Source of the DNA: Tetradesmus obliquus
Taxonomy: Eukaryota; Chlorophyta; Chlorophyceae; Sphaeropleales; Scenedesmaceae
DNA: 64,000 nucleotides
NCBI GenBank assembly: GCA_030272155.1
Contig: CP126206.1
Span: forward strand, 2,852,001 to 2,916,000
Reading direction: 5' to 3'
Made by a program: the position numbers and the translations under genes. Below the pieces are notes generated by a model, which searched no databases, was not told the origin of the DNA, and was given only the letters and a program-made list of their open reading frames with translations. Of the stretch, positions 1 through 64,000 are shown piece by piece (position 1 is the stretch's first letter; each line of letters starts with the position of its first letter).

Positions 1-3000
1 GAGGGCACTGTTGAAGCAGCAGCAGCAAGAGGCGCGAGCAGAGAAGCAGCGGCAGCGGCAAGCCAATCAGCAGCAGCAGCAGGACGAGAAAGAGGCGGCA
101 GCAGCGACAGCAGCGGCAGCAGCAGATGGCGATGCTGCTGCTGCTGGGTATGAGGAGCAGGAGGAGGAGGAAGATCCGGAAAGGGAGGTGCTGGCTTTTG
201 AGATCCGGGCGTCAGAGGTGAGCAGGGTTCACCTGAATTGGTGATCCCAAGGGGATTTCTTATGGTTGTTGCAGGTGTTTTGGTCGATGTCAGCCATTGT
301 GCATCTCAGAAATGTGTGGCCTTTGACCTGGGGATCAGAGGTCAGCAGGTTTTTTTGTTTTTGGCGCTGTCAATATCTGCCCTCAAGTTGATGAAGCATG
401 AGGAGCATGAGGAGGAGGAAGACCCTCTGAGCGGGAGGTGCTGGCTTTTGAGATCCGGGCCTCAGAGGTGAACACTTTCCACCTCGATTGTTTGGTGTGT
501 AGCTTGTTCTGGCTTTTGTAAGTGGTGCAAAAGCGCGCAGGAAGCAGAGCCTGCCTGGCAGCACAGCACTGCATGCTGCTGCCGCCCATCTGCCAGTCAC
601 ATACCCAGTGGTGATGCTGTTATGTATGTTGCATGATGTTGCAAGTCTCTTGTATGTGTGAAATATGCAACATATTCAAACAATCTTCAACTTGAAACAG
701 GTGGAGCGCGTGAAGAAGGAATGCCTGCCAGGCAGCGCGTCAGGCCTTCACGGCCCTCTTTTGGAGTAGCACGACTTCTTGCATGATGACGCAAACCTGG
801 GGCTAGACACCCCACCCTGAAAAGCACTATCAATGAAACAAACACATTCTCACCTCTCATGCTCTGCTGGTTTTGGCTTGTTCTCACCAGGTGGAGCGCG
901 TGAAGAAGGAGTGCCTGCCCGGGTCTGCCTCAGGCCTGGACTGCCCGCTGCTTGAGGAGTACGATTTTGCACACGATGATGCCAACCCAGGGCTAGACAT
1001 CGGGCTGAAGCGGGGCGTGCAGCTGCGGCCGTATCAAGAGAAGAGCCTGGCCAAGATGTTTGGCAACGGTCGCGCGCGCTCAGGTGCGTGCGCTTGTTAC
1101 ATTCATTGGGGCGTTTAGCTGACTGGTCTGTCCTGTCATGGCCTGTGCCTGCTGTTCAAGTTTCTGTTATGGTGTGTTGTAACTGATGGTGTTGAGCACC
1201 AACCCGGGCCTAGGCAACAGCCTGAAGCGAGGCATGCATGCAGCTGCGGCCATACTTTTCAAGTCCAGGCAACGGCCGCGCACGCTCAGGATGCACAGCA
1301 ATGTGTGTGTCCTGTTGTGCCTGGGGAGGCTGGTTTTGCGAAATAAAATGCATGTCCCGCTGTGCTTTCTTTCCTCTCGCCCTGCCCGCACATGACGAGC
1401 TCGCTTGGCGGCCGCCTGCCCAACACCCCAAACCTTGGCAAACAAACCCTACATGAAAACCTCGTTGTGTGTTATGTGCCTGCTGCTGCTGCAGGCATCA
1501 TTGTGTTGCCGTGTGGTGCAGCAGCAGCGCGTGTCAAAAAGAGCTGTCTCTTCCTTTGCACACCCCAAACCCATCCCTTGCTTTTGCTCACACGTGTTGA
1601 CCTGCAGGCATCATTGTGCTTCCCTGCGGTGCCGGCAAGTCCCTCGTTGGCGTTGCTGCTGCAGCGCGCATCAAGAAGAGCTGCCTATGCCTGTGCACCA
1701 GCCACCACTGACCAAAAATCAAAATGTGACACCTATGGTACAACATCTAAACCCGGCTGTCTCTGAACTGTGTGCTATTGCAGGCATCATTGTGCTGCCG
1801 TGTGGTGCGGGAAAGAGTCTGGTTGGCGTTGCAGCAGCAGCGCGCGTCAAGAAGAGCTGCCTGTGCCTGTGCACGTCTCATGCTCAACACCATGCTTACT
1901 CTCGCTTTTATCTGCATGCAGGCATCATTGTGCTGCCGTGTGGTGCGGGCAAGAGCCTGGTGGGCGTCGCAGCAGCAGCGCGTGTCAAGAAGAGCTGCCT
2001 GTGCCTGTGCACACCTCAATTTCAACACCCTGGTTATTTTTGCACTATCTTTATGCAGGCATCATTGTGCTGCCATGCGGTGCGGGCAAGAGCCTGGTTG
2101 GCGTTGCTGCGGCTGCTCGCGTCAAGAAGAGCTGCCTGTGCCTGTGCACCAGCAGCGTCAGTGTGGACCAGTGGGCGCACCAGTTCACGCTCTGGACAAA
2201 CTTGCAGGAGCACGACGTCGTCAAGTGAGTCAGTATACCTTGAAATGGCCGCCTTTATGTTGTGGGGGCATTTGATGTATGAAAGGGGTATTTTTGGTGA
2301 AACTTGACCTTTTTTGGACACAAAATCGCTTACTTGTTGCCGCCAGCGTCAGCGTGGACCAGTGGGCGCACCAGATCACGCTGTGGACAAACCTGCAGGA
2401 GCACGACGTCGTCAAGTGAGCAACTGATGCATTGACGAAAGGAAATTGTTGCATTCTGTGAGATCTCTACACCTACACCATCCTCAAACACCTCTCTCTG
2501 CTTCTGTGTCAACGTGGCTCGAATGAAGTGAGCAGCGTCGTCTGAGATGGTGTGCATGTGTTCCGCTGTGTTGCTGTGCGGCAACTGATTTGGCATGCAC
2601 GCGTGTTAGACACCATACCATTGATGGGTTGGTTTTGTGTGTGCCTTTCTTGAACTGCCACTGCTCTTGATGCCGCTGCGGCTGCTGCTGCTGCCGATGC
2701 TGCTGCTGCTGCTGCTGCCGTTGTTTCGTGGCTGCAGGTTTGTGGCAGGCACGGGAGGCAATGAAGGTCAAGCAGAGTTCAACAAGCAGTGCCTGTCTGT
2801 TGACAGCTACAACATAACCAGCGAGATCCAACACTTTTTGTACTGTCCCTCCTTTTGCTGCCGCAGGTTTTTGGCAGGCACAGGCGGCAATGAGGGCCAG
2901 GCTGAGTTCAACAAGCAGCGCCTGGCAGCACGATCCGCACTGAAAGATGCTTATCAAACAATGCGTTAATGCCGTCTGTCCTGCTGCCGCTGCAGGTTTG

Positions 3001-3768
3001 TGGCTGGTACAGGCGGCAATGAGGGGCAAGCAGAGTTCAACAAGCAGCGCCTGGCAGCCCCCTGCATTTGCGTGACCACCTTCAACATGATTGCACACGG
3101 CGGCAAGCGCAGCGAGTACGGCAAGGCGGTGAGCATGGCTGATATCCATGTGTCATTGTTTGTTAATTGTTACTTGTGTTGTTATTTTGTGATGACAGGA
3201 CCACCTTTAACATGATTGCACATGGTGGCAAGCGCAGCGAGTACTGCAAGGCGGTGAGCAGGGGTGTTGCTTTGCGTGTTATGTGTTGTTTTGCAATTGA
3301 CGCGACCACTTGGCATGGCGGCAAGCACAGCGAGTACGGCAAGGCGGTGAGCAGGGGTGTTATGTGTGTGGTACAGTTATGCCGCGACGATGCGGCCACC
3401 TTCAACGTGATTACGCGCGGCGGCAAGCGCAGCGAGTATGGCAAGGCGGTGAGCAGGGGTGTTAGTTATGTGTTTCACTTATTTAGTACGGCAAGGCGGT
3501 GAGCAGGGGTGTCAATTATGTGTTATATCTGTGGTCAATGTATGGTATCATTGTATTGTCATGCTGTGCAGACGTGAGTACGTTCCACATGACTGCGCGC
3601 GGCAGCAAGCGCCCAGCCAGTACAGCATGGCAGTGGTGCGCAGTCACATGACATGCCTGTTTATTGCGTGATAGTGCGACCACAAACCTGATCTGATCAG
3701 CAGTATGGAGTGCGGACCTTCACTCACCTGCACTCACTTTTTCTACCCTGTGCTGTTGCTGCCGGCGC

Positions 3769-3806
<38 letters not shown>

Positions 3807-4351
3807 GATCATGGACCTGATCAGTGGCAAGGAGTGGGGCCTGCTGCTGCTGGATGAGGTGCATGTGGTGCCCGCGCGCATGTTCAGGCAGGCGAGTTGA
3901 CATGAATCAACTGCTGTAATGCTGGTTTTGTCAGTATGGTTTCAGGGGGTGGGGGTGTGCATGCTGCTGCTGGACGAGGTGCACGTGGTGCCGGCACGCA
4001 TGTTCAGGCAGGCAAGTGAAAGATGTATATCTTGCGGTACATCTTGCACAGTGGTTCAGGGTCAAAGGGTCGAGGGGCGGCATGCTGCTGCTGCTGGATG
4101 AGGTGCACGTGGTGCCGGCGCGCATGTTCAGGCAGGCATTTGGACGTGAATGACGTGAATAATGGAGTAATCTTGACAAGTTTGTGCGGCTTTGTGTGGT
4201 TCCATCGTGTTGCGTCAACGTGTTACGTGTGCATGTGCGCTCTCATGCAGCTCCAGCTGTGGCTGCTACTGCCAATGCATACCATGATCCTCTTTGTTGG
4301 CTCATCAGTGCTGCAAACAGCCAGAAGTGCTACCGGCGTGTGCTGACACTG

Positions 4352-4389
<38 letters not shown>

Positions 4390-7300
4390 TCCCCTGCTGC
4401 TGCAGGTCATCGGCATCGTGAAGGCGCACTGCAAGCTGGGCCTGACAGCCACGCTGGTGCGCGAGGATGAGCTGATCGGGGACCTGAACTTCCTGATCGG
4501 TGAGAAGCTGGAATCTGGTTGTGAACTTTGCCGTGAAGTTTACTGTGAAGTTATGGGAGTGACCACAGACGGCCCTGAGATTGTGGCCTGACAGCCACAC
4601 TGGTGCGCGAGGCTGAACTCATTGGGGACCTGAACTTCCTGGTCGGTGAGCAGGTGGAATTTGAGTGTGAAGTTTGCTGTGAAGTTTACTGTGAAGTTAT
4701 GGGAGTGACTGCAGATGGCTGTGAAGTTTGGGCCTGACAGCCGCGCTGGTGCGCGCGGATTAGCTCATTTGGGACCTGAAATATCTGATCGGCAAGCAAG
4801 TTGAAGCAAGTTGAATTTGCGTGTGAAGTTCTGCCGTGAACGTAACTGTGAAGTTATGGGGGTGGCTGCATGGCTGTGAATATTGGGCTGACAGACACGC
4901 TGATGCCCTGGCTCTTCTTTCCTTTGATTCTTTCTGATATAATACTCCATGTTGTTTCTTTTCTTTGCAGGCCCCAAGCTGTACGAGGCCAACTGGCTGG
5001 ACCTCACTCGTGCTGGGCACAATCAACAACATGGTGCTTCACCTACCAAACCCTAGACCCTGCTGCTGAACCTCTGTCACTCTACGTTTCGCAGGCCCCA
5101 AGCTGTACGAGGCCAACTGGCTGGACCTGACGCGTGCTGGGCACATTGCCAACGTGCAGTGCGTGGAGGTGTGGTGCCCCATGACGCGCGAGTTCTACGC
5201 AGAATACCTGAACAGAGAAGCTCAGAACGACAGCGTCAAGTGAGCGCCAAGGGTTTAAATCATAGGGTTCTCTGTTGGTGTTAGTTTGGGAGTTTCAGTG
5301 GTTGAGGAGTCTGAGAAGTTTGGGGCTTTGGGGTGTCGGGGTTGTGCGTGGAGGTGTGGTGCCCCATGTGTGTGGAGGTGTGTGCAGTGCGTGGAGGTGT
5401 GGTGCCCCATGACACGCGAGTTCTACGCGGAGTACCTAAGCCGCGAGGCACAGAACGACAGCGTCAAGTGAGTGCAACGGGTTTATTTCAGAGGGTTTGG
5501 TTCTTGTGTTCAAGGGGTTCGAGAGGTTTGGGGCTTCTGGGGGTCGGGGTTGTGTGGTGCCGCATGCCGCGCGAGTTCTACGCAGAATATCTAAACCGCG
5601 AGGTGCAAAACGACAGCGTCAAAGGAGTGCGAAGGAATAAATCATCGGGTGCAGTGTTTGGTGGCTGAGCAGCGGTGGGAGAGGATTGATTCTTTGAGGT
5701 GTCGGGGCTGTGTGGTGCCCCATGACGCGGGAGTTCTATGCAGAGCACCTGAAGAGAAGCCCAGAACGACAGCGTCAAGTGAGCGAACCATGCAGGGGTT
5801 GTCGATGCTGCATGGTGCCTGCCGTGATGAATGCCCAACACGTTCATGGTCTGCCAGTGCTCCTTCAGCCATGGTCTTGTGCTTCAGATTGACTGCCCTG
5901 TGAACTTCTATCCCTGAACGTCCCGCCCTGCCCACTGTGAACTTTGCAGGCAGCTGCTATACGTGATGAATCATTTACCTTATGACGGTATGCCAGTACC
6001 TGTACACTTGGTCCAGGGCTGCTTTAGGTTGACTGTACTGCAAACTGACCCTGAACTTCCTGCCCTGCCAACTATGAACTTTGCAGGCAGCTGCTGTACG
6101 TGATGAACCCCAACAAGTTCATGGTCTGCCAGTACCTCATCGACTGGCACGAGCGCATCAGGGGCGACAAGGTGAGGTTGACATTTGTCTAGCGATTGCT
6201 CGCGTCTAGGGATTGCTACAGTCTGCCTGCTTCTAATATCTATGCTGATCTTTTGGTTGATGGTGTCTGCATTCATCCTAGCACTAGCGGCAAGTGGTAA
6301 CCTTGTTGACTTCAACAGCATGTTCTTGGTACTAGTTTCAGTCTGTGTCCGCACATCAACCTACTAGCTACTTCTCACCCTCCGCTGCCCCTGCTGCTGC
6401 CGCCATCAGGTCATTGTATTCAGTGACAACGTATATGCGCTGGAGGCGTACGCCACACCACCCCGCTCCTAAACCTCACTGCTGCTGCTGCTGCCAGGTC
6501 ATCGTGTTTAGTGACAACGTGTATGCCCTGGAGGCGTACGCCACACCTCCCCGCTCCTAAACCTCACTGCTGGTGCTGCTGCTGCTGCTGCCTCTGCCGC
6601 CATTAGGTCATCGTGTTCAGTGACAACGTGTATGCGCTGGAGGCGTATGCCAAGGCGCTGCGCAAGCCTTTTATCTACGGCAAGACCAGCCACAGCGAGC
6701 GCACACAGGTGGGCAGACAATATAGATGTCAGGGTTCAATGTCAAGGTTTTATGTAGGTTTTGGGGACCGGGCAATCCATAACATGTGCATGTGCGAGCT
6801 ATGTGCAAGCCCTTCATTTATGGCAAGACCAGCTACAGCGATCGCACACAGGTGGGCGACCACACCAGAAGTTAGGCGTAATGTCTTGCTGTCTTTGGCT
6901 TTTGGGCCCGGACATGCGTACATGTGCAAGCCCTTCATCTACGGCAAGACCAGCCACATCGAGCGCACACAGGTGGGCAGCAGCAGCAGAGGTCGTGGTT
7001 GGTTAAGTTTGCATGCTGGGGCCTATTTAAATGTGCAAGCGCTGTGTGAGCCCTTCATTTACGGCAAGACTAGCCACAGCGAGCGCACACAGGCTGGCAG
7101 CATCGGCAGTGACTTGATGAGTCATCATTACAGCCTCTCAGCTGTCGATTTTGGGCCGGGGCGAACATACATGTAATAGCGCTGCGCAAGCCCTTCATCT
7201 ACGGCAAGACCAGCCACAGCGAGCGCACAGGTAGGCTACACCAGAATTTAAGTCGATGTTATTTATATGCAAGTTTTCGGGGCTGGGCCATACGTACATA

Positions 7301-10300
7301 TATAAGCAGCAACACCAGACCTCCTGGTTGTGTAGGTTCTCGTGCTGGGGCATATGTAAATGTACGAGCGCTGCGCAAGCCCTTCAACTATGGCAAGACC
7401 AGCCACAGCGAGCGCACACAGGTGGGAAACCACACCAGAAGTTAGGCGTATTGTCTTGCTGTTTTTGGCTTTTTGGCCAGGGCATGCGTACATGTGCAAG
7501 CCCTTCATCTACGGCAAGACCAGCCACAGCGAGCGCACACAGGTGGGCAATATCACAATGGCTTTTGTGAGTCATATCGTCAAGTTCTTTTGGGTTGGGA
7601 CATGACTACGTGTGCAAGCTCTGCGCAAGCCCTGATTGCAAGACCAGCCACAGCCAGCGCACACAGGTGGGCGATATCAGAAGCTTCTTGGGTCAAAGTC
7701 ATGAAGTTCTTTTGGGTTACGGCAAGACCAGCCACAGCGAGCGCACACAGGTAGGCAACACCACCAGAAGTTAGGCGTAATGTCTTGCTTTGCGTTTTTT
7801 GGCGTTTTGGGCCAGGACATGCGAACATGTGCAAGCCCTTCATCTACGGCAAGACCAGCCACAGCGAGCGCACTCAGGTGGCCAGTACCAGAATCTAGGC
7901 GTACTGTCTTGAGTTTCTTTGGTTTTGGGCTAGGACATAGTACATGTGCAAGCCCTTCATTTACGGCAAGACCAGCCACAGCGAGCGCACACAGGTGTGT
8001 TAGTTGCAGGGTTCACCGGCGGTGCTGTGCTCAGTGTTCAAAGCATAGCTGGTATCCAGGTGGTAGATGACAAGCCATAAGCCGCACATGCTTTCTGTAC
8101 ATGACAAGATGCAGCACCCACAGGGGCTGAGTGCAAGCAGGGTTCAGGGTTTAGGGATCGTTGAGGTGCTGGCTGCATGTGTCCGCAGCGCGTGTGTAAA
8201 GTTGAGCGACAGCCGGGGTCAAGCGCATGCCTTGGGACCATGTCTTGCGCACATGATGATGTGCATGTGAGTGACTGGACGCATTAATTTGATGCTCGTA
8301 TGCACCAAGGCCCATGTTGCAATATGCTTTGTCAATGAATGCTGGCTGAGCTTGCTGCCCTTGCTGCTGCTGCTGCTGCTGCCGCTGCCGCCAGGTGCTG
8401 AGCATCTTCAAGAACACCAACAAGATCAACACCGTGTTCCTCTCCAAGGTGCGTTGTGCATTTAGCAAACGAACAATGTGCCTGACGCTGCTGCTGCTGC
8501 TGCCAGTGGCTGAGGCTGGTGGCCCGAGGCTGGTGGGTCATCAGGGGCGCTCAAGGCGTCTGACAGTTGCTTGTTGTAGTTTGTGTTGCTGTTCCTATTG
8601 AAAAATCCTTAGGTCTTTGCTTTAACGTACACCAGACCCCTGCATGCCGCAGGTGGGCGACAACAGCCTGGACATCCCTGAGGCCAACGTGCTGATCCAG
8701 ATCAGCAGCCATGCGGCGTGTCTTTGCAGCCCATTCTCACACTGCTTCGATTCCTGGCGCAGGAGGATGACAAAAGCACAAGCAGGTTGATGGCTGACGC
8801 ATGTGCTGCTTTCAAACTCAGCCGTCAGTCCACAAATGCAAGGTTGCTGTTTTATTAATGCAGGTGGGCGACAACAGCCTGGACATCCCTGAGGCCAATG
8901 TGCTCATCCAGATCAGCAGCCACGCGGGCAGCAGGCGCCAGGAGGCGCAGCGCCTGGGGCGCATTTTAAGGGCCAAGAAAGGCAAGCCCGGCAGCGGCGA
9001 GGTGAGATTTGTGTGCAGAGCCCCTGCAAACACTGTGAAGGTTGTGCATGTTTGGGATGTTTTGGCTAAAGGCAGGTTGCTCTGCGCCTTTAGGCGCAGC
9101 GCCTGGGGCGCATCCTGCGCGCGAAAAGGGCAAACCCGGCAGCGGCGAGGTGAGTAGCGGGGCTTATGGCTTGGAAGGCCTGGGGTTTCTGCAGCTATGG
9201 TGGTTTGGTGGGTTTGTGATGCTGCAGGCGCCTTTAGGGGCAGCGCCTGGGGCGCATCCTGCGCGCAAAGAAAGGCAAACCAGGCAGCGGCGAGGTGAGT
9301 GGCAGAATTATGGCCTAGGGCTTTGTGGGTATGGGAGTTTTGTTGTTTGGGGTAATGCTGTTGCGCCTGGGGCGCATCCTGAGGGCTGAAAGGGCAAACC
9401 CGGCAGCGGCGAGGTAAGGGGCGGGAGTGTTTTAAGATGTTGGGTTTTGGTGGTGCTGCTGTGCAACAGGCGCAGCGCGTGGGGCGCATCCTGCGCGCAA
9501 AGAAAGGCAAACCAGGCAGCGGCAAGGTGAGCGGCAGGGCTTATGGCTTGGAAGGCCTGGGGTTTCAGCAGCTATGGTGGTATTTTGAGTTTGTGGTGCA
9601 ACAGGCGCCAGGAGGCGCAGCGCCTGGGGCGCATCCTGCGCGTGAAAAAACGACATTTTGGCAGCGGCGAGGTGAGGGGTTGGCATGGTTTAAGATGTTG
9701 GGGTGTGGGGGTGCTGTGCAACAGATGCGGCGGCGAGGTGAGATATGTGTGCAGGGTTTCATGTTTGCTTTCTTTGGGAGGTGGGCTCATCATCAGGAAC
9801 AAGTCAACTCAAATCAAGGTCTTCTGCTGCCCCCACTGCAGCGACTGCTGCTGCTGCTCTTTTGCAGGAGGAGGAGTTCAGTGCATTCTTCTACACGCTC
9901 ATGTCCTACGACACACAGCAGATGCACTACAGCGCGCAGCGCCACTCGCAATCACCCGCAAATCAAACCAAACTATTGAAACAACCTCTGCTGCTGCTGC
10001 CCCCACTGCTGCTGCTGCTGCTGGCCCCACTGCTGCTGCTCTTTTGCAGGAGGAGGAGTTCAGCGCGTTCTTCTACACGCTGGTGTCCCGCGACACCCAA
10101 GAGATGTACTACAGCGCGAAGCGCCAGCAGTTCCTGGTGGACCAGGGCTACGCGTTCAAGGTGCTGCCAGCACTCCACACCACGGCGGCGGTGAGTTTGA
10201 CCAGGGTTGGCTTGTGGTTTCGGGTTTTGTGCTAAATACGGTTTGCTGCTAGAGGTTGTGGCGTCTGCTGCGCTGCAGCAAGTGCAGTTTCTGGTGGATC

Positions 10301-11396
10301 AGGGCTATGCGGTCAAGGTGCTGCCAGCACTACACACCATGGCAGCGGTGAGTTTGACCAGAGTTATCTCCGTGGTTCAGGGTATTGTGCTAAACAAGGG
10401 TTTGACGCTGCCATTAATGGGTCTGCTGCGCTACAGCACCAGCAGTTCTTGGTGGACCAGAGCTACGCGTTCAAGGTGCTGCCAGCACTGCACACCACGG
10501 CAGCGGTAAGTTTGCATGGGTGAAAGTTGACAAATGGGTTGATGCTCGTGCTAGGGATGCTGTGTATTATGTGCTGCAGCAGTTCCTGGTGTACCAGGGC
10601 TATGCCTTCAAGGTGCTGCCCGCACTGCACACCACGGCAGCGGTAAGTTTGGTTACTTGCAGAGCTGTGTATGTGTTGCTGCATTGTAGGTGCAGGTGTA
10701 TGTTGTTTGTTTTGACAGCAGTTACTTGTGACCAGGGGTGCACCTTCGAGGTTCTACCAGCCGTGCACAACACGGCAGCAGTAAGTTTGCAGGGCAAGGG
10801 GCTGGACTTTGAAGATGTATGTCGCCTATTGCTTGCTGCTGCTGCTGCACATGCAGGCGGAGCCGTGGATCCAGTGCACAACACAGAGAGAGCAGCTGAA
10901 GCCGCTCTCCCACGTGCTGCACTGCAGCTGCCTCACCTACTTACCCCTTTATGATGCCTCTCATTCTATCCTTGCTTTGCAGGCCGAGCCATGGATTCAA
11001 TGCCGCACGCAGCGGGAGCAGCTCGAGCTGCTGTCCCAGGTGCTGCACTCCAAGGAACTCGCCGACTCACTGGCCCGCGAGTGCGGCAAAGATGCTTTGG
11101 AAGCGGGTGACAAGGACGATCTGGTGACTCACCAGCGCGGCTGGGGAGGAGGTGTCACCGGAAATGGCGGCGGCGGGAAATTTGGGCGCGGCCGGGGCCG
11201 CAAGCTGGGCTCGCGCAGCATGGGCAAGGCTGCTGGGGGCGGCGACTTTGTGTATAACGAGTGGAGCAAGCAGCAGCAGCAGCAGCAGCAGGGTTCTGGG
11301 GGAGGTAGGGTGCAGGTCAGCGGGCCGGGCGGGGCGGTGGAGCGGCAGGAGAAGGCAGCTCGTGCAAAGAAGCTGCGGCAGAAGCTGGCAGGGTGA
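1..11396 (+). CDS. XPB: XPB/ERCC3 DNA helicase, TFIIH subunit (5' partial, spliced)
   Basis: ATP-dependent 3'-5' DNA helicase/translocase of TFIIH, which opens promoter DNA and acts in nucleotide excision repair in the nucleus. In-phase exons: <1-217, 891-1083, 2059-2224, 2996-3128, 3808-3891, 4406-4499, 5095-5239, 6087-6171, 6607-6708, 8395-8448, 8864-9001, 10050-10190, microexon 10793-10816 (GKGLDFED) and 10983-11396. Visible motifs in order: [21 protein letters not shown]-type lead-in, Walker A PCGAGKS, DEVH box, LTATLVRED (motif III plus RED motif), [54 protein letters not shown] (motif VI), [13 protein letters not shown] and [11 protein letters not shown]. The order matches human XPB throughout. 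The C-terminal exon is Gly/Gln-rich and ends RQKLAG-stop. The start codon and most of the N-terminal domain lie left of the window. Intron after 3891 appears to be GC-AG (CAG|GCGAGT). Introns are packed with partial exon copies, listed separately. Confidence 0.95.
400..1290 (+). repeat. Ghost copies of XPB exons 1-2
   Basis: About 400-467 repeats the 3' end of the acidic exon (GAGGAAGA...ATCCGGGCCTCAGAG) with its donor, but frameshifted. About 692-790 repeats the start of the exon at 891 behind its own acceptor (AACAG|GTGGAGCGCG) and carries an in-frame TAG, so it cannot be used productively. About 1200-1290 is a decayed copy of the GNGRARSG end. These bracket the intact exon 891-1083. Confidence 0.85.
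1490..2417 (+). repeat. Walker A ghost-exon array (XPB)
   Basis: The segment acceptor plus [16 protein letters not shown] plus KKSCLCLCT occurs at about 1494 (deleted through the P-loop), 1606, 1782, 1921 and finally in the complete exon 2059-2224. Each upstream copy keeps a TGCAG acceptor and stops matching soon after the CLCLCT codons. A sixth element at about 2347-2415 copies the other end of the exon ([10 protein letters not shown]...) with its donor. Spacings are roughly 110-175 bp. Exonic parts are more alike than the spacers. Confidence 0.9.
2735..3640 (+). repeat. Ghost-exon arrays around XPB exon 2996-3128
   Basis: Upstream, the acceptor plus F(V/L)[15 protein letters not shown] is present at about 2739 and 2867 before the complete exon at 2996. 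Downstream, the exon's other end ([17 protein letters not shown] plus GTGAGC donor) recurs at about 3199, 3303, 3395, 3487 (only the last bases) and, degenerate, 3572-3640. Upstream copies therefore carry the 5' edge and downstream copies the 3' edge, as expected for duplications spanning each exon-intron junction. Confidence 0.9.
3808..4138 (+). repeat. Triplicated DEVH-box segment (XPB)
   Basis: The helicase motif II segment [18 protein letters not shown] appears in the intact exon (3808-3891) and again at about 3955-4011 and 4080-4134. The copies end in CAG|GCGAGT, CAG|GCAAGT and CAG|GCATTT, so the first two look like GC-type donors and the second is the best GC-donor match. Confidence 0.85.
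4406..4800 (+). repeat. Ghost copies of the LTATLVRED exon (XPB)
   Basis: After the intact exon 4406-4499, the 3' part ([17 protein letters not shown] plus donor) recurs at about 4587-4647 and, degenerate, at 4733-4795. The following intron sequence (GTGAAGTTTACTGTGAAGTTATGGGAGTG-like) is duplicated with it, so the repeat unit crosses the donor site. Confidence 0.85.
4970..5785 (+). repeat. Ghost copies around XPB exon 5095-5239
   Basis: About 4971-5025 is a 5'-edge copy (acceptor TTTGCAG plus [17 protein letters not shown]) before the intact exon. Downstream, 3'-edge copies ([15 protein letters not shown]...QNDSVK plus GTGAGT donor) lie at about 5376-5468, 5553-5621 and 5705-5780, the last two partly decayed. 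Confidence 0.88.
5800..6171 (+). repeat. Degenerate 5'-edge copies of the NPNKF exon (XPB)
   Basis: The intact exon 6087-6171 ([17 protein letters not shown]...) is preceded by decayed copies: about 5815-5865 (GTGATGAATGCCCAACACGTTCATGGTCTGCCAGT) and 5949-6000 (GCAGGCAGCTGCTATACGTGATGAAT). Both retain traces of the surrounding intron, such as TGCCCTGCC...GAACTTTGCAG. Confidence 0.7.
6405..6708 (+). repeat. Triplicated [13 protein letters not shown] segment (XPB)
   Basis: Two 5'-edge copies of the exon 6607-6708, at about 6411-6455 and 6499-6545, each begin with an acceptor (CATCAGG or TGCCAGG) followed by TCAT(C/T)GT(G/A)TT(C/T)AGTGACAACGT and break off after the GGAGGCGTACGCC codons into the same CACCACTGCTG-type intron sequence. 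Confidence 0.88.
6660..7995 (+). repeat. Array of ten [15 protein letters not shown] ghost exons (XPB)
   Basis: The 3' end of exon 6607-6708, about 48 bp encoding [15 protein letters not shown] and ending in CAG|GT(G/A)GGC, is followed by about ten further copies near 6809, 6930, 7050, 7188, 7379, 7500, 7630, 7720, 7835 and 7956. Spacing is mostly 115-145 bp. Several spacers share a conserved intron block (CACCAGAAGTTAGGCGTA...GGACATGCGTACATGTGCAAG). Coding changes are few (for example IERTQ, SQRTQ) and donors are intact in nearly all. This is the longest ghost array in the window. Confidence 0.92.
8650..9740 (+). repeat. Ghost arrays around the motif VI exon (XPB)
   Basis: A 5'-edge copy (CAG|GTGGGCGACAACAGCCTGGACATC...) lies at about 8653-8713 before the intact exon 8864-9001. 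The 3' edge, [23 protein letters not shown] plus GTGAG donor, recurs at about 9094-9151, 9235-9293, 9362-9413, 9469-9526, 9602-9671 and a remnant near 9725. Several have small indels that shift frame, yet all keep the donor. Confidence 0.9.
9866..10785 (+). repeat. Ghost arrays around the [11 protein letters not shown] exon (XPB)
   Basis: A 5'-edge copy (TTTGCAG|GAGGAGGAGTTC... to the GCGCAGCGCC codons) at about 9869-9943 precedes the intact exon 10050-10190. The 3' edge, [21 protein letters not shown] plus GTGAGT/GTAAGT donor, recurs at about 10279-10348, 10438-10507, 10577-10644 and 10728-10781. Confidence 0.9.
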
Positions 11397-12195
11397 TGGT
11401 TCTTTCCGGATGTTGCGGCTGCTGTTTGGCAGCGATGTGTCACTCGGCCGGTTGTGCGTTGCAGCAGAAAATACGCATGCTTCTCTTTTTTGGCCCAGTC
11501 ATTGGTTTGGAGGCGCTCCCACAATGACATCTGTTGCTGTTGCTGAATGAGCGGGCCGGGCGGGGCGGTGGAGCGGCAGGAGAAGGCAGCTCGGGCGAAG
11601 AAGCTGCGGCAGAAGCTGGCAGGGTGAATTTGTTGCAGCTGCCGCAGCAGCTGCAGCTGTTGCGGTTCGTTGGGGTGCTACAAGCGCTGCGTTGCTTGCG
11701 GCTGTGGCGCAAGCTGGCTTGGAGTTTGTGTCGTGTGGTCAACTATATCTATCAACACATATGTCTGCTGCAGCAGCATCAGGCTGGGTGGTTGCTGTGG
11801 GCCAGGCAGGGCGGTGGAGCGGCAGGAGACGGCGGCTCCAAGTCGGGCAAAGAAGCTGCGGCAAAAGCTGGCTGGGTAAATAGGACGATTCTAGGCATAG
11901 TAAAAGCATAACTGCGCACCTTCAAGCAATGCTGGTCCAGATGCTGGGTAATCGAGGTTTGGATGTTGCTGCCGCGCAGGCTTATGAAGCAGCGTCGTGT
12001 CAGTTGGCCAAGAGTTTGTTGCAGCGGCTGTTGCTGCTGCAACAGATGCGGCAATGTTGGGGTGCGAGGCTCGCACTTTTGAGACGACAGTTATTGTAGC
12101 CGTTGTTGTGATGGTGGGGCGGTGGAGCGGCAGGAGGACTTCTCCTGAGGCGGCCGTGCCAAGAAGCTGCGGCAAAACCTGGCTGGGTGAATGTT
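10850..12195 (+). repeat. Ghost copies of the XPB terminal exon, including its stop
   Basis: A 5'-edge copy of the last exon (GCAG|GCGGAGCCGTGGATCCAGTGC...) sits at about 10855-10920. Beyond the real stop at 11394-11396, the tail [22 protein letters not shown]-stop recurs at about 11547-11626, 11803-11878 and 12112-12190, with growing decay. Duplication has thus also crossed the coding-UTR boundary. Confidence 0.82.
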
Positions 12196-12835
12196 TAGCA
12201 GCTGCTGCAGCTTCTTGGAGCAGCTTCACAGTTTGTGGTTTTGCTCCTGCTCTTGCGCACTAGGGCTCACTAACCAGCCTGGCAGGGTTGTGTCTGGGCC
12301 TCTGTTGCCGAGTGTCACTGCCAGTAATGCGACTTCTTAGAGACGCACCAGACCGCTGATAACGCCTGAAATCCGTCGCAGCAACTCTTGTTGCGGATAA
12401 ATATACGGCAGCGCTCGTTTGCTGCCAACTGGTGCTTGAAGCACGGAACACAATCAGCGAGGGCTTCGCCGCGCTAAGGAACCGACCCCACCTTGAAATC
12501 TACAAAATTACTTTACATAATAGTAAATTCGTAATTCGTCAGTTTGGGGTTGAACACAGCCATATCGTGGCAAGTCACCCGCACGGGAGAGCAGCACAAG
12601 TCACCAGCTAGCGGTGAGTGCCAATGCTGCAGCAAGTGAGCCGAATCAATTCATGTCTAAATTTTGTTTCTTTACAAAGCACGTTGACGGAGAACATCCA
12701 GCGTACGTGAAGTGCTGTCAGCCCCAAACAACCCTACTACTGCTGCTCTTGCACAGCCTTGTCTGGTGACTCAGCGTGCATCTTTACTGCTGTGCCCGCA
12801 GTGACTGCGAAACAATTTCCTCTGATAACTGCTGA
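12196..12835. promoter_or_regulatory. Intergenic region upstream of the Cys-rich secreted gene
   Basis: No coding potential is seen. It should hold the XPB 3' region and the promoter and 5' UTR of the gene starting at 12836. An AT-rich GGATAAATATACG lies near 12395, but it is too far from the start codon to call as a TATA box. Confidence 0.35.
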
Positions 12836-13126
12836 ATGGAACGGCTAGTGCCGGCAGTCAGGTCTGGCAGGACAATGCACACAGCTACAGCAGCAGCAGC
12901 GACGCTGCTGCTGCTGTGCCTTTCAACTGTAACACCAGCAGCAGCAGCAACAGCAGCAGAACACGAACAACATTTTGTACTGCTAGGCGCAGATACAGCA
13001 TTCAGGCAGCTGCACCAGCTGCAGGGGCAGCAGCAGCAGGTGCCCCTGCTGTCATCATCGCGGCGCCTGCGTGCCAGCAGCAGCAGCAGCAGCAGCCAGT
13101 TCTTCACGCTGCGTCCACAGCAAGAA

Positions 13127-13172
<46 letters not shown>

Positions 13173-16100
13173 CGCGGCGCTTGCAGCGCAGTGGGCAGTT
13201 CTTCACGCTGCGCCCGCAGTGCGTGTGGGATGAGGGCGCGTGTGCACCCATGCTGAGCAACTGGCACATGTACGATGGTGTGCCCAGCTCAACCTATCGC
13301 AGGTAGGTTTTGGCTGTGTTGTGTTTTTTCTTTCTGGTGTCATGCAGCTGGGATCAGGCCGCTTTTTGCACCCATGCTCAGCAACTGGAACATGTATGAT
13401 GGCGTACCTAGCTCGCCATACAGGAGGTGAGTGGCAGGCCCTTCAAAACCTTTGTGACCAGGTGATGTGTTCAGCTGTTTTGCCCATGCTGAGCAACTAG
13501 AACATGTACTATGGCGTACCCAGCTCACCATACAGAAGGTAAAGTTCATCTGTTTGTGCATTCTGAACCCCTTGTAGACTGATGTTGTGGGTGACGTTGG
13601 CTGCACCCATGCTGAGCAACTGGAACATGTACGATGGCGTGCCCAGCTCACCCTATCGCAGGTAGGTTTTGGCTGTGTTGTGTGGTTGTTGTTTCTGATT
13701 TCATGCAGCTGGGATGAGGGCGCGTGTGCACCCATGCTGAGCAACTGGAACATGTACGATGGAGTGCCCAGCTCGCCATACAGAAGGTGGGTGCTGAGGT
13801 TTGCTGTGAAAGTGAATCTTGTGTCTTGCAGCTCCAAGGTCAGCAGCCGTTCAGCGCATGCCTGGGCGCTCATAAGTGACAGCTGACATTACAGCTGCTG
13901 ATGCTCATGCTGCTGTGTCTGCTGCTGCTGCTGCCGCTGCTGCTCGACATTTCTGCTGCTGTGCTTCGGTGACGTTGCTGCAGGGTACAGCTGCTGAGCA
14001 CGGGCCGCATGTCTCACTGCTGCTACTGTGGAGGCAACTGCTGCTGCTTCTACTCAATTATCCTGCTGTCGATCTCTCTTGCAACTGCTGCTGCTGCTAC
14101 TCATTTATCCTGCTGTCGATCACTCTTGCCGCTGCAGGGCGCAGCTGCTGAGCACAGGCCGCATGTCTCACTGCTGCTGCTGCGACGGCAACTGCTGCTG
14201 CTGCTGCTGCTACTCAATAATATCCTGCTCTCCATCAATGTTGCTGTGCAGGGCGCAGCTGCTGAGCACGGCCCGCATGTCTCACTGCAACAAGAACCAC
14301 AAAACTGCGGCTGCATGCTACAAAGACCAGGCAAACAGGTGATTGGTTCCAACTGGTCAATGACGCCTGCAACAACACAGCGGTTCTCAACAGGACATGC
14401 CAGAGCAATAGTGCTACAACATGCAACTACATGCCAAACACAAACATCAGTGCATAGTTGGTAGGACTGAGTGATGTGGTATTGACAGCAGTATCAGGCG
14501 TCGTTGGGACCGCCGCTGGCGCACCTGCTGACAACCCACATCTGCTGCAATGCATGATGCATCAGGTTGAGGCAATGGGACAGGGTGTTTCTCCAACGTT
14601 GTGGCTGGCACGCGTACCAGGCTGTGCCAAAGTCGCATGTTTTGTTTTGTGCCCACAGGTGTTATTGGGTCCGGCCTCGGGACGGACCCCAGCAATGCCA
14701 GTCGGCTGATTATTATGAGGTGGGCTTGGATGTGTCAAGAATTTGAATGTCAAGGTTAAACCTGTCTTGGTGGGCCTGATACATGTCAAAACATGGCAAG
14801 CTGTGCCTGTTGGGGCTCAGCAGAGGCCAGAGAGAGTTCACAAACCACTGCTGTTGAAAGGGAGCTTCCCTGTTAAGGGGGAAAGATGGTATTAACTGGG
14901 GTGCTGGGAAACACAATCCCGGGCACAAGCGCGGCAACTGCACGCATATAATTAAAGATAATATATGTTGATGCCTCTTCGGCACCAAAGGTCAATGGGA
15001 CCGGGGTCTAGGCACTAGTCAGGCTGGCTGAAACCTGCTACATGCATGACAGCAGACATTGCCAACGGCCTCAACAAATTACCGTTTCGCATGTCATCGC
15101 AGGATAACCATCTTTGGACATATAAGAATTTATTGTGAAACGCTGAAGCCATCCTAGTCGGCATAGTTTGTCCTATCCCCAGAGCACTGCACGACACGGC
15201 CTAGCATCTATGCCGACTAGGATCGGGCAGCGCTTCTTCAAAATCATATTTGCTTGCTGATGATTACGTTTGTTGGACGGCGTTGAATTCGGTAGAGTTT
15301 TGGCTCGACACGCGGGCCTTGATGACGGAAGGCCTGTCGGTGAGCATAGTATGTGGCACATGGAAGGCTGGCAGGCTTATGTCAGTCATATGTTATGGTA
15401 GTATGAGTGCTTCCTCTGCTAGCTGCAGCTCCGAGGCTTCCCAAATCACTGGAGCAGTCGTCGGCAGTGACAGCAGCAGTACGGGGAACAGCAGCAAGGG
15501 CCTCACTGCAAGTGCGAACTCACTTCAGTGCAAACTTCACGTGTCGGCCCAGTATCAACAGGCTGTTTGTAAGATAATCTAAGATGCTTGGAAACAGAAC
15601 TTGAGCGCCAGCAGGTGCCTGGCGGCTCAGGAATCTTAATACCATCTTTCCCCCTAAATCGTTGCGCTGCCTGCAGCTGCTGCTTTTGACGGAGCAAAAC
15701 TTCAGCGCAGACATCTTCACCCTGCCGTGCACCACCCTGCAAATATTGTCGATGAAACGTACACCACCCTGCCGGCTTCACAACACCAACTTCACACCAC
15801 CAAAGCTGCACTGCTGACTTTGCACTGCCGGCTGGTTTTGTGTCTGCAGTTGCTGCTGTGGACTGAGCACAACTTTCTGCAGACGTCTTCAGGTTTTAAC
15901 TGAACACTGCCAACTTCACACCAACAGAGTTATTCTGTGTCTGCTGGGTGTGTATGCCTGCAGCTGCTGCTGTGGACGGAGCACAACTTTACGGCAGACA
16001 TCTTCACACTGCCAAGTTCACAAAGCTGAATTCGCACTGCTGATGTGTCACTTTTGTTCAAGGTTTTGGCCTTACCTGGTCCTGGCTTGTGGGTTCGCAG

Positions 16101-17539
16101 TCACTGGTTAGGAATCACCAAAGGTGGTTTGGGAGTGGCTCCCTCCTCTGGGTTCACCTCTTGCTAGAAAACCGTGTAATTCATTGATTGATTGGTGTAA
16201 TGCTGATGGCTGCTTATGTTTATGCCTGCAGCTGCTGCTGTGGACGGAGCACAACTTCACTGCAGACATCCTCTTCCAGCCAACTCGCACTGCCAACTTC
16301 ACACCGTCATTTTCAAACTGCCTAATTCAAACTGCCGACGCTTCTGTCTTTGCAGCTGCCGCTGGACGGAGCACAACTTCACCGCAACCATATTTTACGC
16401 TGCCAACTTCACACCACTAGCTTGACACTGCCAGCTGTTCAATGTTGTGCGTGTCTGCAGCTGCTGCTGTGGACTGCGCACAACTGTCTGCAGATGTCTT
16501 CACGCTGCCAACTTCACACTGTCAACTTTACACCACCAGGTTTATAGTGCTGTGTGCTGCTTGTATGTCTGCAGCTGCTGCTGTCGACGGAGCACAACTT
16601 CACTGCAGACGTCTTCATGCTGCTAACTTCACTCTGCCTTGTTCACCCCAATCATTTTTTTCTGCTCTCTGCTGGTTGTATGTGTCTGCAGCTGCTGCTG
16701 TGGAAGGAGCACAACTTCACTGCATACGTCTTCACGCTGCTAACTTCACTCTGCCTTGTTCACCCGAATGGTGTTTTTCTGCTGTCTGCTGGTTGTGTAT
16801 GCCTGCAGCTGCTGCTGTGGACTGAGCACAACTTCACGGCAGACGTCTTCACGCTGCCGGCTGCCATGACCTGCCCAGGCTCCAAAGCAGCAGAGTTCTT
16901 CTCATGCTTTTCACGGCCAGACGTCAAAGGTGAGTGTAAATCACTGGCATAGCAGTTGTCATTTCATATGGTTACCACTATTGTCTGTTGTGTGCCTTCA
17001 ACAAGCTGCTGTGTAGTGAACATGCCACGATCTGCCCAGGCTCCAAGGCGGCAGAGTTCTTCTCATGCTACTCCCGGCCAGACATCAAAGGTGAGACACA
17101 ACATGTCTTGTTTGCTTTGTATTTTCACACTTGCTATGAGGATGTCAGTGCCGAAATTTGCAGCGATTTTCTCCCATCTAGGCTGTACTTTTGACCAATG
17201 CCGTTTGTATGTTTCCAGCAGGTGACAGTAGCTGCCAGTTTACAGCCAGGCAAAGATCATTCTATGTTATGCACTGCGCACCAAGACATGCTTTCCAGTG
17301 TTCTGTGCTGCTGCTGTTTCAGAAGGCTGCCAACAGCCTCTAGGCTGCTGCTAGGCAGAGTATGATGCCTTTTACATTACATGCAAGCTGACACACCATG
17401 TTACTGTCCTCCTGCTGCTGCTCCTGCTGCTTCTGCTGCTGCTGCTGATGATGCTGATGCTGCTGCTGCAGAGGGATGCCAGCAGCTGCCTGTTACATAC
17501 ATGCAAGCTGACACACCATGATACTCTTCTGCTCTTGCT

Positions 17540-17570
<31 letters not shown>

Positions 17571-18424
17571 AGACGGCTGCCAGCAGCTGCCTGGCTGCTA
17601 CAAAGCTGAGATTCAGGGAGGCACCGTGTGCTTCCCAAAATGGGTCCAAAAGGCCACTACTCAGCAGTTTGACGCTTTTTATGATAGCTTGGTGGCGATG
17701 GACCCCAAAGTGTATGGCAGCTGCGCAGCTGCCTGCTGGCTGCGGCAGGTGAGGGAGGCAGGGTTGAAGGTTGAAAGGGCTTTGCAGCAACAGTTGAGCA
17801 TTTACAGGTGTACTAGTGGGCACAGGAGAAGGCGTGCACGCAGCAGTTTGACTCCTACTACGACAGCTTGGTCAGCATGGACCCAAAGGTGTATGGCAGC
17901 TGCGCAGCTGCCTGCTGGCTGCGGCAGGTGAGGGGGGCAGGGTTGAAGGTTGAAAGGGTTTTGCAGCAACAGTAGTAGCCCCTACAGGTGTACTAGTGGG
18001 CACGGGAGAAGGCGTGCATGCAGCAGTTTGACGCCTTTTACGATAGCTTGGTGGCGATGGATCCAAAAGTGTATGGCAGCTGCGCAGCTGCCTGCTGGCT
18101 GCGGCAGGTGCGGCGGGCAGGTTTGTAGCTGGGAGGTTTTTGCAGCAGCAGTAGTAGCCTCTGCACGTGTACTGTGGGCAGAGGAGAAGGCAATCACACA
18201 GCAGTTTGACTCCTACTATGACAGCTTGCTGGCTGAGGCAGGTGAGAGGGGTGAGGCAGCAGCAGCAGCAGCAGCCGCAGCAGCAGCAGCAGCAGCAGCT
18301 GGGGTACCCCCAGCAGTGGCAGCGGGTGAATCTGCAGGGCTCCATTGTACACCTGCAAAGGCATGCATGCTGGCAGCGGCAGGTGAGCCGCGCCCAACAT
18401 CAACGCTAGGAGCCTCATGAGCCT

Positions 18425-18473
<49 letters not shown>

Positions 18474-18561
18474 GCAGACCGACGCATGCCTAAAAAGGAC
18501 TGCCTCTGCTGAGGCGTGCTGCCAGGCTGCCCCAAACTGCTTTTGAAACCCCTGCTGACCA

Positions 18562-18595
<34 letters not shown>

Positions 18596-19502
18596 GCAGG
18601 CCGAGGCATGCCTAAAACGAACTGCCTCTGGCGAGGCGGGCTGCCAGGCCGCACCGTATTGCTTCTGGAACCCCGCCAACAAAATCTGCCTGCGCAACAC
18701 CCTGGAGTTTGATGGGCTATATGACAAGCAAGTGCAGCGGCTCTACGTGAGTGGCCTGCCCTATATAACCTGCCTGCAGCTGCAGCAATGGAAATGCAGG
18801 TTGTGACTGTTGTTTCAGCGACACACTGGAGGTTGATGCAATTCATGGCAAGCAAGTGCAGCGGCTCTATGTGAGTGACTTTGCAGCTGATGCAGCCTTG
18901 TTGTTCTGCATGATGTGGGTTTTGCTTCTGGAACCCTGCAAGCAAAATCTGCCTGTGTAACACGCTCGAGTTTGATGGGCTATATGACAAGCAAGTGCAG
19001 CGGCTGTACGTGAGTGCTGCTGCTGCTGCTGCTGCCTTGGTTGTTGCTTTTTGGCATCGGTGGTGCACGCTGTTGATGGTGCATGCTGCTGCTGCGTGTG
19101 TGACGCCCTGGAGTTTTTGAAAGGACGTATGTGTGTCCAATTGCATGAGATATGCCGGCCGTTTGTATGTCAAGCAAGTGCTGCGGCTCTACGTGCGCGG
19201 CCTGCAGCTACCAAAGCCTGCTTTGTGTTCTGCTGTATGTCATTTCGCAGATGATGTGCTACGAGACTGAAACCCCGCAGGAGTGCACGGCACACATTAT
19301 GCCATCCAAGCACAACCATCAAGCCTCAAACATCGAACCCTGATTGTGTTTTCTGCTTTATGCTGTATTGCAGATGATGTGCTACGAGACTGAAACCCCG
19401 CAGGAATGCACAGCACACGTCATCCCGACCAAGCACAGCCAGGCTGTTGCATCGTGGACCAAGCTGGCGCAGGCCAGCGGCACTGTGCAGTGCAAGCTGT
19501 GA
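12836..19502 (+). CDS. Secreted cysteine-rich protein, unknown function
   Basis: Seven exons join in phase: 12836-13302, 14252-14338, 14659-14719, 16809-16929, 17573-17748, 18600-18746 and 19374-19502, giving 395 aa. The start ATG at 12836 is followed by a basic stretch and a Leu-rich segment (TLLLLCLSTVTPAAAA), a likely signal peptide. Next comes a low-complexity region of Ser and Gln runs containing QFFTLRPQ twice, then a compact domain rich in Cys pairs: CVWDEGAC, HCNKNHKTAAAC, CYWVRPRDGPQQC, CPGSKAAEFFSC, GCQQLPGC, SCAAACW, GCQAAPYCFW and MCYETETPQEC. The spacing suggests a disulfide-bonded extracellular or wall protein. I do not recognise the family. The third exon was accepted because it alone restores phase between its neighbours. 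Every exon but the third has tandem partial copies beside it. Confidence 0.75.
13340..13790 (+). repeat. Ghost copies of the APMLSNWNMYDGVPSSPYR exon end
   Basis: Four 3'-edge copies of exon 1 of the Cys-rich gene lie at about 13348-13428, 13478-13541, 13600-13662 and 13706-13786. Each encodes APMLSNWNMYDGVPSSPYR or a close variant and ends in AG|GT(G/A/T). The last copy also restores the CxxD/WDEGAC codons and is nearly as good as the first exon. Confidence 0.88.
13978..14338 (+). repeat. 5'-edge copies of the HCNKNHK exon
   Basis: Acceptor plus (A)QLLSTGRMSHC appears at about 13980-14015 and 14137-14180 before the intact exon 14252-14338. After MSHC the copies run into CTGCTGCTG intron repeats. 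Confidence 0.8.
14877..15654. mobile_element. MITE-like element with PIF/Harbinger-type ends
   Basis: Perfect 19-bp terminal inverted repeats, GGGGGAAAGATGGTATTAA at 14877-14895 and its complement at 15636-15654, are flanked by TAA on both sides (14874-14876 and 15655-15657). A 3-bp TWA target duplication with GGG-starting termini is the known signature of PIF/Harbinger transposons. The 778-bp interior has no transposase, so it would be non-autonomous. It lies wholly in the intron after exon 14659-14719. Classification is inference from termini alone. Confidence 0.75.
15151..15223. repeat. 16-bp perfect inverted repeat inside the MITE
   Basis: ATCCTAGTCGGCATAG (15151-15166) is repeated as its exact complement at 15208-15223 with a 41-bp loop, giving a potential stem-loop in the MITE interior. 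Confidence 0.8.
15668..17090 (+). repeat. Ghost array of the LLLWTEHNFTADVFTLP exon
   Basis: The 5' edge of exon 16809-16929 (CTGCAG acceptor, CTGCTGCTGTGGAC.GAGCACAACTT) occurs about eight times upstream, near 15676, 15850, 15963, 16232, 16357, 16463, 16574 and 16692, spaced mostly 108-125 bp. Each continues into TTCAC.CTGCCAACTTCACAC intron sequence. One 3'-edge copy (CPGSKAAEFFSCYSRPDIKG plus GTGAGA donor) follows at about 17027-17090. The first copy lies just beyond the MITE. Confidence 0.9.
17310..18245 (+). repeat. Ghost copies around exon 17573-17748
   Basis: Short 5'-edge remnants (GAAGGCTGCCAACAGCCT, AGGGATGCCAGCAGCTGCCT) lie near 17322 and 17471. Downstream 3'-edge copies encoding QQFD.(Y/F)YDSLV.MDPKVYGSCAAACWLRQ plus GTGAGG donor occupy about 17842-17928 and 18020-18107, with a shortened one at 18182-18240. 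They share intron sequence GGCAGGGTTGAAGGTTGAAAGGG. Confidence 0.88.
18470..19200 (+). repeat. Ghost copies around exon 18600-18746
   Basis: A decayed 5'-edge copy (CCGCAG|ACCGACGCATGCCTAAAAAGGACTGCC) lies at about 18478-18545. Three 3'-edge copies follow the exon at about 18820-18870, 18925-19010 and 19150-19193, each ending AAGCAAGTGC.GCGGCT(C/G)TA(C/T) before GTGAGT or GTGCGC. Confidence 0.85.
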
Positions 19503-19880
19503 ACTTCAAGCTGGAATTCCAGTAGGAGGTTCACTGCAGGCCTACTGTGAAGCTTCTTGCGCAATACCAGCCAAGCATGCCCATGCTGTAGCCTCATGGA
19601 CACAGCTGGCCCAGGCCAGCGGCCACCCGTGAAATTCACAGTGGGAAGTTCACTGTAGCGCCATCTTGAACTTCAGCATGGGCATATTGTAGCGTTGTTG
19701 ATCAAGCTGCCACAGGCCATTGGCATTGTGCAGCGCAAGCTGTGAAATTCCTAGTGAGAAGTTCACAGCAGGCCCACCGTCGAGCTCCTTGAATCATACC
19801 GGTCAAGCACGGCCAGGCGGTTGCATGGAGTGCAGGGCTGGCACAGGCAAGCACTACCGTGCAGTACAAGCTGTGAAGTT
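19245..19880 (+). repeat. Copies of the terminal exon of the Cys-rich gene
   Basis: A 5'-edge copy (TTTCGCAG|ATGATGTGCTACGAGACTGAAACC) lies at about 19249-19320 before the intact exon 19374-19502. After the stop, decayed copies of the ACCAAGCTGGCGCAGGCCAGCGGCACTGTGCAGTGCAAGCTGTGA end occur near 19563-19634, 19685-19745 and 19795-19878, the last still reading GTGCAGTACAAGCTGTGA. Confidence 0.8.
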
Positions 19881-22800
19881 TCCGATGGGAAGTTCATTGC
19901 CGTGCTGTGGTGGACTCTGGGGTGATGGCCAAAAGCTAAGGCAGGCAGCTGCATCCGTGCAATGCAGGCTTGTACACATTTGGGAATGCAGATGGACTCA
20001 TATCTACCGAGAACTTTATATGCTTCCTACGGGTGCCATTGCAGTGTGAACTTCATATGCGACAACAGCAGCTACCATGAACTTCACACAGAGCCTCAAC
20101 AGGTAACCAGCTGCTGTACAGCTGACATTTTGACCAGTATGACGAGGTCATGGCCGTTTGAGGCGAGCCGGTTGAGTATATCATGGCAGTGCAGTGCATG
20201 CCGTGAACTTCACAGCCTCATGCATGTGTGGCCAGTGCAACTTCACGGTGAAGTTGAAGCTTTGGATCTGGAGGAGGACGTTGTGACCAATCAAAGGTAG
20301 CCTCCTCAACGTGTATGATCATATGTATTTTATACGGCATAGTGTATGCTGGTGTGAGGGCTGTTGGTGTGAGGGCTGCTAGCACCGCTGTTGTGCAGCG
20401 TGCAGTAGCAGGCAACACTGTTGAACAACCTGACAGCGTAGTGGGTGTAGAACCGTTTCTGTGACATCATGTTAGCAGACATTTCGTGCAGTGCACAGGG
20501 GGCGGGGTCTGACAGGCCCCTCATTGCATTGCTGGGCAGCTGACTGTGTGTCAATACATTTCAGGGACTCAATCATTGCAGGGTGCATGCACATGCACAT
20601 GTGTGCAACGTAGGCACTGCTTTGCTTGCCTCGTCACTCAGTGACTGCTGGAGCATGCGCCGAATGAACTGCTGCAGTTGTTGAGCTGGCGACAAGTTTT
20701 CCTTGCTCGTTCAATCACCGCATATGTGTTGCTCTGCATTGGGTCTACTGTGCTGTGGGGCTGGCGTCATTGCTGTGCACAACACGTGGTCACATTATTG
20801 TCTATTTTAAAGTAGAAGGAGATTGAGGGGGGGGGGGGGGGGGCGGAATGCGATCCATTCAGGCCTCAACAATATGTGAGGGTACGAGTATGAGGGTATG
20901 CGGAGCGGTGCTCCAACTGGTTTCTAAACCTATCTGCTGGTTACCCTTGCTGCTGCATCGATAGGTGTGCGAGCATGAATCATGATATACACCATTCGCT
21001 GAAGTAAAAGCGTATCCACGATTGCGCGCTTTGTTGGGTATAGGATGTAACAGGGGCACTGTAACGAAAGGCCACTTGTCCCCCCGGGGTGTGTCAGCTT
21101 TCACCACGACGACAAATGCCTGTCGAACTGGTTGCGAACACAAATTAAGTTCTAACCGTTTGCATCTGCTTGTAGACCATCAGGCTACTCTTATTTGCAC
21201 CAAACCAGCCCCGCAACAGCCACGTGTTGAGCCTGGCTGCAGCAGCAGCTCCTTGCTGGTGAGCCTTGCTTACCATTTCACGCCTTCTGGTATAGCATGC
21301 ATGCGCAGTAGATTGTAGCATTGGCTGTCCCGTGCCATGTCGCACCGATGGGCCCAGCAGCAACCCCGGGGGCTAGTCAGACGCCGCAGCTGGGTTCTCG
21401 TGCGCTTCGAATGTATCACTATGATTAGTGGTGATCATCTGGATCAATTCGAAGGGAGCTACTGACGCTATGGAGCTCGAGCTCGGCAGCCACAGTTTGG
21501 GTCCCACACATTTCCTGTGCTGCCATGTTCCTCGCCCGCTGAATGGTTTTTTATTACTAAAGGGCGCTACATACATGGCCCGTTCTTGCGCTGCTGCAGG
21601 CATAACCCACCTCCACTGAAATTCAGCAGTGACACACCTGCAGCTGCAGTGCAACTGCAACCAGCGATTGAATCAGGAGCGTTTGCAATAAGTCAGCTGC
21701 GAACCACGGTGAGTGGTTTTATTGAGGCCTGGCAGCAGCAGCTGACAGTTGACGGTATCACATAACCCGTCAGCCGCACTGCAGCCCATGGCATTCCTGT
21801 CTCTTGGTAATCGTGCAGCTAAGGGCCGATACCAATACCAACGGATTAGCAATCCCAATGCCAATACCACAGCACATGTAATCGTTTTTTTGGGCGACAA
21901 AGCAGGCGCGCCGGTCCAACTCGCACTATGGCCAAGCCTGATCCACAAACCATCCTCAAGTCGTCCACAGCGCCTGACCGGTGCATCCACAGCAGCATGC
22001 TGTGGATGACTGTTCAGTGGCTGCCGGCAGAAGCTGTAACTGATGCCGTCGATGAGTGTTTAAGTGCATGGTATGGTTATACAAGGACAGCACACCTGTC
22101 CAGCGGCAACAGTGTGCTGCAGAAGCCCCCCGGTGGGCCCACCCAGTGACTGGGCCAGATGCCAGGTGCAGGTGCAGGCCTGGCAGGACACATGCACATT
22201 AGACGCAGACTATGCTATTTCCTGATTAGTAATTTTCGTTTAGCCGTGGTTGTTGTACTACTGCAGTCCCTTGCAACCCTGCAGGACTAAGGTGAAGCAC
22301 TTGGTGTACCGATGGCACATCTTGCTGCCAGCAGAAACTGGATGGCCAAATTCAGTATAATTTTGAATCAAATGGTTTGATAGAAGGAAAGCGTTCGACA
22401 GCATTGGTCGCGCTCCTAACATCTGTTCAAACATCGTGGTTTGGAACTGACAGCCCACCCTGCTGCGGAGCACCCCATGGCTGATGCAAGCTTAACAAAT
22501 AGAAGCCGTGACTCCAACTGACCTGCTAACTGCGCCTGAGTAATGCCTGCATAAACAGCATCGTGAGGGAATGCAGCGTACCTGCCTGGCTGCTTTCACA
22601 AGCGATCGATGACGCCATCTTCAAGCAAAATGTTACGCCGTAACGGTTGCATTGAACACAGCAGGCGCAATGCAAGTCACCAGCCCAGGATCAGCCAGAT
22701 CAACAGTGCTGCTGCCAACAGCAACCATGGCTGTTGTGGTTTATAATGGGCCGATCACTGTCGTGCGCCTGCTTCGTTCGTTACTAAATCCACATACGCA

Positions 22801-25772
22801 ATGGTGCTAGCAGAGCTACTGCAGCGTTGACCATACTAGTGCCAGCTGATGCAGCAGGAGTTGCACAGCAGCAGCAGCAGCAGCAGGAGCAGCAGCAGGC
22901 ATGCACAACATACATGCACGGCAAGGCACACATGTGTGGGCGGCACATCCTGGATGCTGGATCTGCAATTGCACCAAACTTAAAGCAGCAGACAGCAGGT
23001 GAGCAAGCTGTGCAAGCCACTAGGCAGGTGGTGACATCAGCAGCTGACCAGCTGACAGCAGCAGCGGACTGCAGTCCCTATGCACGCATGTGCATCTTGT
23101 CCTGCAGGCAGGCAGCGGTCTTTTTGTGAGGGGCACTTACGCCGTAGGGCGAACGCTCAGCCCGTAACAGCTTTGTCAGGGTAGCGCAAGTGAAGCAGTG
23201 CTATGTAGCATACTAAACATGCATCGGGTCACATGTATGTTGTTGCGCATGCCTGGCTTGGCGAATCGCATTTGTGCACATGCTAACACAGAAAAGTCGG
23301 CTTGTGCAAGACACAAGCGCATCTCTGTTCACCGTGTCTTGATCCTGGTAAGTGTTGTGCTGCCACGCTGCGCACAGGCTGCCATGGCTATTTCCCTTGA
23401 CTTGGATGCCAAGTTGCCAAGTTGCGATGCTGCGCCAATAATGTCAAGCAACAACAGCACACTCAACGGCTGCAACAGCTTGATGCCAGGTGAGAGGATC
23501 TTGCTGCCAGGTGTACAGCAGAAGCACAGGTGCAGCGACAGCTACATGACCCCAGAGGCAGTGCACAGCAACGACAACAGCTGGCAGTGGCTGCAGTAGC
23601 ATGTGATGGCACTAGCGGCTGCAGCCCTGCATGCATGCGGCACCACGGTAACACTGGCAGCAGAAGCAGCAGCAGTACATGTGATGCATGTTGATGGCTT
23701 GGGTGGCACCACCGGGTGCCTGCAATCCTCGATGCATTAGCAGCTGCCGTTTGCACAGCACTCACCACACGTGTTAGTTTGCTGCAGGTTCGTCCAGTGC
23801 ATCAAGCAGTATGCAGGCAAGCAGCCAACAGTGCGACAGCTTACTCGCGCACAACCACCTCACTGTCAACAGCAGTCTGGGACTTGTTGACAGGTACGTG
23901 CAAGGTCGAGCATGCAGGGCGCCATCCATGGTATTGCGCAGCGCAACACAGATCACGTGCCTGCCTAGTGTCAGATCACCTCCGCAGCAGTAGCAGCGTC
24001 AGACTTGTGCCACATGTTGTGTGGGGCCGGGACATGCCAGTGCTTGTATACTGAGAAGGAGCAGCAGCAGCAGCAGCAGCAGCAGCTGGCCACTCCTTCA
24101 AGAAGCAGCGCCGCACTTTGCATGTAAATGGACGAAGTTATACGGTTCCTGCATGTGGTTTTGGCAGCAGCAGCGCTGCTGTAGCAGTTGCACGTCTAAC
24201 ACAGACTTCTGAAACACTTTGCTGCCTTTGTTGTTGCTGCTGCTGCTACTGCGACTGCTGCTGACTTGCCCAATGCAGTGCAGGCTGATAAGCAGGTTGC
24301 CGAGTTGCAAGCTATGTGTAGCCGCAGCAAGCAGGCGTCGTGGAGCTTGCATTCCATCAAATGCACGGTTTAGCAGCAGCTTAAGGCCTGACACAGCAAG
24401 AAGGGATGCTGGAGTGGCAAGCAACATGCTACTGAGCAGTGTCATGACACTCTGTCTGATCAGACAGAACACAATGGTTCAGGTTGCATGTGGCACGTCA
24501 CAGCATGGTGTTGCATTGCAGGGACATAGCACACTTTGCGGCAGTCTTGTCTGTGTTTCTGTACCTGTGGCCTGGTGTTGAAGTTGCAGCAGGAGCAGCA
24601 GTGACTTGGCCTTGCAAGCTTTGTTACCTGCTGCTGCTTCTGCTGCTGCACGCTGTGCTCGCGTACCCGGCACCAGCGCGACGGGAAATCATCGATTATT
24701 GTTATATATCAATGTTTAACATGTTTTATCAGTGATTCGAGGCTCATTTGGCCCTATCCACAACTTCATCCACAAGTGCTCGAAGTTCATCCACACGCCG
24801 TGTGGACCCAGACGGATGTGGATGGCCTGTGGATGGCCGTAGTCCGCTGTGGATGGCACTGTGTATGACCTGATGTGGACGATTTGTGGATGAGATGTGG
24901 ATGGGCCTTGACCATAGTGTCGTACGCATAGATCGATAAAACGTGTATAATGGAATCCGTCACAATCTTCCGATTGCGCTGCTGGCCAGTATCGACGTAG
25001 CTATCGCCAAATTACCAAAATACCAATACCAACACCAATACCAACACATTACCAACGAAAGCCTTAGCTGTAGCTGCACAATCCTGGGCCGTGAGGAATG
25101 CCATGTGGCAGCTCAGCAATACTGTACAGCTGAACATGTGCAAGCAAATGTGCACATGCAGTCATGTTGCGCAGCACAAACTTGAACTGCTGAGCAGCTC
25201 AGCAGGTGCAGCAAGCCGAGCAGTTGTGTTGAGTAAAGCAAATGACACATTACGCCTACCCTGCTGTCATAGCCAATAAATGGTTGCGTTCTTCATGGTG
25301 GTAAATGCCCATGAGGGATGTAATTTTGAACAGATGTGTGTGTGTGTGTGTGTGGGGGGGGGGGGTAAAATGGTCGTGGTAGCAATTGGTCATGGTGGCA
25401 TTGCTGCAAACATTGTGCTGCTACCGTGCTGTTGTTGTCATTACCACTGGAGCTGCAGCTGCTGCTGCTGCTGCTGCTGCTGCTGTGTGCTTGCTGCTGC
25501 TGCTACTGCTGCTGCTACTGCTGCTACTGCTGCTGCTGTTCATGCTGCTCCTTCGCTGCTGCAGCTACTGCTGCAGTTGCTACTTGTGCCGCTGCTGTTG
25601 TTGTTGCCGCAATGTTGATCAAACAAGCGTGTACACATAGATCAGCAATCACATAGGTAATGTGCCGCTGCTCAAGACAATGCTTGTCAACTATTCACCT
25701 GCCAATGTGCAGGTGCCCTAGCTCAGGCTTCCAGGTGACACGTCATCCTGACAAAACTGCACGACATCAACA
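19881..25772. other. About 5.9 kb without a convincing gene
   Basis: No ORF here has recognisable domains or coherent splice-linked neighbours. Contents include an 18-19 nt G run near 20827-20843, scattered CAG/CTG microsatellites (22868-22900, 24060-24085, 25455-25560), a TG/G tract at 25335-25366, and ACCAATACCAAC-type repeats at about 21825-21870 and 25015-25055. A possible short Cys-containing ORF at 23215-23599 is too weak to call. Confidence 0.5.
24760..24920. repeat. GTGGATG motif cluster
   Basis: GTGGATG or its complement CATCCAC occurs about nine times in 160 bp (for example GATGTGGATGGCCTGTGGATGGCC), in both orientations. It may be a decayed minisatellite or a protein-binding cluster; no further signal is seen. 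Confidence 0.6.
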
Positions 25773-26910
25773 ATGCAGCGTGTCAACAACCTTGCAGTCG
25801 TGTTGTGGTGCCTTGCAGCCACTGCCAGCTTTGCAGGTAAGGGCACGCTAGCGTCTACAGCGTTGTTGACAACACATTTGCAATCTGTGGTGTGGGGCGA
25901 AATCTTAGCGTCAGACAGAACTTTTGTAGTGATGGTTGATCAATATGTCAACAGTGAAGCTATCAGCTGCACATGAGGTGTGGTAGTTGCATGGCACCTA
26001 GCCTACGCACGGTGCGTGATGAACCACACGACTTGTCCGCCAACCGTTGAGCCGCATGACCGAACCATACTGCTTTAGGCCGCTATACTCAGCCGTGGTC
26101 TAGCATGCACACACCACGTGAGCACAACTGCCATGAGCACCCGTTGTGTGCGGTTGTGGCAGGTTGCTGATCGCTACAATCACTGATTTGTGTGTCATCT
26201 ACTACGCTTGCCCTCCCCGCCAAATCGCAGTTGCCACGAAGCCTACCGGCGCTGGGGCCAGGGCTCTACTTGGCCAAGCGGATGTTGTGGGAGAAGTGAT
26301 CGCCGCAATCCGCGAAGCGGGTGCTAGGAAGCCTTCCACACAGCTTCTGTCCTGGACGGTGAACATTGGAGTTCAAGGCGGGTTTGGGCCTTCAAAGCAA
26401 CCCACTGGGACCATCGAGTATGCAGAAAGGCCTGGACCCGATGGCACTAAACTATCCAGCTTGTTTGTAGGAATGGCCGGCGACTACTTGAACGACAAGA
26501 ACGAGACCGTCGGCAACTGGAACTGCGAACGCGGCTATTTTGAGACGCCGCAGACACTCGCGGCGATGGTGAGCGCCACGTACTCTGGCGCTAAGTTGGA
26601 CACGGTCACCATCCGCAAGCAAATGCAGGTGAATTACATCCAAGACGATTGCACGGGGTACAAAGACCCGTCGGCGACGGTGGCGGACTGCGCCGTCACG
26701 CTCAAGATGCACGGCAAAGCCAAGTGCGCAAACAACAAAGCAGTCAGCACGGAAATGAATGCAGAGGCTACCACGACAAACAGGGGCGGCACATGTGAGG
26801 CCGATGCCGCAGGCAGCAGTGCCATGGTGGTGGTCGACTGCGGACCAAAGAGGCGCTGGGAGGTGATGCCTAGCCAGATGAGGTGGAAAACCATCTATCA
26901 TCGACCCTAA
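25773..26910 (+). CDS. Secreted protein of unknown function (two exons)
   Basis: Exons 25773-25836 and 26231-26910 join in phase for 247 aa. The ATG at 25773 starts a classic signal peptide (MQRVNNLAVVLWCLAATASFA) with cleavage close to the splice junction, so the second exon encodes essentially the whole mature protein. It includes LLSWTVNIGVQGGFGPS, AERPGPDGTKLSSLFVGMAG and four or more Cys near the C-terminus (NYIQDDC, VADCAVTL, AKCANN, GGTCEAD, VVDCG), which suggests a beta-rich extracellular domain. No family recognised. Unlike its neighbours the long exon has no ghost copies inside or upstream and little CAG repeat. The C-terminal 25 codons are repeated twice just downstream. Confidence 0.65.
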
Positions 26911-27075
26911 GCCTTGAGGTCGGCCACAAACGCGCTGGGAGGTGTTGCCCAGCCAGATGCACTGGAAGAGCATTGTCATCGACCCGAAGCCTTGAGGTGG
27001 GCTAAAGAGGCGCTGGGAGGTGATGCCCAGCCAGATGAGGTTGAAGAGCAGCATTGTCGACTCGAAACCTTGAGC
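26846..27075 (+). repeat. Triplicated 3' end of the secreted-protein gene
   Basis: A unit of about 77 bp encoding RWEVMPSQM.WK.I...P and ending CCTTGA occurs at about 26848-26918, 26925-26996 and 27003-27075. Relative to the second and third copies, the first has one extra base, so it stops at TAA (26908-26910) rather than at the TGA used in the other two frames. If the first copy is the decayed one, the true C-terminus may be encoded by a later copy through splicing. Confidence 0.8.
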
Positions 27076-27079
27076 AAGC

Positions 27080-30000
27080 TGCCAGTGGGCGGCTCGCAAG
27101 CCACCGGGACGGCCATCTTGCAATTGCAAGCCGGCGCAACTGATGGCATGGGAAGAGGAGTGGAAATGAGTGTTGGCATCTCTGAGCAATTCATGGCAGC
27201 GTGTGTCTTCGGATCATCATGTTGCCTTGGTCGTGGGCGTCCTGTTGGTGGCTTTGCGTGTGCGCTTTGCTTAGCTGTCAGATATCCAGGATCATATGCA
27301 TTGTGTAGCATTTGACACATTCAAGCATTTGTGTAGTCAAAATAAGCAGCAACGTCACTGAAGATGAGATATGTTTTCAGCATCCTTTGATGCGCCGTGC
27401 ATCGAAACATTTTCGTAGCATTGTTGTGACATGTCAGTGCAGCTTTGCAGCATTGCTGACATGTATTTGCTATTTTGCAGTTGACTGGCAGCTTGTTTGT
27501 TGTTGCTAATGCTACATGTCGCAATACATTACTTGATGAATAAAATACAGTGCATTTGTTTTCATATTTGAGCTCACTAGCACCCCACGGTGCTAGCACG
27601 TTCTTGTTGCGATCTGCTTGATCTGTTATGGACACCCGTAACTGGCAGCTTTGCATCAACGTGTAACAGAGGATCGGTCTAACAATGAGACTGTTACTTT
27701 CAGAGGGTGCATTGTTGCTGATGCCTAGTCGTGCGCGCCTCACGAGCATCTGAGTTATCATGGGTACTATTGCTAGTTACCGTCGTTTGGCTTGCTCCAG
27801 TCACTCCCAGGAGTGAAGACATTGTGTTAGGTGTGCCATAGTCACCGTGACATGGCTAGCTAGCCATGGCGAGCTAGCGCGTGCTGTGCATGGGTGTGCA
27901 CGGTTGCATGGCTGTCAGACTCCCTTTGTGCAGGCATTGCTGTGTCTGTCATGTGGGTTGGCACCTCCAGGTACACGCACATTCTGAGATCACAGCATTG
28001 GAGCGGCCGCTGTCTACATGATGCCTCACAACCGCCTACACCACAACTGTTGTTACTCCGAGAAGGCTACTGGCTCCTGTTACTCACTATTGGCTCATGA
28101 CTGTTACTTGCTACTGGCTCCTACAAGCCGCATGACAGACAGTTCTGTAAAACCCAAACGACTGCCAACCTTGTATATGCATGATTTTACTTACTGTCCT
28201 ATCAACGCATGGAACCCCAACAACACTGCCGGCTGAAACACATGCTGGATTGTGCTTGCATGATGTGATCAGCTTACGCTGCCCAGAAGCACACCTGCTA
28301 CAATTCCATGTCCCACAAAGTCGCCTACTCTGTCGCACAGCCGGTTGCGCCACATGTCAGTTTGTCATAGCCACTCACAGCACAGCCTCTACCGGCATTA
28401 CGAGCAATATGTCGACTGTGTGCAGCATAAAAACTGTCTCAAGTGCAACAACGATGCAATAATAAAGTACCCTGCACACCTGCCGGAGCTATCAGTGTAT
28501 GCTGTTGCAGCAGCTGAATTGCTACACTGTGGGCATGCAGACCCTGGCACGCACCCACAGCTGTCTGCAACTACAGCACACCCCGTTCCAAAAACTACAC
28601 AACCTCCTAGCAAACTTCATGCATTGCAGGCGAGTGTTGTTGTTGTGCCACAAAGCATGCAGCTACTGCCTTCGCACTAACTGTCCCGGTGAAGCTGTGT
28701 GTAACTGCTCGGCAAGCCACTCACACCGGGACGCGGGTCATGTGACATCCTGCCTGCACTCCTGATCATGCAACATGCACACACGTGGACAGCTTTCCTT
28801 AAAGGCAGGTGCGTAGCGATGCTGATGCTAAGCCACGTGCCTCAATCGTCAGTCGCTGTTGTCGGCTGCTACGTTGTTCTCGCACAGCGTCACACTCTCG
28901 CAGGGGCCGCACAACCACCAAACTGGGTCAAATGGTCACAGCTCTGATGTTTGACTTTTGTTTGACCGCAGCGCAACAACTTCCGACTCAAGTCAAACAC
29001 AAAACCATTGTCGCACTACGGTGTAAAAACTCAACATAACATGGCACTGCTCAGACACATGCACATGGGGACGCACATACACTACCACACTACGACCATG
29101 GCCACACACTAACACAGCTGCTGCCGCACATTCACTGCGTTTTTAAACCTTCAACCCTATGTCAAGGCTAACACCTTGCTGCAACCGCGCGTACAAAGGA
29201 TGTGCATGCTTGCAGGCCAACACGTGTCGAGGTCGTGCACTGAAAAGGCGTGGCTCAGAGAGACAGGAGGATGATGGAAGTATACTGGATTAGAACAGCA
29301 GCAGCACATGTGGCCTGTACCGCAGCGTGCAGCACACGGCTCACTCAATCGGAGGAGTGAAAGACATTGACGCATGCAAGGACAGGGGTGTACATGCCGG
29401 CGGGAGTTGACAGGCTGTGCACAGCCGTGGAACCAGACGGTGAGAAGTGACGTACGATACCAGCAGCAGCCTGTGTTCACAGCAGCAGCAAGTGTTCTGT
29501 GGCACACCAGCAGCTATGAACGCTGTTAGGTGCTGTGAGTGAACGATGCAGGCCTGCTCAACTGCAGAGGCCATGACAGCTGCCATGCCAGCTGTGTGAG
29601 TGTAGCTTCGCACTAAAGGACCCGGCAACCAACATGCCCACCAACACACAAACCGACTCCTCTGTAGTGCGCAACCACAACACAGCATATGCAACACACT
29701 GCGCCACACCACACAGCAGCAAACAATGGCGAAGAGCACGCTTTGGGCCAGCAGCAATGCACTCACATATGAGCTGCGGAATCAGCACCCACATTGCACA
29801 GCACTCTGTAACAGCAACCAACCATATGGAACAGCCTGCCAAGCCACACATCAAATGGGTTGGGTGCAGCTGATGATCAGTTGGCAGCCACTGTCCAGGC
29901 AGCTGCTTGCAGGAACCTGCGATGCAGCTGCTTGCAGGACACACGTATTGCTGCCTGCAGGAACGAGAACCGCAGCTGCTTGCAGGACACATGTATTGCT

Positions 30001-31819
30001 GCCTGCAGGACCACCAACTGCAGCTGCTTGCAGAAAAACACCGCAACTGCTTGCAGGAAAGCAGCACAACTGCTTGCAGGAACCCTCACAGCAAATGTGC
30101 AGACGCCTTGCAGGACATGGGTGACATATGCCTTGTCAGCCACTGCTGCCATAGGCTGTGTTGCGTGCTGAGTAAGAGCACCATGAAGGAAGCTGGTGAT
30201 ACATACACATCAGTATTTTTTGTCACAAAGCTGCACGGGCGCCATTCTACGCCTGTGGCGTGATTCATCTGCCCGCCAGCTGTTGCAGCGTTGTGCGGCA
30301 GCAAGCACACAGGCCCATGCAGCAGCAGCAGCAGTTGCCAGTTGTGCTGCCAGCTGCTGCTGCTGCTGCTGCCAAGTGTCAGATGAGTCCAACGCCTGAC
30401 ACCAGCAACTGCCATGCCCCACACTGCTGTGCGCCTCGCACCACAGTGAACACACTGCTGCATCAATCACCACGCCATGTCACACCAAAAAGCAGCAACG
30501 CCTCAATCAGTGGTGTGTTGTGACGGATGCAACAGCATATGCTTGGTCCAAAAACCAAGTGCGCTCGTTGCGTGGCGCTTTGCACACACACACAAACACT
30601 GGACTGTTCAGTTTTAATGCTGCCTGCCATGAAATGCAATTGCACGTGATGTTATAACACACACGCACACACCAGCACATGCATATTTAGAGCAGGGTTT
30701 GAACCTGCACAAGCCTGCAGCACAACTGCAAGCAGCACAACAGCAGCTGGCAGCACAACTGGCAGTTTCTCATCCAGTGATGCTCCTGCTGCTGCCTGTG
30801 CAGTTGAGAGGCAGCAGTTGAGGCAGCCGCTGCTGCAGCAAGCGAAGTGAAGCGCAGCACAGCCAAGCTGTGCCAGCTTGTGTGACGCACTGCGCTGCAG
30901 CTTTAAGCTGTCTGCGGCATACCTCAAAATGCACAGTTTTGACAACGATGCAACACTACTATTCACCCCTTACAACCTGACCTACAAACTGCAACTTCTG
31001 TGAGCAGCACAGCCGCCCTATCCTGTGCATGCACGCATTCCCTACAACTCACGTGAAGCGTGACAACCCCTGGCGCAACAGTTAACATTCGCTAGGTGGC
31101 ATACATGAAGGGAGATGTCAGGATACCAGCTCACACACACAGCGCTGCACAACTGCACACATGTGGCGCAGTCCCACAGCTTTCTGCTTTCGACTGGCTC
31201 ATAGCACACGAAACACAGAGCGCTGCACAACTCGACGCGTGTAGCCTGGTGCTGCATGTGCTGCATTCCTGCTAACTCACCGCACACCAAACAGCCTGCC
31301 AGCCAACCACTCCACGCACCGCACACCCTGTGTTCCGCAACCCAACAGGTGTTGTGCACCTAGACCAAAACAACTTACACACCAACATACACTTTGTCCA
31401 GAGTTAGAAGCGCCACTGCAGTCTGAACACTGTTTGACTGTGTGCGGCTCTGGCACCTGTTGCTTGCCCATACAACTGGCAAAACGAAGCCCTTATCTCC
31501 TGGCTGTTGCAAGTTCACCATGACACTTCAAACTTCATACCAAACTTCACACCATATATGTGGCAGTGGTACCGCAAACACAATCACCATCATTCAGCAG
31601 CGACCAACCCATAACACATTGCCTCTCGCAACATATCAGCAGGCACAACATTACATGAATGCTGCTGCTGCTGCTACCCACAACATGCTCAGCACGCTGC
31701 TGCTGCTGCTGCTGCTGCTGCTGCCGACTCTAACAGCAACAGGTGCCAGCTGCACCCGCACCCACACCAGCTGCATCATTAACCCTAAACCCCAAGCTCA
31801 GCATCTAGGGTTCAGCCAT
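27080..31819. other. About 4.7 kb without a convincing gene
   Basis: Only short unsupported ORFs. It contains the tandem repeat at 29890-30110 (listed), a perfect 18-bp palindrome CATGGCTAGCTAGCCATG at 27851-27868, and a loosely duplicated segment AGCGCTGCACAACT at about 31140 and 31220. The right end is the 3' flank of the minus-strand U2AF-like gene. Confidence 0.5.
29890..30115. repeat. CTGC(T/C)TGCAGGA tandem repeat
   Basis: About nine units of 20-33 bp containing GCAGCTGCTTGCAGGA or GCTGCCTGCAGGA, often followed by ACACGTATT or ACCGCA. Each unit resembles a 3' splice site (pyrimidine-rich, then CAG|GA), but no exon follows. Confidence 0.8.
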
Positions 31820-32852
31820 TCACTCCGCAACAGCAATCTGCTCTGCAGCTGCAGCACCCATGCTGCTGCCGTTTGCTTTGCTGGCACTTTCCTCACTCAC
31901 TGCTGCTGCCGCTGCCGCCTTTGCTGCCACGGCGGCAGCAGCAGCAGCGTCGCCGGCTGACATGCTGTCGTGGTGGTACAGGCTGCTGCTGCTGCTGCTG
32001 ATGCTGGCGGCTTGATCTGGGTGGCTGGCAGGCAGTACAACATCACCACTTGTACTGCTGGGCCGGCCAGATCGCGGCCCCACAGGGCCCCCTGCCAGTG
32101 CTGCAGCAGCAGTAGCTGTACCGCCTCCAATGCCAGGTGACAGTGTCAGCCTGCCGGCAGTAATCGCCGCCACTGGTGACGAGGCGGTACAAGTTGTACT
32201 GCATGTACCGCCAGGTGTACTGCCCTGCCTCACCAGGCCAGAGAAGGGACCAGATCCACCGGAGGAGCCGAGTGATGCTGACCTGGCAGCTGTACCGCCT
32301 TGTACTGCCCCATCACCGACTGTACCGCCAACTGTACCGCCTTTTGTACTGCCTCCCTGTTGGTGGTCGTTTAGGGCCAGCAGGTGTGCTGCAGACCCTG
32401 GAGGGGTGGGGGGGTGGGGGCTAGGGGTGTTGGGTGTAGCATGGCTGCTGCTGCTGCCGTTGTGGCTGAAATGGCCCATGGCGCTGCTGCTGCTGCTGCC
32501 GCCAGGACCCATGTGACCACCCATGTGATTGCCGGCGGCTGCACCTGCCCCGATCATGTGACTGCTGCTGCCGCCGTACTGCTGCATCGGCATGCGCGGC
32601 ACACCGTTGGCAGCAGCAGCAGCAGCAGCGGGAAAGCCGCCGTGGTGGCCGCCGTTTAAACCCTTATGCCCCACAGGGTTTTGCAAAACCCTAGGGTTTT
32701 GGCCTGGTGGCATACCAGGGGTTGGTGGCATGCCGTGGCGGCTGCCATGCAGCATGGCTGCTTGGTACTGCTGTGCTGCTGCTGCCGCTGCTGCTGCTGC
32801 AGCTGCTGAGAAGGGAGGCCCAGGAGGACCATACATGCCACCTGGAAACTCT

Positions 32853-32911
<59 letters not shown>

Positions 32912-33263
32912 GCCTTGCTGCTGCTGCTGCCCAGGGAGACCACGGAACCCTTGCTGTGGGTGCCTGCCATATGGGCCGGCAGGGGGTCCAGAGCCTCCTG
33001 CTGCTGCTGCTGCACCACTGCTGCCGTTGCTGCTGCTGCCAAAGCCGCCAGCACCCCTTGGCGCAGCAGCAGCAGCAGCAGCAGGCTTTGGCCCCTCTGC
33101 CGGCTTATACGGCAAGCCCTCTGGAGGCCCATGCGGCAGGCCATGGAACCCTGGCGCCTCATTATGGTAAAACCCTGCTGGCCGGTAAAACCCTGCATAA
33201 CTCTGCGACCCACCAAGCCCCAAACCGCCTGCTGCAGGCCCGGGCCCACCAGGGGGACCCCCT

Positions 33264-33308
<45 letters not shown>

Positions 33309-33426
33309 GGTATTTGAGGGCCTGATCTGCCTGCGTGCATGTAAGGCGCTGGACCCTTGTTGTTGTAAGGCCTACCAGCAGCAGCAGCAGCAGGAACGGG
33401 CCCACCCCTAGGACTCGGACCATAAC

Positions 33427-33468
<42 letters not shown>

Positions 33469-33557
33469 AGTGGTGGTGGTTTGTGGGCCCGTAATAGCCC
33501 GGCTGCTGCTGCTGCTGCGGCGGCTGCTGCTGCTGGTCGCGCTGCCACTGGCCCACT

Positions 33558-33589
<32 letters not shown>

Positions 33590-34347
33590 CAGCGCGCTGA
33601 TGCTGCTGCTGCTGCTGCTCACACTGCCGCCAGGCGCTGCCGCACCGCCGCTGTGCTGGTGCCGCAGCGCGCTGCCGCTGCCACCAGATGCTGCTGCTGC
33701 TGCTGCTGGGGGTGCTGAGCCTAATGGCGGGGCCATGTTTTTGCTGCCGCCTCCTTGCCTGTTGCCCTCTAGGGCCCGCTTTACTGTTAGCACCTTGCGG
33801 TCCAGGGTCTGCAGGTGCGGTTTAGCAAGCAGACAAACATGGAACAAGGGTTTAGGGATATGCAGTGAAACACACCGGCACATGCAGTTGCCTTCCAGCC
33901 CCTGCTTGACCGTCAGCACCTTGCGGTCCAGGGTCTGTGGGCAGAGCAAAAAGGGTTTTAGTTTTGTGCACGGAAGCGCACAGGCACATGCGGTTGCCTC
34001 AAGGTTTATTGTCTGCTTGACTGTCAGCACCGCGCGGTCCAGGGTATGCAGGGTCAGGCAAACACAAACAGCACTGTAACATGAACAGCCATTGTTATCG
34101 ACACATTCACAGAAACCCACAAATAATCATTTCTTGAATCTTTCACCCAGGTCAACCCTCACCTGCATGTGCAGGTCGCTGATGACCTGCGGGATGACGC
34201 CAGGTTTCAATTCACAAATCAACAATCAGGGTTCAAATAATGTGTGCCTAACATTAAAACCTTAGTGCAGCCGGCTCACCTGCATGTGCAGGCCGCTGAT
34301 GACTTGAGGGATGACGCCCGGGTCAGCAAACTCACAAAAGGCGTAGC

Positions 34348-34419
<72 letters not shown>

Positions 34420-35264
34420 CATCCAGGTCAGACAAGGTCCCAGCACAGCCACAGGAGGGCGGGCAGGTGAGCGGGTCAGCAGGCGTCACACCAACTAACA
34501 TGTGGGAGTTCCAGCGTTTGAGGGGATTTTGGATGAATGCAGCAGCAGCAGCAGCAGCAGCAGCAGGCGAGCCGTCCTGCCAGGTGTCAAGCTAGTTTAG
34601 GCCAGCACAGCGACTCAACAACGCAACGTACATGTTGCCGGCCATCCTGCGAGCCGTCCTGCCAGGTGCCAAGCTGTCAACCGCCGGATATGGTGGGTGG
34701 TATGAACAACAGGCAAAGAACACCGATAAACCGCACATTCGAAGCCTGACCACAATCTGTGTCAGCACTGCATTGGATGAATGAGAGCAGCATGTAATGT
34801 GACGAGTGCTGCTGTGCAGAATCACATACACTGTAAACTGGCATGAAAACAGACATACTGCCAGCAGTTGGGTATGCTTTCAAGTTCTGAATTATGCTGG
34901 GTAATTTGACCAGGGCAATTTGACCTATGGATGAGACAAAAGGCATGCCCTTTGCCTGGATCAATTTGATATCAGCCATTTCTAATTGAAGCAATCCACT
35001 CCCAGTAGCAGTTTGGTGTGGGGTGTGGGTCATGTCACCGTCGATTGACGTGGACCTTCCCCACACCGAGCACCACACTGCTACACGCGTGGCCAGACGT
35101 AGCTTACCTGATAGGGCCTATGCAGACACCTCAACACAGCTTAAAACAACAACCTAGATCGCAGAGAGACTCAAAACCCCACCTTGCTTTTGCCGGTGTT
35201 TTTGTCCATGACCAGGTTGAAGCTCTTCAGGGGGCCGTACGGCGCCAGCAGCTCCTTCACCTGA

Positions 35265-35308
<44 letters not shown>

Positions 35309-36711
35309 GTCAGTCCTACAGAACTGCAGCCGGCCCAACTTCCGTTCAAATTCCTTCCAAACTCATCTTGCACGCCCGCCACCAACATGTTACATGGCAC
35401 ACAACGTAACACATAACAAATAACACACATCTGCTCGCCCCCGTAGCTTTAGGGAAGGCCTCCCACAACGCCTTTGCCCCATGTGTCCTCGACAAGCATC
35501 TTGCACACCAGCAACCAACATGTTACATAATACTGATGTAACATAACAAATGTTAACAAATAACACCACCTGCTCGTCCCCGTAGCTGCAGGGCAGGCCT
35601 CCAACAAATATCTTGTCCCAGGTATCTTCCACAACCGTCTTGCACATCGGCAGGTGGGCGGTGCTGACTGTTGGGTCTGGGGTGGCGGGGCCCAAGGGTG
35701 CAGCTTCCTCAGGGTTGTAGTTGCTGGGGCGCCGGATCTGCAAAAAATAACAATGTAACAATAACATGTCAGTTCAACAGTGTTGGTTGGGTAGGTGGGC
35801 GGTGTGGACTGTCGTGTCAGGGGTGGCGGGGCCCAGGGGTGCAGCCTCCTCAGGGTTGTAGTTGCTGGGGCGCCGGATATGTAAAAACGTCAAACAATAA
35901 GATCATAACATCTTGTAACAAGGCATTCAGCAACTGCTGCGGCTGGTGAAATCCATTGCGCTGCGGGCCTCTTCAACGCTGCACAGATCTGCTCTCAGAC
36001 CTGAACCGGAACCCGCAATACAATCTCTGCACAACCATGCTTAGAACCCTGCACACCTTTAGGTTGGTGTCATTGAACAGGATGCCGTCAAAGGCCATGG
36101 CGTTGCTTGCTTCCTCAATGCTGCGCAGCTCCAAGAACGCGTAGCTGCGGTCGCTGCTGACCTTCACGCCCGCTGCTGGCTTATCTATCGATGCACAAAC
36201 CTAAACCTAAACCCTCCGTACGCCTGAAACCCTGACAAACCCTACTACACCAAGCCCTAGTACCCTACTACACCAAGCCCTAAAACCCTGCGCACCTTGA
36301 GGTTTGTGTCGTTGAACAAAATGCCGTCAAAGGCCATCGCGTTGCTGGCTTCCTCAATGCTGCGCAGCTCCAGAAAAGCGTAGCTGCGGTCGCTGCTGAC
36401 CTTCACGCTTGCAATTGGCGGGCCGGGGGCAACAGCGGCGCCTGTGCTGCCCATCACGCCTTCAAAAAACACCCGCAGATCCTCCTGCAAGCAGCAAATG
36501 CAGAGGAATGGTTCAAATCAATGATTGCAGCTGGCAATGGGAGGGCCAGGGGCAACAGCAGCGCCAGCGCTGCCAAATACGCCCTCAAAAAAGACCAGCA
36601 GATCCTCCTGCACACGGCAGAAAATGCAGAGGTTATCAAAATGCAGCAAATGCAGCTGGCAACCGACGGGCCACGAGCCACGGCAGCGCCTGTGCTGCCC
36701 ATTACGCTCGG

Positions 36712-36759
<48 letters not shown>

Positions 36760-37626
36760 CACTGCTGCTGGCAGGGTCAGGCATGTGCGTGTGCTACATA
36801 TGCTGCTGCGTAGCGCCGCGATGATGGCTACAGATCACGCTGGCTGCTGCTGCTGCTGGTGCTGGTGCTGCTGCTGCTGCTGCTGGTGCTGCTGCTGCTC
36901 CTGCTGCTGCGGCAGCAGCGCTGCCTGCTGGTGCCAACGCCATCTCCTCCACGTACATCCAACACGCATTGTTTATGACCTGCGGGTGCATTGCCACCTC
37001 TGCTGGCATTCCATGCAGCCAGCCCCCTGCACTGCTCCAGCCGCCTAAAACCCCAAACCTGCTGCTGAAAACACACCCCGGCCAGCCGCTACTGCTCTGC
37101 AACCTTTGAAACACCCTAAGCAAGCAACACCCACCTCTTTGGTCCCCTTCGGAATGCCTCCTACATACAGCCGCCGCGCATTCTTGATGACCTGAGGCTC
37201 CCTTGCTGCTACCTCTGCTTGCACGCCATGCAGCCAGCCCCGAAAGTGCTCCAGCCACCCAAAACCCTCAAACCTGCTGCTAAGAACACACCCCGGCCAG
37301 CCGCTACTGCTCGGCACCCTTTGGAAACACCCTAACCAAGCAACACTTACCTCCTTGGTCCCCTCCGGAATGCCTCCTACATACAGCCGCCGCGCATTCT
37401 TGATGACCTGAGGCTCCCTTGCTGCTACCTCTGCTTGCACGCCATGCAGCCAGCCCCGAAAGTGCTCCAGCCGACGCAGCAGCGCCCGGATCGTTTCATC
37501 CCGCTGCTGCAGCTGCTGCTCCAAGTGCTGCAGCTGGTCCGGCTGCGTTGCTGTGTCTGCTGCGCCTGCTGGTGCGGCGTTCCCTTCCCAATCCCGTTCC
37601 CGTTCCCGTTCCCGTTCCATTCCCAT
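31820..37626 (-). CDS. U2AF65-like splicing factor with low-complexity C-terminus
   Basis: Nuclear pre-mRNA splicing factor of the U2AF large-subunit type, which binds the polypyrimidine tract at 3' splice sites. Exons on the minus strand: 37351-37626, 36296-36484, 35570-35737, 35183-35260, 34280-34348 and 31820-33808; all phase 0, total 922 aa. A short RERERERD stretch and a Gln-rich coiled segment lead into RRM1 (NARRLYVGGIPEGTKE as RNP2; DRSYAFLELRSIEEASNAMAFDG as RNP1) and RRM2 (KIFVGGLPCSYGDEQ; GYAFCEF). The U2AF hallmark linker (LKIRRPSNYNPEEA) joins them. After RRM2 (DRKVLTVK) there is no third RRM/UHM. Instead about 650 residues follow, made of poly-Gln, Ala, Gly, Pro, His and Ser. 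Family is clear; the missing UHM means partner contacts with SF1 or SF3B1 may differ from the canonical factor. Confidence 0.9.
33880..34055 (-). repeat. Ghost copies of the DRKVLTVK acceptor region
   Basis: Two copies of the start of the last U2AF-like exon (acceptor plus TLDRKVLTVKQGLEGN or a truncated form) lie at about 33888-33937 and 34010-34050, upstream in transcription of the intact acceptor at 33808. Each keeps a CAG-like acceptor. Confidence 0.85.
34165..34530 (-). repeat. RRM2 exon copy and CAG tracts
   Basis: About 34165-34200 repeats the exon end VIPQVISDLHMQ plus donor, downstream in transcription of the intact exon 34280-34348. Just upstream of that exon's acceptor lies a long (CAG)n/(CTG)n tract at 34351-34418, which on the transcribed strand is the pyrimidine-rich CTG run before the acceptor. 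Another CAG run is at 34538-34565. Confidence 0.8.
35430..35885 (-). repeat. Ghost copies around U2AF-like exon 35570-35737
   Basis: A 3'-edge copy (EDTWGKGVVGGLP.LRG plus donor) lies at about 35430-35500 and a 5'-edge copy (acceptor plus RRPSNYNPEEAAPLGPATPD) at about 35797-35878. Flanking intron sequence (TAACAAATAACACA) is shared. Confidence 0.87.
36055..36715 (-). repeat. Ghost copies around the RRM1 exon 36296-36484
   Basis: About 36055-36165 repeats the 3' half (VSSDRSYAFLELRSIEEA...NDTNLKV plus donor) almost perfectly. Two 5'-edge copies (EDLLVFFEGVFGSAGAAVAPGP and a shorter GSTGAAVARGP) lie at about 36530-36612 and 36655-36715. Confidence 0.9.
36945..37265 (-). repeat. Ghost copies of the first U2AF-like coding exon end
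   Basis: The 3' end of exon 37351-37626 (LEHFRGWLHGVQAEVAAREP, QVIKNARRLYVGGIPEGTKE plus donor) recurs nearly intact at about 37138-37258 and, degenerate, at about 36945-37045. The spacers share AACCTTTGAAACACCCTAAGCAAGCAAC-type intron sequence. Period is about 210 bp. Confidence 0.9.
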
Positions 37627-38609
37627 GCAGGTGCGGTCTCCCGTTCCCGCGCCTGTGTGGGGTGTGGCAGCGCAACGTCAAGCAGCACACCACAGCAGGT
37701 TGAGTGAGCGGCAGTGTTGGGGTAAGCAGGCTAGCAGACTCTCTGGAGCAGCAGTGTGGAAGCAGCAGCAGATGGAGTTAGCGGCAGGGGTGGGGTAAGC
37801 AGGCGAGCAGAATCGCTAGCACTAGCCGCAGCAGGTGACAGCAGTGTGGAATGAGCAGAGTGGCAAAAGCACAAGCAGCAGCAGGTGGAGTCACAGGCAG
37901 GGATGGAATGAGCAGGTGGGCAGACGCGATGGCAGCAGGGGGTGGGAGTGCTAGTGAGCGGGGTGTCAGCATGCAGCGGTGCCTGTCCCGGCGCGTGTCC
38001 GGCGCGTTTGAGTTGCGCGCGCGACGTTTGAACGCACGTTTTGAAAAGGCAGGGCGCGAGGACGGCCCGCTGCTAGGGCTGCGAAGATCTTGCTGGGTCA
38101 CTACTGTGAAGTTTGGCACCCAGAAGTGTGCATTCCACAAGATCCAGGCTTGAAAAAGTATTTACACTGTAGAATGGCCTGCAAGGCATTAAGTGCCTCG
38201 CTACGACCTTGCTGGAGACAAGTATAGTACTAGTTGCCATGCTGTTGGCCTGCTGGTGATGCAACAGCACGGAGAAACAACCGCAAGTTACGCAACCTTG
38301 CTCTAATGATTCCGTGCAGTCCTGAGGGGCATGCACGTCGAGCTGCTCGAGACACTCACCCCTTATGCACTGCGCCTTCAAGCCCGACTCCTTCCCACAA
38401 AGAACTGGTGAATGTGTTCTTTTGTTTTGGTTCCTAGCTATGACTGCTTGAGATGGCATCTGGTGCGTGATGGCAGGTGCTGCATGCCAGGTGTTGCCGA
38501 GGGAAACAGCGCTCGTAAATGCATAACGAAAAACGATCCTTCATACTTCGACCTTCATCCAGCAACCTAGCTGCTCAGCATGATGGGTGTCACACACCAA
38601 ATTTGCAAC
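37627..38609. promoter_or_regulatory. Upstream region of the U2AF-like gene
   Basis: About 980 bp between the minus-strand ATG and the mobile element. No gene is seen. It should contain the U2AF-like promoter and 5' UTR. A CGTTCC/GAACGG run at 37592-37620 belongs to the coding Arg-Glu repeat just inside the gene. Confidence 0.35.
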
Positions 38610-39279
38610 CAGTGGGGATTAAGGCAGTCGCACAGACACTTGTTTACGATAGACCCCACAGATTCCGCAGCGCATAACCACAGTGCAGCAATCTATTTCA
38701 CAGCAAGCTTGATCGAACCGGACTGCGGGCTCCCAGCCATGCTCACCTTGGTGACTGGAACTCAGCACCAGCCCACCCAGCAGCTGACACCAGCAGCAGA
38801 TGTATCACAACTATCGCAGAAGCAGCGATGAGGAGGCAACAGCTGCGTGGATGGTTACTTTTAGTTCAAATGTAGTCAATGGCTATGGCGCTAACACGAG
38901 TTGCCAGTGAGTTTTTGACATGCCAAATCAAAACAGCGGCAGCAGGCTGCAGCGCCAGCCAGCAGCTTTCAGCCAGCAGGAGCCCACAGTGTGACACAGC
39001 ACCACATGACATGGCCACCCATCCATGCCCCACCACCACCAGCTTAATATATCTCTTATTCGAAAAATGGCAACATGCAGCGCTTTGCCGCGGGCCACAT
39101 GCATCAGCGGCAAAGATAACAGGATAACAGCAGACGTCCAGAATATAGCTCACGCCAGAGCCACCCCCGCGCCTCAACACTTGCACACATTATCGGTTTT
39201 GCCAAGACAAGCGTATAACTGTGGCAACTTGTTGCGGGTCAGCTCGCAGGGGAGGCGTAGGTGGCTTTTCGTGCTACTG
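38610..39279 (+). repeat. Left 670-bp direct repeat
   Basis: Identical, as far as I can compare, to 42836-43505, in the same orientation at an offset of 4226 bp. Contains no convincing ORF. Identity implies a recent origin. Confidence 0.92.
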
Positions 39280-39370
39280 CAGGGTGGTCAGACAAATTGA
39301 CAAAAGGCTGTACTGTACTGCCTGTACCGCCAAAGTGTACACACTGGCGCACAAATCACATGACTGAAGT

Positions 39371-41612
39371 ATGGTGTCATTATGTGCAGGTGCCTCAAAA
39401 TCTGCTGAAACCCAGGGATCTAGCCAGCGCAAGGATGCAGAGACCAGGGAATGGGCGGTGGTATGTGCCGCTTCCACCTTCGACTTTGGCACTGGGGAGA
39501 TAGATCCACACAAGGCAGCAATCCTGTTCCGCTCCAGGCATGGTGGCGGTGTACACAAGCGTGTCAAGGAGAGGCACAGTGTCTTTATTGAGCGGCATTA
39601 CAAAAACTTCCGCGAGTTTGGCTGTATTGCTGATGCGCACAGGTCAGGGCGGCCGGTCATCATCAGCGAGGAGGATGCACTTGCTGCATCCAAGATCCTC
39701 AAGGCAGGGCACTGGGTAACAGAAAAGATAAAGGGCTTGCCTGGTGCCACGTACGAGGAGCTGATTTACTTCAGCACCATGGACGAGGCACTGCTCAAGA
39801 GCCCACAGCTGCAGGCCATTCAGCAGAAGTACGGCGTCTCACCCAGCAAGCTGCTGAAACGCATGCACGCGGTGGATCCAGATCTCATCCGCATCACGCT
39901 GAGGTCACACCACAAGTTCTCATATGCAGAGCTGCAGGACAGGATTCGCTGGTGCCTGACGATGCTGGCGCGGGTTGCGGCGGATCCCTCCATGATGTAC
40001 CACATCGTGTTCTGTGACGAGTCCACATTTGTGCTGCATGGGCTCAGCAAGCACAGTGTGCAGGTGTACTGCAGCGCAGGAGCAGCACGGCCCAGCGACG
40101 TGTGCTTCATATCTGACAAAACCATCAAACCAATAAAGGTGCACTTCTTCCTGGCTGTCACAGCACATGGCCAGTACGAGGACGCCAACGGCGTGGTGCT
40201 GTATGAGGAGTGCAGCGGCACCACTGACATTGACCGGCGCGCAAACAAGCTGCAGGACGGCAGTGAGATGACAGGGAAGCAGGAGTACTGGGTGAGTGAT
40301 TGTATGTTATTTGTTATTCAAAAGCAGATGTTACCATGCCAGTTGTCATAACAGTAACAAACTGACAACTGCTGCTGCAGCACTTCCACATAGGGCAGCG
40401 CTTGTGACTGCCATGTGATGTTTGTGGTGGCATATGCTGGGCTCAACACCACCTTCTGCCCAGAAGCAGCAGCAGCAACTGCTGCATGCAATGCCGCATA
40501 GTTGCAAGCATCTGCTGCATGCACCCGCACCACACGCGCACCCTTGCTTACAGCTACCTGGGTGAACATCATGTCGCGTTCCTGCACTGTCTCAGCTGGC
40601 ACACCATGCATGCCATACCAGTGGCTGCTGCCATCTATCTGGATGTAGATGTCTAGCTCAAAGTTCCAGAAGTCTGCAGGCCAAGACCACCAGTCTGGCG
40701 CCACCTGCCTGCAGTACTGCCTGTCCCAGCCTGCAGGAACCAGGAAGTTCACAATGAACTGCTGTTCACATGCTGGCATGACTGCTAGTTTCTCACTCTT
40801 CCATGCTGCTGCATCATAGCTGCAGAAGGCGCACCACAGGCTGCTCTGCTTGTGCACTGTGTGTGCCGTGCAGTAGCGGTAGTGCCCGCACTGCTGCCTG
40901 GCACTGCCACCCCTCTTGTGCAGCCTCCAGAACAGCTGCACTGAACTCTCTGAGCTAGTGATTCTAACAGGTAGGTGTCCTGCTGGCTGATACACAGGAG
41001 TGTCATTGCAGTCCAAATCCAGCCCCTTGTTCATGCGCTTGGTGCCTGACAGCGCCCACCGCCACCACCACCCCTTGCTGCACCTGCATGCCATTGCAGA
41101 CAAAGGAGAACGAGCTTGCTAAGTCAACAACCGAGGAGGAGATGGAGGCCCTGCTGCACATTGTCTGCACCAAGTTCCAAAAGAAGACTGGGCACTGGCC
41201 TTACCTGTCTATTGACAACGCGAGCATCCAGGCACACATCGACGTCACCTGCCTGAAGAGGGAGGGCCAGCCCAACATCAGCATGCCAGCACACCACAAC
41301 CTCAAGATCCCCAACTACAGCCCAGACATCAACAGGGGAATAGAGCACCAGTTTGGTGGTGGCAAGCCTAGGGTGCGCAACGAGTGCTACAGCCTCAACC
41401 ATCAAGTTATAACCGGAGCTGAGTTGCGCAAGATTGTGCGGCGGCAGTTCACAACAGGGGTGCCCAAGTACTCTGTGGCAAAGGATGTGGCAGGCCTGAC
41501 ACTGCTGTGGCAGATCATCAGCTCCCCAGCTGGTCAGCAGTGGACAGACCAGGAGAGCGGGCGCGTGTGTGTGGGCAGCGGCGGCAACTGGGGTCCACGC
41601 GGCAGCATGTAG
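39371..41612 (+). CDS. Tc1/mariner-type DDE transposase (two exons)
   Basis: Exons 39371-40291 and 41100-41612 join in phase 0 (GTGAGT donor, CATTGCAG acceptor), about 477 aa. The N-terminal part has a helix-turn-helix-like region ending in the RSGRP motif common in Tc1/mariner proteins. The catalytic core shows three acidic sites in order: FCDEST (first D), YLSIDNASIQAH (second D) and NYSPDINRGIEHQFG (third acidic site, with the conserved N and E downstream). This is the IS630-Tc1-mariner superfamily; the exact family is not assigned. The second acidic residue falls in exon 2, so the intron must be removed to give an active enzyme. No ghost exons are present. The reading frame is open throughout, so it may be functional or recently active. 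Confidence 0.85.
40318..41094 (-). CDS. PD-(D/E)XK-like endonuclease nested antisense in the intron
   Basis: An uninterrupted 258-aa ORF, ATG at 41094 to TGA at 40318, lies antisense and wholly inside the transposase intron 40292-41099. Residues about 69-91 hold a Cys/His cluster (CGHYRYCTAH...WCAFC) resembling a zinc ribbon or treble clef. Residues about 110-195 look like a Vsr/DUF559-type PD-(D/E)XK core: E110, then FELDIYIQIDGSSHW (E146, D148, Q152, D154, H158), then RDMMFTQVAVSKGARVVRVH, as in the family's closing strand-helix. A Gln stands where the family usually has Glu before the DG. Function as a DNA nuclease is inferred from these motifs. It could be a homing-type or element-encoded accessory nuclease. 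No introns or promoter are evident. Confidence 0.65.
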   Translation of the reverse strand: MACRCSKGWWWRWALSGTKRMNKGLDLDCNDTPVYQPAGHLPVRITSSESSVQLFWRLHKRGGSARQQCGHYRYCTAHTVHKQSSLWCAFCSYDAAAWKSEKLAVMPACEQQFIVNFLVPAGWDRQYCRQVAPDWWSWPADFWNFELDIYIQIDGSSHWYGMHGVPAETVQERDMMFTQVAVSKGARVVRVHAADACNYAALHAAVAAAASGQKVVLSPAYATTNITWQSQALPYVEVLQQQLSVCYCYDNWHGNICF

Positions 41613-42835
41613 GCTGCAGCAGTCAGCTGCCAGCTGGTGACACTGCCAGCTTTGTGTGTCATTTGCTTCATTCTTTATATTTCTTATTTTTATAGGCATG
41701 AGAATTATTGACTTGGGCAGCAGCTGCTGCTGCTGCTACTGCTTGATGTGACCAGCAGCAGTGCTGTGTGCTACGGTTTGCCACTGCTGCAGGGTTGGTG
41801 GCTGCATTTGCATGTGGCTACCCTTACAGCTCAGCAGCCACTATTGCTGCTGGTTTCCTGTATAATGTATTGATGCTGATGTGTTTCAAATGATGCAGCA
41901 TGCACCACTGCATGTTGCTGTGTTTTGGTAGTGCTTGACAGTGCTGAGGAGCTGAGCAGTCACTGCACATCAACAGCACCTGGCTTGGAGCTGCTTGTTG
42001 TGTGTGACTGAGCTGCAAACGTTGAAAGCGTGTTTATTTACCTGGGACGTGGCATCCTGGGGTGTCTGATGGATTGCTGGAGTTAAATTGAAGTCGCCTC
42101 CCGAGTGGTTGTGTTCTGCAGACAGCGGTAACAGGCATAACTATGTCACTGCCTCATTGGCAAAGCAGGACACATTCAAATGTTGCTTTGATGATACGCA
42201 CTGCTTACATGCAATACAAAGCTGTCAGGCTGCACCAGTTTCGCAAACTCATGCATTCACCGACAAGCTCTCGACACAGCGCCTAGTTACTCGACACACG
42301 CCTTCAAGCAGATCCGCACATAGCAAACTGCTGGAAAAACGGCAAACATCTGGAAACCACGAGCGGGAGCAGCTGCAGCAACATGGAGACCAGGTGACCT
42401 GCTGTGGGAGACAGCAGTGCCAGCAACCCCAAGGCATCCTGCTGCTGCTGATGCTATTTACATTCCTTAAGTCAGCAGCAGTAATGCTCGCACCGAACAT
42501 GCGCAAATGGAGCATGCACGGGACGTCACTAGATGGCACTTGCAGTGCCCAAATCTGCATGTCAACCCTGGCTCGCCTGCGTTCACGGACACAATACAGC
42601 ACGAGCCGCCGAGCAGCATATTTACCTTGTGCACGTCGTGGCGTACAAAAGCAACCGTTGAGCCACAAACCGTCCTGCTCCTGCCGTGTGTGTCAATGCT
42701 GTTTCCTTGCACCTTGCAGCATGGACGTGGACAAAGCAGCCGGTTAGTGGTCGTGAGATCAGTGAAATATAGTATTTACGTTGCAGCAGCAGCGCAGCAG
42801 AAGCATGCAGGATAGCCCAGTTCCAGCGTCGTCCT
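41613..42835. other. 3' part of the mobile element, no gene seen
   Basis: About 1.2 kb between the transposase stop and the right direct repeat. Only short ORFs without recognisable motifs; modest CTG/CAG repeats at 41725-41765 and 42435-42450. Confidence 0.5.
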
Positions 42836-43505
42836 CAGTGGGGATTAAGGCAGTCGCACAGACACTTGTTTACGATAGACCCCACAGATTCCGCAGCGCA
42901 TAACCACAGTGCAGCAATCTATTTCACAGCAAGCTTGATCGAACCGGACTGCGGGCTCCCAGCCATGCTCACCTTGGTGACTGGAACTCAGCACCAGCCC
43001 ACCCAGCAGCTGACACCAGCAGCAGATGTATCACAACTATCGCAGAAGCAGCGATGAGGAGGCAACAGCTGCGTGGATGGTTACTTTTAGTTCAAATGTA
43101 GTCAATGGCTATGGCGCTAACACGAGTTGCCAGTGAGTTTTTGACATGCCAAATCAAAACAGCGGCAGCAGGCTGCAGCGCCAGCCAGCAGCTTTCAGCC
43201 AGCAGGAGCCCACAGTGTGACACAGCACCACATGACATGGCCACCCATCCATGCCCCACCACCACCAGCTTAATATATCTCTTATTCGAAAAATGGCAAC
43301 ATGCAGCGCTTTGCCGCGGGCCACATGCATCAGCGGCAAAGATAACAGGATAACAGCAGACGTCCAGAATATAGCTCACGCCAGAGCCACCCCCGCGCCT
43401 CAACACTTGCACACATTATCGGTTTTGCCAAGACAAGCGTATAACTGTGGCAACTTGTTGCGGGTCAGCTCGCAGGGGAGGCGTAGGTGGCTTTTCGTGC
43501 TACTG
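42836..43505 (+). repeat. Right 670-bp direct repeat
   Basis: Identical copy of 38610-39279. The sequence left of it (CGTCCT) and right of it (AACACG) differs from the flanks of the left copy, which fixes both boundaries. Confidence 0.92.
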
Positions 43506-45131
43506 AACACGTGCCTGGCTGCGTCGTCAAGGACCAGATTCCCGTGAAAAGCTTACGACATATATGCAAACGCAACCACCTGCCGTTCGGGATAAGCAGC
43601 GTGCGACATGCACAGTAACATATCAAGAGCCCTGGGTCTAACGAAAGTTGCGACAGCTGCTGAGCGCAGCTGGGTGCACCGGCTCGTGCAGGCACAGCAG
43701 CAGCACGTCGAGGCTGCTGGTCAGCACCAACACCCTGCTGCAGAACCCAGCAACCACCAGCAACACAGCCCATTGGCACCTAGCAGGCATGCTGCACATG
43801 ACCTTGGACCAAGCTGGCCAAGCTGGCCATTGCTCCGCCTGCCAGCCCTCATAGGCCCCATCTACGTCCCACAACAACAGCACAGGAGGTCAAACGACAG
43901 CATGTGGCAGCAAATTCAACAGCTGAAGCAACACATGCGGCATGCTGCAGCGCCGCGGACTTTGACAAGCAAAAGTTTAGCGAAATCATACAGCATCTAC
44001 GTGGCGTGTGTGGCCCTGCTTGTAACGCTCCGCTCAGCGGCAAAGGTGCAGTGGTGCTCAAGCCAGCCGCAGCCGCACCAAAGCAGACGGAAACACGACC
44101 AGCAAGTTAGATCTCATTATAAACAGGGCTGCCCATGCAGGTGCGGCACCAGTTCAAACCCCAACCTGCCCCAAGCCCTGACAGGGCTTGTCACAAACGA
44201 CACGGTGCGTACCTCGCTGCCTTCCAGGCAGTCAGCGCAGGGTCAACGAGTGGTCAACGCGCGGTCAACACATGGACAACTGGCGCATCACACACTGCAG
44301 ACGTCGTCGCCTGAACCAACGAGGGCATAGGGACCACCACAACCAAAAGCACAAAATTCACTGCTTTGAGGCACTGCAAGACCAGCAGGGCTTAACCTAC
44401 ATCGTGCAAAAGGCACACTGAGGGACACACGCTAGACCCTGCACGCTGCAGGACACTCACAACAGCAGCTGCACACCTCTGCTCCAGCTGCTGCTGCTGC
44501 TGCAGCTGCTGCTGCTGCTGCAGCTACTGCTGCTTGTATCAAACTGCTGCAGGACGCGACACCAGCGGCAAACAGCCTGCACGCCTGCTGCACCTAACCA
44601 CTGCATTCCTGTAAGCTCACTGGTGAGCTGAGTCCACAACTCAAGAATCACCAGCTAAAACTCGCCAGCCTGGCCTAGCCATAGTTGGGCCAGGCCAAGC
44701 GACACAAGACCCTACACCTGCCACATGCCACCTGACAGCAGCACTTGCTGACCTTGTTTTCTTTTGGCAGCGCACACACACATTGGCTGCACAGCACTGC
44801 TGCACAAACAGGCTGCTGATGTGTACGCCGCACTGCCGCATGCCCTGCCTGCACAGCACAAAGCTACGCCGCACTTGCTGTGCCTCACAGCATTGGCGCA
44901 CATGCAAGCCACTCACTGATACCCGCACAGTGCTGCTGCAGTCTTGAAAGCAACGCAGCGCGGCGCAGTGTGTGCATTCTGGCAAGCACGTTGTGCCTTG
45001 CTGCTGTTTGTGCAGCGCAGCCGCCACAGCAGCACTCCCACTGCAGCAGGGCACTCGACGTGGCTGGTCAGCATTGTAGGTACAGCTGCGAGGCTCAACC
45101 AGTACCGCTGCTGCTGTGTGTGTGTGCTGTT
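43506..45131. other. About 1.6 kb without a convincing gene
   Basis: An open stretch at about 43608-44330 is low-complexity His/Gln/Ala and is not supported as coding. Three GGTCAACG-type motifs sit at about 44240-44275 and a CTG/CAG block at 44475-44530. The right end is the 3' flank of MPC1. Confidence 0.45.
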
Positions 45132-46750
45132 TTACTTGGCTGCGGGTACTGCTGCTGCTGCTGCTGCTGCTGCTGTGCTGGCTGCTTCCCGAGCTTCCTG
45201 CTCCTTGCCCTCAGGGCTGTTGTGCCAGTTGTACCACCTGCAGCAGCAGCAGCAGCAGCAGCAAAAGTGGGTTATTGAATTGCGGCACACAAGCATAGCA
45301 AGACACCAAGCACTAAACCCACAGTACACAACGGCGAGTATACGACTTGTACGTGGGGTTGAGGCGGTGCCCAGGCAGCGGTTGAACCAACATCTCCCAG
45401 AGAAGGCAGCAGCTCAGCTGCTGCTGCTATTACATACCGTATCGTAACTGCTCAGCTGGTAGAGCTGGACGGTCTCAATGCTCGCATGGCAAGCGCACAG
45501 CAGGTAATGGCACGGCTGCATCATGCAGCTGCAAAGCCACTTCTGCATCTTGCCTTTTTCATCAATCAACGTCCCCGCGCCTGCTTAGCTGGTGGGAGAC
45601 GAGCGCAGCATGCTAATGCTGTGCTGTCCCTTCACCGGCCATGCAGCAACGGGACTACACAGCCGCACATGCGCAAGGGGTATGGCTGTTCAAAAACTGT
45701 GTGCAGCTGTGTATAGTGTGCCACCCACCTGCTGAGCTGGTAGAGCTGCACAGTCTCATTGCTCGCGTGGCATGCCAGCAGTAGGTAGTTGCGCGGCTGC
45801 ACCATCCATGCAAAGCGCATGAACAGGCAGCTGTACACGCACATGGCTGTAGCAGGGCATGACACAAGCAGGGAGGTAGCCACAGCGGCAGCAGCAACAA
45901 CAGCAGCGGCATGTGGAATTGCGCAGCACGTCATCGCGGCTGCACCATATGCACAGCGCATTAAGGCACATGGCTGCAGGAAGTGCGCAGGCACAGCATA
46001 AGCACAATGGCTGGGTGTGATGCTTGCTGCAAAAGCCTTGTCAAGCATTGTTACATGTGTGCTTGCAGGGGTGGAGAAAACGATATTGGCCCGTCTATGT
46101 GCTTCAAGCCTCACTGCCTGGCTGAACATGCTGCCTTCACCCAGAATGCTGGGCGCCAGGATGCTGCTAGCACTGCAACGCAGCTGCTACCTCTGTGCTG
46201 CATCTATGCTGCCGCTTTTGCTATGCAATTGCCACACTGCGGCGTTTGCCACATGTTGGCTGCTGGTTGTGCACCGGCAATCATCCACGAATCAGCTACA
46301 GCTGCTGCAAAACTCCGCTGCAACGCGCACCTGATGTCATGTTTGGTGATATCACATCTGGTGTCTTCTTCATGTCTGCAAGCCCCTGCAGCGCACAAAA
46401 CAGTGTACAAGTTGTCACTTATAGCTTTTAAACGAGCTGCTGCTGCAGTGCTGATGTTGATGCTGTGATCCAGCTCAGATGCCAGATGCCTGCAAGCTCC
46501 TGCACAAGCTGCTGCAGGATGATGCTGCTCACCGCAAGCACAAAGCCCCAGTTCGCCACCGGGCCCCAGAAATGTGTCGTCTTAGGGCCTGTAAAGCAGT
46601 CAAAGTCAACGCAGCGCGGCGTGAGCGGCATTAGCAGTGCACTTACGCGCCTGTTGCAGCAGCACCCACAGCCTGCTGACCTGTTGGGCTGTTTACAAAC
46701 GCCGCGAAGCGCTGCCCAAGCGTCAAGGAAGCTTTCGCAGGCGCAGACAT
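45132..46750 (-). CDS. MPC1: Mitochondrial pyruvate carrier subunit 1
   Basis: Inner-membrane subunit that, with MPC2, imports pyruvate into the mitochondrial matrix. Five minus-strand exons join in phase: 46681-46750, 46533-46588, 46331-46385, 45729-45846 and 45132-45237, giving 134 aa. The protein shows the family signature throughout: [77 protein letters not shown] and YNWHNSPEG, followed by an Ala-rich tail ending VPAAK. Length is close to the usual 105-135 aa. Each exon was verified by reading frame and GT-AG borders. The start ATG is 371 bp from the divergent cyclophilin ATG. Partial copies of the fourth exon lie in the flanking introns. Confidence 0.93.
45445..45980 (-). repeat. Ghost copies of MPC1 exon 45729-45846
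   Basis: About 45448-45540 is a decayed copy of the exon's 3' part ([15 protein letters not shown] and the preceding QPR region). About 45928-45973 is a decayed 5'-edge copy (CAG|CCATGTGCCTTAATGCGC), upstream in transcription. The same edge rule applies on this strand. Confidence 0.78.
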
Positions 46751-47121
46751 TGCAAAAGTGTGGCGTAGTATGCGATCAAGCAAAACGTGATCTGGTCGGT
46801 GGCCCTAGTTGAGGTGGTTTGTTTCGGCAGGCTACCGGAGGTGCCCAGGCTGCGTCGGCTACGTGATTTTGCTAAAATAGGACACAACGACAGAACGTGT
46901 AGGAGCTCATGTTGCCCAGGTTCACAGCTGCAGCATGTTACTGAGGGTCCAGCAGTGTTGGTGCTGGGCCCTGGGCTCTGCTGTCTTCATACACGTCTTC
47001 TGTAGCCGTGGATCCCACGTGATTTTGCCTTTCAGCATTCGTAGTTGCAATCAGTAGCGTATCAGGACTGCATAGTCCGTTCGTAGCCGGGAGAAGGGAC
47101 AGCAGAGCATCGTCTCGCAGA
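46751..47121. promoter_or_regulatory. Probable bidirectional promoter, MPC1/cyclophilin
   Basis: 371 bp separate the divergent start codons of MPC1 (minus) and the cyclophilin (plus). No ORF and no clear TATA box. A shared promoter region is inferred from geometry only. Confidence 0.5.
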
Positions 47122-49949
47122 ATGAAGCGCTGTGCTCTAGCAGCAGTGCTGCTGGTGCTGCTTGTGGCAGCTGGAACAGCATCGGCATCGAAGAAGGAGA
47201 AGAAGAAGGCCGCGGTCACACACAAGGTGACTGATGGTTCCAGAGTCCTTCTGGCCCGGCTGTATCGTGCCTAGGCCTCATTGGGCTTGCATCATGGCTG
47301 ATCGCAGGTCTTCTTTGACATCGAAATCGATGGCAAGCCAGCAGGTGCGTGGGCAGCACCCCAGCTGCAGAGACGCACAGCTATGCAGCAGCAACTGCCC
47401 AACCACCTGACTGCCTCTTCTGGCAGCACGTTGGCTGTGCATCTGGCCTTGTTGATTGTCTGATCTCCGTCAAAACTGCTCACAGCAATGTCTTTTGACT
47501 AGATCAGCAATAAGCCGGCATCATTCAGCAGTGTCTGGTGCTCACTGCACATACCTGGGCGCGACACTGCAACAGTACCCCCCAGCAGTGCACCCTGCTT
47601 GCATTTATTTCATCCGCACCCCAGCAAGTGCCATCTGCCCGTGCAAAGTCCTATGACACATAACCCTTTCACACTGCATCCCAGTGCTTCTCTGGGGCGA
47701 TGTGCTGTGCAAGGCGCTTGAAAGGACCTGAGTAACGCCCCCGTGCACACCCGCCCCTTGCAACATCCAAACCCTGCTCCCCTGCCACACCTATAAACCC
47801 TGCAGGCCGCGTCGTGATGGGTATGTTTGGTGATGCAGTGCCCAAGACGGCCGAGAACTTCCGCGCGCTGTGGACTCATCATTCATGTTGCCCTTCACTC
47901 CTCTCATGCAAACTCTGTTTTGGACCCCGCAGGCTGCATCGTGATGGGTCTGTTTGGTGATGTCGTGCCCAAGACCGTGGAGAACTTCCGCGCGTTGTGC
48001 ACTCATCATTAGTGTTGCCCTGTACTCCTCTCCTGCAAACTTGGTTTTGGACCCCGCAGGCCGCATCGTGATGGGTCTGTTTGGTGATGTCGTGCCCAAG
48101 ACCGTCGAGAACTTCCGCGCGCTTTGCACTCATCATTCATGTTGCCCTTCATTGCTCTCCTGCAAACTATGTTTTGGACCCCGCAGGCCGCATCGTGATG
48201 GGTCTGTTTGGTGATGTTGTGCCCAAGACCGTGGAGAACTTCCGCGCGCTGTGCACCGGCGAGAAGGGCACCGGCAAGTCGGGCAAGCCGCTGCACTACA
48301 AGGGCTCCATCTTCCACCGCGTGATTCCCCAGTTCATGCTGCAGGGCGGCGACTTCACACGGTGAGGGTTTAGCATGCAAGGTTTTGAGGGTCCAGGGTT
48401 TGGGGGGCTGCAGCAAGCCTGGTGTTGGCTTGCTTTGCTGATGTGCGCGCACTTGTCGAAGCAGCGCACTCAATGCTGCTGTGCTATATTCTTGCAATCG
48501 CTGCCTGCACTGTCAGTGCGTCTCTGCGACCACTGACGGGATTCTGCTGCCTGTGCCTTGTGCTGCTGCCTGCTGCAGCTCGGATGGCATTGGTGCATTG
48601 CACGCATTCAGGTGTTCTGGCTGTGGCTGTGCTTCTGCTGACCATGTTTCTGCTGCCTGTGCGCCTTGTGCTGTTGCCTGCTGCAGCTCCGATGGCACTG
48701 GCGGCGAGAGCATCTACGGCGAGAAGTTCGCGGTGAGCACCTCAGCAGTGTGTTGGGTTTCTGATGTTTTGGTGCACACTCGTAGGGTGCATTTCTGCTA
48801 ATTCCCTGCCAGTTGGCGTGCCAGAACATAGCAGCACAAGAAGCGGCAGCTGCAGCTCTGCATTGGGTAGTCAGAAGGGCCCCAGCCACCTGTCCATGGC
48901 CAGAGATTGACTCACTGCCACCTGCAAACCTCTCACTGCACTTCCTGCAAACTCCTGTGCTTGCAGGACGAGAACTTCAAGCTGAAGCATACGGGCCAGG
49001 GTACCTGTCCATGGCCACATGCTGAAAACCTGCATGCCTGACAACCTCCTGCAAAACTCTCACTGCACTTCCTGCAAACTCCTCTGCTTGCAGGACATGA
49101 ACTTCAAGCTGAAGCTCAAGGGCCCGAGCTGACTCACAGCCTGCCTGGTGCTCTTTCCTGCTGCATTCGCCCCGTTCTTTGCTTTTGCAGGACGAGAACT
49201 TCAAGCTGAAGCACAAGGGCCCCGGCTACCTGTCCATGGCCAACGCGGGCCCCAACACCAACGGCTCACAGTTCTTCGTCACCACCGTGAAGACCGGATG
49301 GCTGGACGGCCGCCACGTGGTGTTCGGCAAGGGTGAGCAATGTGTATGTTTGCTTTGTTTGTGCAGTACCGGTGTGCAGCCCAAGCGTGCCTGTGCAGTG
49401 GTTGATGCAGTGATGCATACGTCATGCGGCCCGCCACGCGCGGTTGGTTTACAGCAGTGAATGCCAGTTGCTCTGGTCAGCTAGCAGCGGCGGTGCCTAG
49501 CGCTGGGCTGCTGAATGTTGCTGTAAGGAGTTCGGTATGTGCAAATTGTGGCATGTGATTTTGAGGTGTGCTGGGCATGCAGCCTTGTAAGCCGGAGCTT
49601 GCAGTGTCCTGGCAGCCTCGTGCATGCATTCCTGCAAGCATGCCATACACCAGCTGGCGCCCTGCATGCATGCGCTGCACACACCTGGCACCCATCTGGC
49701 ATCGCCGCCTGCCCACACCACACCACGCCTCAACGCACCACCATCACTTGACAACATCCACCCACAACCCTGAACCCTGACAACCTCCTCAAAACCCTGA
49801 ACCCTACGCCGAACCCTGCAAAATCCTGAACCGCAGTGATTGAGGGCATGGATGTGGTTTACAAGGTGGAGGCTGTCGGCAGCGGCGGCGGCGCCACCAG
49901 CAAGAAGGTGGTCATCGCAGACAGCGGCGAGCTCACCGAGACCTCCTAA
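47122..49949 (+). CDS. Secretory cyclophilin (peptidyl-prolyl cis-trans isomerase)
   Basis: Catalyses proline isomerisation during protein folding, here in the secretory pathway. Six exons join in phase: 47122-47226, 47308-47344, 48187-48361, 48687-48732, 49191-49332 and 49837-49949, for 205 aa. An N-terminal hydrophobic signal ([20 protein letters not shown]) is followed by a Lys-rich stretch. The cyclophilin core is complete: [47 protein letters not shown] (catalytic Arg and Gln), [20 protein letters not shown], and W in the [13 protein letters not shown] loop. The C-terminus ends in ELTETS with no KDEL-type signal. Closest to cyclophilin B-type proteins. Introns before exons 3, 4 and 5 hold partial exon copies, and a second possible last exon lies downstream. 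Confidence 0.95.
47805..48190 (+). repeat. Ghost array of cyclophilin exon 3
   Basis: Three 5'-edge copies at about 47806-47872, 47934-48000 and 48060-48126 precede the intact exon at 48187. Each consists of CCCGCAG acceptor plus G(R/C)(I/V)VMG(L/M)FGD(V/A)VPKT(V/A)ENFRAL and then ACTCATCATT and shared intron sequence. Period is 126-130 bp. No donor follows the copies, so use of an upstream acceptor would read into intron and soon stop. Confidence 0.93.
48575..49135 (+). repeat. Ghost copies of cyclophilin exons 4 and 5
   Basis: About 48578-48610 is a decayed copy of exon 4's start (CTGCTGCAGCTCGGATGGCATTGGTG). About 48967-49020 and 49094-49128 are 5'-edge copies of exon 5 (TTGCAGGAC.(A)GAACTTCAAGCTGAAGC), before the intact exon at 49191. 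Confidence 0.87.
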
Positions 49950-50218
49950 ACGCTTCGAGCTCAGAACTCACATCGCTGAGTTGAATGCGGTGGAGATGGA
50001 GATGGAGCGGAGGCGCCATTTGGACGACGGCTTGCAGAAGCAGCGGCAGCAGCAGCAGCGGCGGCATCAAGTGGTGGTGTGGATGGGCGGCAGGCAACCC
50101 ATACTAACAACAGCGCCCTTGTTTTGGAAACCCTGGCACCCACCGCTGCTGCTGCTGCTGCGGAGGACGCTGACGCCGCCGCTGCTGCTGTTGCACACGC
50201 ATGGTGCTGCTGCTGCAG

Positions 50219-50406
50219 TGCTACGGGGCATGGAGGTGGTGTACAGCATAGAGAAGAAAGGGAGCTCAACAGGCAAGCTGAGCAGTACTGTGAAGATTGT
50301 GGATGCTGGGGAGCTGCCGCTGCTGCGGCACAGCAGGCCTGGGCTTGCAGGAAACGCGTCAGCAGCAGCTGATGCGGAAACAGCAGCTGAGGAGCAGCTG
50401 GACTGA
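50219..50406 (+). CDS. Possible alternative last exon of the cyclophilin
   Basis: Behind an acceptor (CTGCTGCAG|TGCTACGGGGCATGG) in the same phase as the last exon at 49837, this segment reads VLRGMEVVYSIEKKGS...VKIVDAGEL and then a 25-residue Ala/Glu-rich tail to TGA. It matches the cyclophilin C-terminal strand but differs from the upstream exon ([16 protein letters not shown]...VVIADSGEL) far more than ghost copies differ from their exons. It is complete, open and splice-competent, so it could give a 230-aa isoform with a new C-terminus. It could also be the remnant of a second cyclophilin gene. Confidence 0.6.
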
Positions 50407-51145
50407 TGCAGCAGCAGCAGCTGGATAAGCAGCAGCTGGTGTGGCCGGATGATGTGTGTGCGGATGTTTTGTTGTAGGGCAGATGGTGCTTGCTGCACGG
50501 TGCGTGACGTGAGTTGCGCGGTGTGTGCTGGGAACAGGCAAGCTGTGTGATCTGTAACCTTTGTGTAGCACTGGACGGTCATGGCTGTGGCCTTCAAAGC
50601 GTTGATGCTGACATGGCTAGTGAGGTGTGGCGCCTCCACGACGCAGCAGACAGAGTCGACTACAGCTGCAGCGCAGTGCAACACAGCAGGCAGAGTTGAC
50701 TGCAGCTGCAGTGCGGTGCAGTGCTGCACCTTGAAAATTGCCCAGTAGGCTTGCCACGGTACACGGTGCACTTTGCCCGAGTAATTAATCCTGTATAGTG
50801 TCGTGCAGCAGCGCCGAAAGAAGCAGCCGTTGACGTGGTTGATGTGCTTGTGCTTGGTGTGGTCAGTTCAAATTTGCCGCAAAGACAAGCTGAGGCAGCA
50901 GCACAGAAAATCAATTACTGAGTATAAAAGCAATCAGTCAGGCCAAATGCAGCATTTTCAGCGCTGATCGGCCACGCCACGTAAAACCACCTGAAGCGCA
51001 AAGCCACGATGTTGCTGCCACTGCATAGGCCAGCGCTGGGCACTGGATCTTTCCTTTCCTGGTGTTGCAGTGCGCACACCAGTGACCTGCTTTAAACAGC
51101 CCCCACCCAGCTTTCTCTGAGCTCTTTCAAAGCAGCTTCTTCAAG
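50407..51145. promoter_or_regulatory. Intergenic region and eIF4A promoter
   Basis: No gene seen. A TATA-like TATAAAA at 50923-50929 lies 217 bp before the eIF4A ATG and fits a core promoter with a 5' UTR of roughly 190 bp. The TATA call is inference. Confidence 0.45.
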
Positions 51146-54100
51146 ATGACTACCGAGACCGCATACGATGCAAAGGCCTATGATGACAAGATGAAGGAGT
51201 AGTGAGCACCCTCGACCGCTCCAGATAGGGCCAGCAGGGCAGCCATGGTAGACGGTTCTGATGGTGTCAAATGGGCGGCGAGAGCTCGGGACGCCCTTAG
51301 GCCAGGCTTAAATGCATCTGTACTTTTCAGATTGCTTCTTGCTTGGACCGTGCAGCGTGCGGACGCCTGTGCTTGCGCCAGTGCGCTGCCCAGCAGATGG
51401 AGCGCTCACACGCCCGCCATGTCCTGCCTCTGCTTGTGCTCTGCAGCATGGGCGCCGCCCAGGGTGGTGAGGGCGAGACTTTCTTCACCGAGTGGGAGGA
51501 GACCTTCGAGTCCTTCGACCAGATGGGCCTGCACGAGAACCTGCTGCGTGGTATCTACGCCTATGGTGAGCCTTTGCAGGCTGCTGCAGCTGATCACGCA
51601 GGGTTGCACCCAGGCAGCAGTAGGTGCAGCTGCTGCATGGTCAGTGGCGCTGGCAGGGGGCCTGCAGAGGCCAGCAGCAGCGCAGGCAGGCAGAAACAAC
51701 AGCAGCAGCGTCAGTACCTGCCACAGCAGCAGGCTGTCCTGCAAGTTGCTTGCTGCAGCTCAACCGCCAGGCCCCATCCATTAAACAGGTTCCCGGGATG
51801 CAAGTCAACAGCAGTGTTTCTGCTTCAGCCAGCCACAGCCAGTGCAGCTGCGGGGAGGGGCAGGCAGCTGCTCAGGCTGCTGCAATGACCCTGTGCAGGG
51901 CAGCTGAGCACTGCAAGGGCCATGCTTTCGCATGCATTCGTGCGTGCATGCTTGAATCTTATGTTTCAAAGGCATGCAACGTAAGGGGCCTCTGTGCAGC
52001 AACTGCTGCCACAGCTTGCACTGGCAATTATAATCGCGCTCCTGCAAGCGAGGATGCTGCTGCCAGTGCATACAACATCGCAAAGGAGCAGTAGCACAGC
52101 CAGTGACAACACCGCTGCCACCATCAGCAGCAGCAGAAGCAGCTGCAGCAGCAGAATGGAAGGACGGCCATAGGAGCGTGCAGTAACATGTGCACAATAC
52201 CTAGTTGTATTTGCTGTGCATCCTATCAGGCTGTTGCCGGGCAGCACACATGCACAATGCATGCATGCATGGCACTGGGCGCATTGTCTTGGCTGTGCCT
52301 CATTGTCCCTGCAAGCTGCATGCAACTCAAAGCACAAGCAGCAGGAGCCACAAGAAGTGTTGGCACACTTCACGCAGCCTGCGTGCAGTGCCTCAACACT
52401 TCTGGCGCCCCCCGCTGCTGTTGCTGCACCGTCCCACCTCTGCCGCACCACTTTTATATTGCTCACCACAACCCCGGCGGCACTGCTCCTTCTTATCTTA
52501 TGATTCCCCACCACGCTGCACTCACCCTGCTGCTGCTGCTGCCCCCAGGTTTTGAGAAGCCCTCTGCCATCCAGCAGAAGGGTATCGTGCCCTTCACCAA
52601 GAACCTGGACGTGATCCAGCAGGCGCAGTCCGGCACGGGCAAGACCGCCACCTTCTGCGCAGGTGCGGATCAAGTGGGCAGGCTGTTGTATAGTAGCATT
52701 GAAGCAGCAGCAGCATGGCAGCGACAGCAGCAGCGGTATGTTGTGGGCAAGACCGCCACCTTCTGCGCAGGTGCAGCATGTGGCAGGGCTGGCATGTAGA
52801 GTACGTATGTGTTGCAGCAGCATTGATGCAGCAGCAGCAGAGTGTGAACACGCGGCAGCTGCAGCAGCAGTTGCAGCAGACGTAGGGTATGGGCAACACC
52901 GCCACCTTTTTTCTGGTGCAGCATGCGGGCAGGCATCGTTGCAGCAGTAGCACTTTGAGCAGCAGCAACAGCAGCAGCCATGCACGTACCGTCGGGGTAA
53001 AGGGATGTCAGCAGCAGCAGCAGCAGTTGCAGCATGAGAGGTGGAAGCAGGTGCAGCGGTCATTGGCGCTGGCTGACGCCTGCCAGCAGCAGTGGCAGCC
53101 TTGCGCTGCATGGCAGATGTGGACGTGTTGTATCAGCAGGCTTGGTCAACAGCAGGAGTAAAAGATACTGACAAACGGCACCAGCAGCTGCTTGGTCAGT
53201 TTTGGCTGGCGCCCCTTATGCTGGCTGGGCATCAAGCAGCAGGACCCAATCTGCTGCTCACTGCAGCAATCAAAACAGCAGTAGCCGTGCGAGCCGTGCA
53301 GCACAGATCAGCGGTTGACATAGATGCAAGCAACACCGTAAACCACGGCGCCATCAGCATTAGCAGGCGCAGCAGCAGCAGCAGCTGAGCGAGCAGCACA
53401 GCATGTGGTGGCTGGGATGCCACTGCGCAACAGGCCACCATCAAGCGAGGCTTGAGTTTCTGCTTGATTGCAACTTGCCCATGGCAGCAACACGTTACCT
53501 TCTGAACTGCTGCAGGCATCCTGAACAACCTGGACTACAACCTGCTTGAGTGCCAGGGCCTGGTGCTGGCCCCCACCCGCGAGCTGGCGCAGCAGATCGA
53601 GAAGGTCATGCGCGCCCTGGGCGACTACCTGCAGGTGCGCGGCTGAGCAGGGGTTCTGGGATGCAGTGTTCAGGGTTCAGCGGGTGATAGTCAGGGTTCA
53701 ATGTAACGTGCTGGTGTGGCTGATACGTATGTGTCAGGAACATGTGCTGCCTGCGGGTGGCAAGAGCAGCTCTTGGCAGGCTGCGGTGATGCAGGTTTGC
53801 TGCGGTTTGGCATGCGGTCAGTGCCAAACTGCTTCATCTTGCTTCACGGCGACTGCGTTGCTGAGCAGTCGTGTCTGCTTATCTGCGCTTGCAGGTCAAG
53901 TGCCACGCCTGCGTGGGTGGCACCAGCGTGCGTGAGGACACCCGTATCCTCAGCGCAGGTGGGCTGAGAGCTGTATGACATGCTGGAGTGAAGCAGCTGT
54001 GTGTAGGAATGTGCTCTTTCTCAGCAGGCAGCAGATGGTCCTTTTCATATGAAAACATGCAGCAGAAGCAGCAGCAGCGGAAGGTCAGATACGTTGATCG

Positions 54101-56255
54101 GAGGTTGTTTCTGATACCCTGCATGCACGTGGCTGACTAACTTGTGTATTTTTCATCTGCAGGTGTGCACGTGGTGGTGGGCACCCCTGGCCGCGTGTTC
54201 GACATGCTTCGCCGCCGCTGCCTGCGCGCGGACAGCATCAAGATGTTTGTGCTGGACGAGGCCGACGAGATGCTCTCCCGCGGCTTTAAGGACCAGATCT
54301 ATGACATCTTCCAGCTGCTGCCCCCCAAGCTGCAGGTGTGCAGCCAATATCTGTACATGATTGTGTGGTCTTGCTTTCAGCTCAGCAGCGTGACTGGTGG
54401 CAGCAGATGCGGTCAGCAGTGTCAACAGCGGATTGATGCTCGAGCATGTTGTTTCCTCTGCTCAGTGTAAGGATCCTGAACACACTGCTGCTTGCTGGTG
54501 TGCTGCTCAATGCTAAGCATTGTTCTTGATTGTTATTTCATCGTGCCCGCAGGTCGGTGTGTTCTCCGCCACCCTGCCCCCTGAAGCGCTGGAGATCACC
54601 CGCAAGTTCATGAACAAGCCGGTGAGTGTGAACTTCTGGTTGTGAACTTGTTCATGCCTGCCCGGCACTTCACGGTGGGAACTGCCAGCAGTGTGATGTA
54701 TGTGCACCAGTGCTGCCCCAGCAAAGTACCCCTTCAGACCCCAATCACCGCCCCTGCATGTCTCTGCCATGCAACATGTTATTTAACACATCATGTAACG
54801 CCCCGCAGGTGCGCATTCTGGTCAAGCGTGACGAGCTGACCCTGGAGGGCATCAAGCAGTTCTACGTCAACGTGGAGAAGGAGGACTGGAAGCTGGACAC
54901 GCTGTGCGACCTGTACGAGACCCTGGCCATCACGCAGTCCGTCATCTTCGCAAACACCCGCCGCAAGGTACGCCGCTTGCTTTTATTGGTGTTTTCGTGA
55001 TTGTTGTTAGAGCATGTCAAGCATGTACGAGACCCTGGCCATCACGCAGTCCGTCATCTTCGCAAACACCCGGCGCAAGGTACGCATTTCAAGTCTTGCA
55101 CATGCATTTCAACTCTTGTCACCGCATCACCCGCGTTTCTTTTCGTTGCAGTTGTTGGTTCTGCCCCCAGGCGCGTTTCCTGCAAGTTCCTGCAAGCCTG
55201 CATCTCGTTCTTGTCAGTTCCTGCTGACGCCCTGCCACCATATTAATTTTGTCCGTTACTTTCTTGTGGTCCGCAGGTGGACTGGCTGACTGACAAGATG
55301 CGCGAGCGCGACCACACTGTGTCTGCCACGCACGGTGACATGGACCAGAACACGCGCGACGTGATCATGCGCGAGTTCCGCTCCGGCTCCTCCCGTGTGC
55401 TGATCACCACAGACCTGCTGGCCCGCGGCATCGACGTGCAGCAGGTGAGGGTTGGGCACATTTTTTTCTCGCAGTGACAGCAAGGGCTACAGGTGGTTTT
55501 GCGGCAATTTGTGCAGCTGGTTGGTGTGGCTGATAGCGATTGCGGCAAGCACTGCTGTGTGCTGATCACCACACACTTACTCTCCCGCGGCATTAGCGCG
55601 CAGCAGGAGGGGCGGAAAATAATCAACTGCACCATTCCCCAACACATACAACTGTTACTAACACATTACTTCTGCACGTCTGTAACCTGTTATTTATCGC
55701 AGGTGTCCCTGGTCATCAACTACGACCTGCCCACGCAGCCGGAGAACTACCTGCACCGCATCGGTCGCTCCGGCCGTTTCGGCCGCAAGGGTGTTGCCAT
55801 CAACTTCGTCACCCGCGACGACGAGCGCATGCTGCAGGTGCGTGTTGTGCTGCGCAAGACATTGTTTTGGTGTTTCTCTGGTGTTTCCGTGGAATCTGGA
55901 ACCGCGTGTTTGCATCTTATTGGGCCGCAAAGGCGTTGCCCACAACTTTATCATCTGCGACCACAAGCACATGCTGCGGGCGCGGCTGCTACAACACTGC
56001 CGCCGGGAGTTGCCTCTGTCATTAATGTACAAACCACTTGCCCTCTTGTCTGGTGCTTTGTCATGTCATCCTTGCAGGACATCCAGCGCTTCTACAACAC
56101 CGTCATTGAGGAGCTGCCCTCACTTCACACATTCACAGATAAGTAATACTCACAGTCGATGTTGTTTTCGCCCATTTTCATGCTTGCAGGACATCCAGCG
56201 CTTCTACAACACCGTCATCGAGGAGCTGCCCTCCAACGTGGCTGACCTCATCTAA
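51146..56255 (+). CDS. Translation initiation factor eIF4A (DEAD-box RNA helicase)
   Basis: Cytosolic ATP-dependent RNA helicase of the eIF4F complex, which unwinds mRNA 5' UTRs. Eleven exons join without frameshift: 51146-51201, 51447-51565, 52549-52662, 53516-53634, 53895-53958, 54163-54335, 54553-54621, 54809-54967, 55277-55444, 55703-55837 and 56190-56255, giving 413 aa, the usual length. Motifs: [12 protein letters not shown] (Q motif), AQSGTGKT (Walker A), [40 protein letters not shown] and [13 protein letters not shown], ending NVADLI, typical of eIF4A. Codon use is strongly C/G-ending, as expected of a highly expressed algal gene. Partial copies of exons 3, 8, 9, 10 and 11 lie in the introns. 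Confidence 0.96.
52735..52915 (+). repeat. Ghost copies of the eIF4[10 protein letters not shown] exon end
   Basis: GGGCAAGACCGCCACCTTCTGCGCAG|GTGCAG recurs at about 52744-52770, and a decayed version (GGGCAACACCGCCACCTTTTTTCTG|GTGCAG) at about 52889-52913, after the intact exon ending at 52662. The P-loop GKT codons are within the copied part. Confidence 0.88.
55020..56130 (+). repeat. Ghost copies of eIF4A exons 8-11
   Basis: About 55025-55079 is a near-perfect copy of the 3' part of exon 8 ([18 protein letters not shown] plus GTACGC donor). About 55557-55605 is a decayed copy of exon 9's end ([15 protein letters not shown]). About 55922-55980 is a decayed copy of exon 10's end ([18 protein letters not shown]). 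About 56078-56121 is a 5'-edge copy of the last exon (GCAG|GACATCCAGCGC...GAGGAGCTGCCCTC) before the intact one at 56190. Confidence 0.9.
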
Positions 56256-57505
56256 GCAGCTGCGGCCAGCAGCAGCAGCAGCACCCGGCAGCAGCAGCGG
56301 CGGCGGCTGGCACAGCCATTCGCTTGGCCTGGCTGCTGCGTTCGGCGTGCTCTGCTTCCTGCATGCACCAGCGGCAGCAGCAGCCTGAGCAGGGCGGCAG
56401 GGGATGGGTGCGGCTGTAGCAAGGCTGGGTGGTGCTGCGTGGCTTGATGCGTGTGTGTATGCGCGTGCAGGTTTGTGTTGAAGCTGGGTGGAGTGGTGGC
56501 TGCTGCAGTGGCAGCAGGTGGATTGAGGGTGTTAAGGCATGCTTTGATTCAAGCGTGCTTGATGCCTTTGGCTGCACTGCAGGCGGTGTGTTGAGAGGTG
56601 TTGCGCAGCAGCAGCAGCGGCAGTGATTGGCTGCGCTGCTGCTGCTTGTGCAGCGAGTTGTGCGGGGTGCAGGCGAGGAGCTTGTGTTTGCCTGGTTGCA
56701 GTGTGCAACAGGCGCGCTGCTCCTGACAGCAGCAGCGCAGTATCTTGGCTGATGCTTGTGTGATGTGGTGTGACAGACGAGCTCCCTGGCCGGCTGTCTA
56801 CTGCTCATATGGGTTTCAGCAAGTGCTGTGTTATGCAGGAGAGACATGAGTGTGCGTTGGATTCAATGAAAGGGCGTTACTCATCTGCCATGTGTTAGCT
56901 TGCTCGAAGCAGCAGGTACGCAGGTATGCAGCTGCAAGCGCGCCTTTGAGGCTCATTTTGCTGCAAGGGCGTCGTTTGAAGCTCGTTTGCAATGATTAGG
57001 AGTTGTGTGTGCAGCGTGCTTCGATTGATTGGGCGCTGCGGCGTTTCAGGTGCTTTGTAGAGCTTGGCGCGGCGCGCTTTGTCCTTGAGTGCGCACTGTT
57101 ACAGTGGCAGCACACGACTGCAGCTCACTCTTGATTGGTAACATGTCAAACACATGATGGCAGCTTGGCTGCGATAGGCCCAGAGGTACTTCCCCACACA
57201 TACATATTTTCCATGCTAGACTGTCCATCTTAACATATATATTGACTGTTGACATTGACATACATCTGCCACTGGCCAGAAGGGGACCCACAAAAAAAAA
57301 CTCTGTAAACTCCATGTTAACAGCCCGCTGCCCGCTAAACAATTTGGGGTGTGCTGTGTGCAGGGCACAGGGATTTTCAAACGCAGGGTTAAGCAAACTG
57401 TAGTGCGAAAGACAAGCTACGGTACGAGCTCAACCATTGCCGATGGAATCCTCTCAAAGACGTACTAGTCAACAGCACATCAGCTGCAGTGCTGCAACAG
57501 TGCAG

Positions 57506-57601
57506 TGGCATTCAATGCCATTGCGCGTCATTAGCGACGTCAAATGACATAGTGTGTCATTTGACGCCACTGTGACAGCATCTACACGCCCGTGTAGATG
57601 C
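57506..57601. repeat. Cluster of three perfect hairpins
   Basis: Three adjacent inverted repeats: TGGCA/TGCCA (57506-57520), CGTCAAATGACA/TGTCATTTGACG (57538-57566, 12-bp stem, 5-nt loop) and GCATCTACACG/CGTGTAGATGC (57578-57601, 11-bp stem, 2-nt loop). The second stem's arm is repeated as GCATCTACACC just after. No ORF spans them. Could be foldback-element ends or structured RNA. Confidence 0.85.
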
Positions 57602-58307
57602 TCAGCATCTACACCAGTGGCAAAGTTTGAAACTGTACCAGCAGGCTGCCAGCGGCAGTGCCGCAATGTGTGTTATCTGCAGCTGCTTATAAAGGTAACC
57701 TTTACAGACAACTGCCTGTGCTTAGCCCGTCACCACTCGTCCAGAGGCCGCACTCTGCCGCGCACAGCGCAATTGTGCTTTGCGTTCTGCGGTATGCACC
57801 TGTCCACTCTCTGATCTCAAAGTGCATGCCATCCAAGATGGTGCCAGGACCCACATGTAACTATCCTCTCTCTAAAAGTCTTATGTGCCACAGTTGCGGC
57901 AACCGATGCGGCTGGTATGGTCTTGTCATGGTGCAGGACCCACGTCATGCAGGTAGGATGTGCAGGCTGCACATCCCACCTTTTCAAAGAGCAAATCGCA
58001 CTGCGACCAGACCCAAGCTGCGCTCCGAGCGGCTCGGCGGCCACCCAAAGCAGCCGTGGCTCCTGCGACTTTTGAGCTGATGCTACCTTGGGCCACACTG
58101 CCTGGTGCAGCTGTTGCGAAACCTGGCAAGATCTGTGTACCAGCAAAGCATCACAGGACTTACAGCATCAGTCTCTTCAATGCGGCAAGGGAAGGTAGTC
58201 TAGCCAGTGACTGTTACACGCATGGCCATGGGCGGCCACAGCTATTCAAGGGCCTACGATCGCCGGGTAGAGATGACAACTTACAGCACCTCTGATAACA
58301 CAGCTAG

Positions 58308-58372
58308 CAAGCAATGCCTGAAGGTGCGCAGCTTTGCATTTTTCAAGCTGTACTGTCCATCATTACAGAAGG
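58308..58372 (+). repeat. Dispersed repeat, copy 1
   Basis: GCAATGC(C/T)TGAAGGTGCGCAGCTTTGCA.TTTTCA.GCT.(G/T)ACTGTCCATC is shared with about 61097-61153. Its end (ATGCTAGACTGTCCATCTT) is also at 57212-57230, and TGCTTGAAGGTGCGCAG occurs in reverse orientation near 11912-11930. A short dispersed element is likely. Confidence 0.7.
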
Positions 58373-58555
58373 GACCAACAGCACTACCATCCAGACTATA
58401 GCTAATCGCCATCGGCATCATCCAGCAGAATCAGCACACGCGCATTGTTGCACTCTGCCATTGCTGGATCGGAAACTGGATTTAATTTGCTTTTTTAGGA
58501 GCTAATGCTAGCTCAGCAGCTGCCCATGCCGCAAGCGACACCCCTGAGGATGCGC

Positions 58556-59260
58556 CTAGTCGTCATCGTCATCATCCAGCAGCACCAGCGCACCCCTGCC
58601 ATGTTGTCTGCCCGCTTTCGCACCCACTGCTGCCACTGCTGCTGCCGCATTCTCATCCAATGCATCCTCCAATTCATCTGCTAAGGCCATTGCATCATTT
58701 TCGTCATTTTCATCCTCCACTAGCTGCACCATGTGCGGCTTCGCTACTGCCGCCGCTGCTACTATTGTTGCTTAGCCCCAAATGGTTCTGGCTAGTCGTC
58801 ATCGTCGTCATCCGGCAGCACCAGGGCCGCCCTGCCATGCTGCCTGCCCGCTTTGGCACTTGCTGCCGCTGCTGCTGCCGCATTCTCATCCAATGCATCC
58901 TCCAGCTCATCCGCTAATCTCATAGCGTCATCAATATCATCTTTGTCATCATCGCCATCTTCTACTAGCTGCACCATGCGCGGCTTCGCTGCTGCTGCTA
59001 CTGCTGCTGCCACCGCTACTACTAATGTCGGCTTAGCCCCATCTGGTTCTGGCTAGTCGTCATCATCGTCATCCAGCAGCATCAGTGCACCCCTGCCTGG
59101 CTGCCTGCCCGCTTTCGCACTTGGTGCCACCGCTGCTGCCGCTGCATTCTCATCCAATGCATCCTCCAGCTCATCTGCTGAGCCCATGCCCCCATCATAA
59201 TAATCATCGCCGTTATCACCATCATCCACCAGCTGCACCATGCGCGGCTTCGCTGCTGCT
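58556..59260 (-). repeat. Three copies of the acidic terminal exon, each with a stop
   Basis: Downstream in transcription of the intact last exon (59311-59579), its 3' part recurs three times at about 58556-58760, 58792-59000 and 59053-59250. Each encodes AKPRMVQLVED plus an acidic stretch, LADELEDALDENAAAA, AKAGRQ and DDDDDD followed by its own TAG. Period is about 240-260 bp. Confidence 0.9.
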
Positions 59261-59310
59261 GCTGCTGCCGCCGCTGCTACTATTGCCAGTGTAGCCCCAT
59301 CTGGTTCTGG

Positions 59311-60166
59311 CTAGTCGTCATCGTCATCATCCAGCAGCATCAGCGCACCCCTGCCGTGCTGCCTGCCCGCTTTTGCACCAGCTACTGCTGCTGCTGCCGC
59401 CGCCGCATTCTCATCCAATGCATCCTCCAGCTCATCTGCTAAGCCCATAGCATCATCATCGTCATTGTCATCATCATCTTCTACTAGCTGCACCATGCGC
59501 GGCTTCGCTGCTGCTGCTGCTGCTGGCTGCTGCTGCTGGCGCCTCCGGGTGATCTCCTGCAGGGCGGCACGGCGGGCACCTGCAAAGCCACACATGCAAT
59601 GCAGTCAAAGTCAATGTACGTGCAAGGCCACACAAGCAATGCAGCCACAGTCAATCAGCAATCTCAATACAGTCAATGTATACGACGCCTGTCCTGTGCA
59701 ATCATCATGCATGCAAGCTGCCTGCTGGAATGCCTGAATCACCATCAGCTAGCACATGTATTCAGAACATTGCAAGCAAGTGGGTACTATTACAGTACTT
59801 GTGAAGTCTGCAGTAATTGCAGCGGCAGGGCTGGGGGCGCTTGCCGAGAAAGCCACCTGCATGCAATCCATAAACGCACCTCATCCACTCACCTGAGGCA
59901 TCGCCAGGGCTGCTGCCATCGCCTGCTGCTGCTACTGCTGAGCCACGCTGCTTCTTCTGCAGCCTGCCCCTGCCAGCAGCAGCAGCAGCAGCAGCTCCAC
60001 TGTTCTCATGCGCACCAAACTCTTCATCACTTTCCTCTTCACTCTGCTGCTGCTGCTGATCAGAGCTGCGGCGCTTGTTCCTGCCTGCAGCTGCTGCTGA
60101 CTGCTGCTGCTGCTTGCGCTGCCGCTTCTTGCCGCTGCTGACTGCAGCAGCTGTCACAGGCGGGCT

Positions 60167-60209
<43 letters not shown>

Positions 60210-63200
60210 GCATCCTGCTCGCCGCCTGCTTCTGCATCGCTGTCTTCATATGCATCAGACTGCGGCATCCCACTGTCTCTGTCACTCTCTGCACCACCAT
60301 CGCTGCTGCTGCTGATGCCGCTGTCTGCAGCATCCTCATCTGCTGCTGCTGCTGCTGCTGCAGCTTGCAGTTTCCTTTGCTGCTTGGGTGCGTCATCGCT
60401 GTCCCATCCATCATCCCTGCTGCCAGCTGCTGCTGCTGCTGCACTCTTGCGCTTGCCCTTGCTCCCTCCTGCTGCTGCAGCACCCCTGCCCTTCCCTTTG
60501 GCCTTAGCAGCAGCAGCAGCAGCAGCAGCAGCAGCTTTCTGACTGCCGAAGCCTGCTCCTTGGCTCAATGCAGCCACTTTAGCTGCCGCTGCTGCAGCTG
60601 CTGCCTCCTCCGCGGCTCGCTCTGCTGCTGCTGCCTCTGCTGCCTCTTGCATCACCACCTCGCATGCTGCTGCTGCTTCCTCGCTGCTGACCTTTTCAAG
60701 GGCCTGCTGCAGCGCGGACCGTACTCGGGACCGCCAGGCTGGGGTGCTGTTGCCAGGGATCTGCAGCAGCAGCAGCAGCAGCGGCGGCAGCAGCAGCAGC
60801 AGTGTTGTTCTGTTGTTGTTTCCAGTCTGTTGTGCATGCCTAGCTGCTGCAAGAGCTGGTTACCCCCATACACGAATTCAGTCAGAGCCAGCAGAACCTT
60901 GCCAAATACATGCCGCAAGTGCCTTCCCGCCCGGGTCGTGCCACTTGTTGACATTGCTGCTGCCCTTTAAACCTTCTTTGCGCCTACAGGTGAGAACTTC
61001 ACATGATGCTATGATGCCATGATGCTGGACAGCAGTGCTTGCGTGGACAGCCCACTTGGAGCGCCGGGGGACCTTGGGCGGGAGGTCTCCTGGACAAGCA
61101 ATGCTTGAAGGTGCGCAGCTTTGCAATTTTCATGCTAGACTGTCCATCTTTACGTTTCCATCCTTGAATATTAGAAATAGACAAAGAATACCTTATGTAG
61201 TCGCCGCTGTCGTTGCGCACGCCAGCCGCCACCAGCAGCTCGTTGCTCCAGTCAAGATGAACCAATGTTACTCAGTGACATGATGATGAACACATAGTAT
61301 GTTGATTTCAGGGAAACAATGAATGTGATCGTGAGTTAGTCACCTTGAAGTAGTCGCCGGCGTCGTTCCGGACGCCAGCCGCCACCAGCAGCTCGTTGCT
61401 CCAGTCAAAACAAACCAAACTCACTCTTGAAGGTTAAATAAAAGCATAATTTTGTGTCTTAAACAAGGCAATGAAATTTGCACGTGAAGTGCATTCACCT
61501 TGAAGTAGTCTCCGCTGTCATTCCGCATGCCAGCCGCCACCAGCAGCTCGTTGCTCCAGTCAAGTCAAATCGGCACACTGACCAACGACAACTATCAGCA
61601 TAATCTGGTGTCTAGTTCAAATGAATACGGTCTGAATTAATGATTTGTCACCTTGAAGTAGTCGCCGCTGTCATTCCTGACGCCAGCCGCCACCAGCAGC
61701 TCGTTGCTCCAGTCAGAGCAAGTCAGTCCGACACCACTGACCAACGACGACTATCAGCATAATCTGGTGTCTAGTTCAAATGAATAAGGTTTGAACTGGA
61801 TGATTTTTCACCTTGAAGTAGTCGCCGCTGTCATTCCTGACGCCAGCCGCCACCAGCAGCTCGTTGCATCAGTCAAGTTAGATCGACACCACTGACCATG
61901 GGTGAATAACAGAAAAAACTGGTGTTTAAAATCAATGATGAGGCGTGTATATCTACCTTGAAGTAGTCGTCGCTGTCGTTGCGCACGCCAGCCGCCGCCA
62001 GCAGCTCGTTGCTCCAGTCTGAGCAGATCAAACCCACTAGCGACATGATGATGAACACATAGTATATTTATTCCAAGAAAACAATGAACATAACCGTAAG
62101 CTAAGCGTAAGTCACCTTGAAGTAGTCGCCGCTGTCGTTCCGGACGCCAGCCGCCACCAGCAGCTCGTTGCTCCAGTCACTGCAGAAAAAGTCCAGGTCA
62201 TCACCCGCGCCTGGTACTAGGCAGTAGTCTGCTGGGGCAGCGCCTGTGCAGGCACAACACAGCAAATAATAAGCAGGGCAGTGTGGAGTGTCAATGGCTG
62301 CAGTGTTACAGCAGAAGAAGTCCAGGTCATCACCCGCGCCTGGTACTAGGCAGTCATCTGCCGGGGCAGCGCCTGTGCAGGCACAACACAGCATACAATA
62401 AAATCGGCAGTGTGGAGTGTCAATGGCTGCAGTGTTACAGCAGGAAAGGTCCAGGTCATCATCAGCGCCTGGTACCAGGCAGTAGTCTGCTGGGGCAGCG
62501 CCTGCAGGAAAATGAGATGTGCGGGGTACAGGCAGAGTCAGGGGCTGTATCAAAAAGAGCACAGGATCCGACACAACCCACACAGGGCATCAGGCAAGGC
62601 AGTTGGCTGGCCCAGAAGCCAAGCCGCACACCATATCTCATTTTCCCTGAACAGATAATGATACATGATGCTGAGTCACAAAACAACAGCATCAAGTCAC
62701 CTGTGAGGTCTGCTGCCGCCTTCCACACTGCCTCTGCCGCGTCCAGCTTGCCCAGCAGCCAGCCCTCCGCACCCCTCAGAAATGACAGCACCAATATGAC
62801 AATGTAACACAGTTTGAATCACCTGTGAGGTCTGCTGCCGCCTTCCACACTGCCTCTGCCGCGTCCAGCTTGCCCAGCAGCCAGCCCTCCGCACCCCTCA
62901 GAAATGACAGCACCAATATGACAATGTAACACAGTTTGAATCACCTGTGAGGTCTGCTGCCGCCTTCCACACTGCCTCTGCCGCGTCCAGCTTGCCCAGC
63001 AGCCAGCCCACCGCACCCCTCAGAAATGACAGCACCAATATGACAATGTAACACAGTTTGAATCACCTGTGAGGTCTGCTGCCGCCTTCCACACCGCCTC
63101 TGCCGCCTCCAGCTTGCCCAGCAGCCAGCCTACCGCACCCCTCAGAAATGACAGCATCAATATGCAACCCTCAGAAATGACAGCATCAATATAACAATGT

Positions 63201-63304
63201 AACACATCAAATCACCTGTGAGGTCTGCTGCCGCCTTCCACACAGCCTCTGCCGCCTCCAGCTTGCCCAGCAGCCAACCGACAGCGCCCCGTGCATCCAG
63301 CCAC
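59311..63304 (-). CDS. Unrecognised acidic Ala/Lys-rich nuclear-type protein, C-terminal part
   Basis: Four minus-strand exons join in phase: 63216-63304, 62116-62243, 59893-60760 and 59311-59579, about 450 aa; the 5' part of the gene lies right of 63304 and probably beyond the window. The first two exons encode a folded-looking segment: WLDARGAVGWLLGKLEAAEA, PADYCLVPGAGDDLDFFCSD and WSNELLVAAGVRNDSGDYFK. Then IPGNSTPAWRSRVRSALQQA leads into a long low-complexity region with Ala runs, basic clusters (KAKGKGRG, KGKRKS, KKRQRKQ, RNKRRSS) and Ser-Asp/Glu-rich acidic stretches. It ends in DDDDDD. The basic patches resemble nuclear localisation signals and the acidic Ser stretches resemble CK2 sites, so a nuclear or nucleolar location is inferred. 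I do not recognise the family. Confidence 0.7.
61190..62020 (-). repeat. Array of six DWSNELLVAAGVRNDSGDYFK ghost exons
   Basis: The 3' edge of exon 62116-62243, DWSNELLVAAGVRNDSGDYFK plus GTGA donor, recurs six times at about 61193-61254, 61343-61405, 61499-61562, 61651-61714, 61812-61874 and 61957-62020. Spacing is a regular 146-161 bp. Flanking intron sequence (for example ACCAACGACGACTATCAGCATAATCTGGTGTC) is also shared. Most copies are fully coding. Confidence 0.93.
62305..62505 (-). repeat. 5'-edge copies of exon 62116-62243
   Basis: Acceptor plus GAAPAD(Y/D)CLVPGA(G/D)DDLD(F/L) occurs at about 62310-62372 and 62437-62503, upstream in transcription of the intact exon, with shared intron sequence (GCAGTGTGGAGTGTCAATGGCTGCAGTGTTACAGCAG). 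Period is about 125 bp. Confidence 0.92.
62697..63175 (-). repeat. 122-bp tandem array of GKLEAAEAVWKAAADLTG
   Basis: Four 3'-edge copies of exon 63216-63304 at about 62700-62775, 62822-62897, 62944-63019 and 63066-63141. The first three 122-bp units are almost base-for-base identical, including about 45 bp of intron (AGAAATGACAGCACCAATATGACAATGTAACACAGTTTGAATCAC). A short extra duplication AACCCTCAGAAATGACAGCATCAATAT follows at about 63160-63200. This is the youngest array in the window. Confidence 0.95.
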
Positions 63305-63351
63305 CTGCAGCAGCAGCAGCGGCAGCAGCAGCAGCAGCGGCAGCAGCAACA

Positions 63352-63386
<35 letters not shown>

Positions 63387-63424
63387 TAGTGGTCGAATGT
63401 TGCAGCACAGTTGCATGATCATCT

Positions 63425-63784
63425 AACAGCCAGCCCACTGCACCCCGCGCATCCAGCCACCTGACATAGCAGCAGCAGCAGCAGCAGCAAAGGGCAGCAG
63501 CAGACAACAGTCAAAGTCTACTGTGCAGTTGCATGATTACCCAGCAGCCAACCGACAGCGCCCCGCGCATCCAGCCACCTGCAACAGCAGCAGCAGCAGC
63601 AGCACATAACATTCATAGGCTGCTGCACAGTTGCACGATTGCCCAGCAGCCAGCCCACTGCACCGCGTGCAACCAGCCACCTGCAGCAGCAGCAGGAACA
63701 GCAGCAGAAAGCAGTCAAAGGCTGCTGCACAGTTGCACGATTGCCCAGCAGCCAGCCCACAGCACCACGCGCATCCAGCCACCT

Positions 63785-63823
<39 letters not shown>

Positions 63824-63925
63824 ATCGGTCAAAGGCTGCTGCACAGTTGCATGATTATCTAACAGCCAGCCTACTGCACCCCGCGCATCCAGCCACCTGA
63901 CATAGCAGCAGCAGCAGCGGCAGCA
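63425..63925 (-). repeat. Array of WLDARGAVGWLL 5'-edge ghost exons
   Basis: About five copies of the start of exon 63216-63304, acceptor CAG plus GTGGCTGGATGCGCGGGG...GGCTGCT, lie near 63430-63463, 63540-63582, 63645-63683, 63745-63783 and 63860-63898, spaced about 100-115 bp. Between them are (CAG)n tracts, which are the CTG-rich pyrimidine side of each acceptor. The array runs almost to the window edge. Confidence 0.92.
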
Positions 63926-64000
63926 TACACGAGTCAGAGGCAGTTGCATCAGCAGCTGTCACACCGGGAAATTGGCGCCTCACAAGAGCCTGTTACTGTC

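Follow-up and report, generated by a model that had tools for sequence, protein, structure and literature searches.

Partial copies of exons within introns are usually viewed as rare, decaying accidents, and minisatellite arrays are built of tandem units of about 100–160 nt, some of them near-identical. The exon-edge copies described here for a 64,000-nt stretch of Tetradesmus obliquus DNA (the window) resemble minisatellites in unit length and in the near-identity of some units, but they are anchored on coding edges, follow an exact side rule, and diverge at very different rates in their exonic and spacer parts. In the RdRp gene of potato, a tandem duplication over an intron–exon boundary occurred with gain of an intron (PMC4974935). 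As in our case, the duplicated segment spans the boundary and the exonic sequence of one copy turns intronic; however, the part of that paper relied on here presents a single event in a single gene that made a new intron, whereas we find many copies per gene genome-wide, silent-only recoding, and infer no new intron. In the AGGT model of intron gain, exon copies are likewise left inside an intron by tandem duplication, but as the model is outlined in the part of the source used here, these copies abut the intron ends; because none of our 173 copies comes as close as 8 nt to the far exon, the model was rejected. A further point of comparison is Schizophyllum commune, which has been called hypervariable, and in which crossovers prefer exons and within-population pi is 0.05–0.06 (PMC4209137). 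Diverged stretches recombine poorly in that fungus, hence the exon preference, and we propose the same constraint behind the copies here, with the difference that the portion of the S. commune report used here has no mention of exon-edge copy arrays and that hypervariability of the present organism is our assumption. Literature searches for the pattern turned up no description of such arrays among the titles and abstract openings listed.

Fourteen genes were modelled by homology, ten chaperonin genes on ten contigs and four genes within the window (XPB, eIF4A, cyclophilin, and MPC1). A 45-nt query from each exon edge was compared with the adjoining intron, with reversed sequence as the null, and introns shorter than 150 nt were left out, which gave 248 tested junction sides out of 264 in the 14 models. 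Exon-edge copies are present in the adjoining intron at 95 of the 248 junctions (38%; 184 copies, 0 in the reversed null), a denominator that includes junctions whose low-complexity or short edge queries were skipped. After removal of 11 matches ending more than 3 nt from the junction, 173 copies remained; as copies are detected via exonic similarity, old ones are missed. Queries from the intron edge matched at 29 of 248 junctions, those from mid-intron in 24 of 123 introns, and those from mid-exon at 11 of 47 exons of at least 135 nt in the same 14 genes, the latter two denominators, like those of the side rule below, excluding skipped queries. In a separate blastn scan (184 pairs; 4 in the reversed control), a copy spans the donor in 33 of 132 cases and the acceptor in 27 of 132. 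The first-pass annotation had attributed copies to most exons of almost every spliced gene. Worded in this way, the statement is too strong on both counts: edge copies occur in 12 of the 14 genes and at 38% of junctions, and the 13-exon gene CCT6 has them at 0 of 22 junctions.

Local repeats are present in 18 of 20 random 10-kb stretches; the 20 contain on average 5.7 local repeat pairs, which cover 17% of the bases, compared with a mean of 14 pairs (median 8) and 37% of bases in the six 10-kb pieces that make up the first 60 kb of the window; the reversed-sequence null gave 0 pairs in all 26 pieces. The feature thus extends across the genome, with the window above the average. In the random stretches, a donor-like motif is enriched (14 vs 1.1%; other strand 3.1 vs 0.5%) and an acceptor-like motif weakly so (18.7 vs 11.8%, and 25.9 vs 23.8%). 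Self-comparison of the whole window yielded 111 alignments, 92 of which pair copies at most 6 kb apart; inverted alignments number 11 overall, 3 of them among the 92. The genome sequence is also CAG-rich.

The geometry of the copies is strict. Among internal exons of at least 95 nt, the 3' edge is copied on the downstream side of 38 of 86 exons and on the upstream side of none (0 of 86), and the 5' edge on the upstream side of 40 of 86 and on the downstream side of none (0 of 86); the edge queries found nothing in one random intron of another gene (0/172). The rule first read from the window, that upstream copies carry the acceptor and 5' edge and downstream copies the 3' edge and donor, is therefore exact. 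Successive copies are spaced by a median of 130 nt (quartiles 117–156), and 124 of 173 spacings fall in the 100–160-nt range originally given for the unit. The inner breakpoints of the duplications lie within the exon and are often common to the copies of one array, and a complete exon with both splice sites is found in 0 of 173 copies, the median copy comprising 44% of its exon. These features support repeated local tandem duplication at the edges of coding exons, one half of the origin first proposed. Three of nine last-exon 3' edges had matches, which on inspection were two stop-codon edges and one edge that is actually a donor, and start-codon edges matched at 0 of 7. With two copies ending at a stop codon, one of them with 3 differences from the exon, all synonymous, splicing is not essential to the pattern: the essential edge is the edge of the coding sequence, not the splice junction.

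Within the window, the XPB (ERCC3) gene (179–11060, plus strand, 15 exons) was modelled by spliced alignment with human XPB; a C-terminal piece matches Pfam ERCC3_RAD25_C, and some exon borders may be a few bases off (e.g., 5234 and 6091). Its introns hold 36 strict edge copies. The exon at 2059–2224 (plus strand) has three acceptor-side copies upstream, with junctions near 1922, 1784, and 1608 (distances 137, 275, and 451 nt; GM pS 0.35, pN 0.015). The exon at 6607–6708 (plus) has two acceptor-side copies, with junctions 109 and 197 nt upstream, and ten donor-side copies downstream, where its 3' part and donor recur in an array at 6802–7997 (plus) at 84–95% identity to the exon, with far more diverged spacers. 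The exon at 10050–10190 (plus) is followed by donor-side copies at distances of 157, 315, and 452 nt and preceded by a single acceptor-side copy at 182 nt. In the cyclophilin gene, the exon at 48187–48361 is preceded by three copies at distances of 127, 254, and 381 nt, in an acceptor-side array at 47797–48256 (plus); this array is young, and its spacers are conserved in the copies nearest the exon. The eIF4A exon at 54809–54967 has a donor-side copy 112 nt downstream (54809–55085 in all, plus). The earlier tally of more than 80 copies in 64 kb compares with 46 strict copies (XPB 36, eIF4A 5, cyclophilin 5) and further arrays outside the models. MPC1, also listed as copy-bearing, has 0 matches at the 2 junctions tested, but the self-comparison pairs part of its exon at 45716–45846 (minus strand; 45729–45816) with 45448–45537 at 81% identity, outside the 173 copies.

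The differences between copy and exon are mainly silent. They affect codon positions 1, 2, and 3 at 5.3, 4.7, and 18.4%, and pS is 0.249 against a pN of 0.046, a ratio of 5.4 (bootstrap over 92 junctions 4.36–6.76; ≤2 in 0 of 4000 resamples). The ratio exceeds 2 in 11 of 12 genes, but lies at 1.8–2.8 in 5 of the 12 (eIF4A, CCT7, CCT2, CCT3, and one cpn60), so that the silent excess rests mainly on copy-rich genes. Mutation bias at third positions or CpG was discarded as a cause once synonymous and non-synonymous changes were set against each other with codon position, mutation class, and CpG class matched; transversions at position 3, for instance, affect 239 of 3655 synonymous sites (6.5%) and 29 of 2784 non-synonymous sites (1.0%). 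Saturation of silent sites was likewise rejected, since independent draws from codon usage give a pS of 0.493. Copy pS has a Poisson-like spread (0.93), is unaffected by rank (p 0.45), and amounts to 0.229 in the 43 copies free of missense changes, whereas pN climbs from 0.032 in the nearest copy to 0.055 in the farthest (permutation p 0.0035, 45 arrays). Between copies, pS (0.236) equals that between copy and exon, and even in 63 pairs with a common inner breakpoint, and thus a common copy ancestor, pS is 0.219 and pN 0.060. Silent variants are reassorted among copies, with 25 of 45 site pairs incompatible (shuffled 27.7, sd 3.2), a count to which homoplasy could add, and 12 of 76 four-fold variable sites have at least three alleles. 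Codon bias is retained (third-base G+C 0.826 in copies, 0.851 in exons). Lower missense decay in longer copies, which the exchange reading below would predict because such copies should be refreshed more often, is seen with a copy's own length (p 0.011) but disappears with an unbiased length (p 0.71), so that the dependence is not robust. In 5-nt bins, identity is 0.82–0.95 on the exon side and 0.27–0.53 at intron positions 7–14, compared with 0.22–0.36 for unrelated flanks. The better preservation of exonic parts than spacers reported at the outset is thus real, and the comparison proposed with it finds mainly silent divergence in the exonic part and far higher divergence in the flanks.

The obvious account, also that of the annotation, is tandem duplication over junctions followed by neutral decay, with selection preserving one intact exon. 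It would explain the side rule, the partial copies, the common breakpoints, and the young near-identical arrays, and it agrees with the neutral appearance of the missense changes, but neutral decay from a copy's own exon allows a pS/pN of about 2 at most, and one-genome simulations of births and conversions in six settings gave 1.50–1.93. Nor does it accommodate a pS that is flat with rank and with missense count, or flanks that in most copies are far more diverged than the exonic silent sites; we consider it quite improbable, and the purifying selection and decay half of the proposed origin falls with the ratio of 5.4. The ratio and the rank-independent pS equally rule out a snapshot model in which each copy is a dated fossil of its own exon. 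Conversion confined to one genome fails in its four simulated settings (1.50–1.74), and these simulations, run without selection, also weigh against second-order selection, whereby copies recombine often into the exon and damaged copies cause more lethal events in their lineage. Such selection would keep coding content without any use of the copy, and direct repeats near an exon do invite exchange, but frequent exchange within one genome should wipe out silent differences, tolerated changes are not conservative, and by reasoning a very large population would be required, which makes this account more improbable still.

Purifying selection on copies that are themselves functional, whether in splicing, as alternative coding edges, or otherwise, is better placed, though unlikely. 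Splice consensus is retained (GT 86/96, AG 73/77), pN is low, and some arrays seem entirely intact (5 copies in CCT4, pN 0.003). Against this, the 308 missense changes are no milder than random (BLOSUM −0.44 vs −0.45 expected), and at these sites the human residue equals that of the exon in 182 cases, the copy in 14, and neither in 110, with none aligned in 2. The copies also contain 6 stops and 27 indels, none a multiple of three and hence all frameshifting, their distance to the exon is random modulo 3 (54, 61, and 58), and stop-codon copies sit in 3' flanks. Translation by read-through was rejected, an open, in-frame path existing for 14 of 173 copies, and a role as alternative exons is unlikely, since no copy is an entire exon with both splice sites. 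It is the radical missense changes and the lack of read-through that make function of the copies themselves unlikely. An assembly artefact, in which haplotypes or strains were joined around exons, would account for the resemblance of copies to other alleles of the same exon. It is the least probable of the explanations considered, because telomere arrays (repeat TTTAGGG), among the first places listed, cap C1 on both sides and also lie at the end of C2 and at the start of C3, up to ten copies follow one another every 100–160 nt, each flanked by sequence of its own and decayed to a graded extent, and local repeats pervade the random stretches. Arrays of TTTTAGGG, looked for in the assembly, were not found.

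The reading we prefer, while rating it at somewhat less than an even chance, is tandem duplication from breakpoints within exons, after which the exonic half would be overwritten by exchange with strongly diverged alleles. A copy would arise through a duplication with its inner end within the exon, and its exonic half would be rewritten repeatedly, by gene conversion or by unequal exchange, from other alleles of that exon in which roughly one synonymous site in five differs. Where the gene pool is very diverse, exons may be the only stretches similar enough to recombine; introns would be too unlike, so that flanks drift and exchange halts at the coding edge, and between exchange events the copy would decay neutrally. 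A simulated allele pool with piS 0.2 gave pS 0.278 and pN 0.047, which shows consistency only, because piS was an input. The Poisson-like pS would need strong recombination within exons, as coalescence times would otherwise scatter more. Silent divergence is lower close to the junction (difference 0.067, CI 0.002–0.129), which an origin of this divergence in working exons would predict. The required diversity of about 0.2 at synonymous sites would exceed the pi values given for S. commune in the part of that report used here. Going a step further, introns and 3' flanks could serve as a continually updated archive of coding alleles in the species, with misplaced exon–exon exchange in a hyperdiverse pool leaving exon halves of other individuals next to each exon, so that the silent diversity of a population would be recorded in one genome, which judged from these sequence patterns we regard as possible but rather doubtful.

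In contrast to the view of such copies as rare accidents, exon-edge copies here are widespread and obey the side rule without exception, and the obvious account is excluded by a divergence that is mainly silent. Should allele exchange prove to be the cause, one genome would hold a record of a population's recombination and diversity; if the copies are functional, they would constitute a new layer of gene structure. Either way, intact-looking edges with good splice sites would mislead gene prediction, read mapping, and work on how introns evolve in such genomes.

Three further genes that had been named in the window, a Cys-rich, a U2AF-like, and a right-hand gene, lie outside the 14 models. Pfam searches (E 0.001) gave no match for 36290–36484, 62113–62211, and three other window pieces, so these names are unconfirmed. 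From the “U2AF-like” gene (minus strand), a coding-like piece lies at 36290–36484 and a shorter copy at 36054–36173. In the “right-hand” gene, a short coding-like segment (NELLVAAGVRNDSGDYFKV, with variants) occurs six times at 61197–62211 (minus). Finally, a very young tandem array at 62697–63164 (minus; period 122, 98% matches) overlaps a coding-like segment and shows recent or ongoing duplication, as anticipated from the range of decay among the copies.

Gene models were built by spliced alignment to conserved proteins for four genes in the window (XPB, eIF4A, cyclophilin, and MPC1) and for ten chaperonin genes, located by Pfam search on ten contigs of the same eukaryotic genome (104.66 Mb, 17 contigs). 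The XPB guide protein was verified against PDB. The 14 models comprise 3–15 exons, show guide identities of 51–73%, and have mostly clean GT-AG borders. At 95 of the 248 junctions, the adjoining intron holds at least one partial copy of the exon edge, giving 184 copies, while the comparison queries gave 29/248 for intron edges, 24/123 for mid-intron, and 11/47 for mid-exon segments, with no hits in the reversed controls of either set. A blastn variant of the scan returned 184 pairs versus 4 reversed pairs, and exon edges queried in the introns of other genes found nothing (0/172). Copy density differs by gene, from 14/18 junctions in the chaperonin gene CCT1 and 17/28 in XPB to 0/22 in CCT6.

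The first-pass annotation had stated that 5' edges are copied upstream of their exon and 3' edges downstream, and this rule is exact: copies lie on the predicted side for 38/86 3' edges and 40/86 5' edges, and on the wrong side for 0/86 of each. Such sidedness is expected of every local duplication in which a single uninterrupted exon remains. Coding ends without an intron show copies too, at two of eight stop-codon edges (a ninth tested edge is really a donor); start-codon edges gave none in seven tested. In one chaperonin gene, the final 56 nt including the stop codon are repeated in the 3' flank with three differences, all synonymous, and the stop-codon copy of the second gene is more decayed, reading TAG where the gene has TAA.

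The 173 copies that extend to the junction were analysed further, leaving out 11 others. The exonic part of a copy has a median of 56 nt (44% of the exon), no copy contains a whole exon (0/173), and inner ends within an array often coincide. Spacing is 100–160 nt in 124/173, and that of successive copies has a sharp lower limit (5th percentile 98 nt, 173 copies). Exonic identity averages 91%, and flanks are clearly homologous in 51/173. The donor consensus positions 1, 2, 3, and 5 are retained at 0.97, 0.94, 0.90, and 0.90, as against 0.70 and 0.47 for the free positions 4 and 6; beyond the splice-site positions, flank identity falls towards background.

Differences between copy and exon are concentrated at codon position 3 (18.4%, versus 5.3% at position 1 and 4.7% at position 2), with a synonymous divergence pS of 0.249 and a missense divergence pN of 0.046. 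Codon position or mutation class as the cause is ruled out, since within position 3 alone synonymous transversions reach 6.5% and non-synonymous ones 1.0%. The annotation had attributed the copies to tandem duplication followed by decay, with selection sparing one intact exon. Simple neutral decay of a copy from its own exon fails, however, because pS/pN cannot then pass about 2 (1.50–1.93 in simulations of six one-genome settings) and the observed value is 5.4 (bootstrap 4.36–6.76 over 92 junctions; 2 or below in 0/4000 resamples). The ratio ranges from 1.8 (eIF4A, 5 copies) to 7.7 (CCT1, 31 copies) and exceeds 2 in 11/12 genes; as it is 1.8–2.8 in 5/12, most of the excess is carried by copy-rich genes. 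Silent divergence itself tends to be higher in copy-rich genes (XPB 0.305, CCT5 0.280, CCT1 0.275) than in copy-poor ones (cpn60 0.115 and 0.165, eIF4A 0.153).

Near and far copies are much alike in pS, which is 0.229 in copies lacking missense change, up to 0.294 in the 22 most decayed, and 0.236 between copies, with a Poisson-like spread (0.93). Even where alignable flanks differ by 5% (5 copies) or 14% (26 copies), pS is 0.20–0.24, these flanks having been chosen for similarity and thus biased towards low divergence. Missense divergence, in contrast, rises with distance from the exon, from 0.032 in the nearest to 0.055 in the farthest copies (p 0.0035). With pS nearly constant while pN grows, each copy resembles a recent sample from a set of coding sequences that differ by about 0.2 at silent sites, one that has since evolved neutrally for a brief period.

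That the copies serve a direct function of their own is unlikely. Their splice sites are well kept and some arrays appear intact (CCT4, 5 copies, pN 0.003), but the residue changes sit in the copy (the human residue matches the exon in 182 cases, the copy in 14, neither in 110, with none aligned in 2) and are as radical as random missense. Moreover, 27/27 indels in copies shift the frame, copies are placed at random modulo 3 relative to the exon, and in-frame read-through is open in 14/173 copies.

We propose instead that a copy is born by tandem duplication with one end within the exon, and that its exonic half would then be replaced repeatedly through exchange with the corresponding exon of other alleles. 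Should introns have diverged too far to pair, exchange would be restricted to coding stretches; this would produce an abrupt boundary at splice sites and stop codons and leave the flanks free to drift. A simulated allele pool at piS 0.2 gave divergences of 0.278 and 0.047, a modelled agreement that is consistent with allelic exchange, not proof of it. Variant reassortment among copies resembles shuffled data (25/45 incompatible pairs versus 27.7), 12/76 variable four-fold sites carry at least three alleles, and silent divergence is slightly lower close to the junction. The lower decay that allelic exchange predicts for longer copies did not hold up once length was measured without bias. In Schizophyllum commune, according to PMC4209137, crossovers fall preferentially in exons when the parents differ by 14%; the within-population diversity given there, 0.05–0.06, is below what allelic exchange would require here. 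Birth looks like ordinary tandem duplication, and duplication spanning an intron–exon boundary is described as a single event in PMC4974935. The titles and abstract openings listed by literature searches yielded no description of the genome-wide, side-ruled, mainly silently recoded form. The new element would be the maintenance step, if true.

The window is rich in local direct repeats, with 92/111 self-alignments lying within 6 kb (3 of the 92 inverted). Such repeats are also common elsewhere in the genome, where 20 random 10-kb stretches average 5.7 local pairs and 17% coverage (reversed control 0). In 14% of the 193 local pairs in these stretches, the two copies both end on the right with a donor-like motif, versus 1.1% under random placement; enrichment of acceptor-like motifs is weak. 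A kinesin gene on contig C2 (7430665–7431399), with three additional partial matches to profile stretch 262–289 within 0.8 kb, apparently holds another copy array. CAG/CTG triplet runs are very common in the window (e.g., 18428–18472 and 34352–34418), several directly 5' of acceptor sites in the gene models.

Self-comparison also revealed two 100% identical direct repeats of 670 bp, 4.2 kb apart (window 38610–39279 and 42836–43505). They enclose two long open frames (39656–40288 and 41103–41588) without a Pfam match, which may be transposase-like, and the whole is probably a young mobile element. Among the telomere-repeat matches listed, contig C1 carries TTTAGGG arrays at both ends, C2 at its end, and C3 at its start. 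Just inside the C1 telomere, short telomere-motif stretches at 1170, 2059, 2948, 3837, and 4726 are exactly 889 bases apart, which suggests a subtelomeric repeat of that length.
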